36,580 nt of DNA from a virus. The notes under the pieces are model-generated. The model ran no database searches, had not been told where the DNA came from, and saw only the letters and a list, made by a program, of their open reading frames with translations. Positions 1 through 36,580 of this stretch are shown here, one piece after another; the stretch's first letter is position 1, and the number at the start of each line of letters is the position of its first letter. A program made the translations under genes and the position numbers. Where the stretch lies: the IMG/VR virus record IMGVR_UViG_3300014838_000403, positions 1 through 36,580 of that record; one strand, written 5' to 3'.

Positions 1-133
1 CCGTACTTGCTACGGAATGGAGCTGGACGAAAAATATCTTGATGTGATAAGAAAAAGATGGGCTAAATATGTTTACCCTGACAGATGGGAGAAAGAGTGG
101 GAGATATTGACTCCTGCTATAGAGAAGTTATAA
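1..133 (+). CDS. DNA methyltransferase, C-terminal end (partial)
   Basis: The window opens inside a reading frame (codons from base 2) that ends at the TAA at 131-133. The visible 43 residues start RTCYGMELDEKYLDVIRKRW. This matches the C-terminal strand-helix typical of N4-cytosine/N6-adenine DNA methylases of the DNA_methylase N4/N6 family, where a G-x-E-x-D segment after the SAM-binding FxGxG motif is followed by a helix rich in K/R and W. The SAM and catalytic motifs would lie upstream, outside the window. Phage methylases of this type modify their own DNA against restriction. A second, divergent copy of the same tail lies just after the next gene (616-741). Family recognition comes from this short tail only, so the specificity is unknown. 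Confidence 0.72.
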   Translation, partial: RTCYGMELDEKYLDVIRKRWAKYVYPDRWEKEWEILTPAIEKL

Positions 134-140
134 TGGTAGT

Positions 141-635
141 ATGCCAAGTAAACCAAGAGCAAGAGTTGCCAACTGCCCTGTCTGTAGTAAAGACTTTAGG
201 GCGGTTAAAGACCAGAATGGGCGGTTTGGCGGTAACATCAAACTACAGAAGTATTGCTCAAAAGATTGCTGGTCTATTCGCTCAACATCATTCATCAAAT
301 GTGATTATTGTGGTAAAGAAGTCAAGACTACCAGAAGCGAAAATAAACAATATTGTAATATGGAGTGCCGAGATAAAGGCTACAAGTATAAAACAGGCGA
401 GCAAGCTGGAGCTTGGAAAGGCGATAAAGCATCTTACTCGGCTATACATAAATGGGTTGCATCACATTATAAGAAGTCTGATGTTTGTGAACATTGCAAA
501 ACGCAAGGCTATACAGAGTGGGCTAACATATCACAGGATTACCACCGAGAACGAGATGACTGGCTTAATCTATGCAAATCTTGTCATTTTATATATGACG
601 GCGATCAGCACAAGAACTTTAGACGCTATAAGTAA
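141..635 (+). CDS. HNH endonuclease with three zinc-binding Cys pairs sets (homing-type)
   Basis: 164 residues. Zinc knuckles are visible as C12/C15 with C39/C43, C54/C57 with C72/C76, and C116/C119 with C145/C148. The last set forms the HNH-like core: an aromatic/acidic stretch (QDYHRERDDW, 132-141) followed by NLCKSCH (143-149). This is the layout of the small free-standing HNH endonucleases common in phages, which nick or cut DNA and often spread by homing. The frame was chosen because the longer overlapping frame (85-741) gives no coherent domain apart from its last 40 residues. It starts 7 nt after the methyltransferase stop, and its 3' end overlaps a second methyltransferase-like tail, which suggests insertion at the methyltransferase 3' end. 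The Shine-Dalgarno is weak. Confidence 0.82.
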   Translation: MPSKPRARVANCPVCSKDFRAVKDQNGRFGGNIKLQKYCSKDCWSIRSTSFIKCDYCGKEVKTTRSENKQYCNMECRDKGYKYKTGEQAGAWKGDKASYSAIHKWVASHYKKSDVCEHCKTQGYTEWANISQDYHRERDDWLNLCKSCHFIYDGDQHKNFRRYK

Positions 636-741
636 GTATACAGATGTTATACGAAAGAGATATGCTAAGTTTATAGGTGAGGATGATTGGCAGGCAGTTA
701 CGTCTGTTATCAGCGAGGCAACAGCGCAAAATGGCAAATGA
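616..741 (+). pseudogene. Second, displaced methyltransferase C-terminal tail
   Basis: In frame +1, from about 616 to the TGA at 739-741, the translation contains KYTDVIRKRYAKFIGEDDWQ. This parallels the KYLDVIRKRWAKYV of the methyltransferase tail at the window start. The LD..KY-DVIRKR-AK core is shared, while the DNA is clearly diverged. No methyltransferase catalytic part precedes it, because the HNH gene does. I read it as the original 3' end left behind (or carried in) when the HNH gene inserted, so it is probably not translated as a separate protein. It overlaps the start of the DUF5681 gene. The alternative is a chance resemblance, which I consider unlikely given the length of the match. 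Confidence 0.6.
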
Positions 742-1072
742 CAACAATATCAAACCGCACGAGTTTAAGCCTGGTAAGTCAGGCAATCCAAAGGGTAGAC
801 CAGAGGGAATCCCTAACGCCCGTACTCGTTACCGTCGCTTCTTAGATCTAACCGAGAAAATAAAGAACCCGGTATCTGGCATCGAGGAGATTATGACCGT
901 TATGGAAGCTCTTGATCTTATGCAGATAGCAAAGGCTCGCAAAGGCGAGTTGGCCTCATATAAGGAAATAGTAGATCGTATGGAAGGTAGGCCATCCGAG
1001 AACAAAGAGAATCCTGAAGCCTTAAATATTAAGTTTGAGGTTATCAATCGAGTTCCTGAACCTAAGGATTGA
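731..1072 (+). CDS. DUF5681-type phage protein
   Basis: 113 residues. The N-terminal part has FKPGKSGNPKGRP (residues 10-22), the signature of DUF5681 proteins, a family found in phages and prophages, often near packaging genes, without an established biochemical role. The rest is charged and helical. I chose the ATG at 731 because the signature begins 10 residues in, as usual for the family; an in-frame GTG at 677 would add 18 residues overlapping the methyltransferase remnant and has no clear Shine-Dalgarno. A GAGG at 715-718 lies 12 nt ahead of the ATG. The large terminase is about 15 kb away, so a small-terminase role is only a possibility. Confidence 0.75.
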   Translation: MANDNNIKPHEFKPGKSGNPKGRPEGIPNARTRYRRFLDLTEKIKNPVSGIEEIMTVMEALDLMQIAKARKGELASYKEIVDRMEGRPSENKENPEALNIKFEVINRVPEPKD

Positions 1073-1097
1073 CTATACCCCCTAGACGGTATATACT
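1069..1097 (+). promoter_or_regulatory. Promoter of the 1104 gene (leaderless start)
   Basis: TTGACT at 1069-1074, a 17-nt spacer, and TATACT at 1092-1097. The -10 ends 6 nt before the ATG at 1104, so the predicted transcription start is the A of the ATG itself. The -35 overlaps the stop codon of the DUF5681 gene. Confidence 0.7.
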
Positions 1098-1103
1098 CCC
1101 TAT

Positions 1104-1376
1104 ATGCCTAAAATGACTGTTTACATACGCAAAGATGATATTGATGAATGGCGCAAACTTAGTGCTAAGTCTACTTTTGTCCATAATGCTTTGAATATTG
1201 TGCGTGAGGGTGGCGAGGAAGCTCTTGGTCTAATTGTTGATGATCGGACTCAAGTTACTAACTTAGATAAACCATTAGTAAAAGTCAATCTCAAAGGCGA
1301 ACCCTTATGCAAAGTTCATGGCACACCTTTAGATACTCGTGGTCGTTGCCTACAAAAGGGCTGTAAATACGCCTAG
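1104..1376 (+). CDS. Small putative regulator: RHH-like N-terminus plus C-terminal zinc knuckle
   Basis: 90 residues. The start MPKMTVYIRKDDIDEWRKL resembles the strand-helix beginning of ribbon-helix-helix DNA-binding proteins, and is followed by a helix (STFVHNALNIVREG). The C-terminus has C-x2-H then C-x4-C (LCKVHGT and RCLQKGC), a likely zinc site. It is the first gene behind a sigma70-like promoter whose -10 ends 6 nt before the ATG, so it should be translated from a leaderless message; there is no Shine-Dalgarno. The hairpin leader of the next operon begins 6 nt after its stop. A role as transcription regulator of the neighbouring late genes is inference from fold resemblance and position only. 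Confidence 0.7.
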   Translation: MPKMTVYIRKDDIDEWRKLSAKSTFVHNALNIVREGGEEALGLIVDDRTQVTNLDKPLVKVNLKGEPLCKVHGTPLDTRGRCLQKGCKYA

Positions 1377-1381
1377 ATTAG

Positions 1382-1443
1382 TGCTATTATTGTCTTAGGC
1401 AATACGCCCGTAGAAATGCGGGTTTTTATTTTAAGGAGAACCT
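1382..1443 (+). promoter_or_regulatory. Late-type promoter with AGGCAAT hairpin leader (copy 1)
   Basis: Extended -10 TGC-TATTAT at 1382-1390, with no good -35. Seven nt downstream the predicted message starts AGGCAATA (1397). It then forms a 6-bp stem 1407-1412/1417-1422 with a GAAA loop, followed by TTTTTATTTT, AAGGAG (1433-1438) and the ATG at 1444. The hairpin plus T-run can also terminate transcription arriving from the 1104 gene. Confidence 0.72.
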
Positions 1444-1842
1444 ATGGCATCAGCAACACAACCTCAGTCACAGAAACTTGAAACTGGTAAATCTAATTTT
1501 GGCGGCGCACCAGTTGATGGCAACCGGAGTTTCCTAGTCGGAGTTGGATCATTCTTTCAGACGCAAGACGCTACACCGACAACAGCCCTTGTCTCGCCCC
1601 TTAGTGTTACCACCGGCACAGTTGTACCGCTTGTTATCCCATTAAACGCCGTAAGTATTACTATCGTTGCTCTGACTAATCCAGTGGCTATCTCGGAAGT
1701 GACCGGCACGTCCAGTTTGAGCCAATACTTTCAGTTGCCATCAGGCCAGTCCATTACTATCTCAGTTGCCAGGCAAGCCTATCTCTATCTATTGGGCGTA
1801 ACTGGTACTTCGGTAGTGTCATTCATATTTAATACGATCTAG
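1444..1842 (+). CDS. Small virion-associated protein, function unknown
   Basis: 132 residues, rich in Ser, Thr, Val and Gly, with alternating beta-strand pattern and few charges after residue 25. This is the composition expected of a phage structural or decoration protein. No catalytic motif, signal peptide or clear membrane segment is visible. It has a good Shine-Dalgarno (AAGGAG 5 nt ahead of the ATG) and is the first gene of the late block that continues into fibre and adaptor genes. The presence of its own hairpin leader, like the capsid gene, suggests abundant late expression. I do not recognise the family. Confidence 0.72.
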   Translation: MASATQPQSQKLETGKSNFGGAPVDGNRSFLVGVGSFFQTQDATPTTALVSPLSVTTGTVVPLVIPLNAVSITIVALTNPVAISEVTGTSSLSQYFQLPSGQSITISVARQAYLYLLGVTGTSVVSFIFNTI

Positions 1843-1851
1843 GAGGTTACT

Positions 1852-2055
1852 GTGACAAATCCCATCAAGTGGCCCACCCAATGGCGACCTCCATCTGGTC
1901 AAGGTTATGTTTTAGCTAGTGGTAGTTTGCCGCTAGAAACTAATCTATTTCTTCCGATTGTAGACAATACGAGTAATCATTATCCAATAATTAACACTCC
2001 AAGTTATGTTGTCCCCAAATATGCGACTAAATGGACAAGGCAGGCGGCATCATGA
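1852..2055 (+). CDS. Small hypothetical structural-region protein (GTG start)
   Basis: 67 residues starting at GTG 1852, chosen because a perfect AGGAGG lies 6 nt upstream. The protein is rich in Pro, Asn, Thr and aromatic residues (KWPTQWRPPSGQGYVLASGS) and has no recognised motif. Its stop TGA overlaps the ATG of the next gene as ATGA, so the two are probably translationally coupled. Short proteins of this kind often occur before fibre genes, but no function can be assigned. Confidence 0.65.
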   Translation: MTNPIKWPTQWRPPSGQGYVLASGSLPLETNLFLPIVDNTSNHYPIINTPSYVVPKYATKWTRQAAS

Positions 2056-3074
2056 CAGTTATTGCTAATACTATAGGTGGAGCTTCAACCTCAACAACTG
2101 CACCATTACCAGTAGCCACGACCATAGATCCGGTTAATGACTTACTGGCGATTTATACTAACTCGCTGACAGCTACTCAAGCTATTAGTCGGAATGTACT
2201 ATTGGGGTTAGCCTCACAACCTCTCGGCTTAACTGATACCCAAAGTCCGACCAACAAGACATTTAACAACACTAACAGTCTGACGGTTGTGGCAGCTAAT
2301 CTTACGATCCAAGACGGTACAGATAATACTAAGCAAGCTAAGTTTGTGGCCTCAGGTATTACTACGGGTACGACCAGAAGTTATACATTACCCAACGCTT
2401 CAGATACTCTAGTCGGTTTAGCCGTTGCTCAGAATTTGACCAATAAGACTTTAACATCACCCGTGACTATAACCATATCTAACACGGGTGGACTAACCAC
2501 CGACACACTGACTACTTCAGGCAATGCCTCGATAGGCGGTACGCTTGGTGTAACTGGAGTTGTCACTCTTACCTCTAACTTGACAGTAGGTGGTACTTTA
2601 GGAGTAACAGGTGCTATAACTGGGCCATATAATATGTCTGGGGCGAATAACCCTTATAAGTTTAGTGTTTATTGGGCTGCTGGGGCTGGGGGTTATTTTG
2701 CTAGTAATTCCGTTTTCTATATCTTGAAGTTTGATACCAAGCCGTATGATACGTCCAACAACTTCAACACTTCTACTTGGACGTGGACTGTGCCGATGAC
2801 TGGGATATATCATCTTTCTACCCAATGTTTAGTAAATAACGGTGGTACAGCGATGACAGCGGCGATTTCATTGTGCATCAATGGCTCACAATTCTTCACT
2901 AATTACATAGCAGGAACTAATAACCTCGGTAATATCTATCCCGCCATAAATAAAGATTTGCGGTTTACTGCTGGAGATACGGTCACTATATATGGTCAAG
3001 CTGGAAATAATGGTATCGGTTGTACGGGGGGAAACGGGACATTCTTTGATTGCTTCCTAGTGAGTGCAACATGA
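2052..3074 (+). CDS. Fibre protein with C-terminal C1q-like head
   Basis: 340 residues from the ATG at 2052, which overlaps the preceding stop as ATGA; an in-frame ATG at 2031 is possible but less well placed. Residues about 55-190 contain the fibre repeats NKTF / LTNKTLTSPV and two copies of a GGTLGVTG motif, typical of beta-rich trimeric shafts. The last ~135 residues (from about FSVYWAAGAG to FFDCFLVSA) have the strand order and FxxGDTV motif of a C1q/TNF-like jelly roll, which in phages caps fibres and binds receptors. It is expected in the tail or on the capsid surface. The exact location is not resolved. Confidence 0.75.
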   Translation: MTVIANTIGGASTSTTAPLPVATTIDPVNDLLAIYTNSLTATQAISRNVLLGLASQPLGLTDTQSPTNKTFNNTNSLTVVAANLTIQDGTDNTKQAKFVASGITTGTTRSYTLPNASDTLVGLAVAQNLTNKTLTSPVTITISNTGGLTTDTLTTSGNASIGGTLGVTGVVTLTSNLTVGGTLGVTGAITGPYNMSGANNPYKFSVYWAAGAGGYFASNSVFYILKFDTKPYDTSNNFNTSTWTWTVPMTGIYHLSTQCLVNNGGTAMTAAISLCINGSQFFTNYIAGTNNLGNIYPAINKDLRFTAGDTVTIYGQAGNNGIGCTGGNGTFFDCFLVSAT

Positions 3075-3116
3075 CCGACCCCATAACAATAACCCTCATG
3101 AAACGGAAGATATAAT

Positions 3117-4022
3117 ATGATTACATTTACACAACTTTATACCGAAGCAGCTGATGGTTGCGGAATCGCTCTAACTGATACCGTGAACGTCAATTATATT
3201 AAGCGCAACATCAATAACGCTATTAAACTGTTTAAGAATGATGCTAGACGGTATTTCACTGAGAAGTGGATTGTAGCCGATCTCCAAGCTAACCAGCAAT
3301 CATATACTTTGCCGGCCGACTCTATAAGGGGTAGTGCAGTCCGTATCAATAACGGCTCTCTGATATTCCCGATCACCTCATGTGAGTCTGAGCAAGCCTG
3401 GAATGCTCTAAATGTTATTCCTAACTTTGCCGTCTTTTATCCGCAAAAATACTTCTTTAGAGGGGCAACCGAGGTTCTGGTCTGGCCGACTCCGTCTACA
3501 TTACTAACAGGAGGATTGATTATCGGTTATGACGCACGATTAGCAGATATGTATCTAGACGACACTGTAGGCGTGACTATCACTGCCACCAATAACTCTC
3601 AGACGATTACTTGTACAACGGGGAGCTTTAACGCCAATATGGTCGGTATGAAGTTCAGTGTGACTGACGGCAGCGATGGCAACTGGTATAATGTTCTGTC
3701 TTATATGGATGGCAATACTTTAGTACTAGATAATTACTATCAGGGACCAACAGTAACAACAGCCTTGACTATCATCGGAAGCTGCCCAGATATACCAGAG
3801 GAGTTTCAGCAAGGTTTAGAGTTTTACGCCCTGCACATTTTCCACTTACTTAAACGGGGTAATGTTAATAAATCTAACGAATTCAAAGCCTTGTATGATG
3901 TCATGCATGACGGGTATGTCGGGGCTTACTCGTCTAAAGAGACTTCACAGGTGGTTAATTCAAATGAGGGCATAATTCCTTACAATCCGCTGTTTGTGCC
4001 CCCAATGAATTTAACGGGGTAA
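3117..4022 (+). CDS. Head-tail adaptor protein (SU10-adaptor-like)
   Basis: 301 residues. An N-terminal helical part (1-60), a beta-rich middle with YFFRGATEVLVWPTPS (about 113-128), and a C-terminal helical bundle (PDIPEEFQQGLEFYALHIFHLLKRGN) match the plan of the adaptor that docks under the portal in short-tailed phages such as SU10. An inserted beta segment (about 145-210) with a V-I-T-x-N-x-Q-T-I motif resembles an Ig-like decoration. It is followed 3 nt later by the large tail protein, as expected for an adaptor-nozzle pair. GGAAG lies ahead of the ATG. The TATAAT touching the ATG (3111-3116) is too close to be its promoter. Confidence 0.65.
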   Translation: MITFTQLYTEAADGCGIALTDTVNVNYIKRNINNAIKLFKNDARRYFTEKWIVADLQANQQSYTLPADSIRGSAVRINNGSLIFPITSCESEQAWNALNVIPNFAVFYPQKYFFRGATEVLVWPTPSTLLTGGLIIGYDARLADMYLDDTVGVTITATNNSQTITCTTGSFNANMVGMKFSVTDGSDGNWYNVLSYMDGNTLVLDNYYQGPTVTTALTIIGSCPDIPEEFQQGLEFYALHIFHLLKRGNVNKSNEFKALYDVMHDGYVGAYSSKETSQVVNSNEGIIPYNPLFVPPMNLTG

Positions 4023-4025
4023 ACT

Positions 4026-6128
4026 ATGCCTAAAAGCAGTGGAAATGATCCGCAACTACCAATTCTGACCAATCCTTATTACTATGGTGGCACTACTATT
4101 GATCCCAAGTTAGGGATTGCTAACTCCTTTTACCAATCACAAGCTATCGACTTTAGATCCGTACCGTCGCAAATGTCAGTTCTGCCGGGTGCGACTACGC
4201 TTACGTCTAATCTCTACGGTTTAATCACAGCTATGGATCAAGACTTAAACGGGGTCAGATATGGTGTGGACACAACTGGTTGGATTAACCAAATAAGTAC
4301 CACCGATGTAATTACGCCCCTATTTAAAATGAACTTAGCCGGTGCTAGTGGGCTACTCTATAACTCCATTACCGATCGGCTTTATATCCCTGACCAAAAT
4401 AGTGTCTCACTCTATGGTAAACTAACAAGTTCAATAGTTTCACCAGTTTGGCGGCCGAGCCAATTTCATCACTCAGCCTCACAAGCTCCCGGTTGTGTCA
4501 ATTTATTCAACCCAAACGATGGGCTATTTGATCTTGATGCTCGGAATAACTCACAAAGTATCACTACCGGTATAACCTCAAGTTCTCAAGTCACCACAGC
4601 TACTACAGCCACAGCTCCAGTACCCCAAACCATAGTTGAGAATACATCTGATTTATGCTTCTTCAACCCCGATATTGAGCCGTTTCATTCAATAGATCCT
4701 TATATAGTAACTCCCGGTACTGGCAACTGGACACTGACGTTACATGATGCCCTCAATGACGTTATAGCAACAGTCACGGTAACGAATGCGAGTCTAAAGG
4801 CCAACTCCTATAACCAGTTTAAGTTTGCCTCTCAAGTTCGGGCTTTAGTTAATGCTACTCAGACAGGCCAGAGTGCCAGTTATCACTTCCACTTAACCTC
4901 AACAGTAGCCGGTGGAACAGTCGGTTGCATCAATGCCGGCGATATGACCAGTGCCGATTTCTTATTGTTTGCTTATGCTTTAGTTGCCCCTAATAATGGG
5001 CTACACCCCACCACTATGTTCACTGGTAACGGTGTGCCGTTCCTGTGTATCGGTAATGCGAATTATCTTACAACTTATAACTTTGGCAATGACGCTCAAC
5101 CCTCTAATGCTCAGTACGTCAGACATCAACTTTATTTTCAACCCGGTGAGGAAGTTTGCGGAGTTACCACGAATAATCAAAGTCTAGTGGTTGCCACTGA
5201 GAAGCGGTCTACAAATGCCAACCGCAATCAACAATATGGCTGTTTATACTTCTGGGATGGTTCAAACAATGGCCCAACTTCCAGCATTAAGTTACCAATG
5301 GGTGCGCCTTATAGTATTCATACCGAGAACTCTGTTACTTATATGACAATTAACGGCTCTCTCTATGCTTGGAGTGGTGGCGCAACGGTAATTAAGGTCC
5401 GTAAGATAGCCTATGAGAGTACTGACTACAGTAATACTTCTACGACTACTTTCTGCTATCCCAACATGATGACCTCACGTTACGGCCTATTGATGATGGG
5501 CTATCCCTCAACTACTACGAATACCAATATCAATTACGGGGTATGGAGTTGGGGGACGGTTGAGTTGACCTATCCGAACTCTTATGGTTGGTCTTATGCG
5601 TTAGCCAATGGACTTACGAACTTTACTACGGCCAATCAACTACAACTCGGTTGTGTCTATAACTTTGTCGATACTATGTATATAGCGTGGTCGTACATAG
5701 ACGCTAATTCAGTTCAGCACTATGGGCTAGATCGAGTTAATAATTTCAGTGGGCCCGCCAATAACTTTGGTTACTCATCGCTTAACTGGGATGGTGGAAT
5801 TACTTACAAGCAAAAGCGTGGTGCTAGGGTTAAATTAACAACACTACCACTACCACAATATTGTACTTTGCAAGTCTGGTACGCACCTGACCGAGGGGCT
5901 AAGATACTGTCACCATCAATGAATCAAGGCGACAGAAGTATAGTCCTAGAAGCGACCTCAAGGTTCGATGAAGTCCAATGGGGTTATGTTGGGGCCTGTA
6001 ATGTTAATGGTGTAACTCCGACTCCCCCGGTTATAATAGATATTAGTTTCCAGGTCGATCCCCTAGAGGGCGAGGAGGATATGCGCCAAGACGAGCCTAA
6101 CTCTATAACAGGCACAACTAATCCATAG
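4026..6128 (+). CDS. Large beta-rich tail protein, possible nozzle/propeller
   Basis: 700 residues, almost entirely beta-strand prone, with repeated short units containing Y/W-G and N-x-T motifs and no catalytic signature. N-terminal SFYQSQAIDFRSVPSQMSVLPG is a segment that binding proteins of short-tailed phages often carry before a propeller. Its position directly after the adaptor and before fibre genes suggests a tail-nozzle or platform role, as for tail tubular protein B in podoviruses; this is inference from order and composition. GGGGT precedes the ATG. No frameshift or truncation is seen. Confidence 0.6.
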   Translation: MPKSSGNDPQLPILTNPYYYGGTTIDPKLGIANSFYQSQAIDFRSVPSQMSVLPGATTLTSNLYGLITAMDQDLNGVRYGVDTTGWINQISTTDVITPLFKMNLAGASGLLYNSITDRLYIPDQNSVSLYGKLTSSIVSPVWRPSQFHHSASQAPGCVNLFNPNDGLFDLDARNNSQSITTGITSSSQVTTATTATAPVPQTIVENTSDLCFFNPDIEPFHSIDPYIVTPGTGNWTLTLHDALNDVIATVTVTNASLKANSYNQFKFASQVRALVNATQTGQSASYHFHLTSTVAGGTVGCINAGDMTSADFLLFAYALVAPNNGLHPTTMFTGNGVPFLCIGNANYLTTYNFGNDAQPSNAQYVRHQLYFQPGEEVCGVTTNNQSLVVATEKRSTNANRNQQYGCLYFWDGSNNGPTSSIKLPMGAPYSIHTENSVTYMTINGSLYAWSGGATVIKVRKIAYESTDYSNTSTTTFCYPNMMTSRYGLLMMGYPSTTTNTNINYGVWSWGTVELTYPNSYGWSYALANGLTNFTTANQLQLGCVYNFVDTMYIAWSYIDANSVQHYGLDRVNNFSGPANNFGYSSLNWDGGITYKQKRGARVKLTTLPLPQYCTLQVWYAPDRGAKILSPSMNQGDRSIVLEATSRFDEVQWGYVGACNVNGVTPTPPVIIDISFQVDPLEGEEDMRQDEPNSITGTTNP

Positions 6129-6140
6129 GAGTTAAGTCTT

Positions 6141-6470
6141 ATGATGCCACTATCTCAAAATCCTAGCGATGCGTCGGTTAATGCCCCGTCGGCGGCTTTA
6201 GCCTATACTGCATTTAGCGGAGTATTCGGTAATTACAATCTGGTTGTAACTCCTGCTACGCCCGGTAAAGTTGATCTAGGTTTCCCATCAATTCCTTATC
6301 TATCGCTTGAAGCTCTGCTATATTCTCAAGCAGCCGCCAATCCAGCAGTCAACCCGACCAATATTACGAGTGGTAGTAATATCGGACAACAATCTACTAC
6401 TGGACAGTCTACAGTCACTGACTCAACAGGTACGGCTAGATTATTAACAGGATATATAAATACACAATGA
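6141..6470 (+). CDS. Small hypothetical tail-region protein
   Basis: 109 residues, Ala/Ser/Thr/Asn rich, low in charge. The N-terminal part has a possible helix (SAALAYTAFSGVF) and the C-terminal third is Ser/Thr/Gln-rich low complexity. There is a Shine-Dalgarno (AGGAGT) 9 nt ahead of tandem ATGs at 6141 and 6144, so either may be used. The stop overlaps the next ATG as ATGA. No family is recognised; the neighbourhood implies a virion component. Confidence 0.6.
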   Translation: MMPLSQNPSDASVNAPSAALAYTAFSGVFGNYNLVVTPATPGKVDLGFPSIPYLSLEALLYSQAAANPAVNPTNITSGSNIGQQSTTGQSTVTDSTGTARLLTGYINTQ

Positions 6471-6841
6471 ACCCCTCGTCACCATCGAACCCGACACCTG
6501 GCTTTTTCGGTCAAAGAGCCTCAGCTCCTAATGTCAATGTATATAATGCTACACCCAACCAAATGCTCTATGAACTTAATCTTAATACTGGTACGCAATC
6601 ATTTTTTGGGACCAATGGGACGATTAACTTCGGATTATTCAATAGTGCCATAACTGGAGCGCAAGGTATCGGGCAGCAGATCGTTGATAACAATGGTAAT
6701 GTCTTATTTGAAATGAACGGCCAGACATGGTACTGGTTCGACACTGAGGGGAACAATATAATGCAAGTAGGATTATTACCAGATGGAACTTATGGTTGGG
6801 CGGTTGCGACTCCCGGTAACAGCGTGGGTGACGCTTACTAG
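6467..6841 (+). CDS. Fibre-tip or minor tail protein
   Basis: 124 residues, with ATGA overlap to the previous gene. After a Pro/Ser-rich start, the sequence has FFGTNGTINFGLFNSAITGAQ and a C-terminal module with WYWFDTEGNNIMQVGLLPDGTYG. The pattern of D-x-x-G-N followed by G-x-x-P-D-G-x-Y-G-W is recurrent in phage fibre and tail tip proteins, where it forms small beta modules. It precedes the DUF1906 hydrolase gene by 2 nt. Function as receptor-binding or assembly part is inferred. Confidence 0.6.
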   Translation: MNPSSPSNPTPGFFGQRASAPNVNVYNATPNQMLYELNLNTGTQSFFGTNGTINFGLFNSAITGAQGIGQQIVDNNGNVLFEMNGQTWYWFDTEGNNIMQVGLLPDGTYGWAVATPGNSVGDAY

Positions 6842-6843
6842 CG

Positions 6844-8328
6844 ATGGCTACTGCTCTTTATTCGGGCTGTGATTTCTTCTCGTATTGGAGTACTGCACCC
6901 CAAGATGTAGCGGGAACTGTTTATGCCGGTACTGGCTCGAATGGTAGTTCTGGCCCACCAGCCGGTACGAAGATGACCTTTGTCGGTCAATATCTAGATG
7001 TTATTACGTCTGGTCAATTAGCCGCCCTCAATGCCTACGGTATATCCGTATTCTTCTTTTATGAGAACTCTGGGTCTGGTAGTATCCAGCCATCATTTAA
7101 CGTCAATTATCTAGCAGCTACAACTTACGCCCAGGGAGTGATAGATGCCAATGCTTGCCTAAGTGCCTTGAGTACTTTGGGTATAGGTCCCTGGCCAGTT
7201 TACTTTGCCGTTGACTATGATGCTACCACTCTGCCGCAACAGATAGCATTAGGTAACTATTTTGAGGGAGTATACGACACTATGGGGGCTGCTAATGCCT
7301 GTATATATGGTTCGGGATTTATAGTTACGGCAATCAATTTACAATTAAATGGTTCAGGCCGGTTGGCACTTCCGATGTGGTGTCAGAGCCGATCTAGCGG
7401 TTGGAGTGGGAATGGTAACTACAGTAATTCCACAGGTAGTACACAGACTTTGTGGCAGTGGCCGCCTGGTTATTCTCCTAGTGGTGGAGTAACCATAAAT
7501 GGGCATGGGGTAGACGGCGAGTTTGCCTATGCCACTAATTTTGGTCAATATCCCTATACGGCAGGAACTGGTGTTCTAACTTATGCCACAGTGACCAACC
7601 CGTCTATAACCTACACCCAACCTGAGCCACAAACAATTATCGTACCGAAATATAAATATGACCGAGCATTATTCTCTAAGGTTTACCCCACTTCGGTAAC
7701 GGCTTCCTCGTGGCCCCAAACGATAACTTATGGTTCTACTGGGATTAACCAATACGCTTATCCGTTCGGTAACTACACAGCCTCAGTTAATGGTGGTCCA
7801 TCACAAACCAATGACTTTGGGTTTATTTACGCTAACGATTATGGATCATTTGTTGGTCTATTGCCGACCGTAGTCGTTCAGCCCATAGTGGACAGCTCTG
7901 GTAATTTGACATTCAACGTAACTGTTAACGGTGTTAGTGGATCGGTTACGGTTGATCTGACTATCAATATAGCCTTATTAGCCACGCCTACGCCCAGTGC
8001 TTTACCAAGTACCTCAGTTAGCCAGACAACAGCTTATAGCAATATTATTCCAGGCGCACAACCGACTCCGTATGCTACCTATAGACGGATTTCTAAAGAT
8101 TCGTCTGTTGGAAGCGGTGGGCATACGGTAGCTCATGGTCAAGGCGTAGTGCCGAATGTTCTAATCTGGGGGCAAGATACTTCAGGAACAATCGAAATGC
8201 AACCAATCTGGTGGAGTTCGGCCGGAGCTTCAACTAGTTTTGGTATATCACTGGATAACACGAATATTTATTTTTATGTTGATGCAGCTAATAGTTATGC
8301 ATGGTACAGGACGTATTTGGATAATTAA
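6844..8328 (+). CDS. DUF1906 glycoside-hydrolase-like virion protein with fibre-type C-terminus
   Basis: 494 residues. Residues 1-230 match DUF1906 (Rv2525c-like, a TIM-barrel related to GH25): G-x-D-F-F at the start, VGQYL, GISVFFFYE, YFAVDYD (D at the usual catalytic-site strand), CIYGSG and LWQW. This domain is thought to act on cell-wall glycan and is frequent in actinobacteria and their phages. Residues 230-400 are a beta linker, and the last ~85 residues (VGSGGHTVAHGQG ... YFYVDAANSYAWYR) resemble fibre-tip beta-sandwiches. The combination suggests a virion-bound wall-degrading or glycan-binding spike. The start lies 2 nt after the previous stop without a good Shine-Dalgarno, so translational coupling is likely. 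Catalytic activity is not proven by sequence. Confidence 0.8.
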   Translation: MATALYSGCDFFSYWSTAPQDVAGTVYAGTGSNGSSGPPAGTKMTFVGQYLDVITSGQLAALNAYGISVFFFYENSGSGSIQPSFNVNYLAATTYAQGVIDANACLSALSTLGIGPWPVYFAVDYDATTLPQQIALGNYFEGVYDTMGAANACIYGSGFIVTAINLQLNGSGRLALPMWCQSRSSGWSGNGNYSNSTGSTQTLWQWPPGYSPSGGVTINGHGVDGEFAYATNFGQYPYTAGTGVLTYATVTNPSITYTQPEPQTIIVPKYKYDRALFSKVYPTSVTASSWPQTITYGSTGINQYAYPFGNYTASVNGGPSQTNDFGFIYANDYGSFVGLLPTVVVQPIVDSSGNLTFNVTVNGVSGSVTVDLTINIALLATPTPSALPSTSVSQTTAYSNIIPGAQPTPYATYRRISKDSSVGSGGHTVAHGQGVVPNVLIWGQDTSGTIEMQPIWWSSAGASTSFGISLDNTNIYFYVDAANSYAWYRTYLDN

Positions 8329-8745
8329 ATGGTAGATATAACTAAAATTGCAGCAGCCTCGTTTATGCCAGGGCTTCAAAATGCCGGGCAGTTTAGCGGC
8401 ACTGCGTATATTTCTGGGGTTCTTGATGCCTCACCAGGTTATCCGACTAACACATCTAACATGACGGGGACTATATTTATCCCATTACCAGATCCTACGG
8501 TTGTTAGTGTGATGAGGATCAATCTGCCAAACGCTGCCGGCCAGTTAGCCTCTCGATGGTTCCCATTGTTTGGGACAATTAGATTATTAGATCAGACAAA
8601 TGACTGGATTTTGATATTGTATATTGGGAGTGCCACTGGCGGCCGGAATATCTATTTTAACTTCGTTAATTCTAGTAATACCGGTAGAACCTTTACTAGT
8701 TTCCCGGTCAATATCTATGGACACTTATTCAGTTACGCTTGGTAA
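8329..8745 (+). CDS. Fibre-tip-like small protein
   Basis: 138 residues starting at the base directly after the preceding TAA, so coupled translation is expected; no Shine-Dalgarno is visible. It is a beta-rich protein (PLFGTIRLLDQTNDWILILYIGS ends its core) resembling the beta-sandwich modules at the end of the DUF1906 protein and of the 27775 protein. It is probably a separate tip or chaperone-like unit of that spike. Its last 21 bases overlap the last bases of the opposite-strand secreted-protein gene, a sign that the latter was inserted here. Confidence 0.58.
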   Translation: MVDITKIAAASFMPGLQNAGQFSGTAYISGVLDASPGYPTNTSNMTGTIFIPLPDPTVVSVMRINLPNAAGQLASRWFPLFGTIRLLDQTNDWILILYIGSATGGRNIYFNFVNSSNTGRTFTSFPVNIYGHLFSYAW

Positions 8746-9294
8746 TTCAGTAACGATAACTTCCCAGGTACAGGGTTGGTTAGAGCCTGTTGATATCTGC
8801 ATATTGTCGTTGAGCGTGGTTTCATTCCAAGTGATTGTGCCACTTAATTCTTGAGTTGGGTTATTCCAATATTCCGTAAATACAGTGCTTTTAGGGGTAT
8901 TTGTGGTGGTATCAGCTAGAGCAAAGTAAGGTACTGTTGAAGAATCTGACGCATCCCCAGTGGTAGTTTCTGTGCAAGTAAATTTAATTGTGACTGTCCA
9001 GGGGTCAGTTGGAGTAAAGATGGGCAGATATTCATCACCGGCTGGTATTTGAGTACCACTAATGAAATCTGTTGTAATACTCGGATCCGTGTTGGTAATG
9101 TCCTGTAAGGTCACAGGCATTGGTGTAACTGGAGTCACGGGCGTAACTGGCGTTGTGGGCTGCGCTGGGGGTACTGGGGCAGTCGTAACAGTATCAGTAG
9201 GGCTAAATACTGTTGGTGTGGCCGGTGCTGTAGGGTGGGCATTAAATGCCACAAAGGCTAAAACTAAGATTCCTGCCAAAAATAGCTTTTTCAT
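8725..9294 (-). CDS. Secreted protein with signal peptide, moron-like
   Basis: 189 residues from the ATG at 9294; an upstream GTG at 9300 lies ahead of the predicted transcription start, so the ATG was chosen. It begins MKKLFLAGILVLAFVAFNA, a signal peptide with a likely cleavage after Ala about 19-21 and no lipobox Cys. A Pro/Thr-rich wall-spanning or linker segment with VTPVTPVTP follows. The C-terminal ~110 residues form an all-beta domain with two Cys (FTCTE and QPCTW) that could form a disulfide. It is the only - strand gene between 1 and 12.6 kb and has its own consensus promoter, the hallmarks of a moron expressed independently of the late program. Host-surface alteration, superinfection exclusion or lysogenic conversion are possible roles; none is shown. 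Confidence 0.75.
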   Translation of the reverse strand: MKKLFLAGILVLAFVAFNAHPTAPATPTVFSPTDTVTTAPVPPAQPTTPVTPVTPVTPMPVTLQDITNTDPSITTDFISGTQIPAGDEYLPIFTPTDPWTVTIKFTCTETTTGDASDSSTVPYFALADTTTNTPKSTVFTEYWNNPTQELSGTITWNETTLNDNMQISTGSNQPCTWEVIVTELPSVTE

Positions 9295-9300
9295 ACTCAC

Positions 9301-9329
9301 ATTATACAGTATTTTATATTTTCTGTCAA
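9301..9329 (-). promoter_or_regulatory. Consensus promoter of the secreted-protein gene (leaderless)
   Basis: On the - strand, TTGACA (9329-9324), a 17-nt spacer and TATAAT (9306-9301): full consensus. The -10 ends 6 nt before the ATG, so the message should begin at the ATG. It faces away from the late leader that begins at 9353. Confidence 0.85.
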
Positions 9330-9352
9330 TAGTTTATACTCTTTTACTATTG

Positions 9353-9416
9353 TGCTAGAATACAAATAGACTTTTAGTCCGCCTCTTTGCGGGCTATTTT
9401 TATATAAGGAATCAAC
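9353..9416 (+). promoter_or_regulatory. Late-type promoter with hairpin leader (copy 2)
   Basis: Extended -10 TGC-TAGAAT at 9353-9361. The predicted start at A9368 gives AGACTTTTAG, a variant of the AGGCAAT start. An 8-bp stem 9375-9382/9389-9396 with one G-U pair is followed by TTTTTAT, AAGGA and the ATG at 9417. Confidence 0.65.
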
Positions 9417-10280
9417 ATGACACCAACCGCTCTCCAAAGTAATGTCAGCGCAGCCCAAGCAAACGGAGCGGCCAATCAGGCTGCTTTAAATAACCAATCT
9501 ACTCAATTACAGAATAATTACGGTCAAGCTCAGACAAACGCTACCAACGCCGTTAATGGTATTCAAAATGGCGGTACTTTATATGGTCAGAACTTAAATA
9601 CCCAAGAGAATGCTTTAGGTTTCAACCCGGCTAGTGTTGGTCAATCGGCCAATATGCTAACTTCCATCCAAAATAATGTCGCTAATGCCCCAACTGCTGC
9701 TCAACAGGCTGGTAATTACTACGGTACGACTGCTGGTGGAACAACCAATATCTTGAGCGGATTGATGAGTAATTTACAACCATCTTTGACTAATGCCACG
9801 AATAACATGGCTAACCAAACTCAGTTATATAGTGCTGCTCAAAATGCCGCTAATCAACAAGCTGGCTTAACCGTTCAGTCGCAAAACAACGCTGCCACTA
9901 ATGCAGTCGCCCAAATGCAAGCGGCTGGTACGATCATGGCCCAAATTGAGAACCTACAACAGCAACAGGGTTATCTGACCTCTGAACAGGTTACCGCTTA
10001 CCAGAATGCTTACAGTAGCTATGTAACAGCCCAAGCGGCTGCTTCTCAGGCTTCTAGTGCCGCAATAACGGCTCCGACTACGGCTGCAGCCAATACTGCT
10101 CAAGCTGGATTGTATGGCTCTCAGAATATAGCGCAACAAGCGGCAAACGCTAAGGCTGCGGCTGTGGCTGCCGCCGCCGCTAAACCCGCCGCCAAAAAGA
10201 CCACAACTACCACGAAGTCTGCCACTAACCCAGTCAATGTCAGCAAGATTTTAACTAATAACTCACAAGTAACAATATGA
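9417..10280 (+). CDS. Ala/Gln/Asn-rich probable internal virion protein
   Basis: 287 residues of strongly helical low-complexity sequence rich in Ala, Gln, Asn, Ser and Thr (for example AAQANGAANQAALNNQ), with a C-terminal Ala/Lys tail. Long Gln/Asn/Ala coiled helices are typical of ejection or internal core proteins of short-tailed phages, and the next gene encodes a glycine-zipper protein of similar type. The stop overlaps the next ATG as ATGA. It has a hairpin leader and AAGGA. No domain is recognised; tail-length determination is less likely at this size. Confidence 0.6.
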   Translation: MTPTALQSNVSAAQANGAANQAALNNQSTQLQNNYGQAQTNATNAVNGIQNGGTLYGQNLNTQENALGFNPASVGQSANMLTSIQNNVANAPTAAQQAGNYYGTTAGGTTNILSGLMSNLQPSLTNATNNMANQTQLYSAAQNAANQQAGLTVQSQNNAATNAVAQMQAAGTIMAQIENLQQQQGYLTSEQVTAYQNAYSSYVTAQAAASQASSAAITAPTTAAANTAQAGLYGSQNIAQQAANAKAAAVAAAAAKPAAKKTTTTTKSATNPVNVSKILTNNSQVTI

Positions 10281-12412
10281 ACCCATCAGCTATCGCGTCT
10301 AGCGTAATGACACCTCAGACTTATAATCCCGGGCCTACTTCAACGTATACTGGCTATACTCCCTATAACCAACAGGGGAATAACGCTATAGATAGCGCAC
10401 AAGCGGCCCTAAACCCCACTACGCCATCAGCATCCGCCATCCCTGCCCCTCAAAAGGGCAATTGGTTTACGCATCTACTCCCCACTATCGGTTCATTCGC
10501 TGGTATGGCTGGAGGCATACTGGGCGCACCTGAGACTGGTGGATTGTCCTTATTAGCCGCTCTAGCTCTTGCAGGCGCAGGATCGGCTGCCGGTAAGGTA
10601 GGCGAGGACGTATTGCAGAAACAGAGTATAAACCCCGAACAAGTCGCTCTAAGTGCCGGCGAGGGGGCCGGTGGTCAGGCTCTAGGTATGGGATTAGGTT
10701 CTATCATAGGCGGCATAGGCGGCAAAGTAGCCGATACTCTAACTCAGGGTGCTACGGATCGGGCAGCCCAAGCAGCCACCGATACCGCCACACAGAGTGC
10801 GGCCGATGAAGCTACTCGGATTGGTAATGAGTTTGGCGCAGTTAAACCCGGTGCAGCCCAAGTTGGCCCAGCTATCTCTAAACTACAAGATCTTGGTATC
10901 ACCAATCCAACCGCAGAGGATATGTCACAGATAGGTAAGATCTATACTGGTAGCAACCCTGAGACTGGTACTGGAGTACTTAACTTTTATAAACAACAGG
11001 CACTAGATCAAGCCGGTGGTTCAGTTAATCTAGACAACACGATGACTGACCTTGAGAATAACTTAAAAACTCCTGAAAATACGGCAACACTCGGTGATAC
11101 CACGCCTGTAGCCGGATCAAGAGGACAATTACCCAAAGCCCCAGTCAATACGGCCACTAAGATTATTCAGCAAGTTAGAAGTATGTTACCGAGTGGAAGT
11201 CTTGAGAATGGTCAGATAACAGAACAATTAACCCCCCAAAAGGGATTTTCTTTGCTCAAAGATATTGGTAAACAGATTACCCAAACTACGCCTAAAGCCA
11301 ATGCGTTAGGGGTATTAGACCCGGCCGATGTAGCCGAGAATAATGTCTGGAAGTCAGTTTATAACTCAGTTAAACAAGCCGTATATAACCGCCCAGAAGT
11401 TGATGCTGCCATTCAGGGTATTAAGGTCGGGCCTGAGGAATCTGGTGTCATAGATGATGCTATCAAATCCAATGGCATTAAAGATCCACAGATTGCCGCT
11501 AATATCAAGGCTGATCTGACGAATGTGCTAAATAACTCCAACACCGCCCAAGATTTGCTTGATGCCGAACGCCCGATGGTTAATGTCGCTAAAGTAGGTG
11601 ATATACAGACTAGAGATGTGGCTAACAATCCTCAAGTGGCAAGAAATGTCAAAGCCGTCAAGTCGCAAATATCGACCCAAAATCCCAAAGCTCCTGCAAT
11701 CGCTCATCCACTTTTAGATATGGGTGCTGTAGCAGGAGCTATACCGACTCATGGCCTAAGTTTACTGGCCGCACTTCCCGAAATAGCCAGTAAGGTCACA
11801 AATGGCACAACTGGGGATATGGCAGCTAAATTGGTTCAGTCAGGAGTGGCCAGAAGTGTAGCTAAAGTATTGCCAACTGTCCTGACTGGAGCCTCACAAT
11901 TTATCACTCATGCTGGAGATGTAACCCCTAATCCTGTAAACTTAAACTTAGGAAGTAATAATATGCAACCACAGAATGCAAGCCTAGATCCCAACAGTTT
12001 AAACAGCCTCCTCCTACAATTAGCGGTGGCTGAATCGGCTAACCCTACTACATCTAGTGCTGGTGCATCAGAACTGGGTCAGTTAGTGCCTCAAATGCAA
12101 AATGTTAATGTGGCCCAAAACTCTCTAACTGGTGCTGAGAATGCATTCCAACAGGCCGGAGGTGGTCAGGGTGGCATCATGGGTAATCTATCTCGAATAC
12201 TAGGATCTATAACGGGCAATCCAGCTAGTCAGTATGAACAACAGAGGCAACAACTTATCCAACAACTTAATCCTCTAGGCATTCCAACCTCGGCTGTTCC
12301 TGATATAACTGGCAATAATCAGAGCGCACAAAATCAGTTCCAGACATTGCAACAGATGATAAACGCTCGTTTGAACGGTGGATCTGTTCTCAACTCGATT
12401 CCTGCACAATAG
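10277..12412 (+). CDS. Probable ejection (internal virion) protein with glycine-zipper segment
   Basis: 711 residues, ATGA-coupled to the previous gene. After a Pro/Thr-rich N-terminus, residues about 65-150 contain membrane-active Gly/Ala segments (GSFAGMAGGILGA, LLAALALAGAGSAAG, GMGLGSIIGGIGG). The middle part is helical and charged; another hydrophobic stretch lies near residue 485 (LDMGAVAGAIPTHGLSLLAA) and the C-terminus is Gln-rich. Such Gly-zipper plus Gln-rich helical proteins are ejected with DNA to make a channel in the host envelope in podoviruses. A tape-measure function is the alternative. No lytic transglycosylase motif was found. Confidence 0.6.
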   Translation: MNPSAIASSVMTPQTYNPGPTSTYTGYTPYNQQGNNAIDSAQAALNPTTPSASAIPAPQKGNWFTHLLPTIGSFAGMAGGILGAPETGGLSLLAALALAGAGSAAGKVGEDVLQKQSINPEQVALSAGEGAGGQALGMGLGSIIGGIGGKVADTLTQGATDRAAQAATDTATQSAADEATRIGNEFGAVKPGAAQVGPAISKLQDLGITNPTAEDMSQIGKIYTGSNPETGTGVLNFYKQQALDQAGGSVNLDNTMTDLENNLKTPENTATLGDTTPVAGSRGQLPKAPVNTATKIIQQVRSMLPSGSLENGQITEQLTPQKGFSLLKDIGKQITQTTPKANALGVLDPADVAENNVWKSVYNSVKQAVYNRPEVDAAIQGIKVGPEESGVIDDAIKSNGIKDPQIAANIKADLTNVLNNSNTAQDLLDAERPMVNVAKVGDIQTRDVANNPQVARNVKAVKSQISTQNPKAPAIAHPLLDMGAVAGAIPTHGLSLLAALPEIASKVTNGTTGDMAAKLVQSGVARSVAKVLPTVLTGASQFITHAGDVTPNPVNLNLGSNNMQPQNASLDPNSLNSLLLQLAVAESANPTTSSAGASELGQLVPQMQNVNVAQNSLTGAENAFQQAGGGQGGIMGNLSRILGSITGNPASQYEQQRQQLIQQLNPLGIPTSAVPDITGNNQSAQNQFQTLQQMINARLNGGSVLNSIPAQ

Positions 12413-12415
12413 GAC

Positions 12416-12445
12416 TTGACAACTAAGCGTGTGCTGTGTTATACT
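12416..12445 (+). promoter_or_regulatory. Promoter of the 12455 gene, with putative operator in the spacer
   Basis: TTGACA at 12416-12421, an 18-nt spacer and TATACT at 12440-12445. The predicted start is about 12452, three nt before the ATG. The spacer contains AGCGTGTGCT, a short imperfect palindrome. The same arrangement recurs at 35239-35268, where 28 of 34 aligned bases are identical. Confidence 0.75.
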
Positions 12446-12454
12446 GTAGCCATT

Positions 12455-12637
12455 ATGATATTTATAGTAATTATAGGTTCAGTCCTTTTAATGATTGGAT
12501 TTTTACACGATGCGGAGGCAGATAAAGAAAATGCCCATCGAGCATGGTTAAGTAGTTTGCCGATCCAAATACAACTTAAATACCTAAAGGGTGAATACGG
12601 TCCAATCCCGAAGTGGTATCGTACTAATTCATGTTAG
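12455..12637 (+). CDS. Small single-pass membrane protein
   Basis: 60 residues from the ATG at 12455; upstream in-frame TTG lies in the -35 box and cannot be transcribed. Residues 1-17 (MIFIVIIGSVLLMIGFL) form one membrane helix, followed by a polar tail of ~43 residues with HDAEADKENAH and PKWYRTNSC. The near-leaderless position behind a strong, possibly repressed promoter suggests independent expression. It converges with the - strand gene that ends at 12624, overlapping it by 14 bp. Possible roles include immunity, superinfection exclusion or lysis control, but nothing in the sequence decides. Confidence 0.65.
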   Translation: MIFIVIIGSVLLMIGFLHDAEADKENAHRAWLSSLPIQIQLKYLKGEYGPIPKWYRTNSC

Positions 12638-12881
12638 TGATTGTGATATTGTCTTGCGCTTTGTCTAGAGCAAGAGCATAACCTAGATTGCAATTCGCAG
12701 CATACCCAAACCTAGTTTTGGCAATACCATCTAGATACACTGATGTCATGCGTTGGAGCATTTGATCTAACTCTTGTTGGGCGATAGCTCTATATTGCAT
12801 AAGTGTGTCTATCTCTGATTCCGTAAGAGTAAACTTCTTACCGGTTGGTGTATTTAGAACTTTATCTTTGATGCGACCCAT
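12624..12881 (-). CDS. Small hypothetical protein, divergent from the chaperonin operon
   Basis: 85 residues, mixed helical, with a charged start (MGRIKDKVLN) and a coiled middle (ESEIDTLMQYRAIAQQELDQML). No family recognised. A TAGGAG Shine-Dalgarno lies 5 nt ahead of the ATG, and the message should start near 12901 from the TATAAT on the - strand (12913-12908). That promoter shares a palindrome with the GroES promoter, so the two genes are likely expressed alternately. A link to chaperonin control is a guess from position. Confidence 0.65.
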   Translation of the reverse strand: MGRIKDKVLNTPTGKKFTLTESEIDTLMQYRAIAQQELDQMLQRMTSVYLDGIAKTRFGYAANCNLGYALALDKAQDNITITNMN

Positions 12882-12903
12882 AATTGCTCCTAAATGTTTA
12901 TGG

Positions 12904-12916
12904 TGTTATTATAACA
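12904..12916. promoter_or_regulatory. Palindromic pair of opposed extended -10 promoters
   Basis: TGTTATTATAACA is a perfect 13-bp inverted repeat around a central T. Read on +, it is an extended -10 (TGT-TATTAT, 12904-12912) firing toward GroES at 12923. Read on -, it is TGT-TATAAT (12916-12908) firing toward the gene that starts at 12881. The two hexamers overlap by 5 bp, so only one polymerase can open the site at a time. Confidence 0.65.
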
Positions 12917-12922
12917 GCATAT

Positions 12923-13180
12923 ATGATCCAGCCCTATGGCATGCATATCCTAATAGAGTTACAAGGCGAGTATAAACACGCCACTACGCCAGATTCTCGT
13001 ATGGGCGGTACTAAGAAGCAGGGGGTGTGCGTGGCTGTTTCAGACGATCTTAATGAGGGCAAAAAACTACTTAATAAGGTAGTCTATTTTGACGAGTTTG
13101 AGGATACTACCAATTATAGTGTCGACGGTAAGAAGTACGCTTTAATAGATATTAAAAGTATAAAGGGGTATGAAAAATGA
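12923..13180 (+). CDS. groES: GroES-like co-chaperonin
   Basis: 85 residues from the ATG at 12923; a TTG at 12884 would start before the promoter. The sequence begins IQPYGMHILIEL, equivalent to IRPL-x-DRVLV of GroES, has a mobile-loop-like region (EYKHATTPDSRMGGTKKQG, about 15-33), GVCVAVSDDL in the place of GxVxAVG, and ends with DGKKYALIDIKSIKG, matching the DGxxYLxxxExDIL motif. It would cap the GroEL ring encoded two genes downstream. The length is slightly below the usual ~95 residues. The -10 ends 10 nt before the ATG, so the message is nearly leaderless. Confidence 0.82.
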   Translation: MIQPYGMHILIELQGEYKHATTPDSRMGGTKKQGVCVAVSDDLNEGKKLLNKVVYFDEFEDTTNYSVDGKKYALIDIKSIKGYEK

Positions 13181-13521
13181 GTTGTGAATTAGTGGTACTA
13201 TTTAATCCTAAAAATGATGGATCAGAAGTTATCTCTCAACTTGAAAAATATCTAGATAAACTTAAAGACAAATGGTCTATGGTAATTTGTAGTCGAATGA
13301 CATGGACGAGATTAGAGGGCGAGTTACAGGAGTTTGTCCATCCTAAATACGAAGCAACAGAGGTTAAGGGTTACGATAAAGTTACGGCAACTTCAAAGGG
13401 TTCAGTGCCATCAACCAATCCCCGACAGGGTTTTAATTCTCTTACGTATAAGAAACGACCAATCTGTTACACGTATGGAGATAATGTAGTAAGCGCAAGA
13501 GTAGGGGCTACTGATGCCTAG
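13177..13521 (+). CDS. Unknown protein between GroES and GroEL
   Basis: 114 residues, ATGA-coupled to GroES and overlapping the GroEL start by 8 bp. The N-terminal half is alpha/beta (CELVVLFNPKNDGSEVISQL, then LDKLKDKWSMVIC), and the C-terminal half is basic and polar (KGSVPSTNPRQGFNSLTYKK). No recognised family. Its tight coupling inside the chaperonin operon suggests it either assists folding or is a client or regulator, but that is purely positional. It is not a second GroES: the DGxxY motif and mobile loop are absent. GGGGT precedes its ATG. Confidence 0.68.
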   Translation: MSCELVVLFNPKNDGSEVISQLEKYLDKLKDKWSMVICSRMTWTRLEGELQEFVHPKYEATEVKGYDKVTATSKGSVPSTNPRQGFNSLTYKKRPICYTYGDNVVSARVGATDA

Positions 13522-15067
13522 TATCAATACTCGTAAAATAGTTTCAGGCGAGGAACTAGATAAAAGAACTCTTGATGGAGTAACTGCGGTTTATGAAGTA
13601 GCTAAGGCAGCTTATGGCCCACGATCAGGCAATGTTATCATCGAGGGTAACTTTGGCGATCCTATAATCTCCCATGATGGCGTATTCAATGTCGATAAAG
13701 TCCACTTAGAAGAACCGACTGCTAACATGGCTGTTCGGACTATCGTACAAGCCTCTAAGACTACCAATGTTAAAGTTGGTGATGGTACTACGGCTGCGGT
13801 AATTCTAGCTTATTACTTGTATCTAGAAGCTCGTAAACTAGTAACCGTCAAGGCCTCTAACCGTATGCAGGTTGCCAGAACGCTTAAACAAATCGCCGAT
13901 AAGGTCATTGAACAGATAGATGCTATTAAAAAACCTGCCGATGATGAATTGCTCCGTAATGTAGCCATAATCTCCGCTAGTGACTCAGCTACAGGTGAAT
14001 TACTGGCCGATACGATCAAAGAAGTGGGCGAGTACGGTGGACTTATTATTGAGAACTTTGCCGGCACAGGTATTTATAACGATATTGTCGAGGGCTTTTA
14101 CTTCCGCAAGGGCTTCACTGAGGCCAATCTTATCAACGACCCGTCTAATTTAGAGAGTCATTTTGAAAATGTAGCCATCTTAGTCACCGAAAAACGGATA
14201 CAAACTATCCCTGAAGCTGCCTCAATTATCGAGAAAGTAGCCGAGAAAGGGATTAAGGAATTAGTTATTGTTGGAACTGTCGAACCAGAAGCGATTTATA
14301 CCTTTATCAAGAACCGTTTGGACGGTGTGATAACCGTCAGCGTAGTCGATAGTCCAGTGTTCGGTAGTTTAAGGACCTTATTTTTTGATGATCTCGCTCT
14401 ATATGTCGGGGCTAAAGTCTTAACGCCCGGTGCTAATATAGATGACTTTCAGTTTGATATGCTCGGCGAGGGCAAAGTCCACATGAACGAGTTTGCCACT
14501 ACTATCCTTAATGGCGATGGCAGTAAAGAGGATCTAGAAGTACGGATTAAGGAACTTGAGAAAGAATTAAGTGTTGCCGAATCAGCCGTCACCCAAGAAG
14601 CAGTTAGGGAACGTTTAGGCAGATTAAAGGGTAAGATTGCTATTGTTAAAGTCGGTGGTGCTACCGAGGTTGAGCAGAAAGAGACTAAACTGCGAGTCCA
14701 AGATGCTATCTGTGCTGTTCAAGCCGCCATGAAAGATGGTGTAGTTCCCGGTGGTGGGGTGACGTTGGCTCGTGTTAAAATCGAGGGTGAGTTTGCCGAT
14801 GTATTTAAAATGACCTTTAAAGTGCTTATGGCGAATGCCGGCCTTAATAGCGAACAATATCTAGGCCGTATCTTAGAAGCTAAAGACTGGGAGGGTTACG
14901 ATCTGCGAGACGACGAACCTAAACTACAAGACCTAATCAAAGCAGGCGTGATTGATCCCGCCTTAGTTATCAAGGAAGTCGTCAAGAATGCTACAAGTGT
15001 GGCCGCCGAATTGATTAAAACCACAGTGGCTCTACCGTTTGCCGATAGAGAGAATAAGAGGGGATAA
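13514..15067 (+). CDS. groEL: Phage-encoded GroEL-type chaperonin
   Basis: 517 residues against about 545 in bacteria. Group I chaperonin motifs are present in order: GPRSGNVIIE (35-44), HDGV with D55 (equivalent to D52), GDGTT (89-93), the apical domain (about 180-370) with SPVFGSLRTLFFDDLA near 280, VGGATEVEQKE (380-390), RVQDA with D397 (equivalent to D398), VVPGGG (410-415) and IDP with D481. The ATPase residues are kept, so it should be active. The C-terminal Gly-Gly-Met tail is missing; it ends PFADRENKRG. The apical substrate-facing residues differ widely from host proteins. It forms an operon with its own GroES. Phage GroEL is known (for example phage EL) but uncommon. Confidence 0.95.
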   Translation: MPSINTRKIVSGEELDKRTLDGVTAVYEVAKAAYGPRSGNVIIEGNFGDPIISHDGVFNVDKVHLEEPTANMAVRTIVQASKTTNVKVGDGTTAAVILAYYLYLEARKLVTVKASNRMQVARTLKQIADKVIEQIDAIKKPADDELLRNVAIISASDSATGELLADTIKEVGEYGGLIIENFAGTGIYNDIVEGFYFRKGFTEANLINDPSNLESHFENVAILVTEKRIQTIPEAASIIEKVAEKGIKELVIVGTVEPEAIYTFIKNRLDGVITVSVVDSPVFGSLRTLFFDDLALYVGAKVLTPGANIDDFQFDMLGEGKVHMNEFATTILNGDGSKEDLEVRIKELEKELSVAESAVTQEAVRERLGRLKGKIAIVKVGGATEVEQKETKLRVQDAICAVQAAMKDGVVPGGGVTLARVKIEGEFADVFKMTFKVLMANAGLNSEQYLGRILEAKDWEGYDLRDDEPKLQDLIKAGVIDPALVIKEVVKNATSVAAELIKTTVALPFADRENKRG

Positions 15068-15342
15068 TGTTTACTTTCGTTACCACAATCATTGGAGCTT
15101 TTATAATCTTTGGTCTGGGTACATTTTTTGGTACTAAATATAAGGGTATTACCGATTCAATCCACACTCTCCAACATAAAGATGAGTCCGCACCACCAGA
15201 GATAATTAGAACTAACCCCCAAACCTACCGAGAGATAACGGCCGATACTAGTTTAGGTGGAAGTCTGGTTATTAAAACTAAAACTCCACAAGAGTTAGAA
15301 AAAGAGGACGAGGAAAAAGCTAATCGACTTGCGGGGCTGTAA
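15067..15342 (+). CDS. Small N-terminal membrane-anchored protein
   Basis: 91 residues, start overlapping the GroEL stop by one base (TAATG), with AGGGG upstream. Residues 2-24 (TFVTTIIGAFIIFGLGTFFG) form a single membrane helix, followed by a cytoplasmic or periplasmic polar tail with acidic KEDEEKANR at the end. Not recognised. It lies between GroEL and the packaging genes, so it may be a virion or membrane accessory of the late operon. Confidence 0.65.
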   Translation: MFTFVTTIIGAFIIFGLGTFFGTKYKGITDSIHTLQHKDESAPPEIIRTNPQTYREITADTSLGGSLVIKTKTPQELEKEDEEKANRLAGL

Positions 15343-15602
15343 TGGCTTCGACAGGTTACGTTTTAAACGGAAAATATTATAAGAAAAAGCCTGATCTTAA
15401 TAAACTACAGAACTTGCAGCAATCTACCTTTAAGGAGTGGGATCACGACAGGCAACGGTCAGATCATGCTGCCGATATAGTCCAGCCTTATAAACACGGT
15501 AAACCCAATCAAGACTTCATAGACCTCAACCATGATGCGGCTGTAGACTATGGGTTTATCAAGAAAGATGATGATGGAAGTCGAACAGATATTACTCCCT
15601 GA
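15342..15602 (+). CDS. Small charged protein ahead of the terminase
   Basis: 86 residues, TAATG overlap with the preceding gene. Highly hydrophilic, rich in Lys, Asp, His and Gln (YKKKPDLNKLQNLQQ, KEWDHDRQRSDHAADI). Its 3' end overlaps the start region of the terminase. Position just upstream of the large terminase is where small terminase subunits often sit, but no helix-turn-helix is obvious, so that remains a possibility only. Confidence 0.65.
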   Translation: MASTGYVLNGKYYKKKPDLNKLQNLQQSTFKEWDHDRQRSDHAADIVQPYKHGKPNQDFIDLNHDAAVDYGFIKKDDDGSRTDITP

Positions 15603-17061
15603 TTACGTTCCATCTCCTAAACAGACGATCTTTCACGAGAGTCCAGCTTACGAGACATTCTTTGGGGGTGCTGCTGGGCCAGGTAAGACATCAGCTCTAG
15701 CCGCCGAGGCGGTTACCGAGGCACTTAGAAACCCCGATACGTTTGTTTATATATTCCGACTTACCCTACCTGAAATTATGCTCTCGATCCACATGGAGTT
15801 AGTTAAACAAATGATCCCTTACAATAACCGAGTAAAATCTTATAATAAGATCACTTTTAATGGTCAGACTCACGCTTGGAAGTTTCCCAATGGGTCGTCA
15901 ATCCAATATGCCTACTGCCAGTACGATGCTGACGTATTCCGCTATCAGTCAGCCCAGATACACGTTTTACTAATAGATGAACTAACTCACTTCAAACAGG
16001 AGTGGTACGACTATCTTAAAACTCGTGTCAGGGGTAGGATTAAACTTCGCATTATGTCTTGCTCAAATCCCGGTAATATCGGGCATGGCTGGGTCAAAAA
16101 ATACTTCGTCGATAACGGCGATCAAAAGATAATCAAATCCCCCGATACGATAGACCCCATGACGGGTGATGTAATTCCCGGTAAGACCAGACAATATATT
16201 AAAGCTATTATTGACGATCACCCCAATAAAGCCTTTCGTCAGCAATATACCCAAACTCTTGAAAATATAACCAATGACCGCTTGCGTAGAGCCTTACGAT
16301 GGGGAGACTGGAACACCTTTGAGGGTCAGGTGTTTATGGAGTGGGACGAGCGTATCCATGTTATCCATCGACTACCGACTTGGACCGATAAAGACGGTAA
16401 TTTAGTCGACATACTTTCAGTCTCGATGAAGTTTGTCGGCCATGACATAGGACGCAGAGATCCAGGTGTGGCTATCTGGGTAGCTGTCGCACCAGAGAAC
16501 GAGCAGGGGGTTATCCATTATTACGCTTATCGGGAGATTCACGAACAATACCGAGATGCTAAACAGTGGGCCTCGACCATCAAAGAGATCATTGTTGACG
16601 AACCGATAGAGTACGTTGTATTACCCCATGATGCCTTTGCTATCGGTCACGGTGCATCTAGAGACTACGCCAGTGAGTTCAGTGATGCCGACATACCTTA
16701 TGTCAGAGCTAACAGTCTAGCTAGGAGTTCTAGAATGCACCGACAGAATCTATTACACCAGTTATTACAAATCAGCCCAGATGGGACACCGTACCTACAA
16801 GTTCTAGATACATGCCCGAACATAATACGAACATTACCCGATTTATCATATTCAACTACCATTAGGGAGGAAATTGATAAAAACGCCGATGACCACGATT
16901 ATGACGCTTTAACGTATGATTTAATGGTGATAGACGATGCCGAGAGCTGGATAGTTCAAGCCAAACCACCACACGAGGAGAATGCCGGTTGGGACGTTGG
17001 CGGACCGACTAATAATATTGCCCAAGCCCTAAGAGATTCAGCCGATAGGTGGGATGACTAA
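15568..17061 (+). CDS. terL: Terminase large subunit
   Basis: About 497 residues. The ATPase has Walker A GGAAGPGKTS (33-42) and Walker B VLLIDE (133-138) with the catalytic Glu. The motor's coupling motif is seen near SCSNPGN. The C-terminal RNase H-like nuclease shows VGHDIGRRDPGVAIW, PHDAFAIG and YDALTYD, which supply the acidic metal ligands. It translocates DNA into the procapsid through the portal and cuts it. The start is uncertain: tandem ATGs at 15568, 15571 and 15574 follow a purine-rich AAGAAAG, while 15550 is also in frame; all overlap the previous gene. The stop overlaps the next ATG (TAATG). Confidence 0.93.
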   Translation: MMMEVEQILLPDYVPSPKQTIFHESPAYETFFGGAAGPGKTSALAAEAVTEALRNPDTFVYIFRLTLPEIMLSIHMELVKQMIPYNNRVKSYNKITFNGQTHAWKFPNGSSIQYAYCQYDADVFRYQSAQIHVLLIDELTHFKQEWYDYLKTRVRGRIKLRIMSCSNPGNIGHGWVKKYFVDNGDQKIIKSPDTIDPMTGDVIPGKTRQYIKAIIDDHPNKAFRQQYTQTLENITNDRLRRALRWGDWNTFEGQVFMEWDERIHVIHRLPTWTDKDGNLVDILSVSMKFVGHDIGRRDPGVAIWVAVAPENEQGVIHYYAYREIHEQYRDAKQWASTIKEIIVDEPIEYVVLPHDAFAIGHGASRDYASEFSDADIPYVRANSLARSSRMHRQNLLHQLLQISPDGTPYLQVLDTCPNIIRTLPDLSYSTTIREEIDKNADDHDYDALTYDLMVIDDAESWIVQAKPPHEENAGWDVGGPTNNIAQALRDSADRWDD

Positions 17062-17342
17062 TGCAATACTATGACGATATTAGCGATGCTAGAAAGGCTA
17101 GACGAGCCTTACAACGTGGGTTAAGGTTCGTTTACTTCATACACTCCCAGTTAGTCAAACCTGATTATCCTGTACTGTTTAACTGTGCTGGCTGTGGCAG
17201 ACCCGTCTTTGAGGCTAATTCAAAAAGTCTAGAGATTAGTAACAGTTTTGGTATATCTCAAAAATACCTAAGAGCCTCAGATAGTTGGATTAGACTTAAA
17301 TGTAATTCATGTGGGGCGCATATAAGTATTTTATTCAAGTAG
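17061..17342 (+). CDS. Small zinc-ribbon protein
   Basis: 93 residues, TAATG overlap with the terminase. Two CxxC pairs, NCAGCGRP (about 52-57) and KCNSCGAH (about 81-86), form a treble-clef or zinc ribbon. The N-terminal half is helical and basic (ARKARRALQRGLRFVYF). Zinc ribbons beside terminase are known in several phages, where they may bind DNA or the motor, but the role here is unknown. Its stop is 2 nt before the next late promoter element. Confidence 0.7.
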   Translation: MQYYDDISDARKARRALQRGLRFVYFIHSQLVKPDYPVLFNCAGCGRPVFEANSKSLEISNSFGISQKYLRASDSWIRLKCNSCGAHISILFK

Positions 17343-17410
17343 TGCTATAATTCTAGATAGGCAATAAGCATCGCCCGTCTTTCGGGCTTTTATTATATAA
17401 GGGAGTTAGC
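17343..17410 (+). promoter_or_regulatory. Late-type promoter with AGGCAAT hairpin leader (copy 3)
   Basis: Extended -10 TGC-TATAAT at 17343-17351, no -35. AGGCAATA begins at 17359. The stem GCCCG/CGGGC at 17373-17377/17383-17387 is followed by TTTTATTAT, AAGGGAG and the ATG at 17411. It could also terminate the terminase transcript. Confidence 0.75.
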
Positions 17411-17605
17411 ATGGCAAAAACAGCAGCAGACGTAATTCGCAAAACTGGCAAAACCGATGGCAAGTCTAATAAACTCGGTAAAGGTGGACGCTTCAAGCAG
17501 ATGGAGAGTAAGGGTCTTAGCCCTAAGTTAGTCGCATGGATAGGTGATAAAGTTCATGGCAAGAGTAAAATGCATAAATGGGCGGCAGCAGACCGTAAGA
17601 AATAA
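17411..17605 (+). CDS. Small basic protein before the portal
   Basis: 64 residues, very basic (about 18 Lys/Arg), for example RKTGKTDGKSNKLGKGGRF and KVHGKSKMHKWAAADRKK. Small basic proteins of this sort are common in phage head regions and may bind DNA. It is the first gene behind its own hairpin leader, with GGGAG before the ATG, and its TAA overlaps the portal ATG (TAATG), so portal translation is coupled to it. No family recognised. Confidence 0.65.
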   Translation: MAKTAADVIRKTGKTDGKSNKLGKGGRFKQMESKGLSPKLVAWIGDKVHGKSKMHKWAAADRKK

Positions 17606-19797
17606 TGATTTACCCATACGGGAGTCTATATCAGCCAGCACCATTCCCCGATCCTAGCGTAGACATTACTACGGAGACAGATGGTCGGATAGATTCGTTT
17701 GCTATCCTGACGCTCAAAATCTCTGACGATGCTCTTATTCATAATCTGAATCAACGTATAGATGATTCTAAGAATTACTGGGACGAACGATTAGGCTTCA
17801 ACCTAAGTTATACCCGTAACGACAATATGCGCATGTATCTGGGCGATCAGGTCAATGCTAGGGATTATTATAAATCGGAGACTCCTTACGTTGAGAACCA
17901 GATACAATTAGTCGTCGAATCAATCGTGGCTTACTCTACTGCCCGTACTCCCCAAAGCGAGTGTTCACCCAATGATGATAACGAACGAGCCAAGAAGTTT
18001 GCGCTTGATCTTGAGAACGCTCACGCTGCTCATTCACTTAAGTTCAATCTGAGAGGGTTAATTGAGATCTGTGTTCGCAATTGGCTACTTAAACGAGCCG
18101 CTTTTATTAAATTAGAGTTCGATCCGAGCTATGGCAAAAAGGGTGAGATTATACCAAAGGCGATAGACCCCGATCATATAGTGTGGGATAAGAACTCACC
18201 GTTTGGATCTAACCCAGGTTTCGTTACCCAGTTTATAAAACACACCGTAGAGGAACTGGTATTTTTATTCCCAGATAAGAAGCAAGCAATCTTTAACACG
18301 ATGGGCATTTCTCGTCGTGGTACTCGGAATATGACCGAGGAAGTAGTTATCAAACAGACTTGGTTTACCCACTATGATAACGGAGAACCTCAAGAAGCGT
18401 GTGCCGTCCACTTTGAGGACATTTTACTGGCTAAATACGATAACCCGAACTGGCTGGAGGGTCGAGATAACTTCCTAGATGCCCCACAAAAGCCTTTTAT
18501 CTCTCTTAATGTAATGAATGACGGCAATCATGGCATCGACATTACGACACCCATTGAACAGGCCATCAAGATGCAGCGATCTCTTAATAACAGAGGTCAG
18601 CAGATTACGACCAATGCCAATAAAGCAAATCCAGTTAAGTTAGTTAACGGTAAGTCATCGGGTATGACCAAAGAGGCTGCCGAAAATCTTACAATGGAAG
18701 CCGGTCAGACTGTTTTGCTTAATCCACGAGAAGCCAGTGCCAATGCTCCATTAGATAGTATGGTGGCTTACTTACCAGCTCCTGATCTCCCAGCTTTCGT
18801 GATGGATGATAAAGTCGATCTTAGGACGCAGATAGGTAATATAGGGGGCGCACCGAGTGACTTTACTGGTGCAGATGCCGGTGGCGACGATCCTACACTT
18901 GGTCAGAGCATGCTTAAGAAAGACAATGCTTCTGGTCGTCAAGATACCCTAGTCCGAGCCTTAGACACCTTTATGTATCGTTACTTCAACTTCTTAACTC
19001 AGATGATGTTTGTCTGGTACGACGAAAATCACTATTTCTACTACAACGGTCAAGATGGCAACTGGGATAAGATCACCGTCCAACGCAACTACTTTAAGTT
19101 AATCTCAGGAGTGACGATCAAGGCTGGTGGCACGATTGCCTTTGATGAGAATCGCCGTCAGGCTATAGTTCTTAAATTACTTGAGGGTAAAAATATCGCT
19201 CTAATAGACGCTTACCGTGAACTGGGCTTTGAGAATCCCCAAAAACTATACGATAACTGGGCTAAACAAAGTGCTAATCCGCTTGATCTGGCCCGTGAGG
19301 GTAATGAAACCTATAACAATACTCAGGCTTATGTCGAGTTTGATGAGATCATGTCAGGTAAGAATCCCAAGATGAGATATGACATGGGTACTGACTTTAT
19401 TCTAACCCTCCGTAAATTGATGCTTACCGATGAGTTCTTAAAGGCTAAACCAAAGCGACAGAATGCCTTGATTAAACGAGTTCAGGAATACATTGCCTCG
19501 CTTGAATTACGGACCAGTTTAGATCAGGTCAGCCAAGATCCGGCTCAACTCAATCCTGCCCTGCCGATACCTCCTCCACCACCGCCAACACCACCATTGC
19601 AACCAGGAATGCCGGGTGCTATGATGCCGCCGGGGGGAGTACCGGGTCAATCAGCGTTAGGCATGCCTCCGCCGGGAAGCCCTCCACCTGGACCGATGCC
19701 TCAACCATCAGTCAGCTCAGTCTTTCAGGGTTCTCCAATCCCTAATATGGCACAGCCCAATACCCCAACTGCCATCAATTCTGTGCCTGGATTTTGA
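17605..19797 (+). CDS. Portal protein
   Basis: 730 residues. The N-terminal half has the portal clip/stem type sequence ETPYVENQIQLVVESIVAY, a wing with DPDHIVWDK, and PKAIDPDHI, typical of portals of short-tailed phages where an aspartate-rich turn precedes the stem. The helical region (EQAIKMQRSLNNRGQQITTN) and TLGQSMLKKDNASGRQD, a crown-adjacent segment, follow. The last ~90 residues are a Pro/Gly-rich tail (PPPPPPTPPLQPG). It forms the dodecameric ring through which DNA enters and to which the terminase docks. Its TGA is part of the promoter element of the scaffold gene. Confidence 0.9.
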   Translation: MIYPYGSLYQPAPFPDPSVDITTETDGRIDSFAILTLKISDDALIHNLNQRIDDSKNYWDERLGFNLSYTRNDNMRMYLGDQVNARDYYKSETPYVENQIQLVVESIVAYSTARTPQSECSPNDDNERAKKFALDLENAHAAHSLKFNLRGLIEICVRNWLLKRAAFIKLEFDPSYGKKGEIIPKAIDPDHIVWDKNSPFGSNPGFVTQFIKHTVEELVFLFPDKKQAIFNTMGISRRGTRNMTEEVVIKQTWFTHYDNGEPQEACAVHFEDILLAKYDNPNWLEGRDNFLDAPQKPFISLNVMNDGNHGIDITTPIEQAIKMQRSLNNRGQQITTNANKANPVKLVNGKSSGMTKEAAENLTMEAGQTVLLNPREASANAPLDSMVAYLPAPDLPAFVMDDKVDLRTQIGNIGGAPSDFTGADAGGDDPTLGQSMLKKDNASGRQDTLVRALDTFMYRYFNFLTQMMFVWYDENHYFYYNGQDGNWDKITVQRNYFKLISGVTIKAGGTIAFDENRRQAIVLKLLEGKNIALIDAYRELGFENPQKLYDNWAKQSANPLDLAREGNETYNNTQAYVEFDEIMSGKNPKMRYDMGTDFILTLRKLMLTDEFLKAKPKRQNALIKRVQEYIASLELRTSLDQVSQDPAQLNPALPIPPPPPPTPPLQPGMPGAMMPPGGVPGQSALGMPPPGSPPPGPMPQPSVSSVFQGSPIPNMAQPNTPTAINSVPGF

Positions 19798-19888
19798 TAT
19801 AATATATGAACTTTATAAAAGCGTTGCCTTGCGTATTCATGGTAAATTTGCTAATCTATAATTATGAGAATTATAACTAGGAGCATAT
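19795..19888 (+). promoter_or_regulatory. Promoter candidates ahead of the scaffold gene
   Basis: An extended -10 TGA-TATAAT at 19795-19803 includes the portal stop codon. A second TATAAT is at 19857-19862, which would give a ~20-nt leader carrying TAGGAG (19878-19883) ahead of the ATG at 19889. Neither has a clear -35. There is no hairpin of the AGGCAAT class here, unlike the genes on both sides. Confidence 0.5.
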
Positions 19889-20842
19889 ATGGTTTTACCA
19901 TCTGATCTAGTAAATGAATTCGATGATGAAAATACAACAGATGATGCCACCGATGACACCAAAGTTGTTGTAGACGATACTACGGCAGACGATAACGCAG
20001 ACGACAATAAAACTGACGACTCGACTGACGACAAAACGGTTGATGATGCGACGGACGATAAGGGCGACGACAAAACCGCAGACGACAAAACCGCCGGTAA
20101 GGTTGACGATGACGAGGGTTACTATGCTGACGAGGAGGGCGCAGAGGATGCTACGGTTACTACTACTCCCGAAGTCCCACCTGCTCCGGCCAATTTCACA
20201 CCTGAGGAGAAATATATTGTCGATAACCTGCCTCAAGTATCAGTCAGAATTGTCCAAGCCGACGATAGTATAAAGACAGTTCAGGTTCGTTCGGCAACAG
20301 AACTACCCCAAAGCATGAAAGGGATTGCCAGTGCTTACGAAGCTGAGATATTTCATGCCGCTATGGCAGCCCAAGAGGGTGCAGCTAGACAATTACAGAC
20401 CTATTATAGACAACACCAATCACAACTACAGGCTGAGGACTTCGAGAAGAAAGAGAATGCCTCAATCCGAGACGATATTGCCGAACTGCAACGTGATGGT
20501 GAGATTCCTAAATTTAAAGCCCAACCAGGGACTAGAGCCTTTGACGCTGATCCAGCCGCTAAAGTCGTTCAGGAAACGATTGAGTTTATGAATGAGCGTA
20601 ACGCCAAGTATCTAGAACGATCTAATAGTGGTGGTGTATATAGACACATTGGTTTTGCCGAGGCTTATGAACTTATGAATGGCAACGGACGAGCTAAGAC
20701 CCAGAACAGCGCTGCTCGTAGAGAAGCAGCCAAGAAATTAGTGTCTGGTCAGGGTGGTTCAACTAAAACAGCACCCAAAGCAGCCGTATCGGGTAAAACA
20801 TTACAAGAAGTAGCCGCAGAGTTCGATAATTTTGAAGCTTAA
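19889..20842 (+). CDS. Scaffolding protein (acidic)
   Basis: 317 residues. Residues 10-95 are extremely Asp/Thr-rich (repeats of TDD, DDATDD, DDKTADD), then a Pro/Ala linker, then a helical region (about 140-200, with AYEAEIFHAAMAAQEGAARQ) and a positively charged C-terminal helix (EAAKKLVSGQGG and KTLQEVAAEFDNFE). Acidic, helix-rich scaffolding proteins between portal and capsid are usual; the C-terminal helix contacts the capsid. The location supports this role. It guides procapsid assembly and is then lost. AGGAG precedes the ATG. The D-rich tract is encoded by GAC/GAT repeats and is likely hypervariable. Confidence 0.82.
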   Translation: MVLPSDLVNEFDDENTTDDATDDTKVVVDDTTADDNADDNKTDDSTDDKTVDDATDDKGDDKTADDKTAGKVDDDEGYYADEEGAEDATVTTTPEVPPAPANFTPEEKYIVDNLPQVSVRIVQADDSIKTVQVRSATELPQSMKGIASAYEAEIFHAAMAAQEGAARQLQTYYRQHQSQLQAEDFEKKENASIRDDIAELQRDGEIPKFKAQPGTRAFDADPAAKVVQETIEFMNERNAKYLERSNSGGVYRHIGFAEAYELMNGNGRAKTQNSAARREAAKKLVSGQGGSTKTAPKAAVSGKTLQEVAAEFDNFEA

Positions 20843-20856
20843 AGGAGGATAGTAAC

Positions 20857-21009
20857 ATTTTTAACATAATAATGGCCCTACTGGTAGAAAAATTAGTCTT
20901 AACCGAAAAAGAGGGAGAGGCTTTAGCTAAGGCGTTAAACAACGCAATTCTCCCAGGTGATTATAAAGAAGCTCGTGGCACTTTGAAGCGAATTCTGAAA
21001 AATCTATAA
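20857..21009 (+). CDS. Tiny helical protein, possible ATT start codon
   Basis: A short frame after the scaffold gene encodes MALLVEKLVLTEKEGEALAK... to a TAA at 21007-21009: 45 residues from the ATG at 20872. A perfect AGGAGG at 20843-20848 lies 23 nt from that ATG, but exactly 8 nt from an in-frame ATT at 20857. This would give 50 residues beginning FNII. ATT starts are rare (infC is the classical case), so either the ATT is used or the Shine-Dalgarno is a relic. The amphipathic Lys/Glu/Leu helix could be a scaffold-associated peptide. Unrecognised family. Confidence 0.55.
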   Translation: MFNIIMALLVEKLVLTEKEGEALAKALNNAILPGDYKEARGTLKRILKNL

Positions 21010-21017
21010 AATTGCTA

Positions 21018-21104
21018 TTGCATTGTTTTAACTAGTCTATTATTATTGGTGATAGGCAGTTAGCCCGCAACCTTGCGGGTATTTTTATTTTAAAGGAGTA
21101 AATT
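21018..21104 (+). promoter_or_regulatory. Capsid promoter with AGGCAGT hairpin leader (copy 4)
   Basis: TTGCAT (21018-21023), a 17-nt spacer and TATTAT (21041-21046); the only copy of this class with a good -35. AGGCAGTTAG begins at 21054. The stem CCCGC/GCGGG at 21064-21068/21075-21079 is followed by TATTTTTATTTT, AAAGGAG and the ATG at 21105. Confidence 0.78.
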
Positions 21105-22196
21105 ATGGCAGGTATGACATTCCTCCAACGAGTAACAGACTTCACTTATCAGCACATTTTACCGACAGTTGTCGATAACATTAACAATGCAAATATCTTG
21201 TTTGCACGAACTTTGGCAAAGCCGACAGACTGGCTTGGACCAACGATGTGGCAAAACATTACTACCGGGAACTCCGCAACTGGTGGATCCTACGCAGGAA
21301 TGGCGGTCTTTCCAACTGCTGCCACAAACAACACTACCAAATTGGTTTACTCACCTGCCGCTTTTGAACAATCAGTTGTCATCCCAGGTCTAGACAAAGC
21401 TATTAACGCTGGTCGTGGCAAACAAGCCATCGCTATGCTGACCTTTAAAATGGATGAAGCAGTTTACTCAGCAGCGAATAACTTAGGTACTCAAATCTAC
21501 GCATTCGGTTCTGGCACAGACATTGACGGACTTGGTAACATTGTAGACAATGGCACGAACTCCGCCAGCTACGGTGGCCTTCTACGCACGACCAACCCAG
21601 GTATCAATGCCGACGTTACGACAGTTCTAAACGGAATTGTCACTCTAGACTACTTGAGTTCAGAGTTTGACAACGTCAGTGCCACTGGTGACCGTCGTCA
21701 GAGTCCATCAATCGGCCTGATGTATACTCCAGTTTGGACATACATCGAGGGTCTGATTCAGCCAATGGTTAGCGCACATTACGAAGCGACTCAGACAATG
21801 GGGTATAACCGTGTCGACGGCGGAGTGCCAATCGGGACTTCGGTTCGTCAGGACGACAACCGTTTGGGCGCACTTGGTGGCTTTAACTCGATTACTTACC
21901 GCAACCGACCATTAGTGGCAGATGACAAGGCGACACCTCAAACATTCTTCTGGCTTAACGAACACTTCTCAGAGTTTGCCCGACTATTGCAGGACGACTT
22001 GCAAAATATCAATTCGACAGTCAAGGTTACAGAATCAACCTATAAAGATCAGCCGATGCCGTCAGCATTCCAATGGCGTGACTTTATGAAGTCAATCAAC
22101 CAGAACGGTGAGATTGGGCTTCTACTCTTGGCTGGGAACTTCATCAACCGTCAACCTCGCCGCCAGGGCAAGTTGATAAGCATAACGAGTAACTAG
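21105..22196 (+). CDS. Major capsid protein
   Basis: 363 residues, no N-terminal delta domain. The order and composition fit an HK97-fold capsid protein of the small-to-medium family found in short-tailed phages: an N-terminal arm (MAGMTFLQRVTDFTYQHIL), an E-loop region with NITTGNSATGGSYAGM, a spine helix (KQAIAMLTFKMDEAVYSAANN), and the P-domain LRTTNPGINADVT to the end with QPMVSAHYEATQTMGYNR. It follows scaffold and portal, the usual order, and its codons end in C more often than those of its neighbours, as for highly expressed genes. The strong promoter and full Shine-Dalgarno agree. The fold itself is inferred. Confidence 0.85.
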   Translation: MAGMTFLQRVTDFTYQHILPTVVDNINNANILFARTLAKPTDWLGPTMWQNITTGNSATGGSYAGMAVFPTAATNNTTKLVYSPAAFEQSVVIPGLDKAINAGRGKQAIAMLTFKMDEAVYSAANNLGTQIYAFGSGTDIDGLGNIVDNGTNSASYGGLLRTTNPGINADVTTVLNGIVTLDYLSSEFDNVSATGDRRQSPSIGLMYTPVWTYIEGLIQPMVSAHYEATQTMGYNRVDGGVPIGTSVRQDDNRLGALGGFNSITYRNRPLVADDKATPQTFFWLNEHFSEFARLLQDDLQNINSTVKVTESTYKDQPMPSAFQWRDFMKSINQNGEIGLLLLAGNFINRQPRRQGKLISITSN

Positions 22197-22206
22197 GAGA
22201 TATATC

Positions 22207-22998
22207 ATGGAATCAGGCGTTAGACAACTAACCGAATCAGACCTCAACATATTAACCACGACTAAGCAGACACAGTTTGGCGCAATTGGCTTGACTGAGG
22301 ATGGCCGACGCTATCGCTATGTTTCATTCGGTGGTACTTCAACCATCGCTCCCGGACTCGTAGTTTGTGCAGCCGTTCCTACCGCAGCCTATCAAGCTCT
22401 AGCCATTACCGCTTCCGGTACTGGTGGACAGGTAGCCGCTAACTACGCTGGTAACCAATCCAGTCAGGGTGTAATTGTTCTAACCAACGGTGCAACAGCC
22501 GTAACTCAAGATCAGTTTGCCGAGGGATTTCTAGAAATTATCGTTGGCGGTGCAGCCGCAGATGCCGGATCGTACTCATACCGAATTAAGGGTAACAGTG
22601 CCGCAGCCGCTTCAACTGGATACATTACAGTATTCCTAGCTGAGGCTTTCCGACACACCACAGCCCTAGTCCCTGGTACAGATACCGCTAACTTACTACT
22701 CAGTCCTTACTCGACAGTAGCTGCTACAGCAACTGCAGGACTACCTGTAGGCGCAACAATCATGCCAGTTCCAAACACCGCTTCGGTAACCAACTATGGT
22801 TGGGTACAAGTCGGTGGAGCTTGTAACTTGCTAAATGACGCCGGTGGCACAATTACAGTCGGTGGTGGATTTGGCCAAAGTGTAGCCACAGCCGGTAACA
22901 TCGTGGCCGCAACAGCTTCGACTCACCCAATTATCGGATATACACGACTTGCTATCTCAGCCTCCAATGCTGGACAGTGTTGGCTTTCATTAACCTAA
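22207..22998 (+). CDS. Capsid decoration or head-fibre-like protein
   Basis: 263 residues, almost all Ala/Gly/Thr/Val with beta-strand pattern, for example ATATAGLPVGATIMPVP and GGFGQSVATAGNIVAATAS. No charged clusters, no motif recognised. Placement directly after the capsid and before two more small head proteins, with AGGAGAT ahead of its ATG, suggests a decoration protein. Alternatives are a head fibre or a minor capsid protein. Confidence 0.6.
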   Translation: MESGVRQLTESDLNILTTTKQTQFGAIGLTEDGRRYRYVSFGGTSTIAPGLVVCAAVPTAAYQALAITASGTGGQVAANYAGNQSSQGVIVLTNGATAVTQDQFAEGFLEIIVGGAAADAGSYSYRIKGNSAAAASTGYITVFLAEAFRHTTALVPGTDTANLLLSPYSTVAATATAGLPVGATIMPVPNTASVTNYGWVQVGGACNLLNDAGGTITVGGGFGQSVATAGNIVAATASTHPIIGYTRLAISASNAGQCWLSLT

Positions 22999-23015
22999 AC
23001 AGGGAGTAACTACTC

Positions 23016-23495
23016 ATGGCACGAAAATTAAGCCGATATGTCGACGCAGTCAGACAACATTGTTTACCTGATTTCTGGGACGCTTCTACCAACTCTCTAG
23101 CTCCAGCATCTACTTTGGAATATGTATCGTCAGTGACTTTAGCAGCAGCTACGTTTGTCCAAAATACAAGTTATATCCAATATGTCCAACCCAATGATGC
23201 TAAGACATGGGTATTGGCCGGTGTTAGTTACAGATTTCACGCTCAAGCCACCGCTGCAGCCACCTTTGATGTCACCGTAGATGGAGCTGGAGTTGCGGCC
23301 GGAGGCGGTACATCTCAAACCGGATCTGGTGGACTTACTCTGCAAGGAACAGCCGACACAACAATCAACGGCACAGTATCCACTCAAACTACGATTGGTG
23401 CTGGATCTGCGATTAGTTTTAAAGTAAGTAGCGCCCAAGCAACTACTGGATTAGTAGGATTAGTAATTACACTAACATTCCAGCGATTAACTTAA
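23016..23495 (+). CDS. Small head protein, function unknown
   Basis: 159 residues with a basic N-terminus (MARKLSRYVDAVRQHCLPDFWD) followed by a beta-rich Thr/Ala/Gly region. The N-terminal helix could dock to the capsid while the rest is exposed. GGGAGT precedes the ATG. It belongs to the capsid transcription unit. No family recognised. Confidence 0.62.
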   Translation: MARKLSRYVDAVRQHCLPDFWDASTNSLAPASTLEYVSSVTLAAATFVQNTSYIQYVQPNDAKTWVLAGVSYRFHAQATAAATFDVTVDGAGVAAGGGTSQTGSGGLTLQGTADTTINGTVSTQTTIGAGSAISFKVSSAQATTGLVGLVITLTFQRLT

Positions 23496-23505
23496 GGAGA
23501 TTATT

Positions 23506-23823
23506 ATGTCCAAAGTCACTAATTCAAACGCTTTTAAACTAGAACTTGACGACGCAGTTAAAGCAGCACACGCCTCAGTAGACGAAGTCGTGAAATGCTT
23601 AGATGCCTTTCTTGCTGCATTAGCAGCAGAGAATGTAGCCAACGCTCCGGTCGTGTCTGTTATACCAGAAGCACCAGTAACTCCTGTTGTACCAGAAGTA
23701 CCCGTAGTTGCCCCCGTCGTACCCGAAGTTCCAGTTGTCCCTGAAGTTGGCCCTGCACCCGATGTAGCCGATCCTGCACCTGGCACAGGCGTATCAACCA
23801 CCTCACCAACCCCTAGTAATTAG
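23506..23823 (+). CDS. Pro/Val/Glu-repeat protein of the head region
   Basis: 105 residues. Residues 1-50 are helical (ELDDAVKAAHASVDEVVKCL). Residues 55-90 are a repeat of PEVPVV / APVVPE units, then a Pro/Thr tail. Such V-P-E-V repeats are flexible stalks. AAGGAG is placed 7 nt ahead of the ATG. The gene ends in TAG just before the leaderless promoter of the next unit. Expected to be a virion accessory or scaffold-like peptide; unproven. Confidence 0.6.
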   Translation: MSKVTNSNAFKLELDDAVKAAHASVDEVVKCLDAFLAALAAENVANAPVVSVIPEAPVTPVVPEVPVVAPVVPEVPVVPEVGPAPDVADPAPGTGVSTTSPTPSN

Positions 23824-23831
23824 TCCGCATC

Positions 23832-23859
23832 TTGCACAAGGTTAGTTTTGTGTTATTCT
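23832..23859 (+). promoter_or_regulatory. Promoter of the 23867 gene (leaderless start)
   Basis: TTGCAC (23832-23837), a 16-nt spacer, TATTCT (23854-23859) preceded by TGT (extended -10). The -10 ends 7 nt before the ATG at 23867, so the message is predicted to begin at the ATG. Confidence 0.65.
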
Positions 23860-23866
23860 TATTGGT

Positions 23867-24103
23867 ATGGACAAAGAATCTTTAGAAGCGAAACTTGTAG
23901 AACTCAAGTCACAGTTTGACGATTTAAACAAACAGATAGAAGAACATAATCAAGTTATCACAGAACGCAATCAATTAGCCGTTAATTTAAGAGAGCAATC
24001 TCTAGTCGTTAAGGGCGAATATAGTGCTATCGAGAAACTGATTGCCGAGTTGCCAGTTGAGGGTGAAATAGTTAAGGAGGGTAAATCTAATGCCGCAAGT
24101 TAA
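23867..24103 (+). CDS. Coiled-coil protein, leaderless start
   Basis: 78 residues, a nearly continuous heptad coiled coil (ESLEAKLVELKSQFDDLNKQ followed by IEEHNQVITERNQLAVNL), then a short acidic tail. No Shine-Dalgarno; a -10 box ends 7 nt before the ATG. Its end overlaps the next ATG (24090), which has its own AAGGAGGG. Small coiled coils occur as scaffold, tail-assembly or regulatory proteins. Unknown here. Confidence 0.6.
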   Translation: MDKESLEAKLVELKSQFDDLNKQIEEHNQVITERNQLAVNLREQSLVVKGEYSAIEKLIAELPVEGEIVKEGKSNAAS

Positions 24104-24623
24104 GCCAGCAGATATTAAAAAGACCGAGATTTACGGTCAGTCCGACGTTGATTTATCTATTACATTTAGAGACAGACTTATTAACCGTTTTGCTGCCCAT
24201 GAGTTTGTCGAAGTTATGAACATTGACGATGAGCCGATCGAGTGGCAATACCTACCAGAACATGCCGAAACGATTAGCTCAACAGATGAGGGTACTAAGA
24301 TTACCAAGCGTGATGATCCTGAACTATGGCGGATTGAACCGGGTGAAACAGACGTACTAAATGGCGCATGCGCTTATCTGATGATCGAGAATTTATACAA
24401 GAAACTGGTCATTAAGAAAGTCGGTGTCGTCGAGAAGCCCCAAAGTGGCAAGGAAGTCCGTAATTTTAACTTCAAAGATCCACTTCGGGCCGAACAGATT
24501 ATAGACATGATCTATCAGGGTAAAGTTAATCCTAGTTTTAACCAAGCCCAACCTAATAAAGTAAGGTTAGACAAACCAGATGCCACAGCCCCCAAAGCCG
24601 TCGCTATCAAGTCTAAAGTCTAA
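24090..24623 (+). CDS. Hypothetical structural-region protein
   Basis: 177 residues, starting with AAGGAGGG 8 nt upstream and overlapping the previous gene by 14 bp. An alpha/beta protein with an acidic central part (AETISSTDEGTKITKRDDPE) and a helical segment LNGACAYLMIENLYKKLVIKK, ending in a basic tail. No family recognised. The last 44 bp overlap the next gene in another frame. Confidence 0.6.
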   Translation: MPQVKPADIKKTEIYGQSDVDLSITFRDRLINRFAAHEFVEVMNIDDEPIEWQYLPEHAETISSTDEGTKITKRDDPELWRIEPGETDVLNGACAYLMIENLYKKLVIKKVGVVEKPQSGKEVRNFNFKDPLRAEQIIDMIYQGKVNPSFNQAQPNKVRLDKPDATAPKAVAIKSKV

Positions 24624-25365
24624 AAAGACTCAGGCCCAAAAGGAATTAGATCAGATACTTCTGGTGATACCCAGTAAGCGTCAGATTTTAGATCAATTAT
24701 TACTGGAGATTAAGACTGCTGGCACTATCCTAGAGGATAATTTCTCGCACGAAGAACTCAAACTAGAGCGTGAGCATCTAGCTAAACAAGAGGAATTGCA
24801 GGCTAAAACTAAATCTCTAGTAACTAGTTACGAACTATTAGAGACAAGAGAGCAGAAACAACTTGAGCTAATTGCTGAGTTAGAGAGCAAGGAATCGACC
24901 CTGCGTAGTTCTGTTACTGAGATTAGTACACAGATTAGTAATGGCAAACGTGAGGCCGAAGCCTATCGGGTTGAGGTTAATCAACTACGCTCAGATGAAA
25001 CTACCCTTAAAAATAGTATCGATGCCCTCAAAGACCAGAAACAGGTGGCCCAAGACGCTTTTGATGTTCAGGTTGGGGATAACCAGAATACACTCTCTCT
25101 AATGCAATCTAATTATCGAAGTAAACAAACTGAACTAGATAAGCAAATTGAGATAGCCAATGATAAACTTCACGACTTGCAACATCGAGTCTTACTCCAT
25201 ACCAATAAAATGATCGCTCTAGAGGAAGAACAGAAGCAAAAAGACAACGACCTAATTCAGAGAGAAAATGCCATTATTATTAAGACTAAAGCTCTCGCCA
25301 AAGATCAGGCTGAGTTTGACCACGAGATTAAGCGTTGGGGTTATATCAAACCGACCGAGAAATAG
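24580..25365 (+). CDS. Long coiled-coil protein
   Basis: 261 residues, nearly all helix with heptads from about 15 to 250 (KTQAQKELDQILLVIPSK, EHLAKQEELQAKTKSLVTS, QIEIANDKLHDLQHRVLL). It ends in VK-type Lys/Glu sequence followed by a late leader. The ATG at 24580 lies 44 bp inside the previous gene and has no good Shine-Dalgarno, so it is either coupled or joined to that gene by frameshifting near the CCCCCAAAG run at 24588-24596; neither is proven. A structural rod, scaffold or tail-assembly role is possible. Confidence 0.58.
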   Translation: MPQPPKPSLSSLKSKKTQAQKELDQILLVIPSKRQILDQLLLEIKTAGTILEDNFSHEELKLEREHLAKQEELQAKTKSLVTSYELLETREQKQLELIAELESKESTLRSSVTEISTQISNGKREAEAYRVEVNQLRSDETTLKNSIDALKDQKQVAQDAFDVQVGDNQNTLSLMQSNYRSKQTELDKQIEIANDKLHDLQHRVLLHTNKMIALEEEQKQKDNDLIQRENAIIIKTKALAKDQAEFDHEIKRWGYIKPTEK

Positions 25366-25367
25366 CG

Positions 25368-25425
25368 TATAATGTGTTTAGGTTTTACCCGCATTTTAGC
25401 GGGTTTTATTTTATAGAGGAATAAT
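25368..25425 (+). promoter_or_regulatory. Late-type promoter with hairpin leader (copy 5)
   Basis: TATAAT at 25368-25373, with no good -35. The predicted start A25380 gives AGGTTTTACCCGC. The stem ACCCGC/GCGGGT at 25387-25392/25399-25404 is followed by TTTATTTTAT, AGAGGA and the ATG at 25426. Confidence 0.7.
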
Positions 25426-27774
25426 ATGCAACCAGGCCGTTTACCATTTGACCAAAACAGAATACGAGTATCTGGAGGTATATCCGACACTGGTCCTGAG
25501 GCTATTTTACCGTTAGAAGTTAATACTAATGGTGGTCTAGACGTAAACATTGTCGGAGGCAGTTCTGCTGGAACTCAGTATTCTTCTGGGATTACCACAC
25601 CTAGCCCCGTAGTTGGCAACGCCATTATTTTTGATAACTCAGGCACACTACAGGATGTTTCGGTAGCCAACCCACTACCTGTGTCGGCTACGTTTAGCGG
25701 ATCGATATCATCTTCTCCGACTTATTCTCAGAACCCCGCCGCTGGGTCTCCTACCCCTGCTTATGGCTTGATAGATAGTTCCTATAGACCCCAAGTATCA
25801 ATTGCTACAGCCCTACCCGCAGGAGCTAACGCTATCGGTTCTATTACGAATACATCTTTTACGGCGAATGCTGGGACAAACTTAAATACATCAGCCCTAG
25901 TTACAAGTGCTAACTTAACCGCTGGTACACAAAAGAGTCAGATAGTCGATGGCTCAGGTAACGTAATCGCTTCAACTTCTAATGCCCTTGATGTTTATAT
26001 CTCAGGCGGCGGTACATCGGGTACGCAATATCAGGAATTAGCCGTTACTCAGCCCGCAACTGGTACATTAGCTCTAGGTAGATACCAGACATCTCTACCG
26101 ACTCTGACCAACTTACAGATGAATGAACCGATGCTGGATGCCTCTAGTAGATTACTAGTAAACTTAGTGGCTTCAAGTGCCACCGTAACAGTTGCCGGGA
26201 CGGTGACCACAACTCCGCCGAGCAATGCCTCTACTAACCTTGCCCAAGTAGGTGGATCAGCGATTTCTTTAGGGACTTCTACGGCAGCCAATTCACTGCC
26301 AGTAGCCTTACCGACGGCGACCATTACAACTCTTACTCCGCCAGCCGCTATTACTAACTTCGCTTTGGAGACTGGTGGCAATCTGGCTACATTAGCTGGT
26401 ACTGTATCTGGTGGGTTAGTCAAAGTTTCAGATGCAGGAGGTTCATTTACCGTAGACACTGGTACACCTGGGACATTTGCTGTAACAAATGCCGGTACTT
26501 TTGCAGTACAAGATAGCACGACCGAAACCAATACTGGTACGACTGCTACCAACACAGGCACTATAGCGGGCGCAGTTACTTCTAGTGTTATGCAGAGTAA
26601 TATTAAAAACTTCGGTGGTACGGCAGTCACGATCGGTCAGCAATTAGCTGCCGCTTCGATGCCTGTTATCCTACCCTCTGCTACAATCACGACTTTATCT
26701 CAACCAACCCTGCAAAGTGGCTCGACGACAACCGTTACACAAGGTACTGGTTCTAATCTTCATGTTGTAACAGATAGTGGTACGATCACGACAGTATCGG
26801 CCGTAACTGCCATAACGAACGCTCTGCCCGCTGGAACTAATGCTATAGGTAATGTTGGTGCTTCAACAGCTATAGCTTCAGCAGTTCCTAGCAATGCTTT
26901 CTACAATGGCATAAGCGATCAGACAGGCAAATTAACTGGCATGGTAAGTGCCAACACTGCTTCCGGTACTACGGGGAACGGGTTACTTGGTGTAGCTAAT
27001 ATGGTCTTTGATGGCACAGATTATCGTTTACAAACAGTTAATTCAACAACTTATACGAGTAAATATGGTGGTGATGTCAACTTACTGGGGACATTAGGAA
27101 CCGCATTCACAACTGCTGGGTTAGTAGACGTTAAAGGGACTGACGGCAACGTCTTTGTCCGTCAAACTACGGCTGCTAATCTAAACGCTACGGTTATCAA
27201 TGCCGCTGGTTCGGCTCTTATGGGCAAAGTCGGCATTGACCAAACCAGCATAGGAAGTACGAACGCTATATCCATCGCAGACATTGCTGCAACAGCAGTT
27301 AATGTTGCTGCTGCTGGTACACTATTAGTCGGTAATGCTGATGGTGCAGGGAATAAGTGGACTTCTAACTCGACTGCTACTTCAGGTAAATACGCCCAAG
27401 ACCTAAACATGTTATCTATTTTAGGCACAGCACCGACTACTGCTGGTGTCCTGAACGTACAAGGTGTATCTGGTGGCACGACTATCCCAGTTACCGCAAC
27501 TCCTGCTGTTGCCGGCACTATTTATAATGGTCAAAAAGCTGTTACAGCTAGTGCCGCAACTATTGCCACTACTCAAGCTATTACTCAGGGCGTAACTGTT
27601 GAAGCTCTTTCAACTAATACTATCAGTGTCTTTGTTGGGGCGTCTGGAGTTACCACCTCTACAGGCATAGAGTTACCTGCCGGTTCGTCTATTACCCTCC
27701 CTGTGAGTAATGTTAATTTAGTTTATGTAATTGCCTCTACTACTGGAGCAACAGTAACCTATGTGGCGGTCTAA
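25426..27774 (+). CDS. Large repetitive fibre protein
   Basis: 782 residues, Thr/Ala/Gly/Asn-rich and beta-prone throughout. There are duplicated units: ALPAGANAIGSI near residue 128 and ALPAGTNAIGNV near 468; LPVALPTATITTL near 290 and MPVILPSATITTL near 409; GTLGTAFTTAGLVDV near 555 and SILGTAPTTAGVLNV near 665. No catalytic motif. It resembles extended fibre or baseplate-adhesin proteins of phages, with a separate small protein (27775) following as tip. AGAGGA precedes the ATG. Position between head and lysis genes fits a tail or head fibre. Confidence 0.62.
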   Translation: MQPGRLPFDQNRIRVSGGISDTGPEAILPLEVNTNGGLDVNIVGGSSAGTQYSSGITTPSPVVGNAIIFDNSGTLQDVSVANPLPVSATFSGSISSSPTYSQNPAAGSPTPAYGLIDSSYRPQVSIATALPAGANAIGSITNTSFTANAGTNLNTSALVTSANLTAGTQKSQIVDGSGNVIASTSNALDVYISGGGTSGTQYQELAVTQPATGTLALGRYQTSLPTLTNLQMNEPMLDASSRLLVNLVASSATVTVAGTVTTTPPSNASTNLAQVGGSAISLGTSTAANSLPVALPTATITTLTPPAAITNFALETGGNLATLAGTVSGGLVKVSDAGGSFTVDTGTPGTFAVTNAGTFAVQDSTTETNTGTTATNTGTIAGAVTSSVMQSNIKNFGGTAVTIGQQLAAASMPVILPSATITTLSQPTLQSGSTTTVTQGTGSNLHVVTDSGTITTVSAVTAITNALPAGTNAIGNVGASTAIASAVPSNAFYNGISDQTGKLTGMVSANTASGTTGNGLLGVANMVFDGTDYRLQTVNSTTYTSKYGGDVNLLGTLGTAFTTAGLVDVKGTDGNVFVRQTTAANLNATVINAAGSALMGKVGIDQTSIGSTNAISIADIAATAVNVAAAGTLLVGNADGAGNKWTSNSTATSGKYAQDLNMLSILGTAPTTAGVLNVQGVSGGTTIPVTATPAVAGTIYNGQKAVTASAATIATTQAITQGVTVEALSTNTISVFVGASGVTTSTGIELPAGSSITLPVSNVNLVYVIASTTGATVTYVAV

Positions 27775-28284
27775 ATGTTAGGTTATTCTACAAGCTCAGG
27801 CATGCAAAAGGGAGTTTATGACCCAGCAGCTATTGCTCAACAAGTTGTTGGTACAACTGCTACTCAAACTCTAACCCATAAAACCTTTGACGCTACAAGC
27901 CCAACAGCATTTTTGCCCCAAACTTCTACCACAGCCAATGGTTCTTCAACTACGGGATGGGCGGCGACACCGACAGTAAATGTCCAATATATTCAAATAG
28001 GAATAGTAGTTATTTTAACGTTTAGTATTACCGGTACTAGCAACGCTACGACAGCAACCCTAACACTTCCTATTGCTGCTGCAAACTTTACAAACATTTA
28101 TTATGAGTCTACTCTAGCCTTAACCTCAGATACCGGAGTCAACTATTCAACCCCAGGCAAGACTTTTGTCGCCCCAGGAACTTCTAATACTACTTGTAAC
28201 TTTTATAAAGACGAAACAGGTCTCGGATGGACGGCTAGTGGCACTAAGGCCGTGCGGGGAACCTTAATTTATCTAACAGCCTAG
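27775..28284 (+). CDS. Fibre-tip protein after the repetitive fibre
   Basis: 169 residues beginning at the base following the previous TAA, without a Shine-Dalgarno, so coupled translation is likely. It contains a T-L-T-H-K-T-F motif near residue 37, the same fibre-type motif as in the C1q fibre (LTNKTLT). A beta-rich region to the end follows (CNFYKDETGLGWTASGT). It is presumably a receptor-binding or trimerisation tip of the 25426 fibre. No known family. Confidence 0.58.
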   Translation: MLGYSTSSGMQKGVYDPAAIAQQVVGTTATQTLTHKTFDATSPTAFLPQTSTTANGSSTTGWAATPTVNVQYIQIGIVVILTFSITGTSNATTATLTLPIAAANFTNIYYESTLALTSDTGVNYSTPGKTFVAPGTSNTTCNFYKDETGLGWTASGTKAVRGTLIYLTA

Positions 28285-28321
28285 GAGCCATAAATGTTTG
28301 GCTCAAATTCTATTTTAATTG

Positions 28322-28386
28322 TGATATAATCTGTTTAGGCAATAGCCCCCACTTTGGGGCTTTTTGTTTAAGTAAGGAAGATATAA
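28322..28386 (+). promoter_or_regulatory. Late-type promoter with AGGCAAT hairpin leader (copy 6)
   Basis: Extended -10 TGA-TATAAT at 28322-28330. Predicted start A28337 gives AGGCAATA. The stem AGCCCC/GGGGCT at 28344-28349/28356-28361 is followed by TTTTG, AAGGAAG and the ATG at 28387. Confidence 0.75.
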
Positions 28387-28830
28387 ATGTATACAGCCTT
28401 TGACACAGCTATGGCAATCGGAGTAGTAGGAGTTCTGGGTACTTGTGTTGGGGGCTTTATCTGGGTGATTAAGTTTATGTTTGGCAAATTAGTCCCCGCT
28501 ATAGATGCTTTAACTGAAGCTTCGGAGAACACTACCAAATCTAGTAATGCTAATGTCAGGGCTACCCAAGCGGCCACAGCCTACTTAAAACTTCGTAATG
28601 GCCGAGACGCAGAGTTCCAGAAAGAAAATGTAACAGCTATACGAGCTATCCCTCAACAAATTATTGATTCGGCCACAATCACCGCTAAAATACTGGCTGA
28701 GGAAGTGCATGCTAGGGCAGTAGCAGTCGAAAAAGTTAAGACAGATTTGGAAGAAACCGCCGCTAGCCCACCCAATCAAGCTGTTAAAACTCAAACTGTT
28801 GAAACTCAGATAGTAAACGGGAATCACTAA
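28387..28830 (+). CDS. Membrane-anchored protein of the lysis cluster, holin candidate
   Basis: 147 residues. One hydrophobic helix at about 9-33 (AIGVVGVLGTCVGGFIWVIKFM) is followed by a long helical polar region (KLVPAIDALTEASENTTKSS). It stands immediately upstream of two more proteins of the lysis cassette and the GH25 endolysin. A pinholin or spanin-like role is possible, but the long C-terminal helix also fits a signal-anchor regulator. There is AAGGAAG ahead of its ATG and a hairpin leader. Confidence 0.6.
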   Translation: MYTAFDTAMAIGVVGVLGTCVGGFIWVIKFMFGKLVPAIDALTEASENTTKSSNANVRATQAATAYLKLRNGRDAEFQKENVTAIRAIPQQIIDSATITAKILAEEVHARAVAVEKVKTDLEETAASPPNQAVKTQTVETQIVNGNH

Positions 28831-28831
28831 A

Positions 28832-29023
28832 GTGTTACCATTTTTACATCACTGGCTATGGCAAGATTTATGGGTTCCAGTATGGCCTAATTGGTTCGCT
28901 GGAGCGATAGTTGGAATACTAGCTTTTATCTGGGGCAAGAAAGAACTCCTCAAACTTCACACTAAGATAGATAAGAACCACACCGAACTCAAGGCACACA
29001 TTACTAAAACAGCTAAAAAATAG
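28832..29023 (+). CDS. Small one-TM protein, holin candidate (GTG start)
   Basis: 63 residues from GTG at 28832, directly after the previous stop. The N-terminus is aromatic-rich (LPFLHHWLWQDLWVPVWPNW), followed by one membrane helix (FAGAIVGILAFIWGKKELL) and a Lys/His-rich tail. Proteins with this W-x-x-VWPN plus TM plus His/Lys helix pattern are common beside actinophage lysins, where they are annotated as putative membrane or holin proteins. That is a weak family recall. The start has no Shine-Dalgarno. Confidence 0.55.
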   Translation: MLPFLHHWLWQDLWVPVWPNWFAGAIVGILAFIWGKKELLKLHTKIDKNHTELKAHITKTAKK

Positions 29024-29032
29024 TGGTATAAT
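29024..29032 (+). promoter_or_regulatory. Extended -10 promoter of the endolysin gene (leaderless)
   Basis: TGG-TATAAT at 29024-29032, with no evident -35. The -10 ends 7 nt before the ATG at 29040, so the message probably begins at the ATG. Confidence 0.6.
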
Positions 29033-29039
29033 CTAGATA

Positions 29040-29924
29040 ATGACACCGTTTAATGACATCTCTTATGCTCAGGGTCTTTATAGCATGGAATCTGACCCGA
29101 ATCCAATGATTATGATGAAAGCTTCGGGGTTCTATACAGTAGCCAAAACACCCTATCTTGACTCACAATTAGTCCGTAACTATGCCAATGCTATCCGATT
29201 AGGCAAAATACCATTTATGTATCACTTTGCTGGTGGTGCTGATCCAGTAGTAGAGGCTAGTTACTTCGCTATCGCTGTTGCGCCCTTAGCGGTCGGAGAC
29301 GGATATGCCCTAGACTTCGAGGTAGATACAGCCGATAATCCTAGTTGGGTACTGGCGTTCCTAGACCACTTTACCGCCGTAGTTGGCACACCCCCCTGGT
29401 TCTATGTAGACCGTTCACGCCGTCAGACTGGCGATTGGTCTGCCATTACCGCTAAGTATGGCGAGTGGGTTGCTGCACCAGACGTACCGTTTAGCGCTAC
29501 TATACCCGGTGTAGGAGTCTATATAGCTCAACAAGGTCCGATTATTGATGGACATGACACTGATGTGTATTTTGGTTCTGAGGATTCGCTTAAGGCTTAT
29601 ACCCATCAAGCACCAGCACCAGTTAGTGAACCAATACCAGTAAGACCAGCCCCAGTACCTACACCGCCTATTGTTGTGCCTCCAACTCCCTCCCCTGCCC
29701 CACTAGTTGTTACTCCCCCTACTTCCCCCACCCCTGTTGTAGTGCAGACCACTACGGAGCAGGGAAGTGGACAAACTGCGAACATAACCACTTCTACAAC
29801 TTCAACTGTCCCACCAAAAGCCCCAGTATTGCCCCCCCATTCTGGGGCTGTGGGAACTAATCTATGGGCAACTTTATTAAGATTACTAAAATATCTAAGG
29901 AGCAAGTTATGGTCAAAGAACTAA
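29040..29924 (+). CDS. GH25 lysozyme-type endolysin with C-terminal cationic helix
   Basis: 294 residues. Residues 1-185 form a GH25 (Chalaropsis-type) muramidase domain: the strand-1 FNDISYAQG with D6, IPFMYHFAG, and LDFEVD with D92 and E94, the acid pair. It cleaves the glycan strands of peptidoglycan. Residues 195-270 are a Pro/Thr/Val linker. The last ~20 residues (LWATLLRLLKYLRSKLWSKN) form a short amphipathic helix with net charge near +5, which may bind membrane. The start is leaderless, behind an extended -10. The end overlaps the Shine-Dalgarno and the first residues of the next gene. Confidence 0.85.
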   Translation: MTPFNDISYAQGLYSMESDPNPMIMMKASGFYTVAKTPYLDSQLVRNYANAIRLGKIPFMYHFAGGADPVVEASYFAIAVAPLAVGDGYALDFEVDTADNPSWVLAFLDHFTAVVGTPPWFYVDRSRRQTGDWSAITAKYGEWVAAPDVPFSATIPGVGVYIAQQGPIIDGHDTDVYFGSEDSLKAYTHQAPAPVSEPIPVRPAPVPTPPIVVPPTPSPAPLVVTPPTSPTPVVVQTTTEQGSGQTANITTSTTSTVPPKAPVLPPHSGAVGTNLWATLLRLLKYLRSKLWSKN

Positions 29925-30244
29925 AAGCGTTTGAGAAGTTTTTGCGAGGTTACAAAGTCTACATAATTTCTATACTAGGTGCGGTTTATGGTGTCCTAGT
30001 GGTCGGTTTCGACCAACATCACTGGACAACTTTAGGCGGTGCTTGGACATGGTTAATCGGCTCTGGTCTAAGCCTAGCTTGGAGAGCTGCTTTAGCCGAA
30101 GTCCAACTTATTCTGACGAACTACTGGTCTTTGGGAACTGTGCCTGCGCAATCTGCCCCGGTAGTGGTCGGTCCAAGTGCCTCGACCCTAACTCCTCCGA
30201 CAACTCCTGTAGTCGATCCTCCCGCTCCTGCCACTCAAGCGTAG
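29909..30244 (+). CDS. Two-TM membrane protein after the endolysin, holin candidate
   Basis: 111 residues from the ATG at 29909 (TAAGGAG 6 nt upstream), preferred over an in-frame ATG at 29864. There are two hydrophobic segments (about 15-32 YIISILGAVYGVLVVGF and 38-57 WTTLGGAWTWLIGSGLSLAW), then an amphipathic stretch and a Pro/Val/Thr tail. This is the size and layout of class II-type phage holins. It directly follows the endolysin. The Pro-rich tail coding region overlaps the opposite-strand HNH gene by 137 bp. Confidence 0.62.
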   Translation: MVKELKAFEKFLRGYKVYIISILGAVYGVLVVGFDQHHWTTLGGAWTWLIGSGLSLAWRAALAEVQLILTNYWSLGTVPAQSAPVVVGPSASTLTPPTTPVVDPPAPATQA

Positions 30245-30650
30245 AGACAAGGTCACAGACCACTTGGGAGAACTTACATAACTGGTTTAGAGTATTGCTT
30301 AGTTTTAGCTTGTTGCAATAAGCACACGACGGCATGATATTCTCGTGTCGATACCTGAGTTCGGGCCACTTAATTTTAGGATAAATATGCTCTAAACTAA
30401 TAGTCGATCTGTCTAACACTTTCAGACAATAGGGACTGATCTGCAAATAACATTGCCAGTGGCCGTCTTTGTCTGGTGGATTTATGGTATACCAACTATC
30501 AGAAGTTCGCATACGATTTAACTTATGATTCTTAGATTCTTGCCTCATAGCATGGCGAGGTTTCCGCAGACACATGAGCGAGGTATGGTCGTTACCCCCG
30601 CAATATTTACACTTCCATTTATCTTTTTGCCAACCCCGTTTTTTGAACAT
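30108..30650 (-). CDS. HNH endonuclease of the recombination operon
   Basis: 180 residues. A zinc knuckle CKYCGG (C14, C17) sits at the N-terminus. The HNH core has LEHIYPK (H88), RHENIMPSC (H102, N104, C109) and YCNKLK (C112): a Cys-rich HNH. The basic middle (RHAMRQESKNHKLNRMR) binds nucleic acid. The domain plan is reminiscent of NinG-type recombination endonucleases that sit with Rad52/Erf-class proteins, but without a direct family match. The last ~45 residues are poorly structured and overlap the convergent membrane-protein gene. Confidence 0.78.
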   Translation of the reverse strand: MFKKRGWQKDKWKCKYCGGNDHTSLMCLRKPRHAMRQESKNHKLNRMRTSDSWYTINPPDKDGHWQCYLQISPYCLKVLDRSTISLEHIYPKIKWPELRYRHENIMPSCAYCNKLKLSNTLNQLCKFSQVVCDLVSTLEWQEREDRLQELSEELGSRHLDRPLPGQIAQAQFPKTSSSSE

Positions 30651-30777
30651 TGAATCTCCAATGCAGGTTAGGTTTAGCTTCCTCCATATAACTACGCATA
30701 CATTTTAGTTCGTATTTCTCGGCTCGTTTCTCGTTCTTAACTCTCAACTTCAATTTACGGTCTAATAGTTTACCCAA
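30619..30777 (-). CDS. Small basic protein, probable TTG start
   Basis: 52 residues from the TTG at 30777, chosen because AAGGAG lies 4 nt upstream. An upstream ATG at 30816 lies inside the preceding gene and lacks a Shine-Dalgarno. Lys/Arg-rich (GKLLDRKLKLRVKNEKRAE) and amphipathic. It overlaps the HNH start by 32 bp. It may be a DNA- or RNA-binding accessory. No family recognised. Confidence 0.5.
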   Translation of the reverse strand: MGKLLDRKLKLRVKNEKRAEKYELKCMRSYMEEAKPNLHWRFNVQKTGLAKR

Positions 30778-30778
30778 A

Positions 30779-31336
30779 TTACTCCTTAAACATTTCGGTT
30801 TGCGACGGAATGTCAATATCCATTTTACCTTTTTCTAGCTTGGCTACCAAATCCTCAATCGGTAACAGATCATCTAGGCTCCTAACCATAGTTGGGACTT
30901 TGACCCTGACAGTATAGTCGGCTTCCTTTAAATCATTCCGCCGGCAATACCCTATAATTTCTATATTACTTTCATTAAGTCTGACACCGATATAGATATA
31001 GTTGGGGGTCTTAGCCCATTGGATTTTAGGGACCATAATGTATTTATGGATCGGTAGGGAAGCCGTCTTAACGTCTATGGTGGTGTACAGGTCGTCTAGA
31101 AAAACATGCATATCGCCACTGTCAGATAGTCCGTTATATCTCGGTCGGTAATCGCCGGCTACTCCTTGTTCAAAGAGGTAATTGGCAAAGCCGAGTTCGC
31201 CAATAGCTCCAATGTATCGCCGTCCATGTGTTTCAAGTCCGGTGTAATTATGTTTGGTTCGGACGTTGGCATCTTGTTCTCTCTCGGCAAAGAGTGCCAA
31301 CTCGACCATTTTAGGTGTGATTTGAACCGTAACCAT
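30779..31336 (-). CDS. PD-(D/E)XK-type nuclease-like protein
   Basis: 185 residues. The N-terminal helix has GAIGELGFANYL (E47), followed by DSGDMHVFLDDLYTTIDVKT, giving D75 and the D88-V-K90 pair, the usual GxxD...DxK arrangement of the PD-(D/E)XK superfamily. The C-terminal part has WAKTPNYIYIGVRL, a strand that commonly completes the fold, and ends with TEMFKE. It probably cuts or resolves DNA in the recombination operon; substrate unknown. AGGAGG lies 5 nt ahead of the ATG. A Cas4-like or restriction-type role is less likely. Confidence 0.7.
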   Translation of the reverse strand: MVTVQITPKMVELALFAEREQDANVRTKHNYTGLETHGRRYIGAIGELGFANYLFEQGVAGDYRPRYNGLSDSGDMHVFLDDLYTTIDVKTASLPIHKYIMVPKIQWAKTPNYIYIGVRLNESNIEIIGYCRRNDLKEADYTVRVKVPTMVRSLDDLLPIEDLVAKLEKGKMDIDIPSQTEMFKE

Positions 31337-31348
31337 ACGCTCCTCCTC

Positions 31349-31567
31349 TTATTTACTCTGTAAATGCTCATATATAAATCCTTTAAGACGAATAATAAGG
31401 CTATCAAACCTATTAGAAGTAACGGATATAGATTGCTTGCCATTGCTAAGGTAAACTGCCATATTGTTAGTGTCATAGCCCATCTCCTTTATTTTATTGC
31501 AACGTGGCTCAAGGCACATCTCCAGCCCGATCTTGTCGTAAATAGCATGGGTGTGTTCGTGCCTCAT
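31349..31567 (-). CDS. Small protein of the recombination operon
   Basis: 72 residues, ATGA-coupled to the upstream nuclease (ATG 31567-31565, stop TGA 31566-31564). It starts MRHEHTHAIYDKIGLEMCLE with two His and two Cys (HEHTH, C18, C23), a possible metal site. The rest is alpha/beta (SISVTSNRFDSLIIRLKGF). I preferred this frame over a competing frame (31159-31476), because it is coupled and does not cover the nuclease start. No family recognised. Confidence 0.6.
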   Translation of the reverse strand: MRHEHTHAIYDKIGLEMCLEPRCNKIKEMGYDTNNMAVYLSNGKQSISVTSNRFDSLIIRLKGFIYEHLQSK

Positions 31568-32124
31568 GCCTTAAAGTCCTGAATCAATCTATTGGCTGCA
31601 AGGAACTCAATCATCTCACCGCCAAAGGTTAAGATATTATTTAAAGCATTCTCGGCGTTTACATCGGACAGGAACTTGATGGCTACACTCAGGGTTTTTA
31701 GGTATGGGTTGAAACAGAGATACTTGCCTATAGTGGCATCGGGCAATAGTAGTTTATAGGCATCTAACTGCCACTTGTCGATATAGTCGTTAGCCTTAGT
31801 CCGACCACATTTGAAGTCTACAATCGTGTCGGTATTGACTAGATCGGGTACGCCCCTAAACAATATCTGGTAGTTATCGCTGAAAGGTATTAGTTTCTCG
31901 TATTTCTGTTGGACGATCGGGTCTTTAAGTTCGCCACCACCCAATTCGTCGGGTAGTCTGTGGGTTTTGGTAACGTGTGCGCTCCACAGCTCGTCGTAGG
32001 CTTTGCCAAGCTCCATAGCTGGTGTAGCAGGTAATGGTTTGCCTAAATACTGGCCTACAGCCTCCTCCTGCCTCCCCATTGACCAATTTGATAGCACAGA
32101 ATAGGAAAGTTTGACGGTTATCAT
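31564..32124 (-). CDS. PD-(D/E)XK exonuclease-type protein (RecB/Cas4-like)
   Basis: 186 residues. Motifs in order: AMELGKAYDELW (E38 region, equivalent to the LG-x-x-xH/E motif), GVPDLV (D94), IVDFKCG (D103-F-K105) and WQLDAY (Q119 and Y123). This is the RecB-family nuclease signature, as in phage exonucleases that degrade 5' ends to make single strands. It sits downstream of a Rad52-type annealing protein, the classic exonuclease-plus-annealase pair. The stop overlaps the next ATG by 4 bp. Length and motif spacing fit a single-domain exonuclease. Confidence 0.82.
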   Translation of the reverse strand: MITVKLSYSVLSNWSMGRQEEAVGQYLGKPLPATPAMELGKAYDELWSAHVTKTHRLPDELGGGELKDPIVQQKYEKLIPFSDNYQILFRGVPDLVNTDTIVDFKCGRTKANDYIDKWQLDAYKLLLPDATIGKYLCFNPYLKTLSVAIKFLSDVNAENALNNILTFGGEMIEFLAANRLIQDFKA

Positions 32125-32573
32125 TTGATTGCCACTCGTATACTTTCTGTGCGTTGCTCGTTAATAGCAATTCCCTCAGGGATAGTATTGTCGTGGGATT
32201 CCCGGTAGGTTTCGATAGTCCTTGAGTTAGGGGAGATTTTGATAGTTACATATTCGGCATCGACCTTGTCGGGATCGGTCACCTCATATAGTTGGCCGAC
32301 AGGACTGCGGCTGATCTTAAAGTGTTCGCCGGCAATGACCGTCCAGTCCTGACCATAGAGGGCTTTGGCTTTGGCGTTAATCTGCCCCTTAGCTTGACTC
32401 TCATAAGATTCAATATCGTCTAAGGCATCTTTGATTAGGTTTTTGGCGTTAACGATGGCCGACAGGGAAGCAAAGAACTTCTCGTCGGTTTCGATCTTTT
32501 TAGAGTTGTCTAGGATAGTCTTAAAACTCTCTAAATCTAGATCTAAAAACTTAAGTATGTCTTTGTCGTTCAT
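32121..32573 (-). CDS. Hypothetical protein between annealing protein and exonuclease
   Basis: 150 residues. Helical N-terminal half, including LDLDLESFKTILDNSKKIE and AIVNAKNLIKDALDDIES. The C-terminal beta half (GEHFKISRSPVGQLYEVTDP) has an acidic end. Residues look like proteins commonly found between recombinase and exonuclease genes (size similar to Gp157-type), but the similarity is too weak to name. Both ends overlap neighbours by 4 bp as ATGA, indicating a tight operon. Possible single-strand-binding or nuclease-inhibitor role; unproven. Confidence 0.6.
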   Translation of the reverse strand: MNDKDILKFLDLDLESFKTILDNSKKIETDEKFFASLSAIVNAKNLIKDALDDIESYESQAKGQINAKAKALYGQDWTVIAGEHFKISRSPVGQLYEVTDPDKVDAEYVTIKISPNSRTIETYRESHDNTIPEGIAINEQRTESIRVAIK

Positions 32574-33229
32574 TTCGTCTCAACTTTCGTGGCTTGCTTC
32601 TTAATCATCTTACGAGCGTTTTTGAGTTTATCCTCAGTCGCTTTAGCTCGGTCGGTGGCACTGTCTGAACCGACAACCTCTATCTCTATAAATTCAGTTG
32701 GGTCGTAAATGTCGGAAGCGATACCTAAGACACTGGCGCACTTCTTAAAGGCATCACTGGCAGCCGCTTTCATATCGTTACCGAAGTCAAGTGGTTGTTT
32801 AATACCGTCGACCAATTCTTTCTTAAACTTCACTTCGGCTCTACCAAATTGGGTCTTTCGGACAGTGTGCCACATGCCATCTCTAACCGTTCGGCCGCTT
32901 AGAATCCCCTTAACTACACACGATCCGGTGATCTTGGCGACTTCAAAGGCTTCACCAACGGTAGTTTCAATATCAAAATCCCAATTAAAGCCGAATATAG
33001 CGTCTAGTGATCGACGGACGTAACTGGCTTTAACGTAAGTCCAACTGCCACCACCACGAGCCGGGCGGTCATAGGTCCACTTTTTTTGAGTAGAGTTAAA
33101 TATCTTTTGGATTTGATTGGCGTTAAATACCGAGGTAGTTCTAGTAATCTGTTCTACGTCTAATTTAAGCGGTTCGATCTGCCGGGCGACGGCCGTTGTT
33201 GGTGATTTATCTAGTTTGTTAGTTGGCAT
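32570..33229 (-). CDS. Rad52/22-type single-strand annealing protein
   Basis: 219 residues. The family signature is seen as WTYVKASYVRRSLDAIFG and GFNWDFDIE (residues 63-88), a beta-rich core with ITGSCVVKG, TQFGRAEVKF, and the helix DFGNDMKAAASDAFKKCASV with GIASDIY (148-175), which is the typical Rad52-like DNA-binding motif. It anneals complementary single strands in phage recombination and replication. The C-terminus is basic (KNARKMIKKQATKVE). It begins within the end of the 38-residue gene at 33211-33327. A tyrosine-rich loop probably contacts DNA. The family assignment is strong, the mechanism inferred. Confidence 0.87.
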   Translation of the reverse strand: MPTNKLDKSPTTAVARQIEPLKLDVEQITRTTSVFNANQIQKIFNSTQKKWTYDRPARGGGSWTYVKASYVRRSLDAIFGFNWDFDIETTVGEAFEVAKITGSCVVKGILSGRTVRDGMWHTVRKTQFGRAEVKFKKELVDGIKQPLDFGNDMKAAASDAFKKCASVLGIASDIYDPTEFIEIEVVGSDSATDRAKATEDKLKNARKMIKKQATKVETK

Positions 33230-33327
33230 AATTTCTCCGTTTCTACTGCTAGTTCATTGGTAAGAACTAGAATATTATTAAATATCTTGTCGAACTCCTC
33301 CGAAATCTCCCAAAACTCTAAATCCAT
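33211..33327 (-). CDS. 38-residue acidic peptide overlapping the Rad52 start
   Basis: From the ATG at 33327: MDLEFWEISEEFDKIFNNIL... to a TAG at 33213-33211. AAAGG lies 5-6 nt ahead of the ATG. It overlaps the start of the Rad52-type gene by 19 bp, so it may be a leader peptide or a coupled small protein. Acidic helix, no membrane segment, not recognised. It is too short for most gene callers. Confidence 0.5.
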   Translation of the reverse strand: MDLEFWEISEEFDKIFNNILVLTNELAVETEKLCQLTN

Positions 33328-33328
33328 A

Positions 33329-33463
33329 TTAGCCTTTCACGATCCAAGTGGTCGCTGTTAGGAAGTTAGTTAATATTAGTAGAAACACGAGGTGTCTCTT
33401 AACCAGAACATAGGCTATTTCTAGCGTGTTCATGTCGTTGATGTTAGTTTTTTTAGTAGTCAT
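33329..33463 (-). CDS. 44-residue single-pass membrane protein, first gene of the recombination operon
   Basis: From the ATG at 33463 to the TAA at 33331-33329. A basic N-terminus (MTTKKTNINDMNTLEIAYVL) is followed by VKRHLVFLLILTNFLTATTW, a membrane helix of about 18 residues. AAAGGA is placed 9 nt ahead of the ATG, and the promoter at 33521-33492 lies 29-58 nt upstream. Its stop is 1 nt before the next ATG. Function unknown; early phage membrane peptides of this size often act in superinfection exclusion or host takeover. Confidence 0.58.
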   Translation of the reverse strand: MTTKKTNINDMNTLEIAYVLVKRHLVFLLILTNFLTATTWIVKG

Positions 33464-33491
33464 TCGGTTTGTCCTTTCGTTTGACTTCTAC

Positions 33492-33521
33492 ATCATACAC
33501 CATTGGAGAGTGGTTTGTCAA
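33492..33521 (-). promoter_or_regulatory. Promoter of the recombination operon
   Basis: On the - strand, TTGACA (33521-33516), an 18-nt spacer and TATGAT (33497-33492) with TG just upstream. The leader is about 22 nt and carries AAAGGA. ACCA/TGGT half-sites flank the middle of the spacer. Confidence 0.72.
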
Positions 33522-33591
33522 CATCTATTTACATGAAATAGCCATACTTTGACACAATAAGCTCTATGATAAGATAGTGTATAATTACATC

Positions 33592-33629
33592 GCCGGAGGA
33601 ATAACTCTCATCGGTTTGTCGCCTCCGGC
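33592..33629. promoter_or_regulatory. GCCGGAGG/CCTCCGGC hairpin
   Basis: A perfect 8-bp stem at 33592-33599 and 33622-33629 with a 22-nt loop. On +, a TATAAT at 33580-33585 is followed directly by the stem. On -, the same stem holds GGAGG, a Shine-Dalgarno-like sequence, in front of an eight-codon frame (ATGAGAGTTATTCC...), so the SD would be hidden in the stem. The function is unclear. Confidence 0.5.
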
Positions 33630-33671
33630 TTTAAGTTGACTTTAAACACGATCGGGATTATATTAAAAAGA

Positions 33672-33695
33672 CTATTTGCTAAGGTCTACAAATAG
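33672..33695. repeat. Inverted repeat CTATTTG / CAAATAG
   Basis: A perfect 7-bp inverted repeat at 33672-33678 and 33689-33695 with a 10-nt spacer. The spacer includes the start of TTGCTAARGTCTAC, which recurs at 33719-33732. It may be a protein-binding operator or a hairpin in the - strand transcript. Confidence 0.55.
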
Positions 33696-33767
33696 AAAAC
33701 ACCTCCTTGCGGAGGTGCTTGCTAAAGTCTACGTATTTCATTATAGCGTAGTCAACATATTTGTCAA
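33692..33767 (-). terminator. Promoter directly followed by intrinsic terminator (- strand)
   Basis: On the - strand, TTGACA (33767-33762), a 16-nt spacer and TATAAT (33745-33740). About 17 nt after the predicted start comes CACCTCC-GCAA-GGAGGTG (33717-33700), a 7-bp stem with a GNRA tetraloop, followed by TTTTCTATTT. A transcript of roughly 42 nt is predicted unless read through. Confidence 0.65.
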
Positions 33768-33810
33768 CACCATATCTAGCAATTAGCGCACTTTATCGTA
33801 AGCTAATAAA

Positions 33811-33875
33811 TAAATATCTACAGGTTTGATACTCCTGATCTAAATGATTAACGTATCACTCTTACTAGATATTTA
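33811..33875. repeat. Nested inverted repeats TAAATATCTA...TAGATATTTA
   Basis: A perfect 10-bp inverted repeat at 33811-33820 and 33866-33875. Inside it is a TGATAC/GTATCA pair at 33828-33833 and 33853-33858. Nearby is ATTAGC/GCTAAT at 33782-33787 and 33802-33807. AT-rich nested hairpins like this are seen at phage origins and in regulatory RNAs; no named element recognised. Confidence 0.55.
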
Positions 33876-33995
33876 TAGCAGTACGGTGGTATGAGTTGAG
33901 AACCGAAGCCAACGATCAACGAGCAGTTAGTGCATCAATGGCTCATAGTCCTACCTAAAACGATACAGTGGATAAATAAAATTACAAATCCCGCT

Positions 33996-34205
33996 TCAAG
34001 TAGTAGGAGAGGGGGCGTGGTCTATTTGATACTCCTCAACTCTAGCGATAAAGTCTGTTTTATCAGCTAAGGCTTGGTCGTATCTGGCCTGAGCGGCTGT
34101 CAATTCTAAGGCTGTTCTGCCTAAACGAACTAAGATTACCAGCAATTCACCTCGTAACGGTTCGGGTGTACGGTGTTCCATCGTATCAAAGTAAGGGTCA
34201 TTCAT
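33996..34205 (-). CDS. Small acidic protein, last gene of the - operon
   Basis: 69 residues from the ATG at 34205, overlapping the preceding gene by 8 bp. MNDPYFDTMEHRTPEPLRGE is followed by an amphipathic helix with RYDQALADKTDFIARVEEYQ. No recognised domain. It is the last gene of the three-gene - operon that starts near 34895, ahead of the non-coding region. Confidence 0.55.
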   Translation of the reverse strand: MNDPYFDTMEHRTPEPLRGELLVILVRLGRTALELTAAQARYDQALADKTDFIARVEEYQIDHAPSPTT

Positions 34206-34575
34206 CTACAGCCTCATCTAGGTGGCTTAACCATTCCGGCGGTTCAATGGGTGGAGCAGCTTTATCAGGCTTAAATGGTTTAGTATCGTCCCAGTTCTCT
34301 ACGTTGTTAACTATATAATCTGGTAACTCTTGCATGTTGAGGTGGGCGGGATATTCACAGACCAACATGGTGGCCATCAGCTTACCGAAGTTCTTCTCTC
34401 TACCTCTTATAACATAACACTGGGCTTTGGGGTCTTCTGGGTCGCTGTCTATCAGAATGTGGTTAAACATCGCCAGCCTACCCAAGAACGTCCAGAGGGT
34501 AGAATTATGGCGGGTAGCTTCAAACTTCTCGCCACCCATCACTATTGTAAAATGCGGTTCAGAGTTCTTGCTCAT
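34198..34575 (-). CDS. Hypothetical protein of the - operon
   Basis: 125 residues, ATGA-coupled to the preceding gene (start 34575, preceding stop 34574-34572). The N-terminal part is alpha/beta (PHFTIVMGGEKFEATRHNST, then LWTFLGRLAMFNHILIDSD), and the C-terminal part is acidic and Pro-rich (DDTKPFKPDKAAPPIEPPEW). Not recognised. A role in replication or host takeover is possible; nothing supports a choice. Confidence 0.6.
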   Translation of the reverse strand: MSKNSEPHFTIVMGGEKFEATRHNSTLWTFLGRLAMFNHILIDSDPEDPKAQCYVIRGREKNFGKLMATMLVCEYPAHLNMQELPDYIVNNVENWDDTKPFKPDKAAPPIEPPEWLSHLDEAVDE

Positions 34576-34895
34576 AAGTCCTCGTCTCCTAAGCCCTCAT
34601 AAGGCAGAGGTGGCATTATACTGGGGTCAACCTGAACATGAATGTTGATAGCCGAGGCAGCGATAGCCTGTAACATAACCTCTCTTGTGGGCTTATCGGG
34701 CGGTGCTTCGTTAACATGAATCAAAACGTGCGCAAAGGCACAGACCTGATGTTTATTCTCTGGTAGATTTCTAAACCTACGCTCAACAGAGTTCTTGTAA
34801 TCACGCCTCGGCCACGCCGTATGGTGTGTATTCGATGCACAGTCGTCAGGGTAAAAGGGACACGCCGGATTTTCTAAATGACATTCGCCTTTCAT
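34572..34895 (-). CDS. Small Cys/His-rich HNH-like protein, first gene of the - operon
   Basis: 107 residues from the ATG at 34895, chosen because the -10 TATGAT (34910-34905) ends 9 nt before it; an upstream ATG at 34937 lies before that -10. It has C5, C12 and C19 with HHTAWPRRDY (24-33), then RRFRNLPENKHQVC and HVLIHVNEAPPDKPTREVM. Cys and His spacing suggests a treble-clef or degenerate HNH zinc fold. The nuclease-type catalytic set is not complete, so it may only bind DNA. The message would be nearly leaderless. Confidence 0.55.
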   Translation of the reverse strand: MKGECHLENPACPFYPDDCASNTHHTAWPRRDYKNSVERRFRNLPENKHQVCAFAHVLIHVNEAPPDKPTREVMLQAIAASAINIHVQVDPSIMPPLPYEGLGDEDL

Positions 34896-34904
34896 AATAC
34901 TTAA

Positions 34905-34932
34905 ATCATACTCTAAGAATTGAGAGTATAAT
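34905..34932. promoter_or_regulatory. Divergent promoters flanking a palindromic operator
   Basis: A TATGAT on the - strand (34910-34905) and a TATAAT on the + strand (34927-34932) point away from each other. ATACTCT (34908-34914) and AGAGTAT (34923-34929) form a perfect inverted repeat with an 8-nt spacer, and the arms overlap both -10 boxes, so a dimeric repressor there would shut both directions. Confidence 0.6.
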
Positions 34933-34956
34933 AGCAATATAAAATAAGGAATTATT

Positions 34957-35142
34957 ATGAATCATCTATCAGTATTACTTGTAGTCGTTTGGGTAGTCCT
35001 AGTCTGTATCTCTCAATATTTCTTAAACTGGATCGTATTTAGTTCCACTGGGTTGGCCGTCATAGGCTTTATTGGCCTAGTAGGAGCTATCCTGTGGCTT
35101 CTGGCTGGATTTTACCCGCTAAACATTCATTTACCCAAATGA
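34957..35142 (+). CDS. Small membrane protein with two TM segments
   Basis: 61 residues. Two hydrophobic segments at about 5-23 (VLLVVVWVVLVCISQYFL) and 32-54 (GLAVIGFIGLVGAILWLLAGF), joined by a short loop. AAGGA lies ahead of the ATG, and the leader is about 17 nt from the TATAAT. The stop overlaps the next small frame as ATGA. Possibly an immunity or superinfection-exclusion membrane protein, but function is unknown. Confidence 0.62.
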   Translation: MNHLSVLLVVVWVVLVCISQYFLNWIVFSSTGLAVIGFIGLVGAILWLLAGFYPLNIHLPK

Positions 35143-35219
35143 GTTTCTTTGTCGGTCTAGTGATTGTGGTAGTCGCTCTATGCGTACTACTTATTGACCG
35201 TAGTCGGCCAAAGTTATAA
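35139..35219 (+). CDS. 26-residue membrane peptide, ATGA-coupled
   Basis: Start ATG 35139-35141 overlapping the previous stop; the frame ends TAA at 35217-35219. The sequence MSFFVGLVIVVVALCVLLID is a membrane helix ending in RSRPKL. Too short for most gene callers. Coupling to the 61-residue protein suggests that the pair forms a membrane complex. Confidence 0.5.
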   Translation: MSFFVGLVIVVVALCVLLIDRSRPKL

Positions 35220-35238
35220 ACAGATTTTATAAAATCTA

Positions 35239-35268
35239 TTGACAACTCAGCATACGCTGTGTTATATT
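35239..35268 (+). promoter_or_regulatory. Promoter near 35.24 kb, near-copy of the 12416 promoter
   Basis: TTGACA (35239-35244), an 18-nt spacer and TATATT (35263-35268). It matches the 12416 promoter at 28 of 34 positions, including the spacer AGCATACGCT, where spacer conservation is not needed by polymerase. This suggests a shared operator. The predicted start is about 35275, giving a leader of about 207 nt to the ATG at 35482. Confidence 0.72.
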
Positions 35269-35292
35269 GTTGGTACAGTCATTCAAATAAAT

Positions 35293-35406
35293 ATGACTGC
35301 GCACACTAAAAAGAGAATCAACAAGATCAGTCGAAAATGACTGCAACGACAAGTTCAAGCATCATCTGATCTGAATCTCTACATCAATGCCGGTGCTGAC
35401 AAGTAA
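35293..35406 (+). pseudogene. Short frame interrupted by an in-frame TGA
   Basis: ATG at 35293 reads MTAHTKKRINKISRK then TGA at 35338-35340, and continues in the same frame as LQRQVQASSDLNLYINAGAD to TAA at 35404-35406. The basic start and polar continuation look like one protein of 36 residues. TGA is a normal stop elsewhere here (many ATGA overlaps), so this could be a TGG-to-TGA mutation, a readthrough codon, or coincidence in a leader RNA. Confidence 0.4.
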
Positions 35407-35452
35407 CCTGGGTGCGGCGGGTCAGTAAACGGAGCTTTAAAACGGCCGGCAT
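35387..35452 (+). ncRNA. Candidate structured leader RNA
   Basis: ATGCCGG (35387-35393) pairs with CCGGCAT (35446-35452), 7 bp. Inside, GCTGAC (35395-35400) pairs with GTCAGT (35421-35426), and the G/C-rich intervening part could form more helices. It ends about 30 nt before the ATG at 35482. No known riboswitch class was recognised, and there is no T-run, so it is not a simple terminator. Confidence 0.45.
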
Positions 35453-35481
35453 CTTTGACATAAAACAAAAAGGACTACAAA

Positions 35482-35556
35482 ATGATAACTAAACTAGCCG
35501 GGATAACCATTACAATCATAGCCCTATGGGCATTTATGACATTATTACTAATATAG
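35482..35556 (+). CDS. 24-residue membrane peptide
   Basis: ATG at 35482 with AAGGA 8 nt upstream, ending TAG at 35554-35556. MITKLAGITITIIALWAFMT and a Leu/Ile end form one membrane helix. It is the first clear coding unit after the long leader behind the 35239 promoter. A small toxin-like or exclusion peptide is possible; unproven. Confidence 0.48.
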   Translation: MITKLAGITITIIALWAFMTLLLI

Positions 35557-35565
35557 GACAAATCT

Positions 35566-35730
35566 ATGGGCGATAAAATACCTTACACACCATTTCATAA
35601 ACGAGACAGCAAGTATTATTCCGATCTTGCTAAACGTCGTAAAAATCCGCACTTAACATTTAAGGATAAAGTACTGGCTTCTAAGGCCGGTAAGAAATCT
35701 AAACGAAAGGCATTAAATGACCACAAATAA
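35566..35730 (+). CDS. 54-residue basic protein
   Basis: ATG at 35566 to TAA at 35728-35730, overlapping the next gene by 14 bp. Very basic: RDSKYYSDLAKRRKNPHLTF and KAGKKSKRKALNDHK. It lacks a clear Shine-Dalgarno and may be coupled to the peptide gene. Probably nucleic-acid binding; no family recognised. Confidence 0.52.
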   Translation: MGDKIPYTPFHKRDSKYYSDLAKRRKNPHLTFKDKVLASKAGKKSKRKALNDHK

Positions 35731-35962
35731 ATGCCCCCATACTACAGTCACTTGCGTTGCCACCAAAGTTATCAATGTTAAAGGAAAATTAATAATTGAT
35801 ATGGACTGGCCGACAGTCGAAGCCTACTGTGTCCAATGCGGTGCCGAGATACTCCCAGAAGATGTGGCCCTATACGACCAAAAGCATATTAACATTGGGA
35901 TCCCCAAAGGTGTAGTGGACTCAACTGACCCAGACCGTAAAGCTAAAGGAGGTTCAAAATGA
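35717..35962 (+). CDS. Small zinc-ribbon-like protein
   Basis: 81 residues. Cys at CPHTTVTC and YCVQCGAE (about C6, C13, C38, C41) form a likely zinc site. An alpha/beta middle and a Gly/Lys-rich tail follow. It overlaps both neighbours (14 bp and 4 bp), so it is part of a compact operon. Function unknown. Confidence 0.58.
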   Translation: MTTNKCPHTTVTCVATKVINVKGKLIIDMDWPTVEAYCVQCGAEILPEDVALYDQKHINIGIPKGVVDSTDPDRKAKGGSK

Positions 35963-36249
35963 CCCCTACCAATCCACCCCAATATAGTATAAGTGAGATA
36001 TTAGAAAAAGGAATGATTGATTGTTATAAGGCGGGGCTAGACCATGGAATTACAACTTCTGAATATGGAGTTGGCATTATATTAGAACAACGAGAATTAC
36101 CAGTATTATTGGCGGTAAACGAAGCCGAACAAGCCATAAACCAACTAATATACACCCAAGTGTTAGAGCTGATAGATAATGTAGACCCTACAGGTGCAAG
36201 CATAACGGCTAAACGTATTCGTGATAAGGCTAAAGCTAAATATATATGA
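35959..36249 (+). CDS. Hypothetical protein
   Basis: 96 residues, ATGA-coupled to the previous gene. Helical: QYSISEILEKGMIDCYKAG, then a long acidic helix with LAVNEAEQAINQLIYTQVLE, and a basic end (KRIRDKAKAKYI). No recognised motif. It precedes a gene that starts 7 nt after its stop. Confidence 0.55.
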   Translation: MTPTNPPQYSISEILEKGMIDCYKAGLDHGITTSEYGVGIILEQRELPVLLAVNEAEQAINQLIYTQVLELIDNVDPTGASITAKRIRDKAKAKYI

Positions 36250-36256
36250 GGAAGTG

Positions 36257-36544
36257 ATGATAGTTAAATTTGGTAATCTAGTACAGCCTCGCCATAGTGA
36301 GGATCCTGAAAAACCAGAGGCTAAGGCTAAGATTGAAGAAATGATGCAGAAGCTACACGAAGCTGGGTTTGTCAGACAGGAAAATATTGCTAATGGAGTT
36401 AAGGAAGGTAAGTTTTATCATGTCTTTGATATGCCACATCAGATTGAATTTGGTGGTGGCAACCAAGAAGCACTGGAAATAATGAAGCCCTACAGTAATT
36501 ACATGAAACCGATACAATTAGTCGGTCCTACGGAGATGACATGA
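36257..36544 (+). CDS. Hypothetical protein
   Basis: 95 residues from the ATG at 36257 with GAGGAAG just upstream; an in-frame ATG at 36221 overlaps the previous gene and lacks a Shine-Dalgarno. A helical N-terminus (DPEKPEAKAKIEEMMQKLHE) is followed by an alpha/beta region with FYHVFDMPHQIEFGGGNQEA. No family recognised. The stop overlaps the next ATG as ATGA. Confidence 0.58.
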   Translation: MIVKFGNLVQPRHSEDPEKPEAKAKIEEMMQKLHEAGFVRQENIANGVKEGKFYHVFDMPHQIEFGGGNQEALEIMKPYSNYMKPIQLVGPTEMT

Positions 36545-36580
36545 AACACTTAGATAATAATGCTACCCAACCAGACCCCA
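36541..36580 (+). CDS. Start of a gene running off the window
   Basis: ATG 36541-36543 overlapping the preceding TGA as ATGA; the visible 13 residues are MKHLDNNATQPDP. The frame runs off the end, so the product is unknown. It shows that the operon continues beyond the window. Confidence 0.5.
   Translation, partial: MKHLDNNATQPDP

Follow-up and report, generated by a model that had tools for sequence, protein, structure and literature searches.

A conserved promoter-hairpin leader ahead of late genes in phages related to a Saccharibacteria phage

Why would a phage place a terminator-like hairpin between a late promoter and the gene that follows it? The question is raised by a 36,580-nt stretch of a virus record (IMGVR_UViG_3300014838_000403, positions 1–36,580; hereafter, the window), in which six plus-strand sites share one order of elements: a −10 box, 6–7 nt, AGG or AGA at the presumed +1, a GC hairpin, a U-run, a Shine-Dalgarno sequence (SD), and an ATG. 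A preliminary description had listed these parts at six sites, and all of them were present. Transcription starts and the "late" timing are taken here from sequence and gene content, and both are putative. We refer to transcript bases +2 to +4 as box 1 and to the 5′ arm of the hairpin (AGCC type) as box 2.

Leader a (1385–1443) carries TATTAT at 1385–1390, the start AGGCAAT with its presumed +1 A at 1397, and a hairpin at 1406–1423; the ATG at 1444 opens fam11 (1444–1842), a small virion-type protein. Leader b (9356–9416) has TAGAAT at 9356–9361, AGACTTT from A-9368, box 2 as AGTCC, a hairpin at 9375–9396, and the ATG of fam13 at 9417 (9417–10280). In leader c (17346–17410), TATAAT at 17346–17351 is followed by AGGCAAT from A-17359, a hairpin at 17373–17387, and an ATG at 17411 that begins a 64-aa ORF, with the portal gene (17605–19797) behind it. 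The major capsid gene (MCP, 21105–22196) is preceded by leader d (21041–21104), with TTGCAT as −35, TATTAT at 21041–21046, AGGCAGT from A-21054, a hairpin at 21063–21080, and the ATG at 21105. Leader e (25368–25425) consists of TATAAT at 25368–25373, AGGTTTT from A-25380, box 2 as ACCC, and a hairpin at 25387–25404, and it leads to the ATG at 25426 of a 782-aa fibre-like gene (25426–27774). Finally, leader f (28325–28386) has TATAAT at 28325–28330, AGGCAAT from A-28337, a hairpin at 28344–28361, and an ATG at 28387, the start of an ORF (28387–28830) that itself lies ahead of the endolysin gene (29040–29924); in its predicted fold, AGGCAA also pairs with the U-rich stretch 3′ of the stem.

The preliminary description spoke of a fixed geometry and of AGGCAAT or variants of it. 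The AGGCAAT start varies in a pattern that tracks the hairpin arm, and a looser seventh copy exists on the minus strand (33745, within 33655–33767). This copy has TTGACA/TTGACT with TATAAT, the start AGACTTTAGC, a first hairpin GCACCTCC-GCAA-GGAGGTGT, a second hairpin CTATTTG...CAAATAG, and then TCTTTTT; it is more likely a small RNA or an early leader than a late leader. As a motif, the AGGCAAT string alone was discarded, its 25 loose matches in the window against 14 expected not being significant; it is the composite that is special, occurring six times on the plus and twice on the minus strand compared with 0–3 on both strands together in each of 20 dinucleotide shuffles. The six leader hairpins are the top-scoring plus-strand terminator-like sites of the late region. 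They have the form of intrinsic terminators, a GC-rich hairpin (stems mostly 6–9 bp) followed directly by a U-run, and would be expected to release RNA polymerase there.

A covariance model trained on other phages, with the window left out, returned as its five best window matches 28325, 9356, 17346, 21041, and 1385, with rough E-values of 1e-5 to 0.02. The scores were 22.7, 34.5, 31.8, 26.0, and 39.6 bits for leaders a, b, c, d, and f, respectively; leader e (25368), whose box 1/box 2 pair is divergent, was missed. No Rfam family matched the window above its gathering score. Compensatory stem changes were found in relatives, bearing out the earlier expectation of conserved pairing, and, as had been proposed, conservation covers both the promoter and the first transcribed bases, here in about 80 related phages.

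These phages share a capsid gene (most 50–64% identical) and include, in addition to the approximately 80, one complete TM7 (Saccharibacteria) phage; they are relatives of a phage found in an ultra-small Patescibacteria/Saccharibacteria bacterium. Their contigs come from freshwater and groundwater samples. The element is restricted to this one group: when 2.9 million viral contigs were scanned without recourse to homology, the complete element appeared only on contigs with the group's core genes. Neither this restriction nor the complementarity of boxes 1 and 2 described below had been recognized in the preliminary description. An Arthrobacter-like identity, first guessed from TerL matches, was abandoned in favor of the capsid evidence, and megablast disclosed no near-identical named phage. 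A generic AGGCA-AGCCC-GGGCT-TTTTT scan of viral contigs was also set aside: ordinary terminators prevailed, and a −10-like box was correctly placed in 16 of the 119 matches listed. Of 96 genomes from the putative host phylum, two had the pattern, which in neither continued as a leader in the matched string, and a host origin was rejected on the absence of the complete leader from these genomes. The covariance model gave no match in 29 genomes, in a search that had no positive control. Within the group, one clade (G014, G015) is without box 1 in its usual form.

Gene placement is selective too. A leader-type hairpin precedes MCP in 15 of 18 cases, fam11 in 13 of 16 phages, and fam13 in 12 of 16 phages, against 0–3 of 15–31 for each other core family; the element also stands before some portal and fibre genes and is rare ahead of other core genes. 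Upstream of MCP, a hairpin with U-run was found in 51/64 non-redundant relatives and in 0.3% of shuffles. Compact genomes could bring ordinary promoters and terminators together in short intergenic gaps, as both belong between operons. Such a coincidence is extremely improbable given that the promoter-then-terminator order, the start sequence, and, nearly, the start-to-U-run distance are constant, and that the same gene families are involved in about 80 phages at the MCP frequency just given.

The leader promoters are likely real promoters, since −35-like hexamers, which played no part in selection, occur in 49/90 leaders compared with 13% of random positions. The promoter adjoins the upstream stop codon (median 13 nt), so that no other terminator fits between the operons and the hairpin sits where it could readily end the upstream one. 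Measured from the start, the U-run lies at about 31 nt and the expected release point at about 37 nt, both with a narrow spread. Termination at such short range is documented in E. coli, at roughly 33–38% for a terminator lying 38 bp from the start (PMC6978380). An apparent compensation between spacer and hairpin length looked strong at first; the effect shrinks with box 2 as the reference point (p 0.009; Spearman p 0.054), and we do not rely on it.

This geometry nearly equals the 38-bp start-to-terminator unit on which, in vitro, released polymerase slid and restarted at the original upstream promoter (PMC6978380). By analogy, polymerase released at the leader hairpin could stay on the DNA, slide back about 40–50 bp to the promoter and restart, so that upstream operons feed the next. 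We consider such a relay very unlikely: it would account for the placement of the element but not for the conserved box 1, box 2, or the outer helix described below, and according to the same study it was not observed in vivo.

In the predicted transcripts, box 1 is complementary to box 2, a new observation. The boxes covary (GGC/GCC, GAC/GUC, GGU/ACC), also where this leaves a G-U pair in the stem of the terminator. Watson-Crick matches were present in 75/90 leaders compared with at most 69 in 2000 re-pairings, and GAC was associated with GTC (Fisher 3e-7); as the leaders are related, permutation figures overstate independence, and about five separate co-switches were counted. In the alignment, boxes 1 and 2 are 98.4% paired, with five double changes versus 0.7 expected; columns 18 and 36 change in concert, and in 5/6 cases the stem partner of column 36 remains G. 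Box 2 (AGCC) is kept even when a long stem places part of it in the loop. Both this pairing and the terminator use the hairpin 5′ arm and are therefore mutually exclusive, although the box 1/box 2 duplex has only 3 bp, at about −2.7 kcal/mol compared with −11.6 for the terminator stem. From these complementarities, the choice between stopping and continuing transcription may lie with the leader.

A second pairing of box 1 involves the capsid leaders. In many relatives, box 1 is predicted to pair past the U-run and cover the 5′ end; the mean duplex energy of this outer helix was −3.37 compared with −2.70 (sd 0.17) when partners were exchanged, a value reached by 1/300 exchanges. The window's own capsid leader (d) has no outer helix. 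In many capsid leaders the 5′ end would be covered via two different architectures, and a 5′-end stem that leaves no more than one or two nucleotides free is predicted in many relatives' capsid leaders and in leader f, but not in leaders a, b, d, and e. The earlier proposal of a combined terminator and 5′ stabilizer thus keeps its first part, in that the placement suits ending the upstream operon, and its second for many capsid leaders of relatives, where the 5′ end could be covered.

These features could also be explained without any switch: the hairpin would end the upstream operon and then serve as a stabilizing 5′ stem-loop, with enough readthrough to express the gene and box 1 needed only for start-site choice and 5′ sequestration. 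We regard this as possible, if on the unlikely side. It agrees with the position of the promoter against the upstream stop, with the two architectures, and with the short U-run of the long-stem clade, as expected if the stem there outweighs termination; purified B. subtilis RppH, moreover, requires at least two unpaired 5′ nucleotides (PMC3997798). It gives no reason for box 2 to follow box 1 when the stem partner is unchanged, or for AGCC to be kept in a loop. Nor does a stabilizer need a U-run, which nearly all short-stem leaders have, though the scan, requiring at least 5 T in 8, partly selects for one.

A single element common to several late operons would likewise suit factor-dependent antitermination of the lambdoid kind, in which transcription stops by default and a phage protein acting on leader RNA or promoter DNA turns on the late operons together. 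The early-type promoters of the window (12416, 35239, and minus-strand 33492) are without a hairpin leader, and the element is confined to a single phage group, being missing from the genomes sampled in the putative host phylum, both in keeping with such a factor. Matched box 1/box 2 changes, in contrast, are not explained by a single binding protein alone. Pfam and PHROGs recognized no Q-, N-, or NusG-like or other antiterminator gene among the part of the ORFs scanned, most of which have no family, in a record that is perhaps incomplete. Two candidates were rejected: fam16, the most conserved small orphan tested, gave a helix plus β-hairpin model (pLDDT 80.7) with no significant structural match, and the zinc-ribbon-like fam12 gave a poor model (pLDDT 57.5). 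We judge a dedicated factor unlikely.

The reading that we tentatively prefer, at a little under even confidence, is a phage-group-specific operon-punctuation cassette with a two-state leader, which would stop incoming RNA polymerase and start the next operon. The cassette occupies about 60 bp between late operons, in the order upstream stop codon, sigma70-type promoter, fixed start, terminator-like hairpin, SD, and ATG. Polymerase arriving from the upstream operon would reach the hairpin and U-run, the sole good terminator there, and be released. Polymerase from the cassette's own promoter would make the 5′ end AGGCA; as box 2 (AGCC) emerges from the enzyme, box 1 could pair with it, and the terminator would then act late or less strongly, letting part of the transcripts enter the gene; the polymerase or a protein probably has to assist this weak 3-bp pairing. 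After readthrough, mainly into the capsid gene, box 1 would instead pair just past the U-run or with the base of a long stem, leaving only the first nucleotide free, and the covered 5′ end would protect the message.

Several points given above count against the cassette: the shortness and low energy of the box 1/box 2 duplex, the kinship of the leaders, the G014/G015 clade, the missing outer helix in leader d, and the lack of a recognized antiterminator gene. In addition, readthrough RNA from upstream also carries box 1. An upstream segment that masks box 1 in such RNA was not found as a general feature (mean −3.80 versus −3.69 by exchange, with 37/200 as low), and selectivity for the own promoter is therefore unexplained. 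By eye, leader a seems to have a segment of this kind. A stricter form, in which the first bases of the transcript act as a minimal cis antiterminator, so that cassette-started polymerase reads through and upstream polymerase stops, is in our estimate rather doubtful. If true, each late operon would be both insulated and driven by one 60-bp module, with no protein switch.

Among known systems, phage lambda has one late promoter, pR′, with a promoter-proximal intrinsic terminator, tR′, in its leader roughly 190 nt away, and a Q gene. The likeness is a late promoter with such a terminator in the leader, found here before late genes; here, however, there are several leaders per genome, a release point at about +37, box 1/box 2 pairing, and no recognized Q. 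Q and sigma-dependent pausing have been described (PMC9378689), and by eye the alignment revealed no conserved A2/T6 hexamer of a sigma-pause −10-like element in the AGGCAAT-type starts. The put RNA of HK022 is likewise a leader RNA that acts in cis, lies at a phage promoter, and could affect termination, but it comprises about 70 nt with two adjacent stem-loops and acts on distant terminators (PMC9378689), whereas the leaders have about 37–50 nt, one hairpin, and the terminator within. The 5′-terminal stabilizing stem-loops of ompA, papA, and T7 late mRNAs similarly place a stem near the 5′ end of highly expressed genes; the present leaders differ in their terminator-like stem and U-run, the conserved start sequence before the stem, and promoters of sigma70 rather than phage-polymerase type.

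The SAS/ESAS repeats of cluster K mycobacteriophages are short conserved elements repeated ahead of many genes in a single phage group and missing from the host (PMC3203893), which resembles the distribution seen here. Non-structural genes carry SAS, a 13-bp GGGATAGGAGCCC, at their ribosome binding site, and RNA pairing of the ESAS repeats is unsupported (PMC3203893); the window leaders differ from them in sequence and position, belong to the promoter and leader of structural operons, and have supported pairing. As in competing-hairpin attenuators (trp-type and ribosomal-protein leaders), two conserved, mutually exclusive pairings have one arm in common. Here, the competing partner is the extreme 5′ end of the RNA, at 3 bp and weak energy, and no ligand or coding leader is known.

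Transcription control in Patescibacteria phages is almost uncharted; the papers that we found on them concern genetic code and host range, with promoters and terminators going unmentioned. From the element, exact transcription starts, 3′ ends, and operon boundaries can be predicted for about 80 metagenomic phages, and contigs can be searched for its signature and so assigned to the group. It may also represent a compact case of competing RNA folds at the extreme 5′ end of a transcript, testable in vitro with plain bacterial RNA polymerase and no phage culture.

The preliminary description placed a composite leader at six sites, and all six are present on the plus strand (leaders a to f, with -10 boxes at 1385, 9356, 17346, 21041, 25368 and 28325), each with a -10 box, 6–7 nt of spacing, an A then a G, a hairpin, a T-rich run, a Shine-Dalgarno (SD) sequence and an ATG. 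A scan of the window for a -10 box, AGGC, AGGT or AGAC, and a terminator-like hairpin returned six matches on the plus strand and two on the minus strand, compared with 0–3 per shuffled genome, both strands counted; the AGGCAAT string taken alone was not significant in the window. Among terminator-like sites on the plus strand in the late region, these six hairpins also rank highest. A covariance model trained on 43 leaders, all from phages other than the window, recovered five of the six sites as its five best window matches and, in relatives, 41 further sites (E up to 0.05; some overlap the training set).

Conservation of the initial transcribed sequence, as first proposed, holds among relatives: nearly all capsid upstream regions have AGGCA or a variant after the -10 box, followed in order by AGCC, hairpin, U-run, SD and ATG. 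Of 64 non-redundant regions upstream of capsid genes, 51 passed a strict hairpin-plus-U test, versus 0.3% of shuffles; so did 13/16 and 12/16 regions upstream of the families of window ORFs 1444 (fam11) and 9417 (fam13), respectively, and the remaining core families each reached only 0–3 of 15–31. Further copies lie before portal and fibre-like genes, and about 75 copies in the 19-genome set are intergenic, while 2 are intragenic. Hexamers resembling a -35 box, which played no role in choosing leaders, accompany 49 of 90 leaders versus 13% of random positions. Leaders at L036:10092, L048:10291, L042:7065 and L059:10934, all loci of relatives, read TTTTTATTTATG and run from hairpin to start codon without an SD.

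The predicted compensatory stem changes appeared in the 43-leader alignment, double-sided in five of eight pairs (37 cells versus 18 in shuffles; covariation score 0.242 versus 0.147), a signal that is partly circular because leader selection demanded a hairpin, whereas the capsid-position test is not. Unexpectedly, transcript positions +2 to +4 (box 1) are complementary to the hairpin 5' arm (box 2), in the combinations GGC with GCC, GAC with GUC, and GGU with ACC. Among non-redundant leaders, GTC followed GAC in 8/11 versus 3/79 for other starts (Fisher 3e-7), and Watson-Crick matches between the boxes numbered 75/90, whereas 2000 re-pairings averaged 60 and never exceeded 69. The three box 1/box 2 pairs were 98.4% formed in the alignment, with 5 double changes versus 0.7 expected. 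At stem column 36, C changed to U six times; its stem partner, column 55, remained G (a G-U pair) in five of the six, and its box 1 partner, column 18, went from G to A in five of the six, so the change tracks box 1 and not the stem. Co-switches are seen inside individual genomes (leaders b and e of the window versus its other four; one leader in L032) as well as from one relative to another (L010/L029, L028, L045 and L069), about five separate events by our count. A long-stem clade retains AGCCC though it is partly located in the loop. The box 1/box 2 pairing is weak, about -2.7 kcal/mol versus -11.6 for the terminator stem, and the two are mutually incompatible.

In capsid leaders of many relatives, box 1 (GGCAAAU and variants) can pair with the segment just past the U-run, with a mean duplex energy of -3.37 versus -2.70 (sd 0.17) when segments were swapped among leaders, a value equalled in 1 of 300 exchanges. 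In another clade the transcript start is the base of a single long stem, and both architectures are predicted to leave about one nucleotide free at the 5' end. This outer helix is absent from the window capsid leader and predicted for leader f.

The window record, 36,580 bases from IMG/VR, encodes a capsid whose closest named phage in protein comparison is TM7 phage DolZOral124_53_65 (49% identity; host on record, candidate division TM7/Saccharibacteria). Capsid-gene relatives were found at 80 IMG/VR loci, the majority at 50–64% identity, and one lies in a 0.9-Mb MAG. Patescibacteria are the likely host of the group, which fits this small MAG and the mostly 0.5–1.4 Mb genomes sampled from its phylum (two are larger), with the caveat of possible mis-binning of the MAG contig. 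Several records look complete, given terminal repeats of 98–127 bp. The core of 19 genomes comprises capsid, portal, GroEL, a GroES-like protein and about a dozen families without assigned function. The GroES-like and GroEL genes (window 12923–15067) are kept in nearly all relatives, GroEL in 19/19 genomes compared; their block is preceded at 12416–12460 by a TTGACA-18-TATACT promoter with an ATG just ~8 nt past the -10 box, nearly leaderless, unlike the hairpin leaders. Two small orphan families, fam16 (12624–12881, minus) and fam14 (15342–15602), are conserved in 15/19 phages; the fam16 model predicts a long helix and a beta-hairpin, for which no structural match was found. At 33655–33767 on the minus strand, a strong promoter is followed by AGACTTTAGCAA, a hairpin (CACCTCC-GCAA-GGAGGTG, arms anti-SD-like and SD-like), AGACCTTAGCAA as a near-repeat, and another hairpin, this one with TCTTTTT; the arrangement suggests a small RNA about 75 nt long.

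A plain -10/AGGCAA/AGCCCC pattern, searched in 2.9 million viral contigs without protein information, returned 40 loci. Every locus where the match is followed by a terminator and a gene also has core genes of this phage group; unrelated matches are without the hairpin-plus-gene part. Since the pattern also occurs in just 2/96 genomes of the putative host phylum, the element belongs to this phage group. The layout may extend further: in L025 (MW202566), a much more distant capsid relative at 30% identity, the region upstream of 14045, ahead of the capsid gene, carries TATAGT, AAGGCA and a hairpin with TTTTATTATT. In terminase-only relatives (L017:13910, L018:10727 and L018:16277), the start behind the -10 box is GAGACAC or GGACACAC, and the hairpin and T-run that follow stop 6 nt short of the ATG and leave no SD; these may be distant versions of this leader that lack a ribosome binding site.

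The leader matches no Rfam family. It has one short hairpin instead of the two stem-loops in 70 nt of put, and it is not the mycobacteriophage SAS, an element of non-structural genes that is positioned at their ribosome binding site. Its layout resembles lambda pR'-tR', but the distances differ. A phage antiterminator acting on the leaders is improbable; no Q gene was recognised among the phage ORFs scanned for families, although most ORFs are without family and a candidate gene could go unrecognised.

The promoter follows the stop codon of the upstream gene at a median of 13 nt, which leaves no room for a separate terminator between operons, and release is expected at about +37 (5–95%, +31 to +43). 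With E. coli polymerase, single-molecule work found that a 38-bp unit terminated at about 33–38%, and the freed polymerase was able to slide and restart (PMC6978380). Anatomy, placement, group restriction and co-variation are directly observed; everything concerning transcripts of the leader we infer from sequence. A passive terminator and stabiliser is somewhat less likely than the reading favoured here, but comes close to it. We tentatively favour an operon-punctuation cassette with a bistable leader, in which the hairpin would stop polymerase coming from upstream and the promoter would initiate the next operon. The terminator arm would be contested by the transcript 5' end, which could cover itself in mRNA produced by readthrough.
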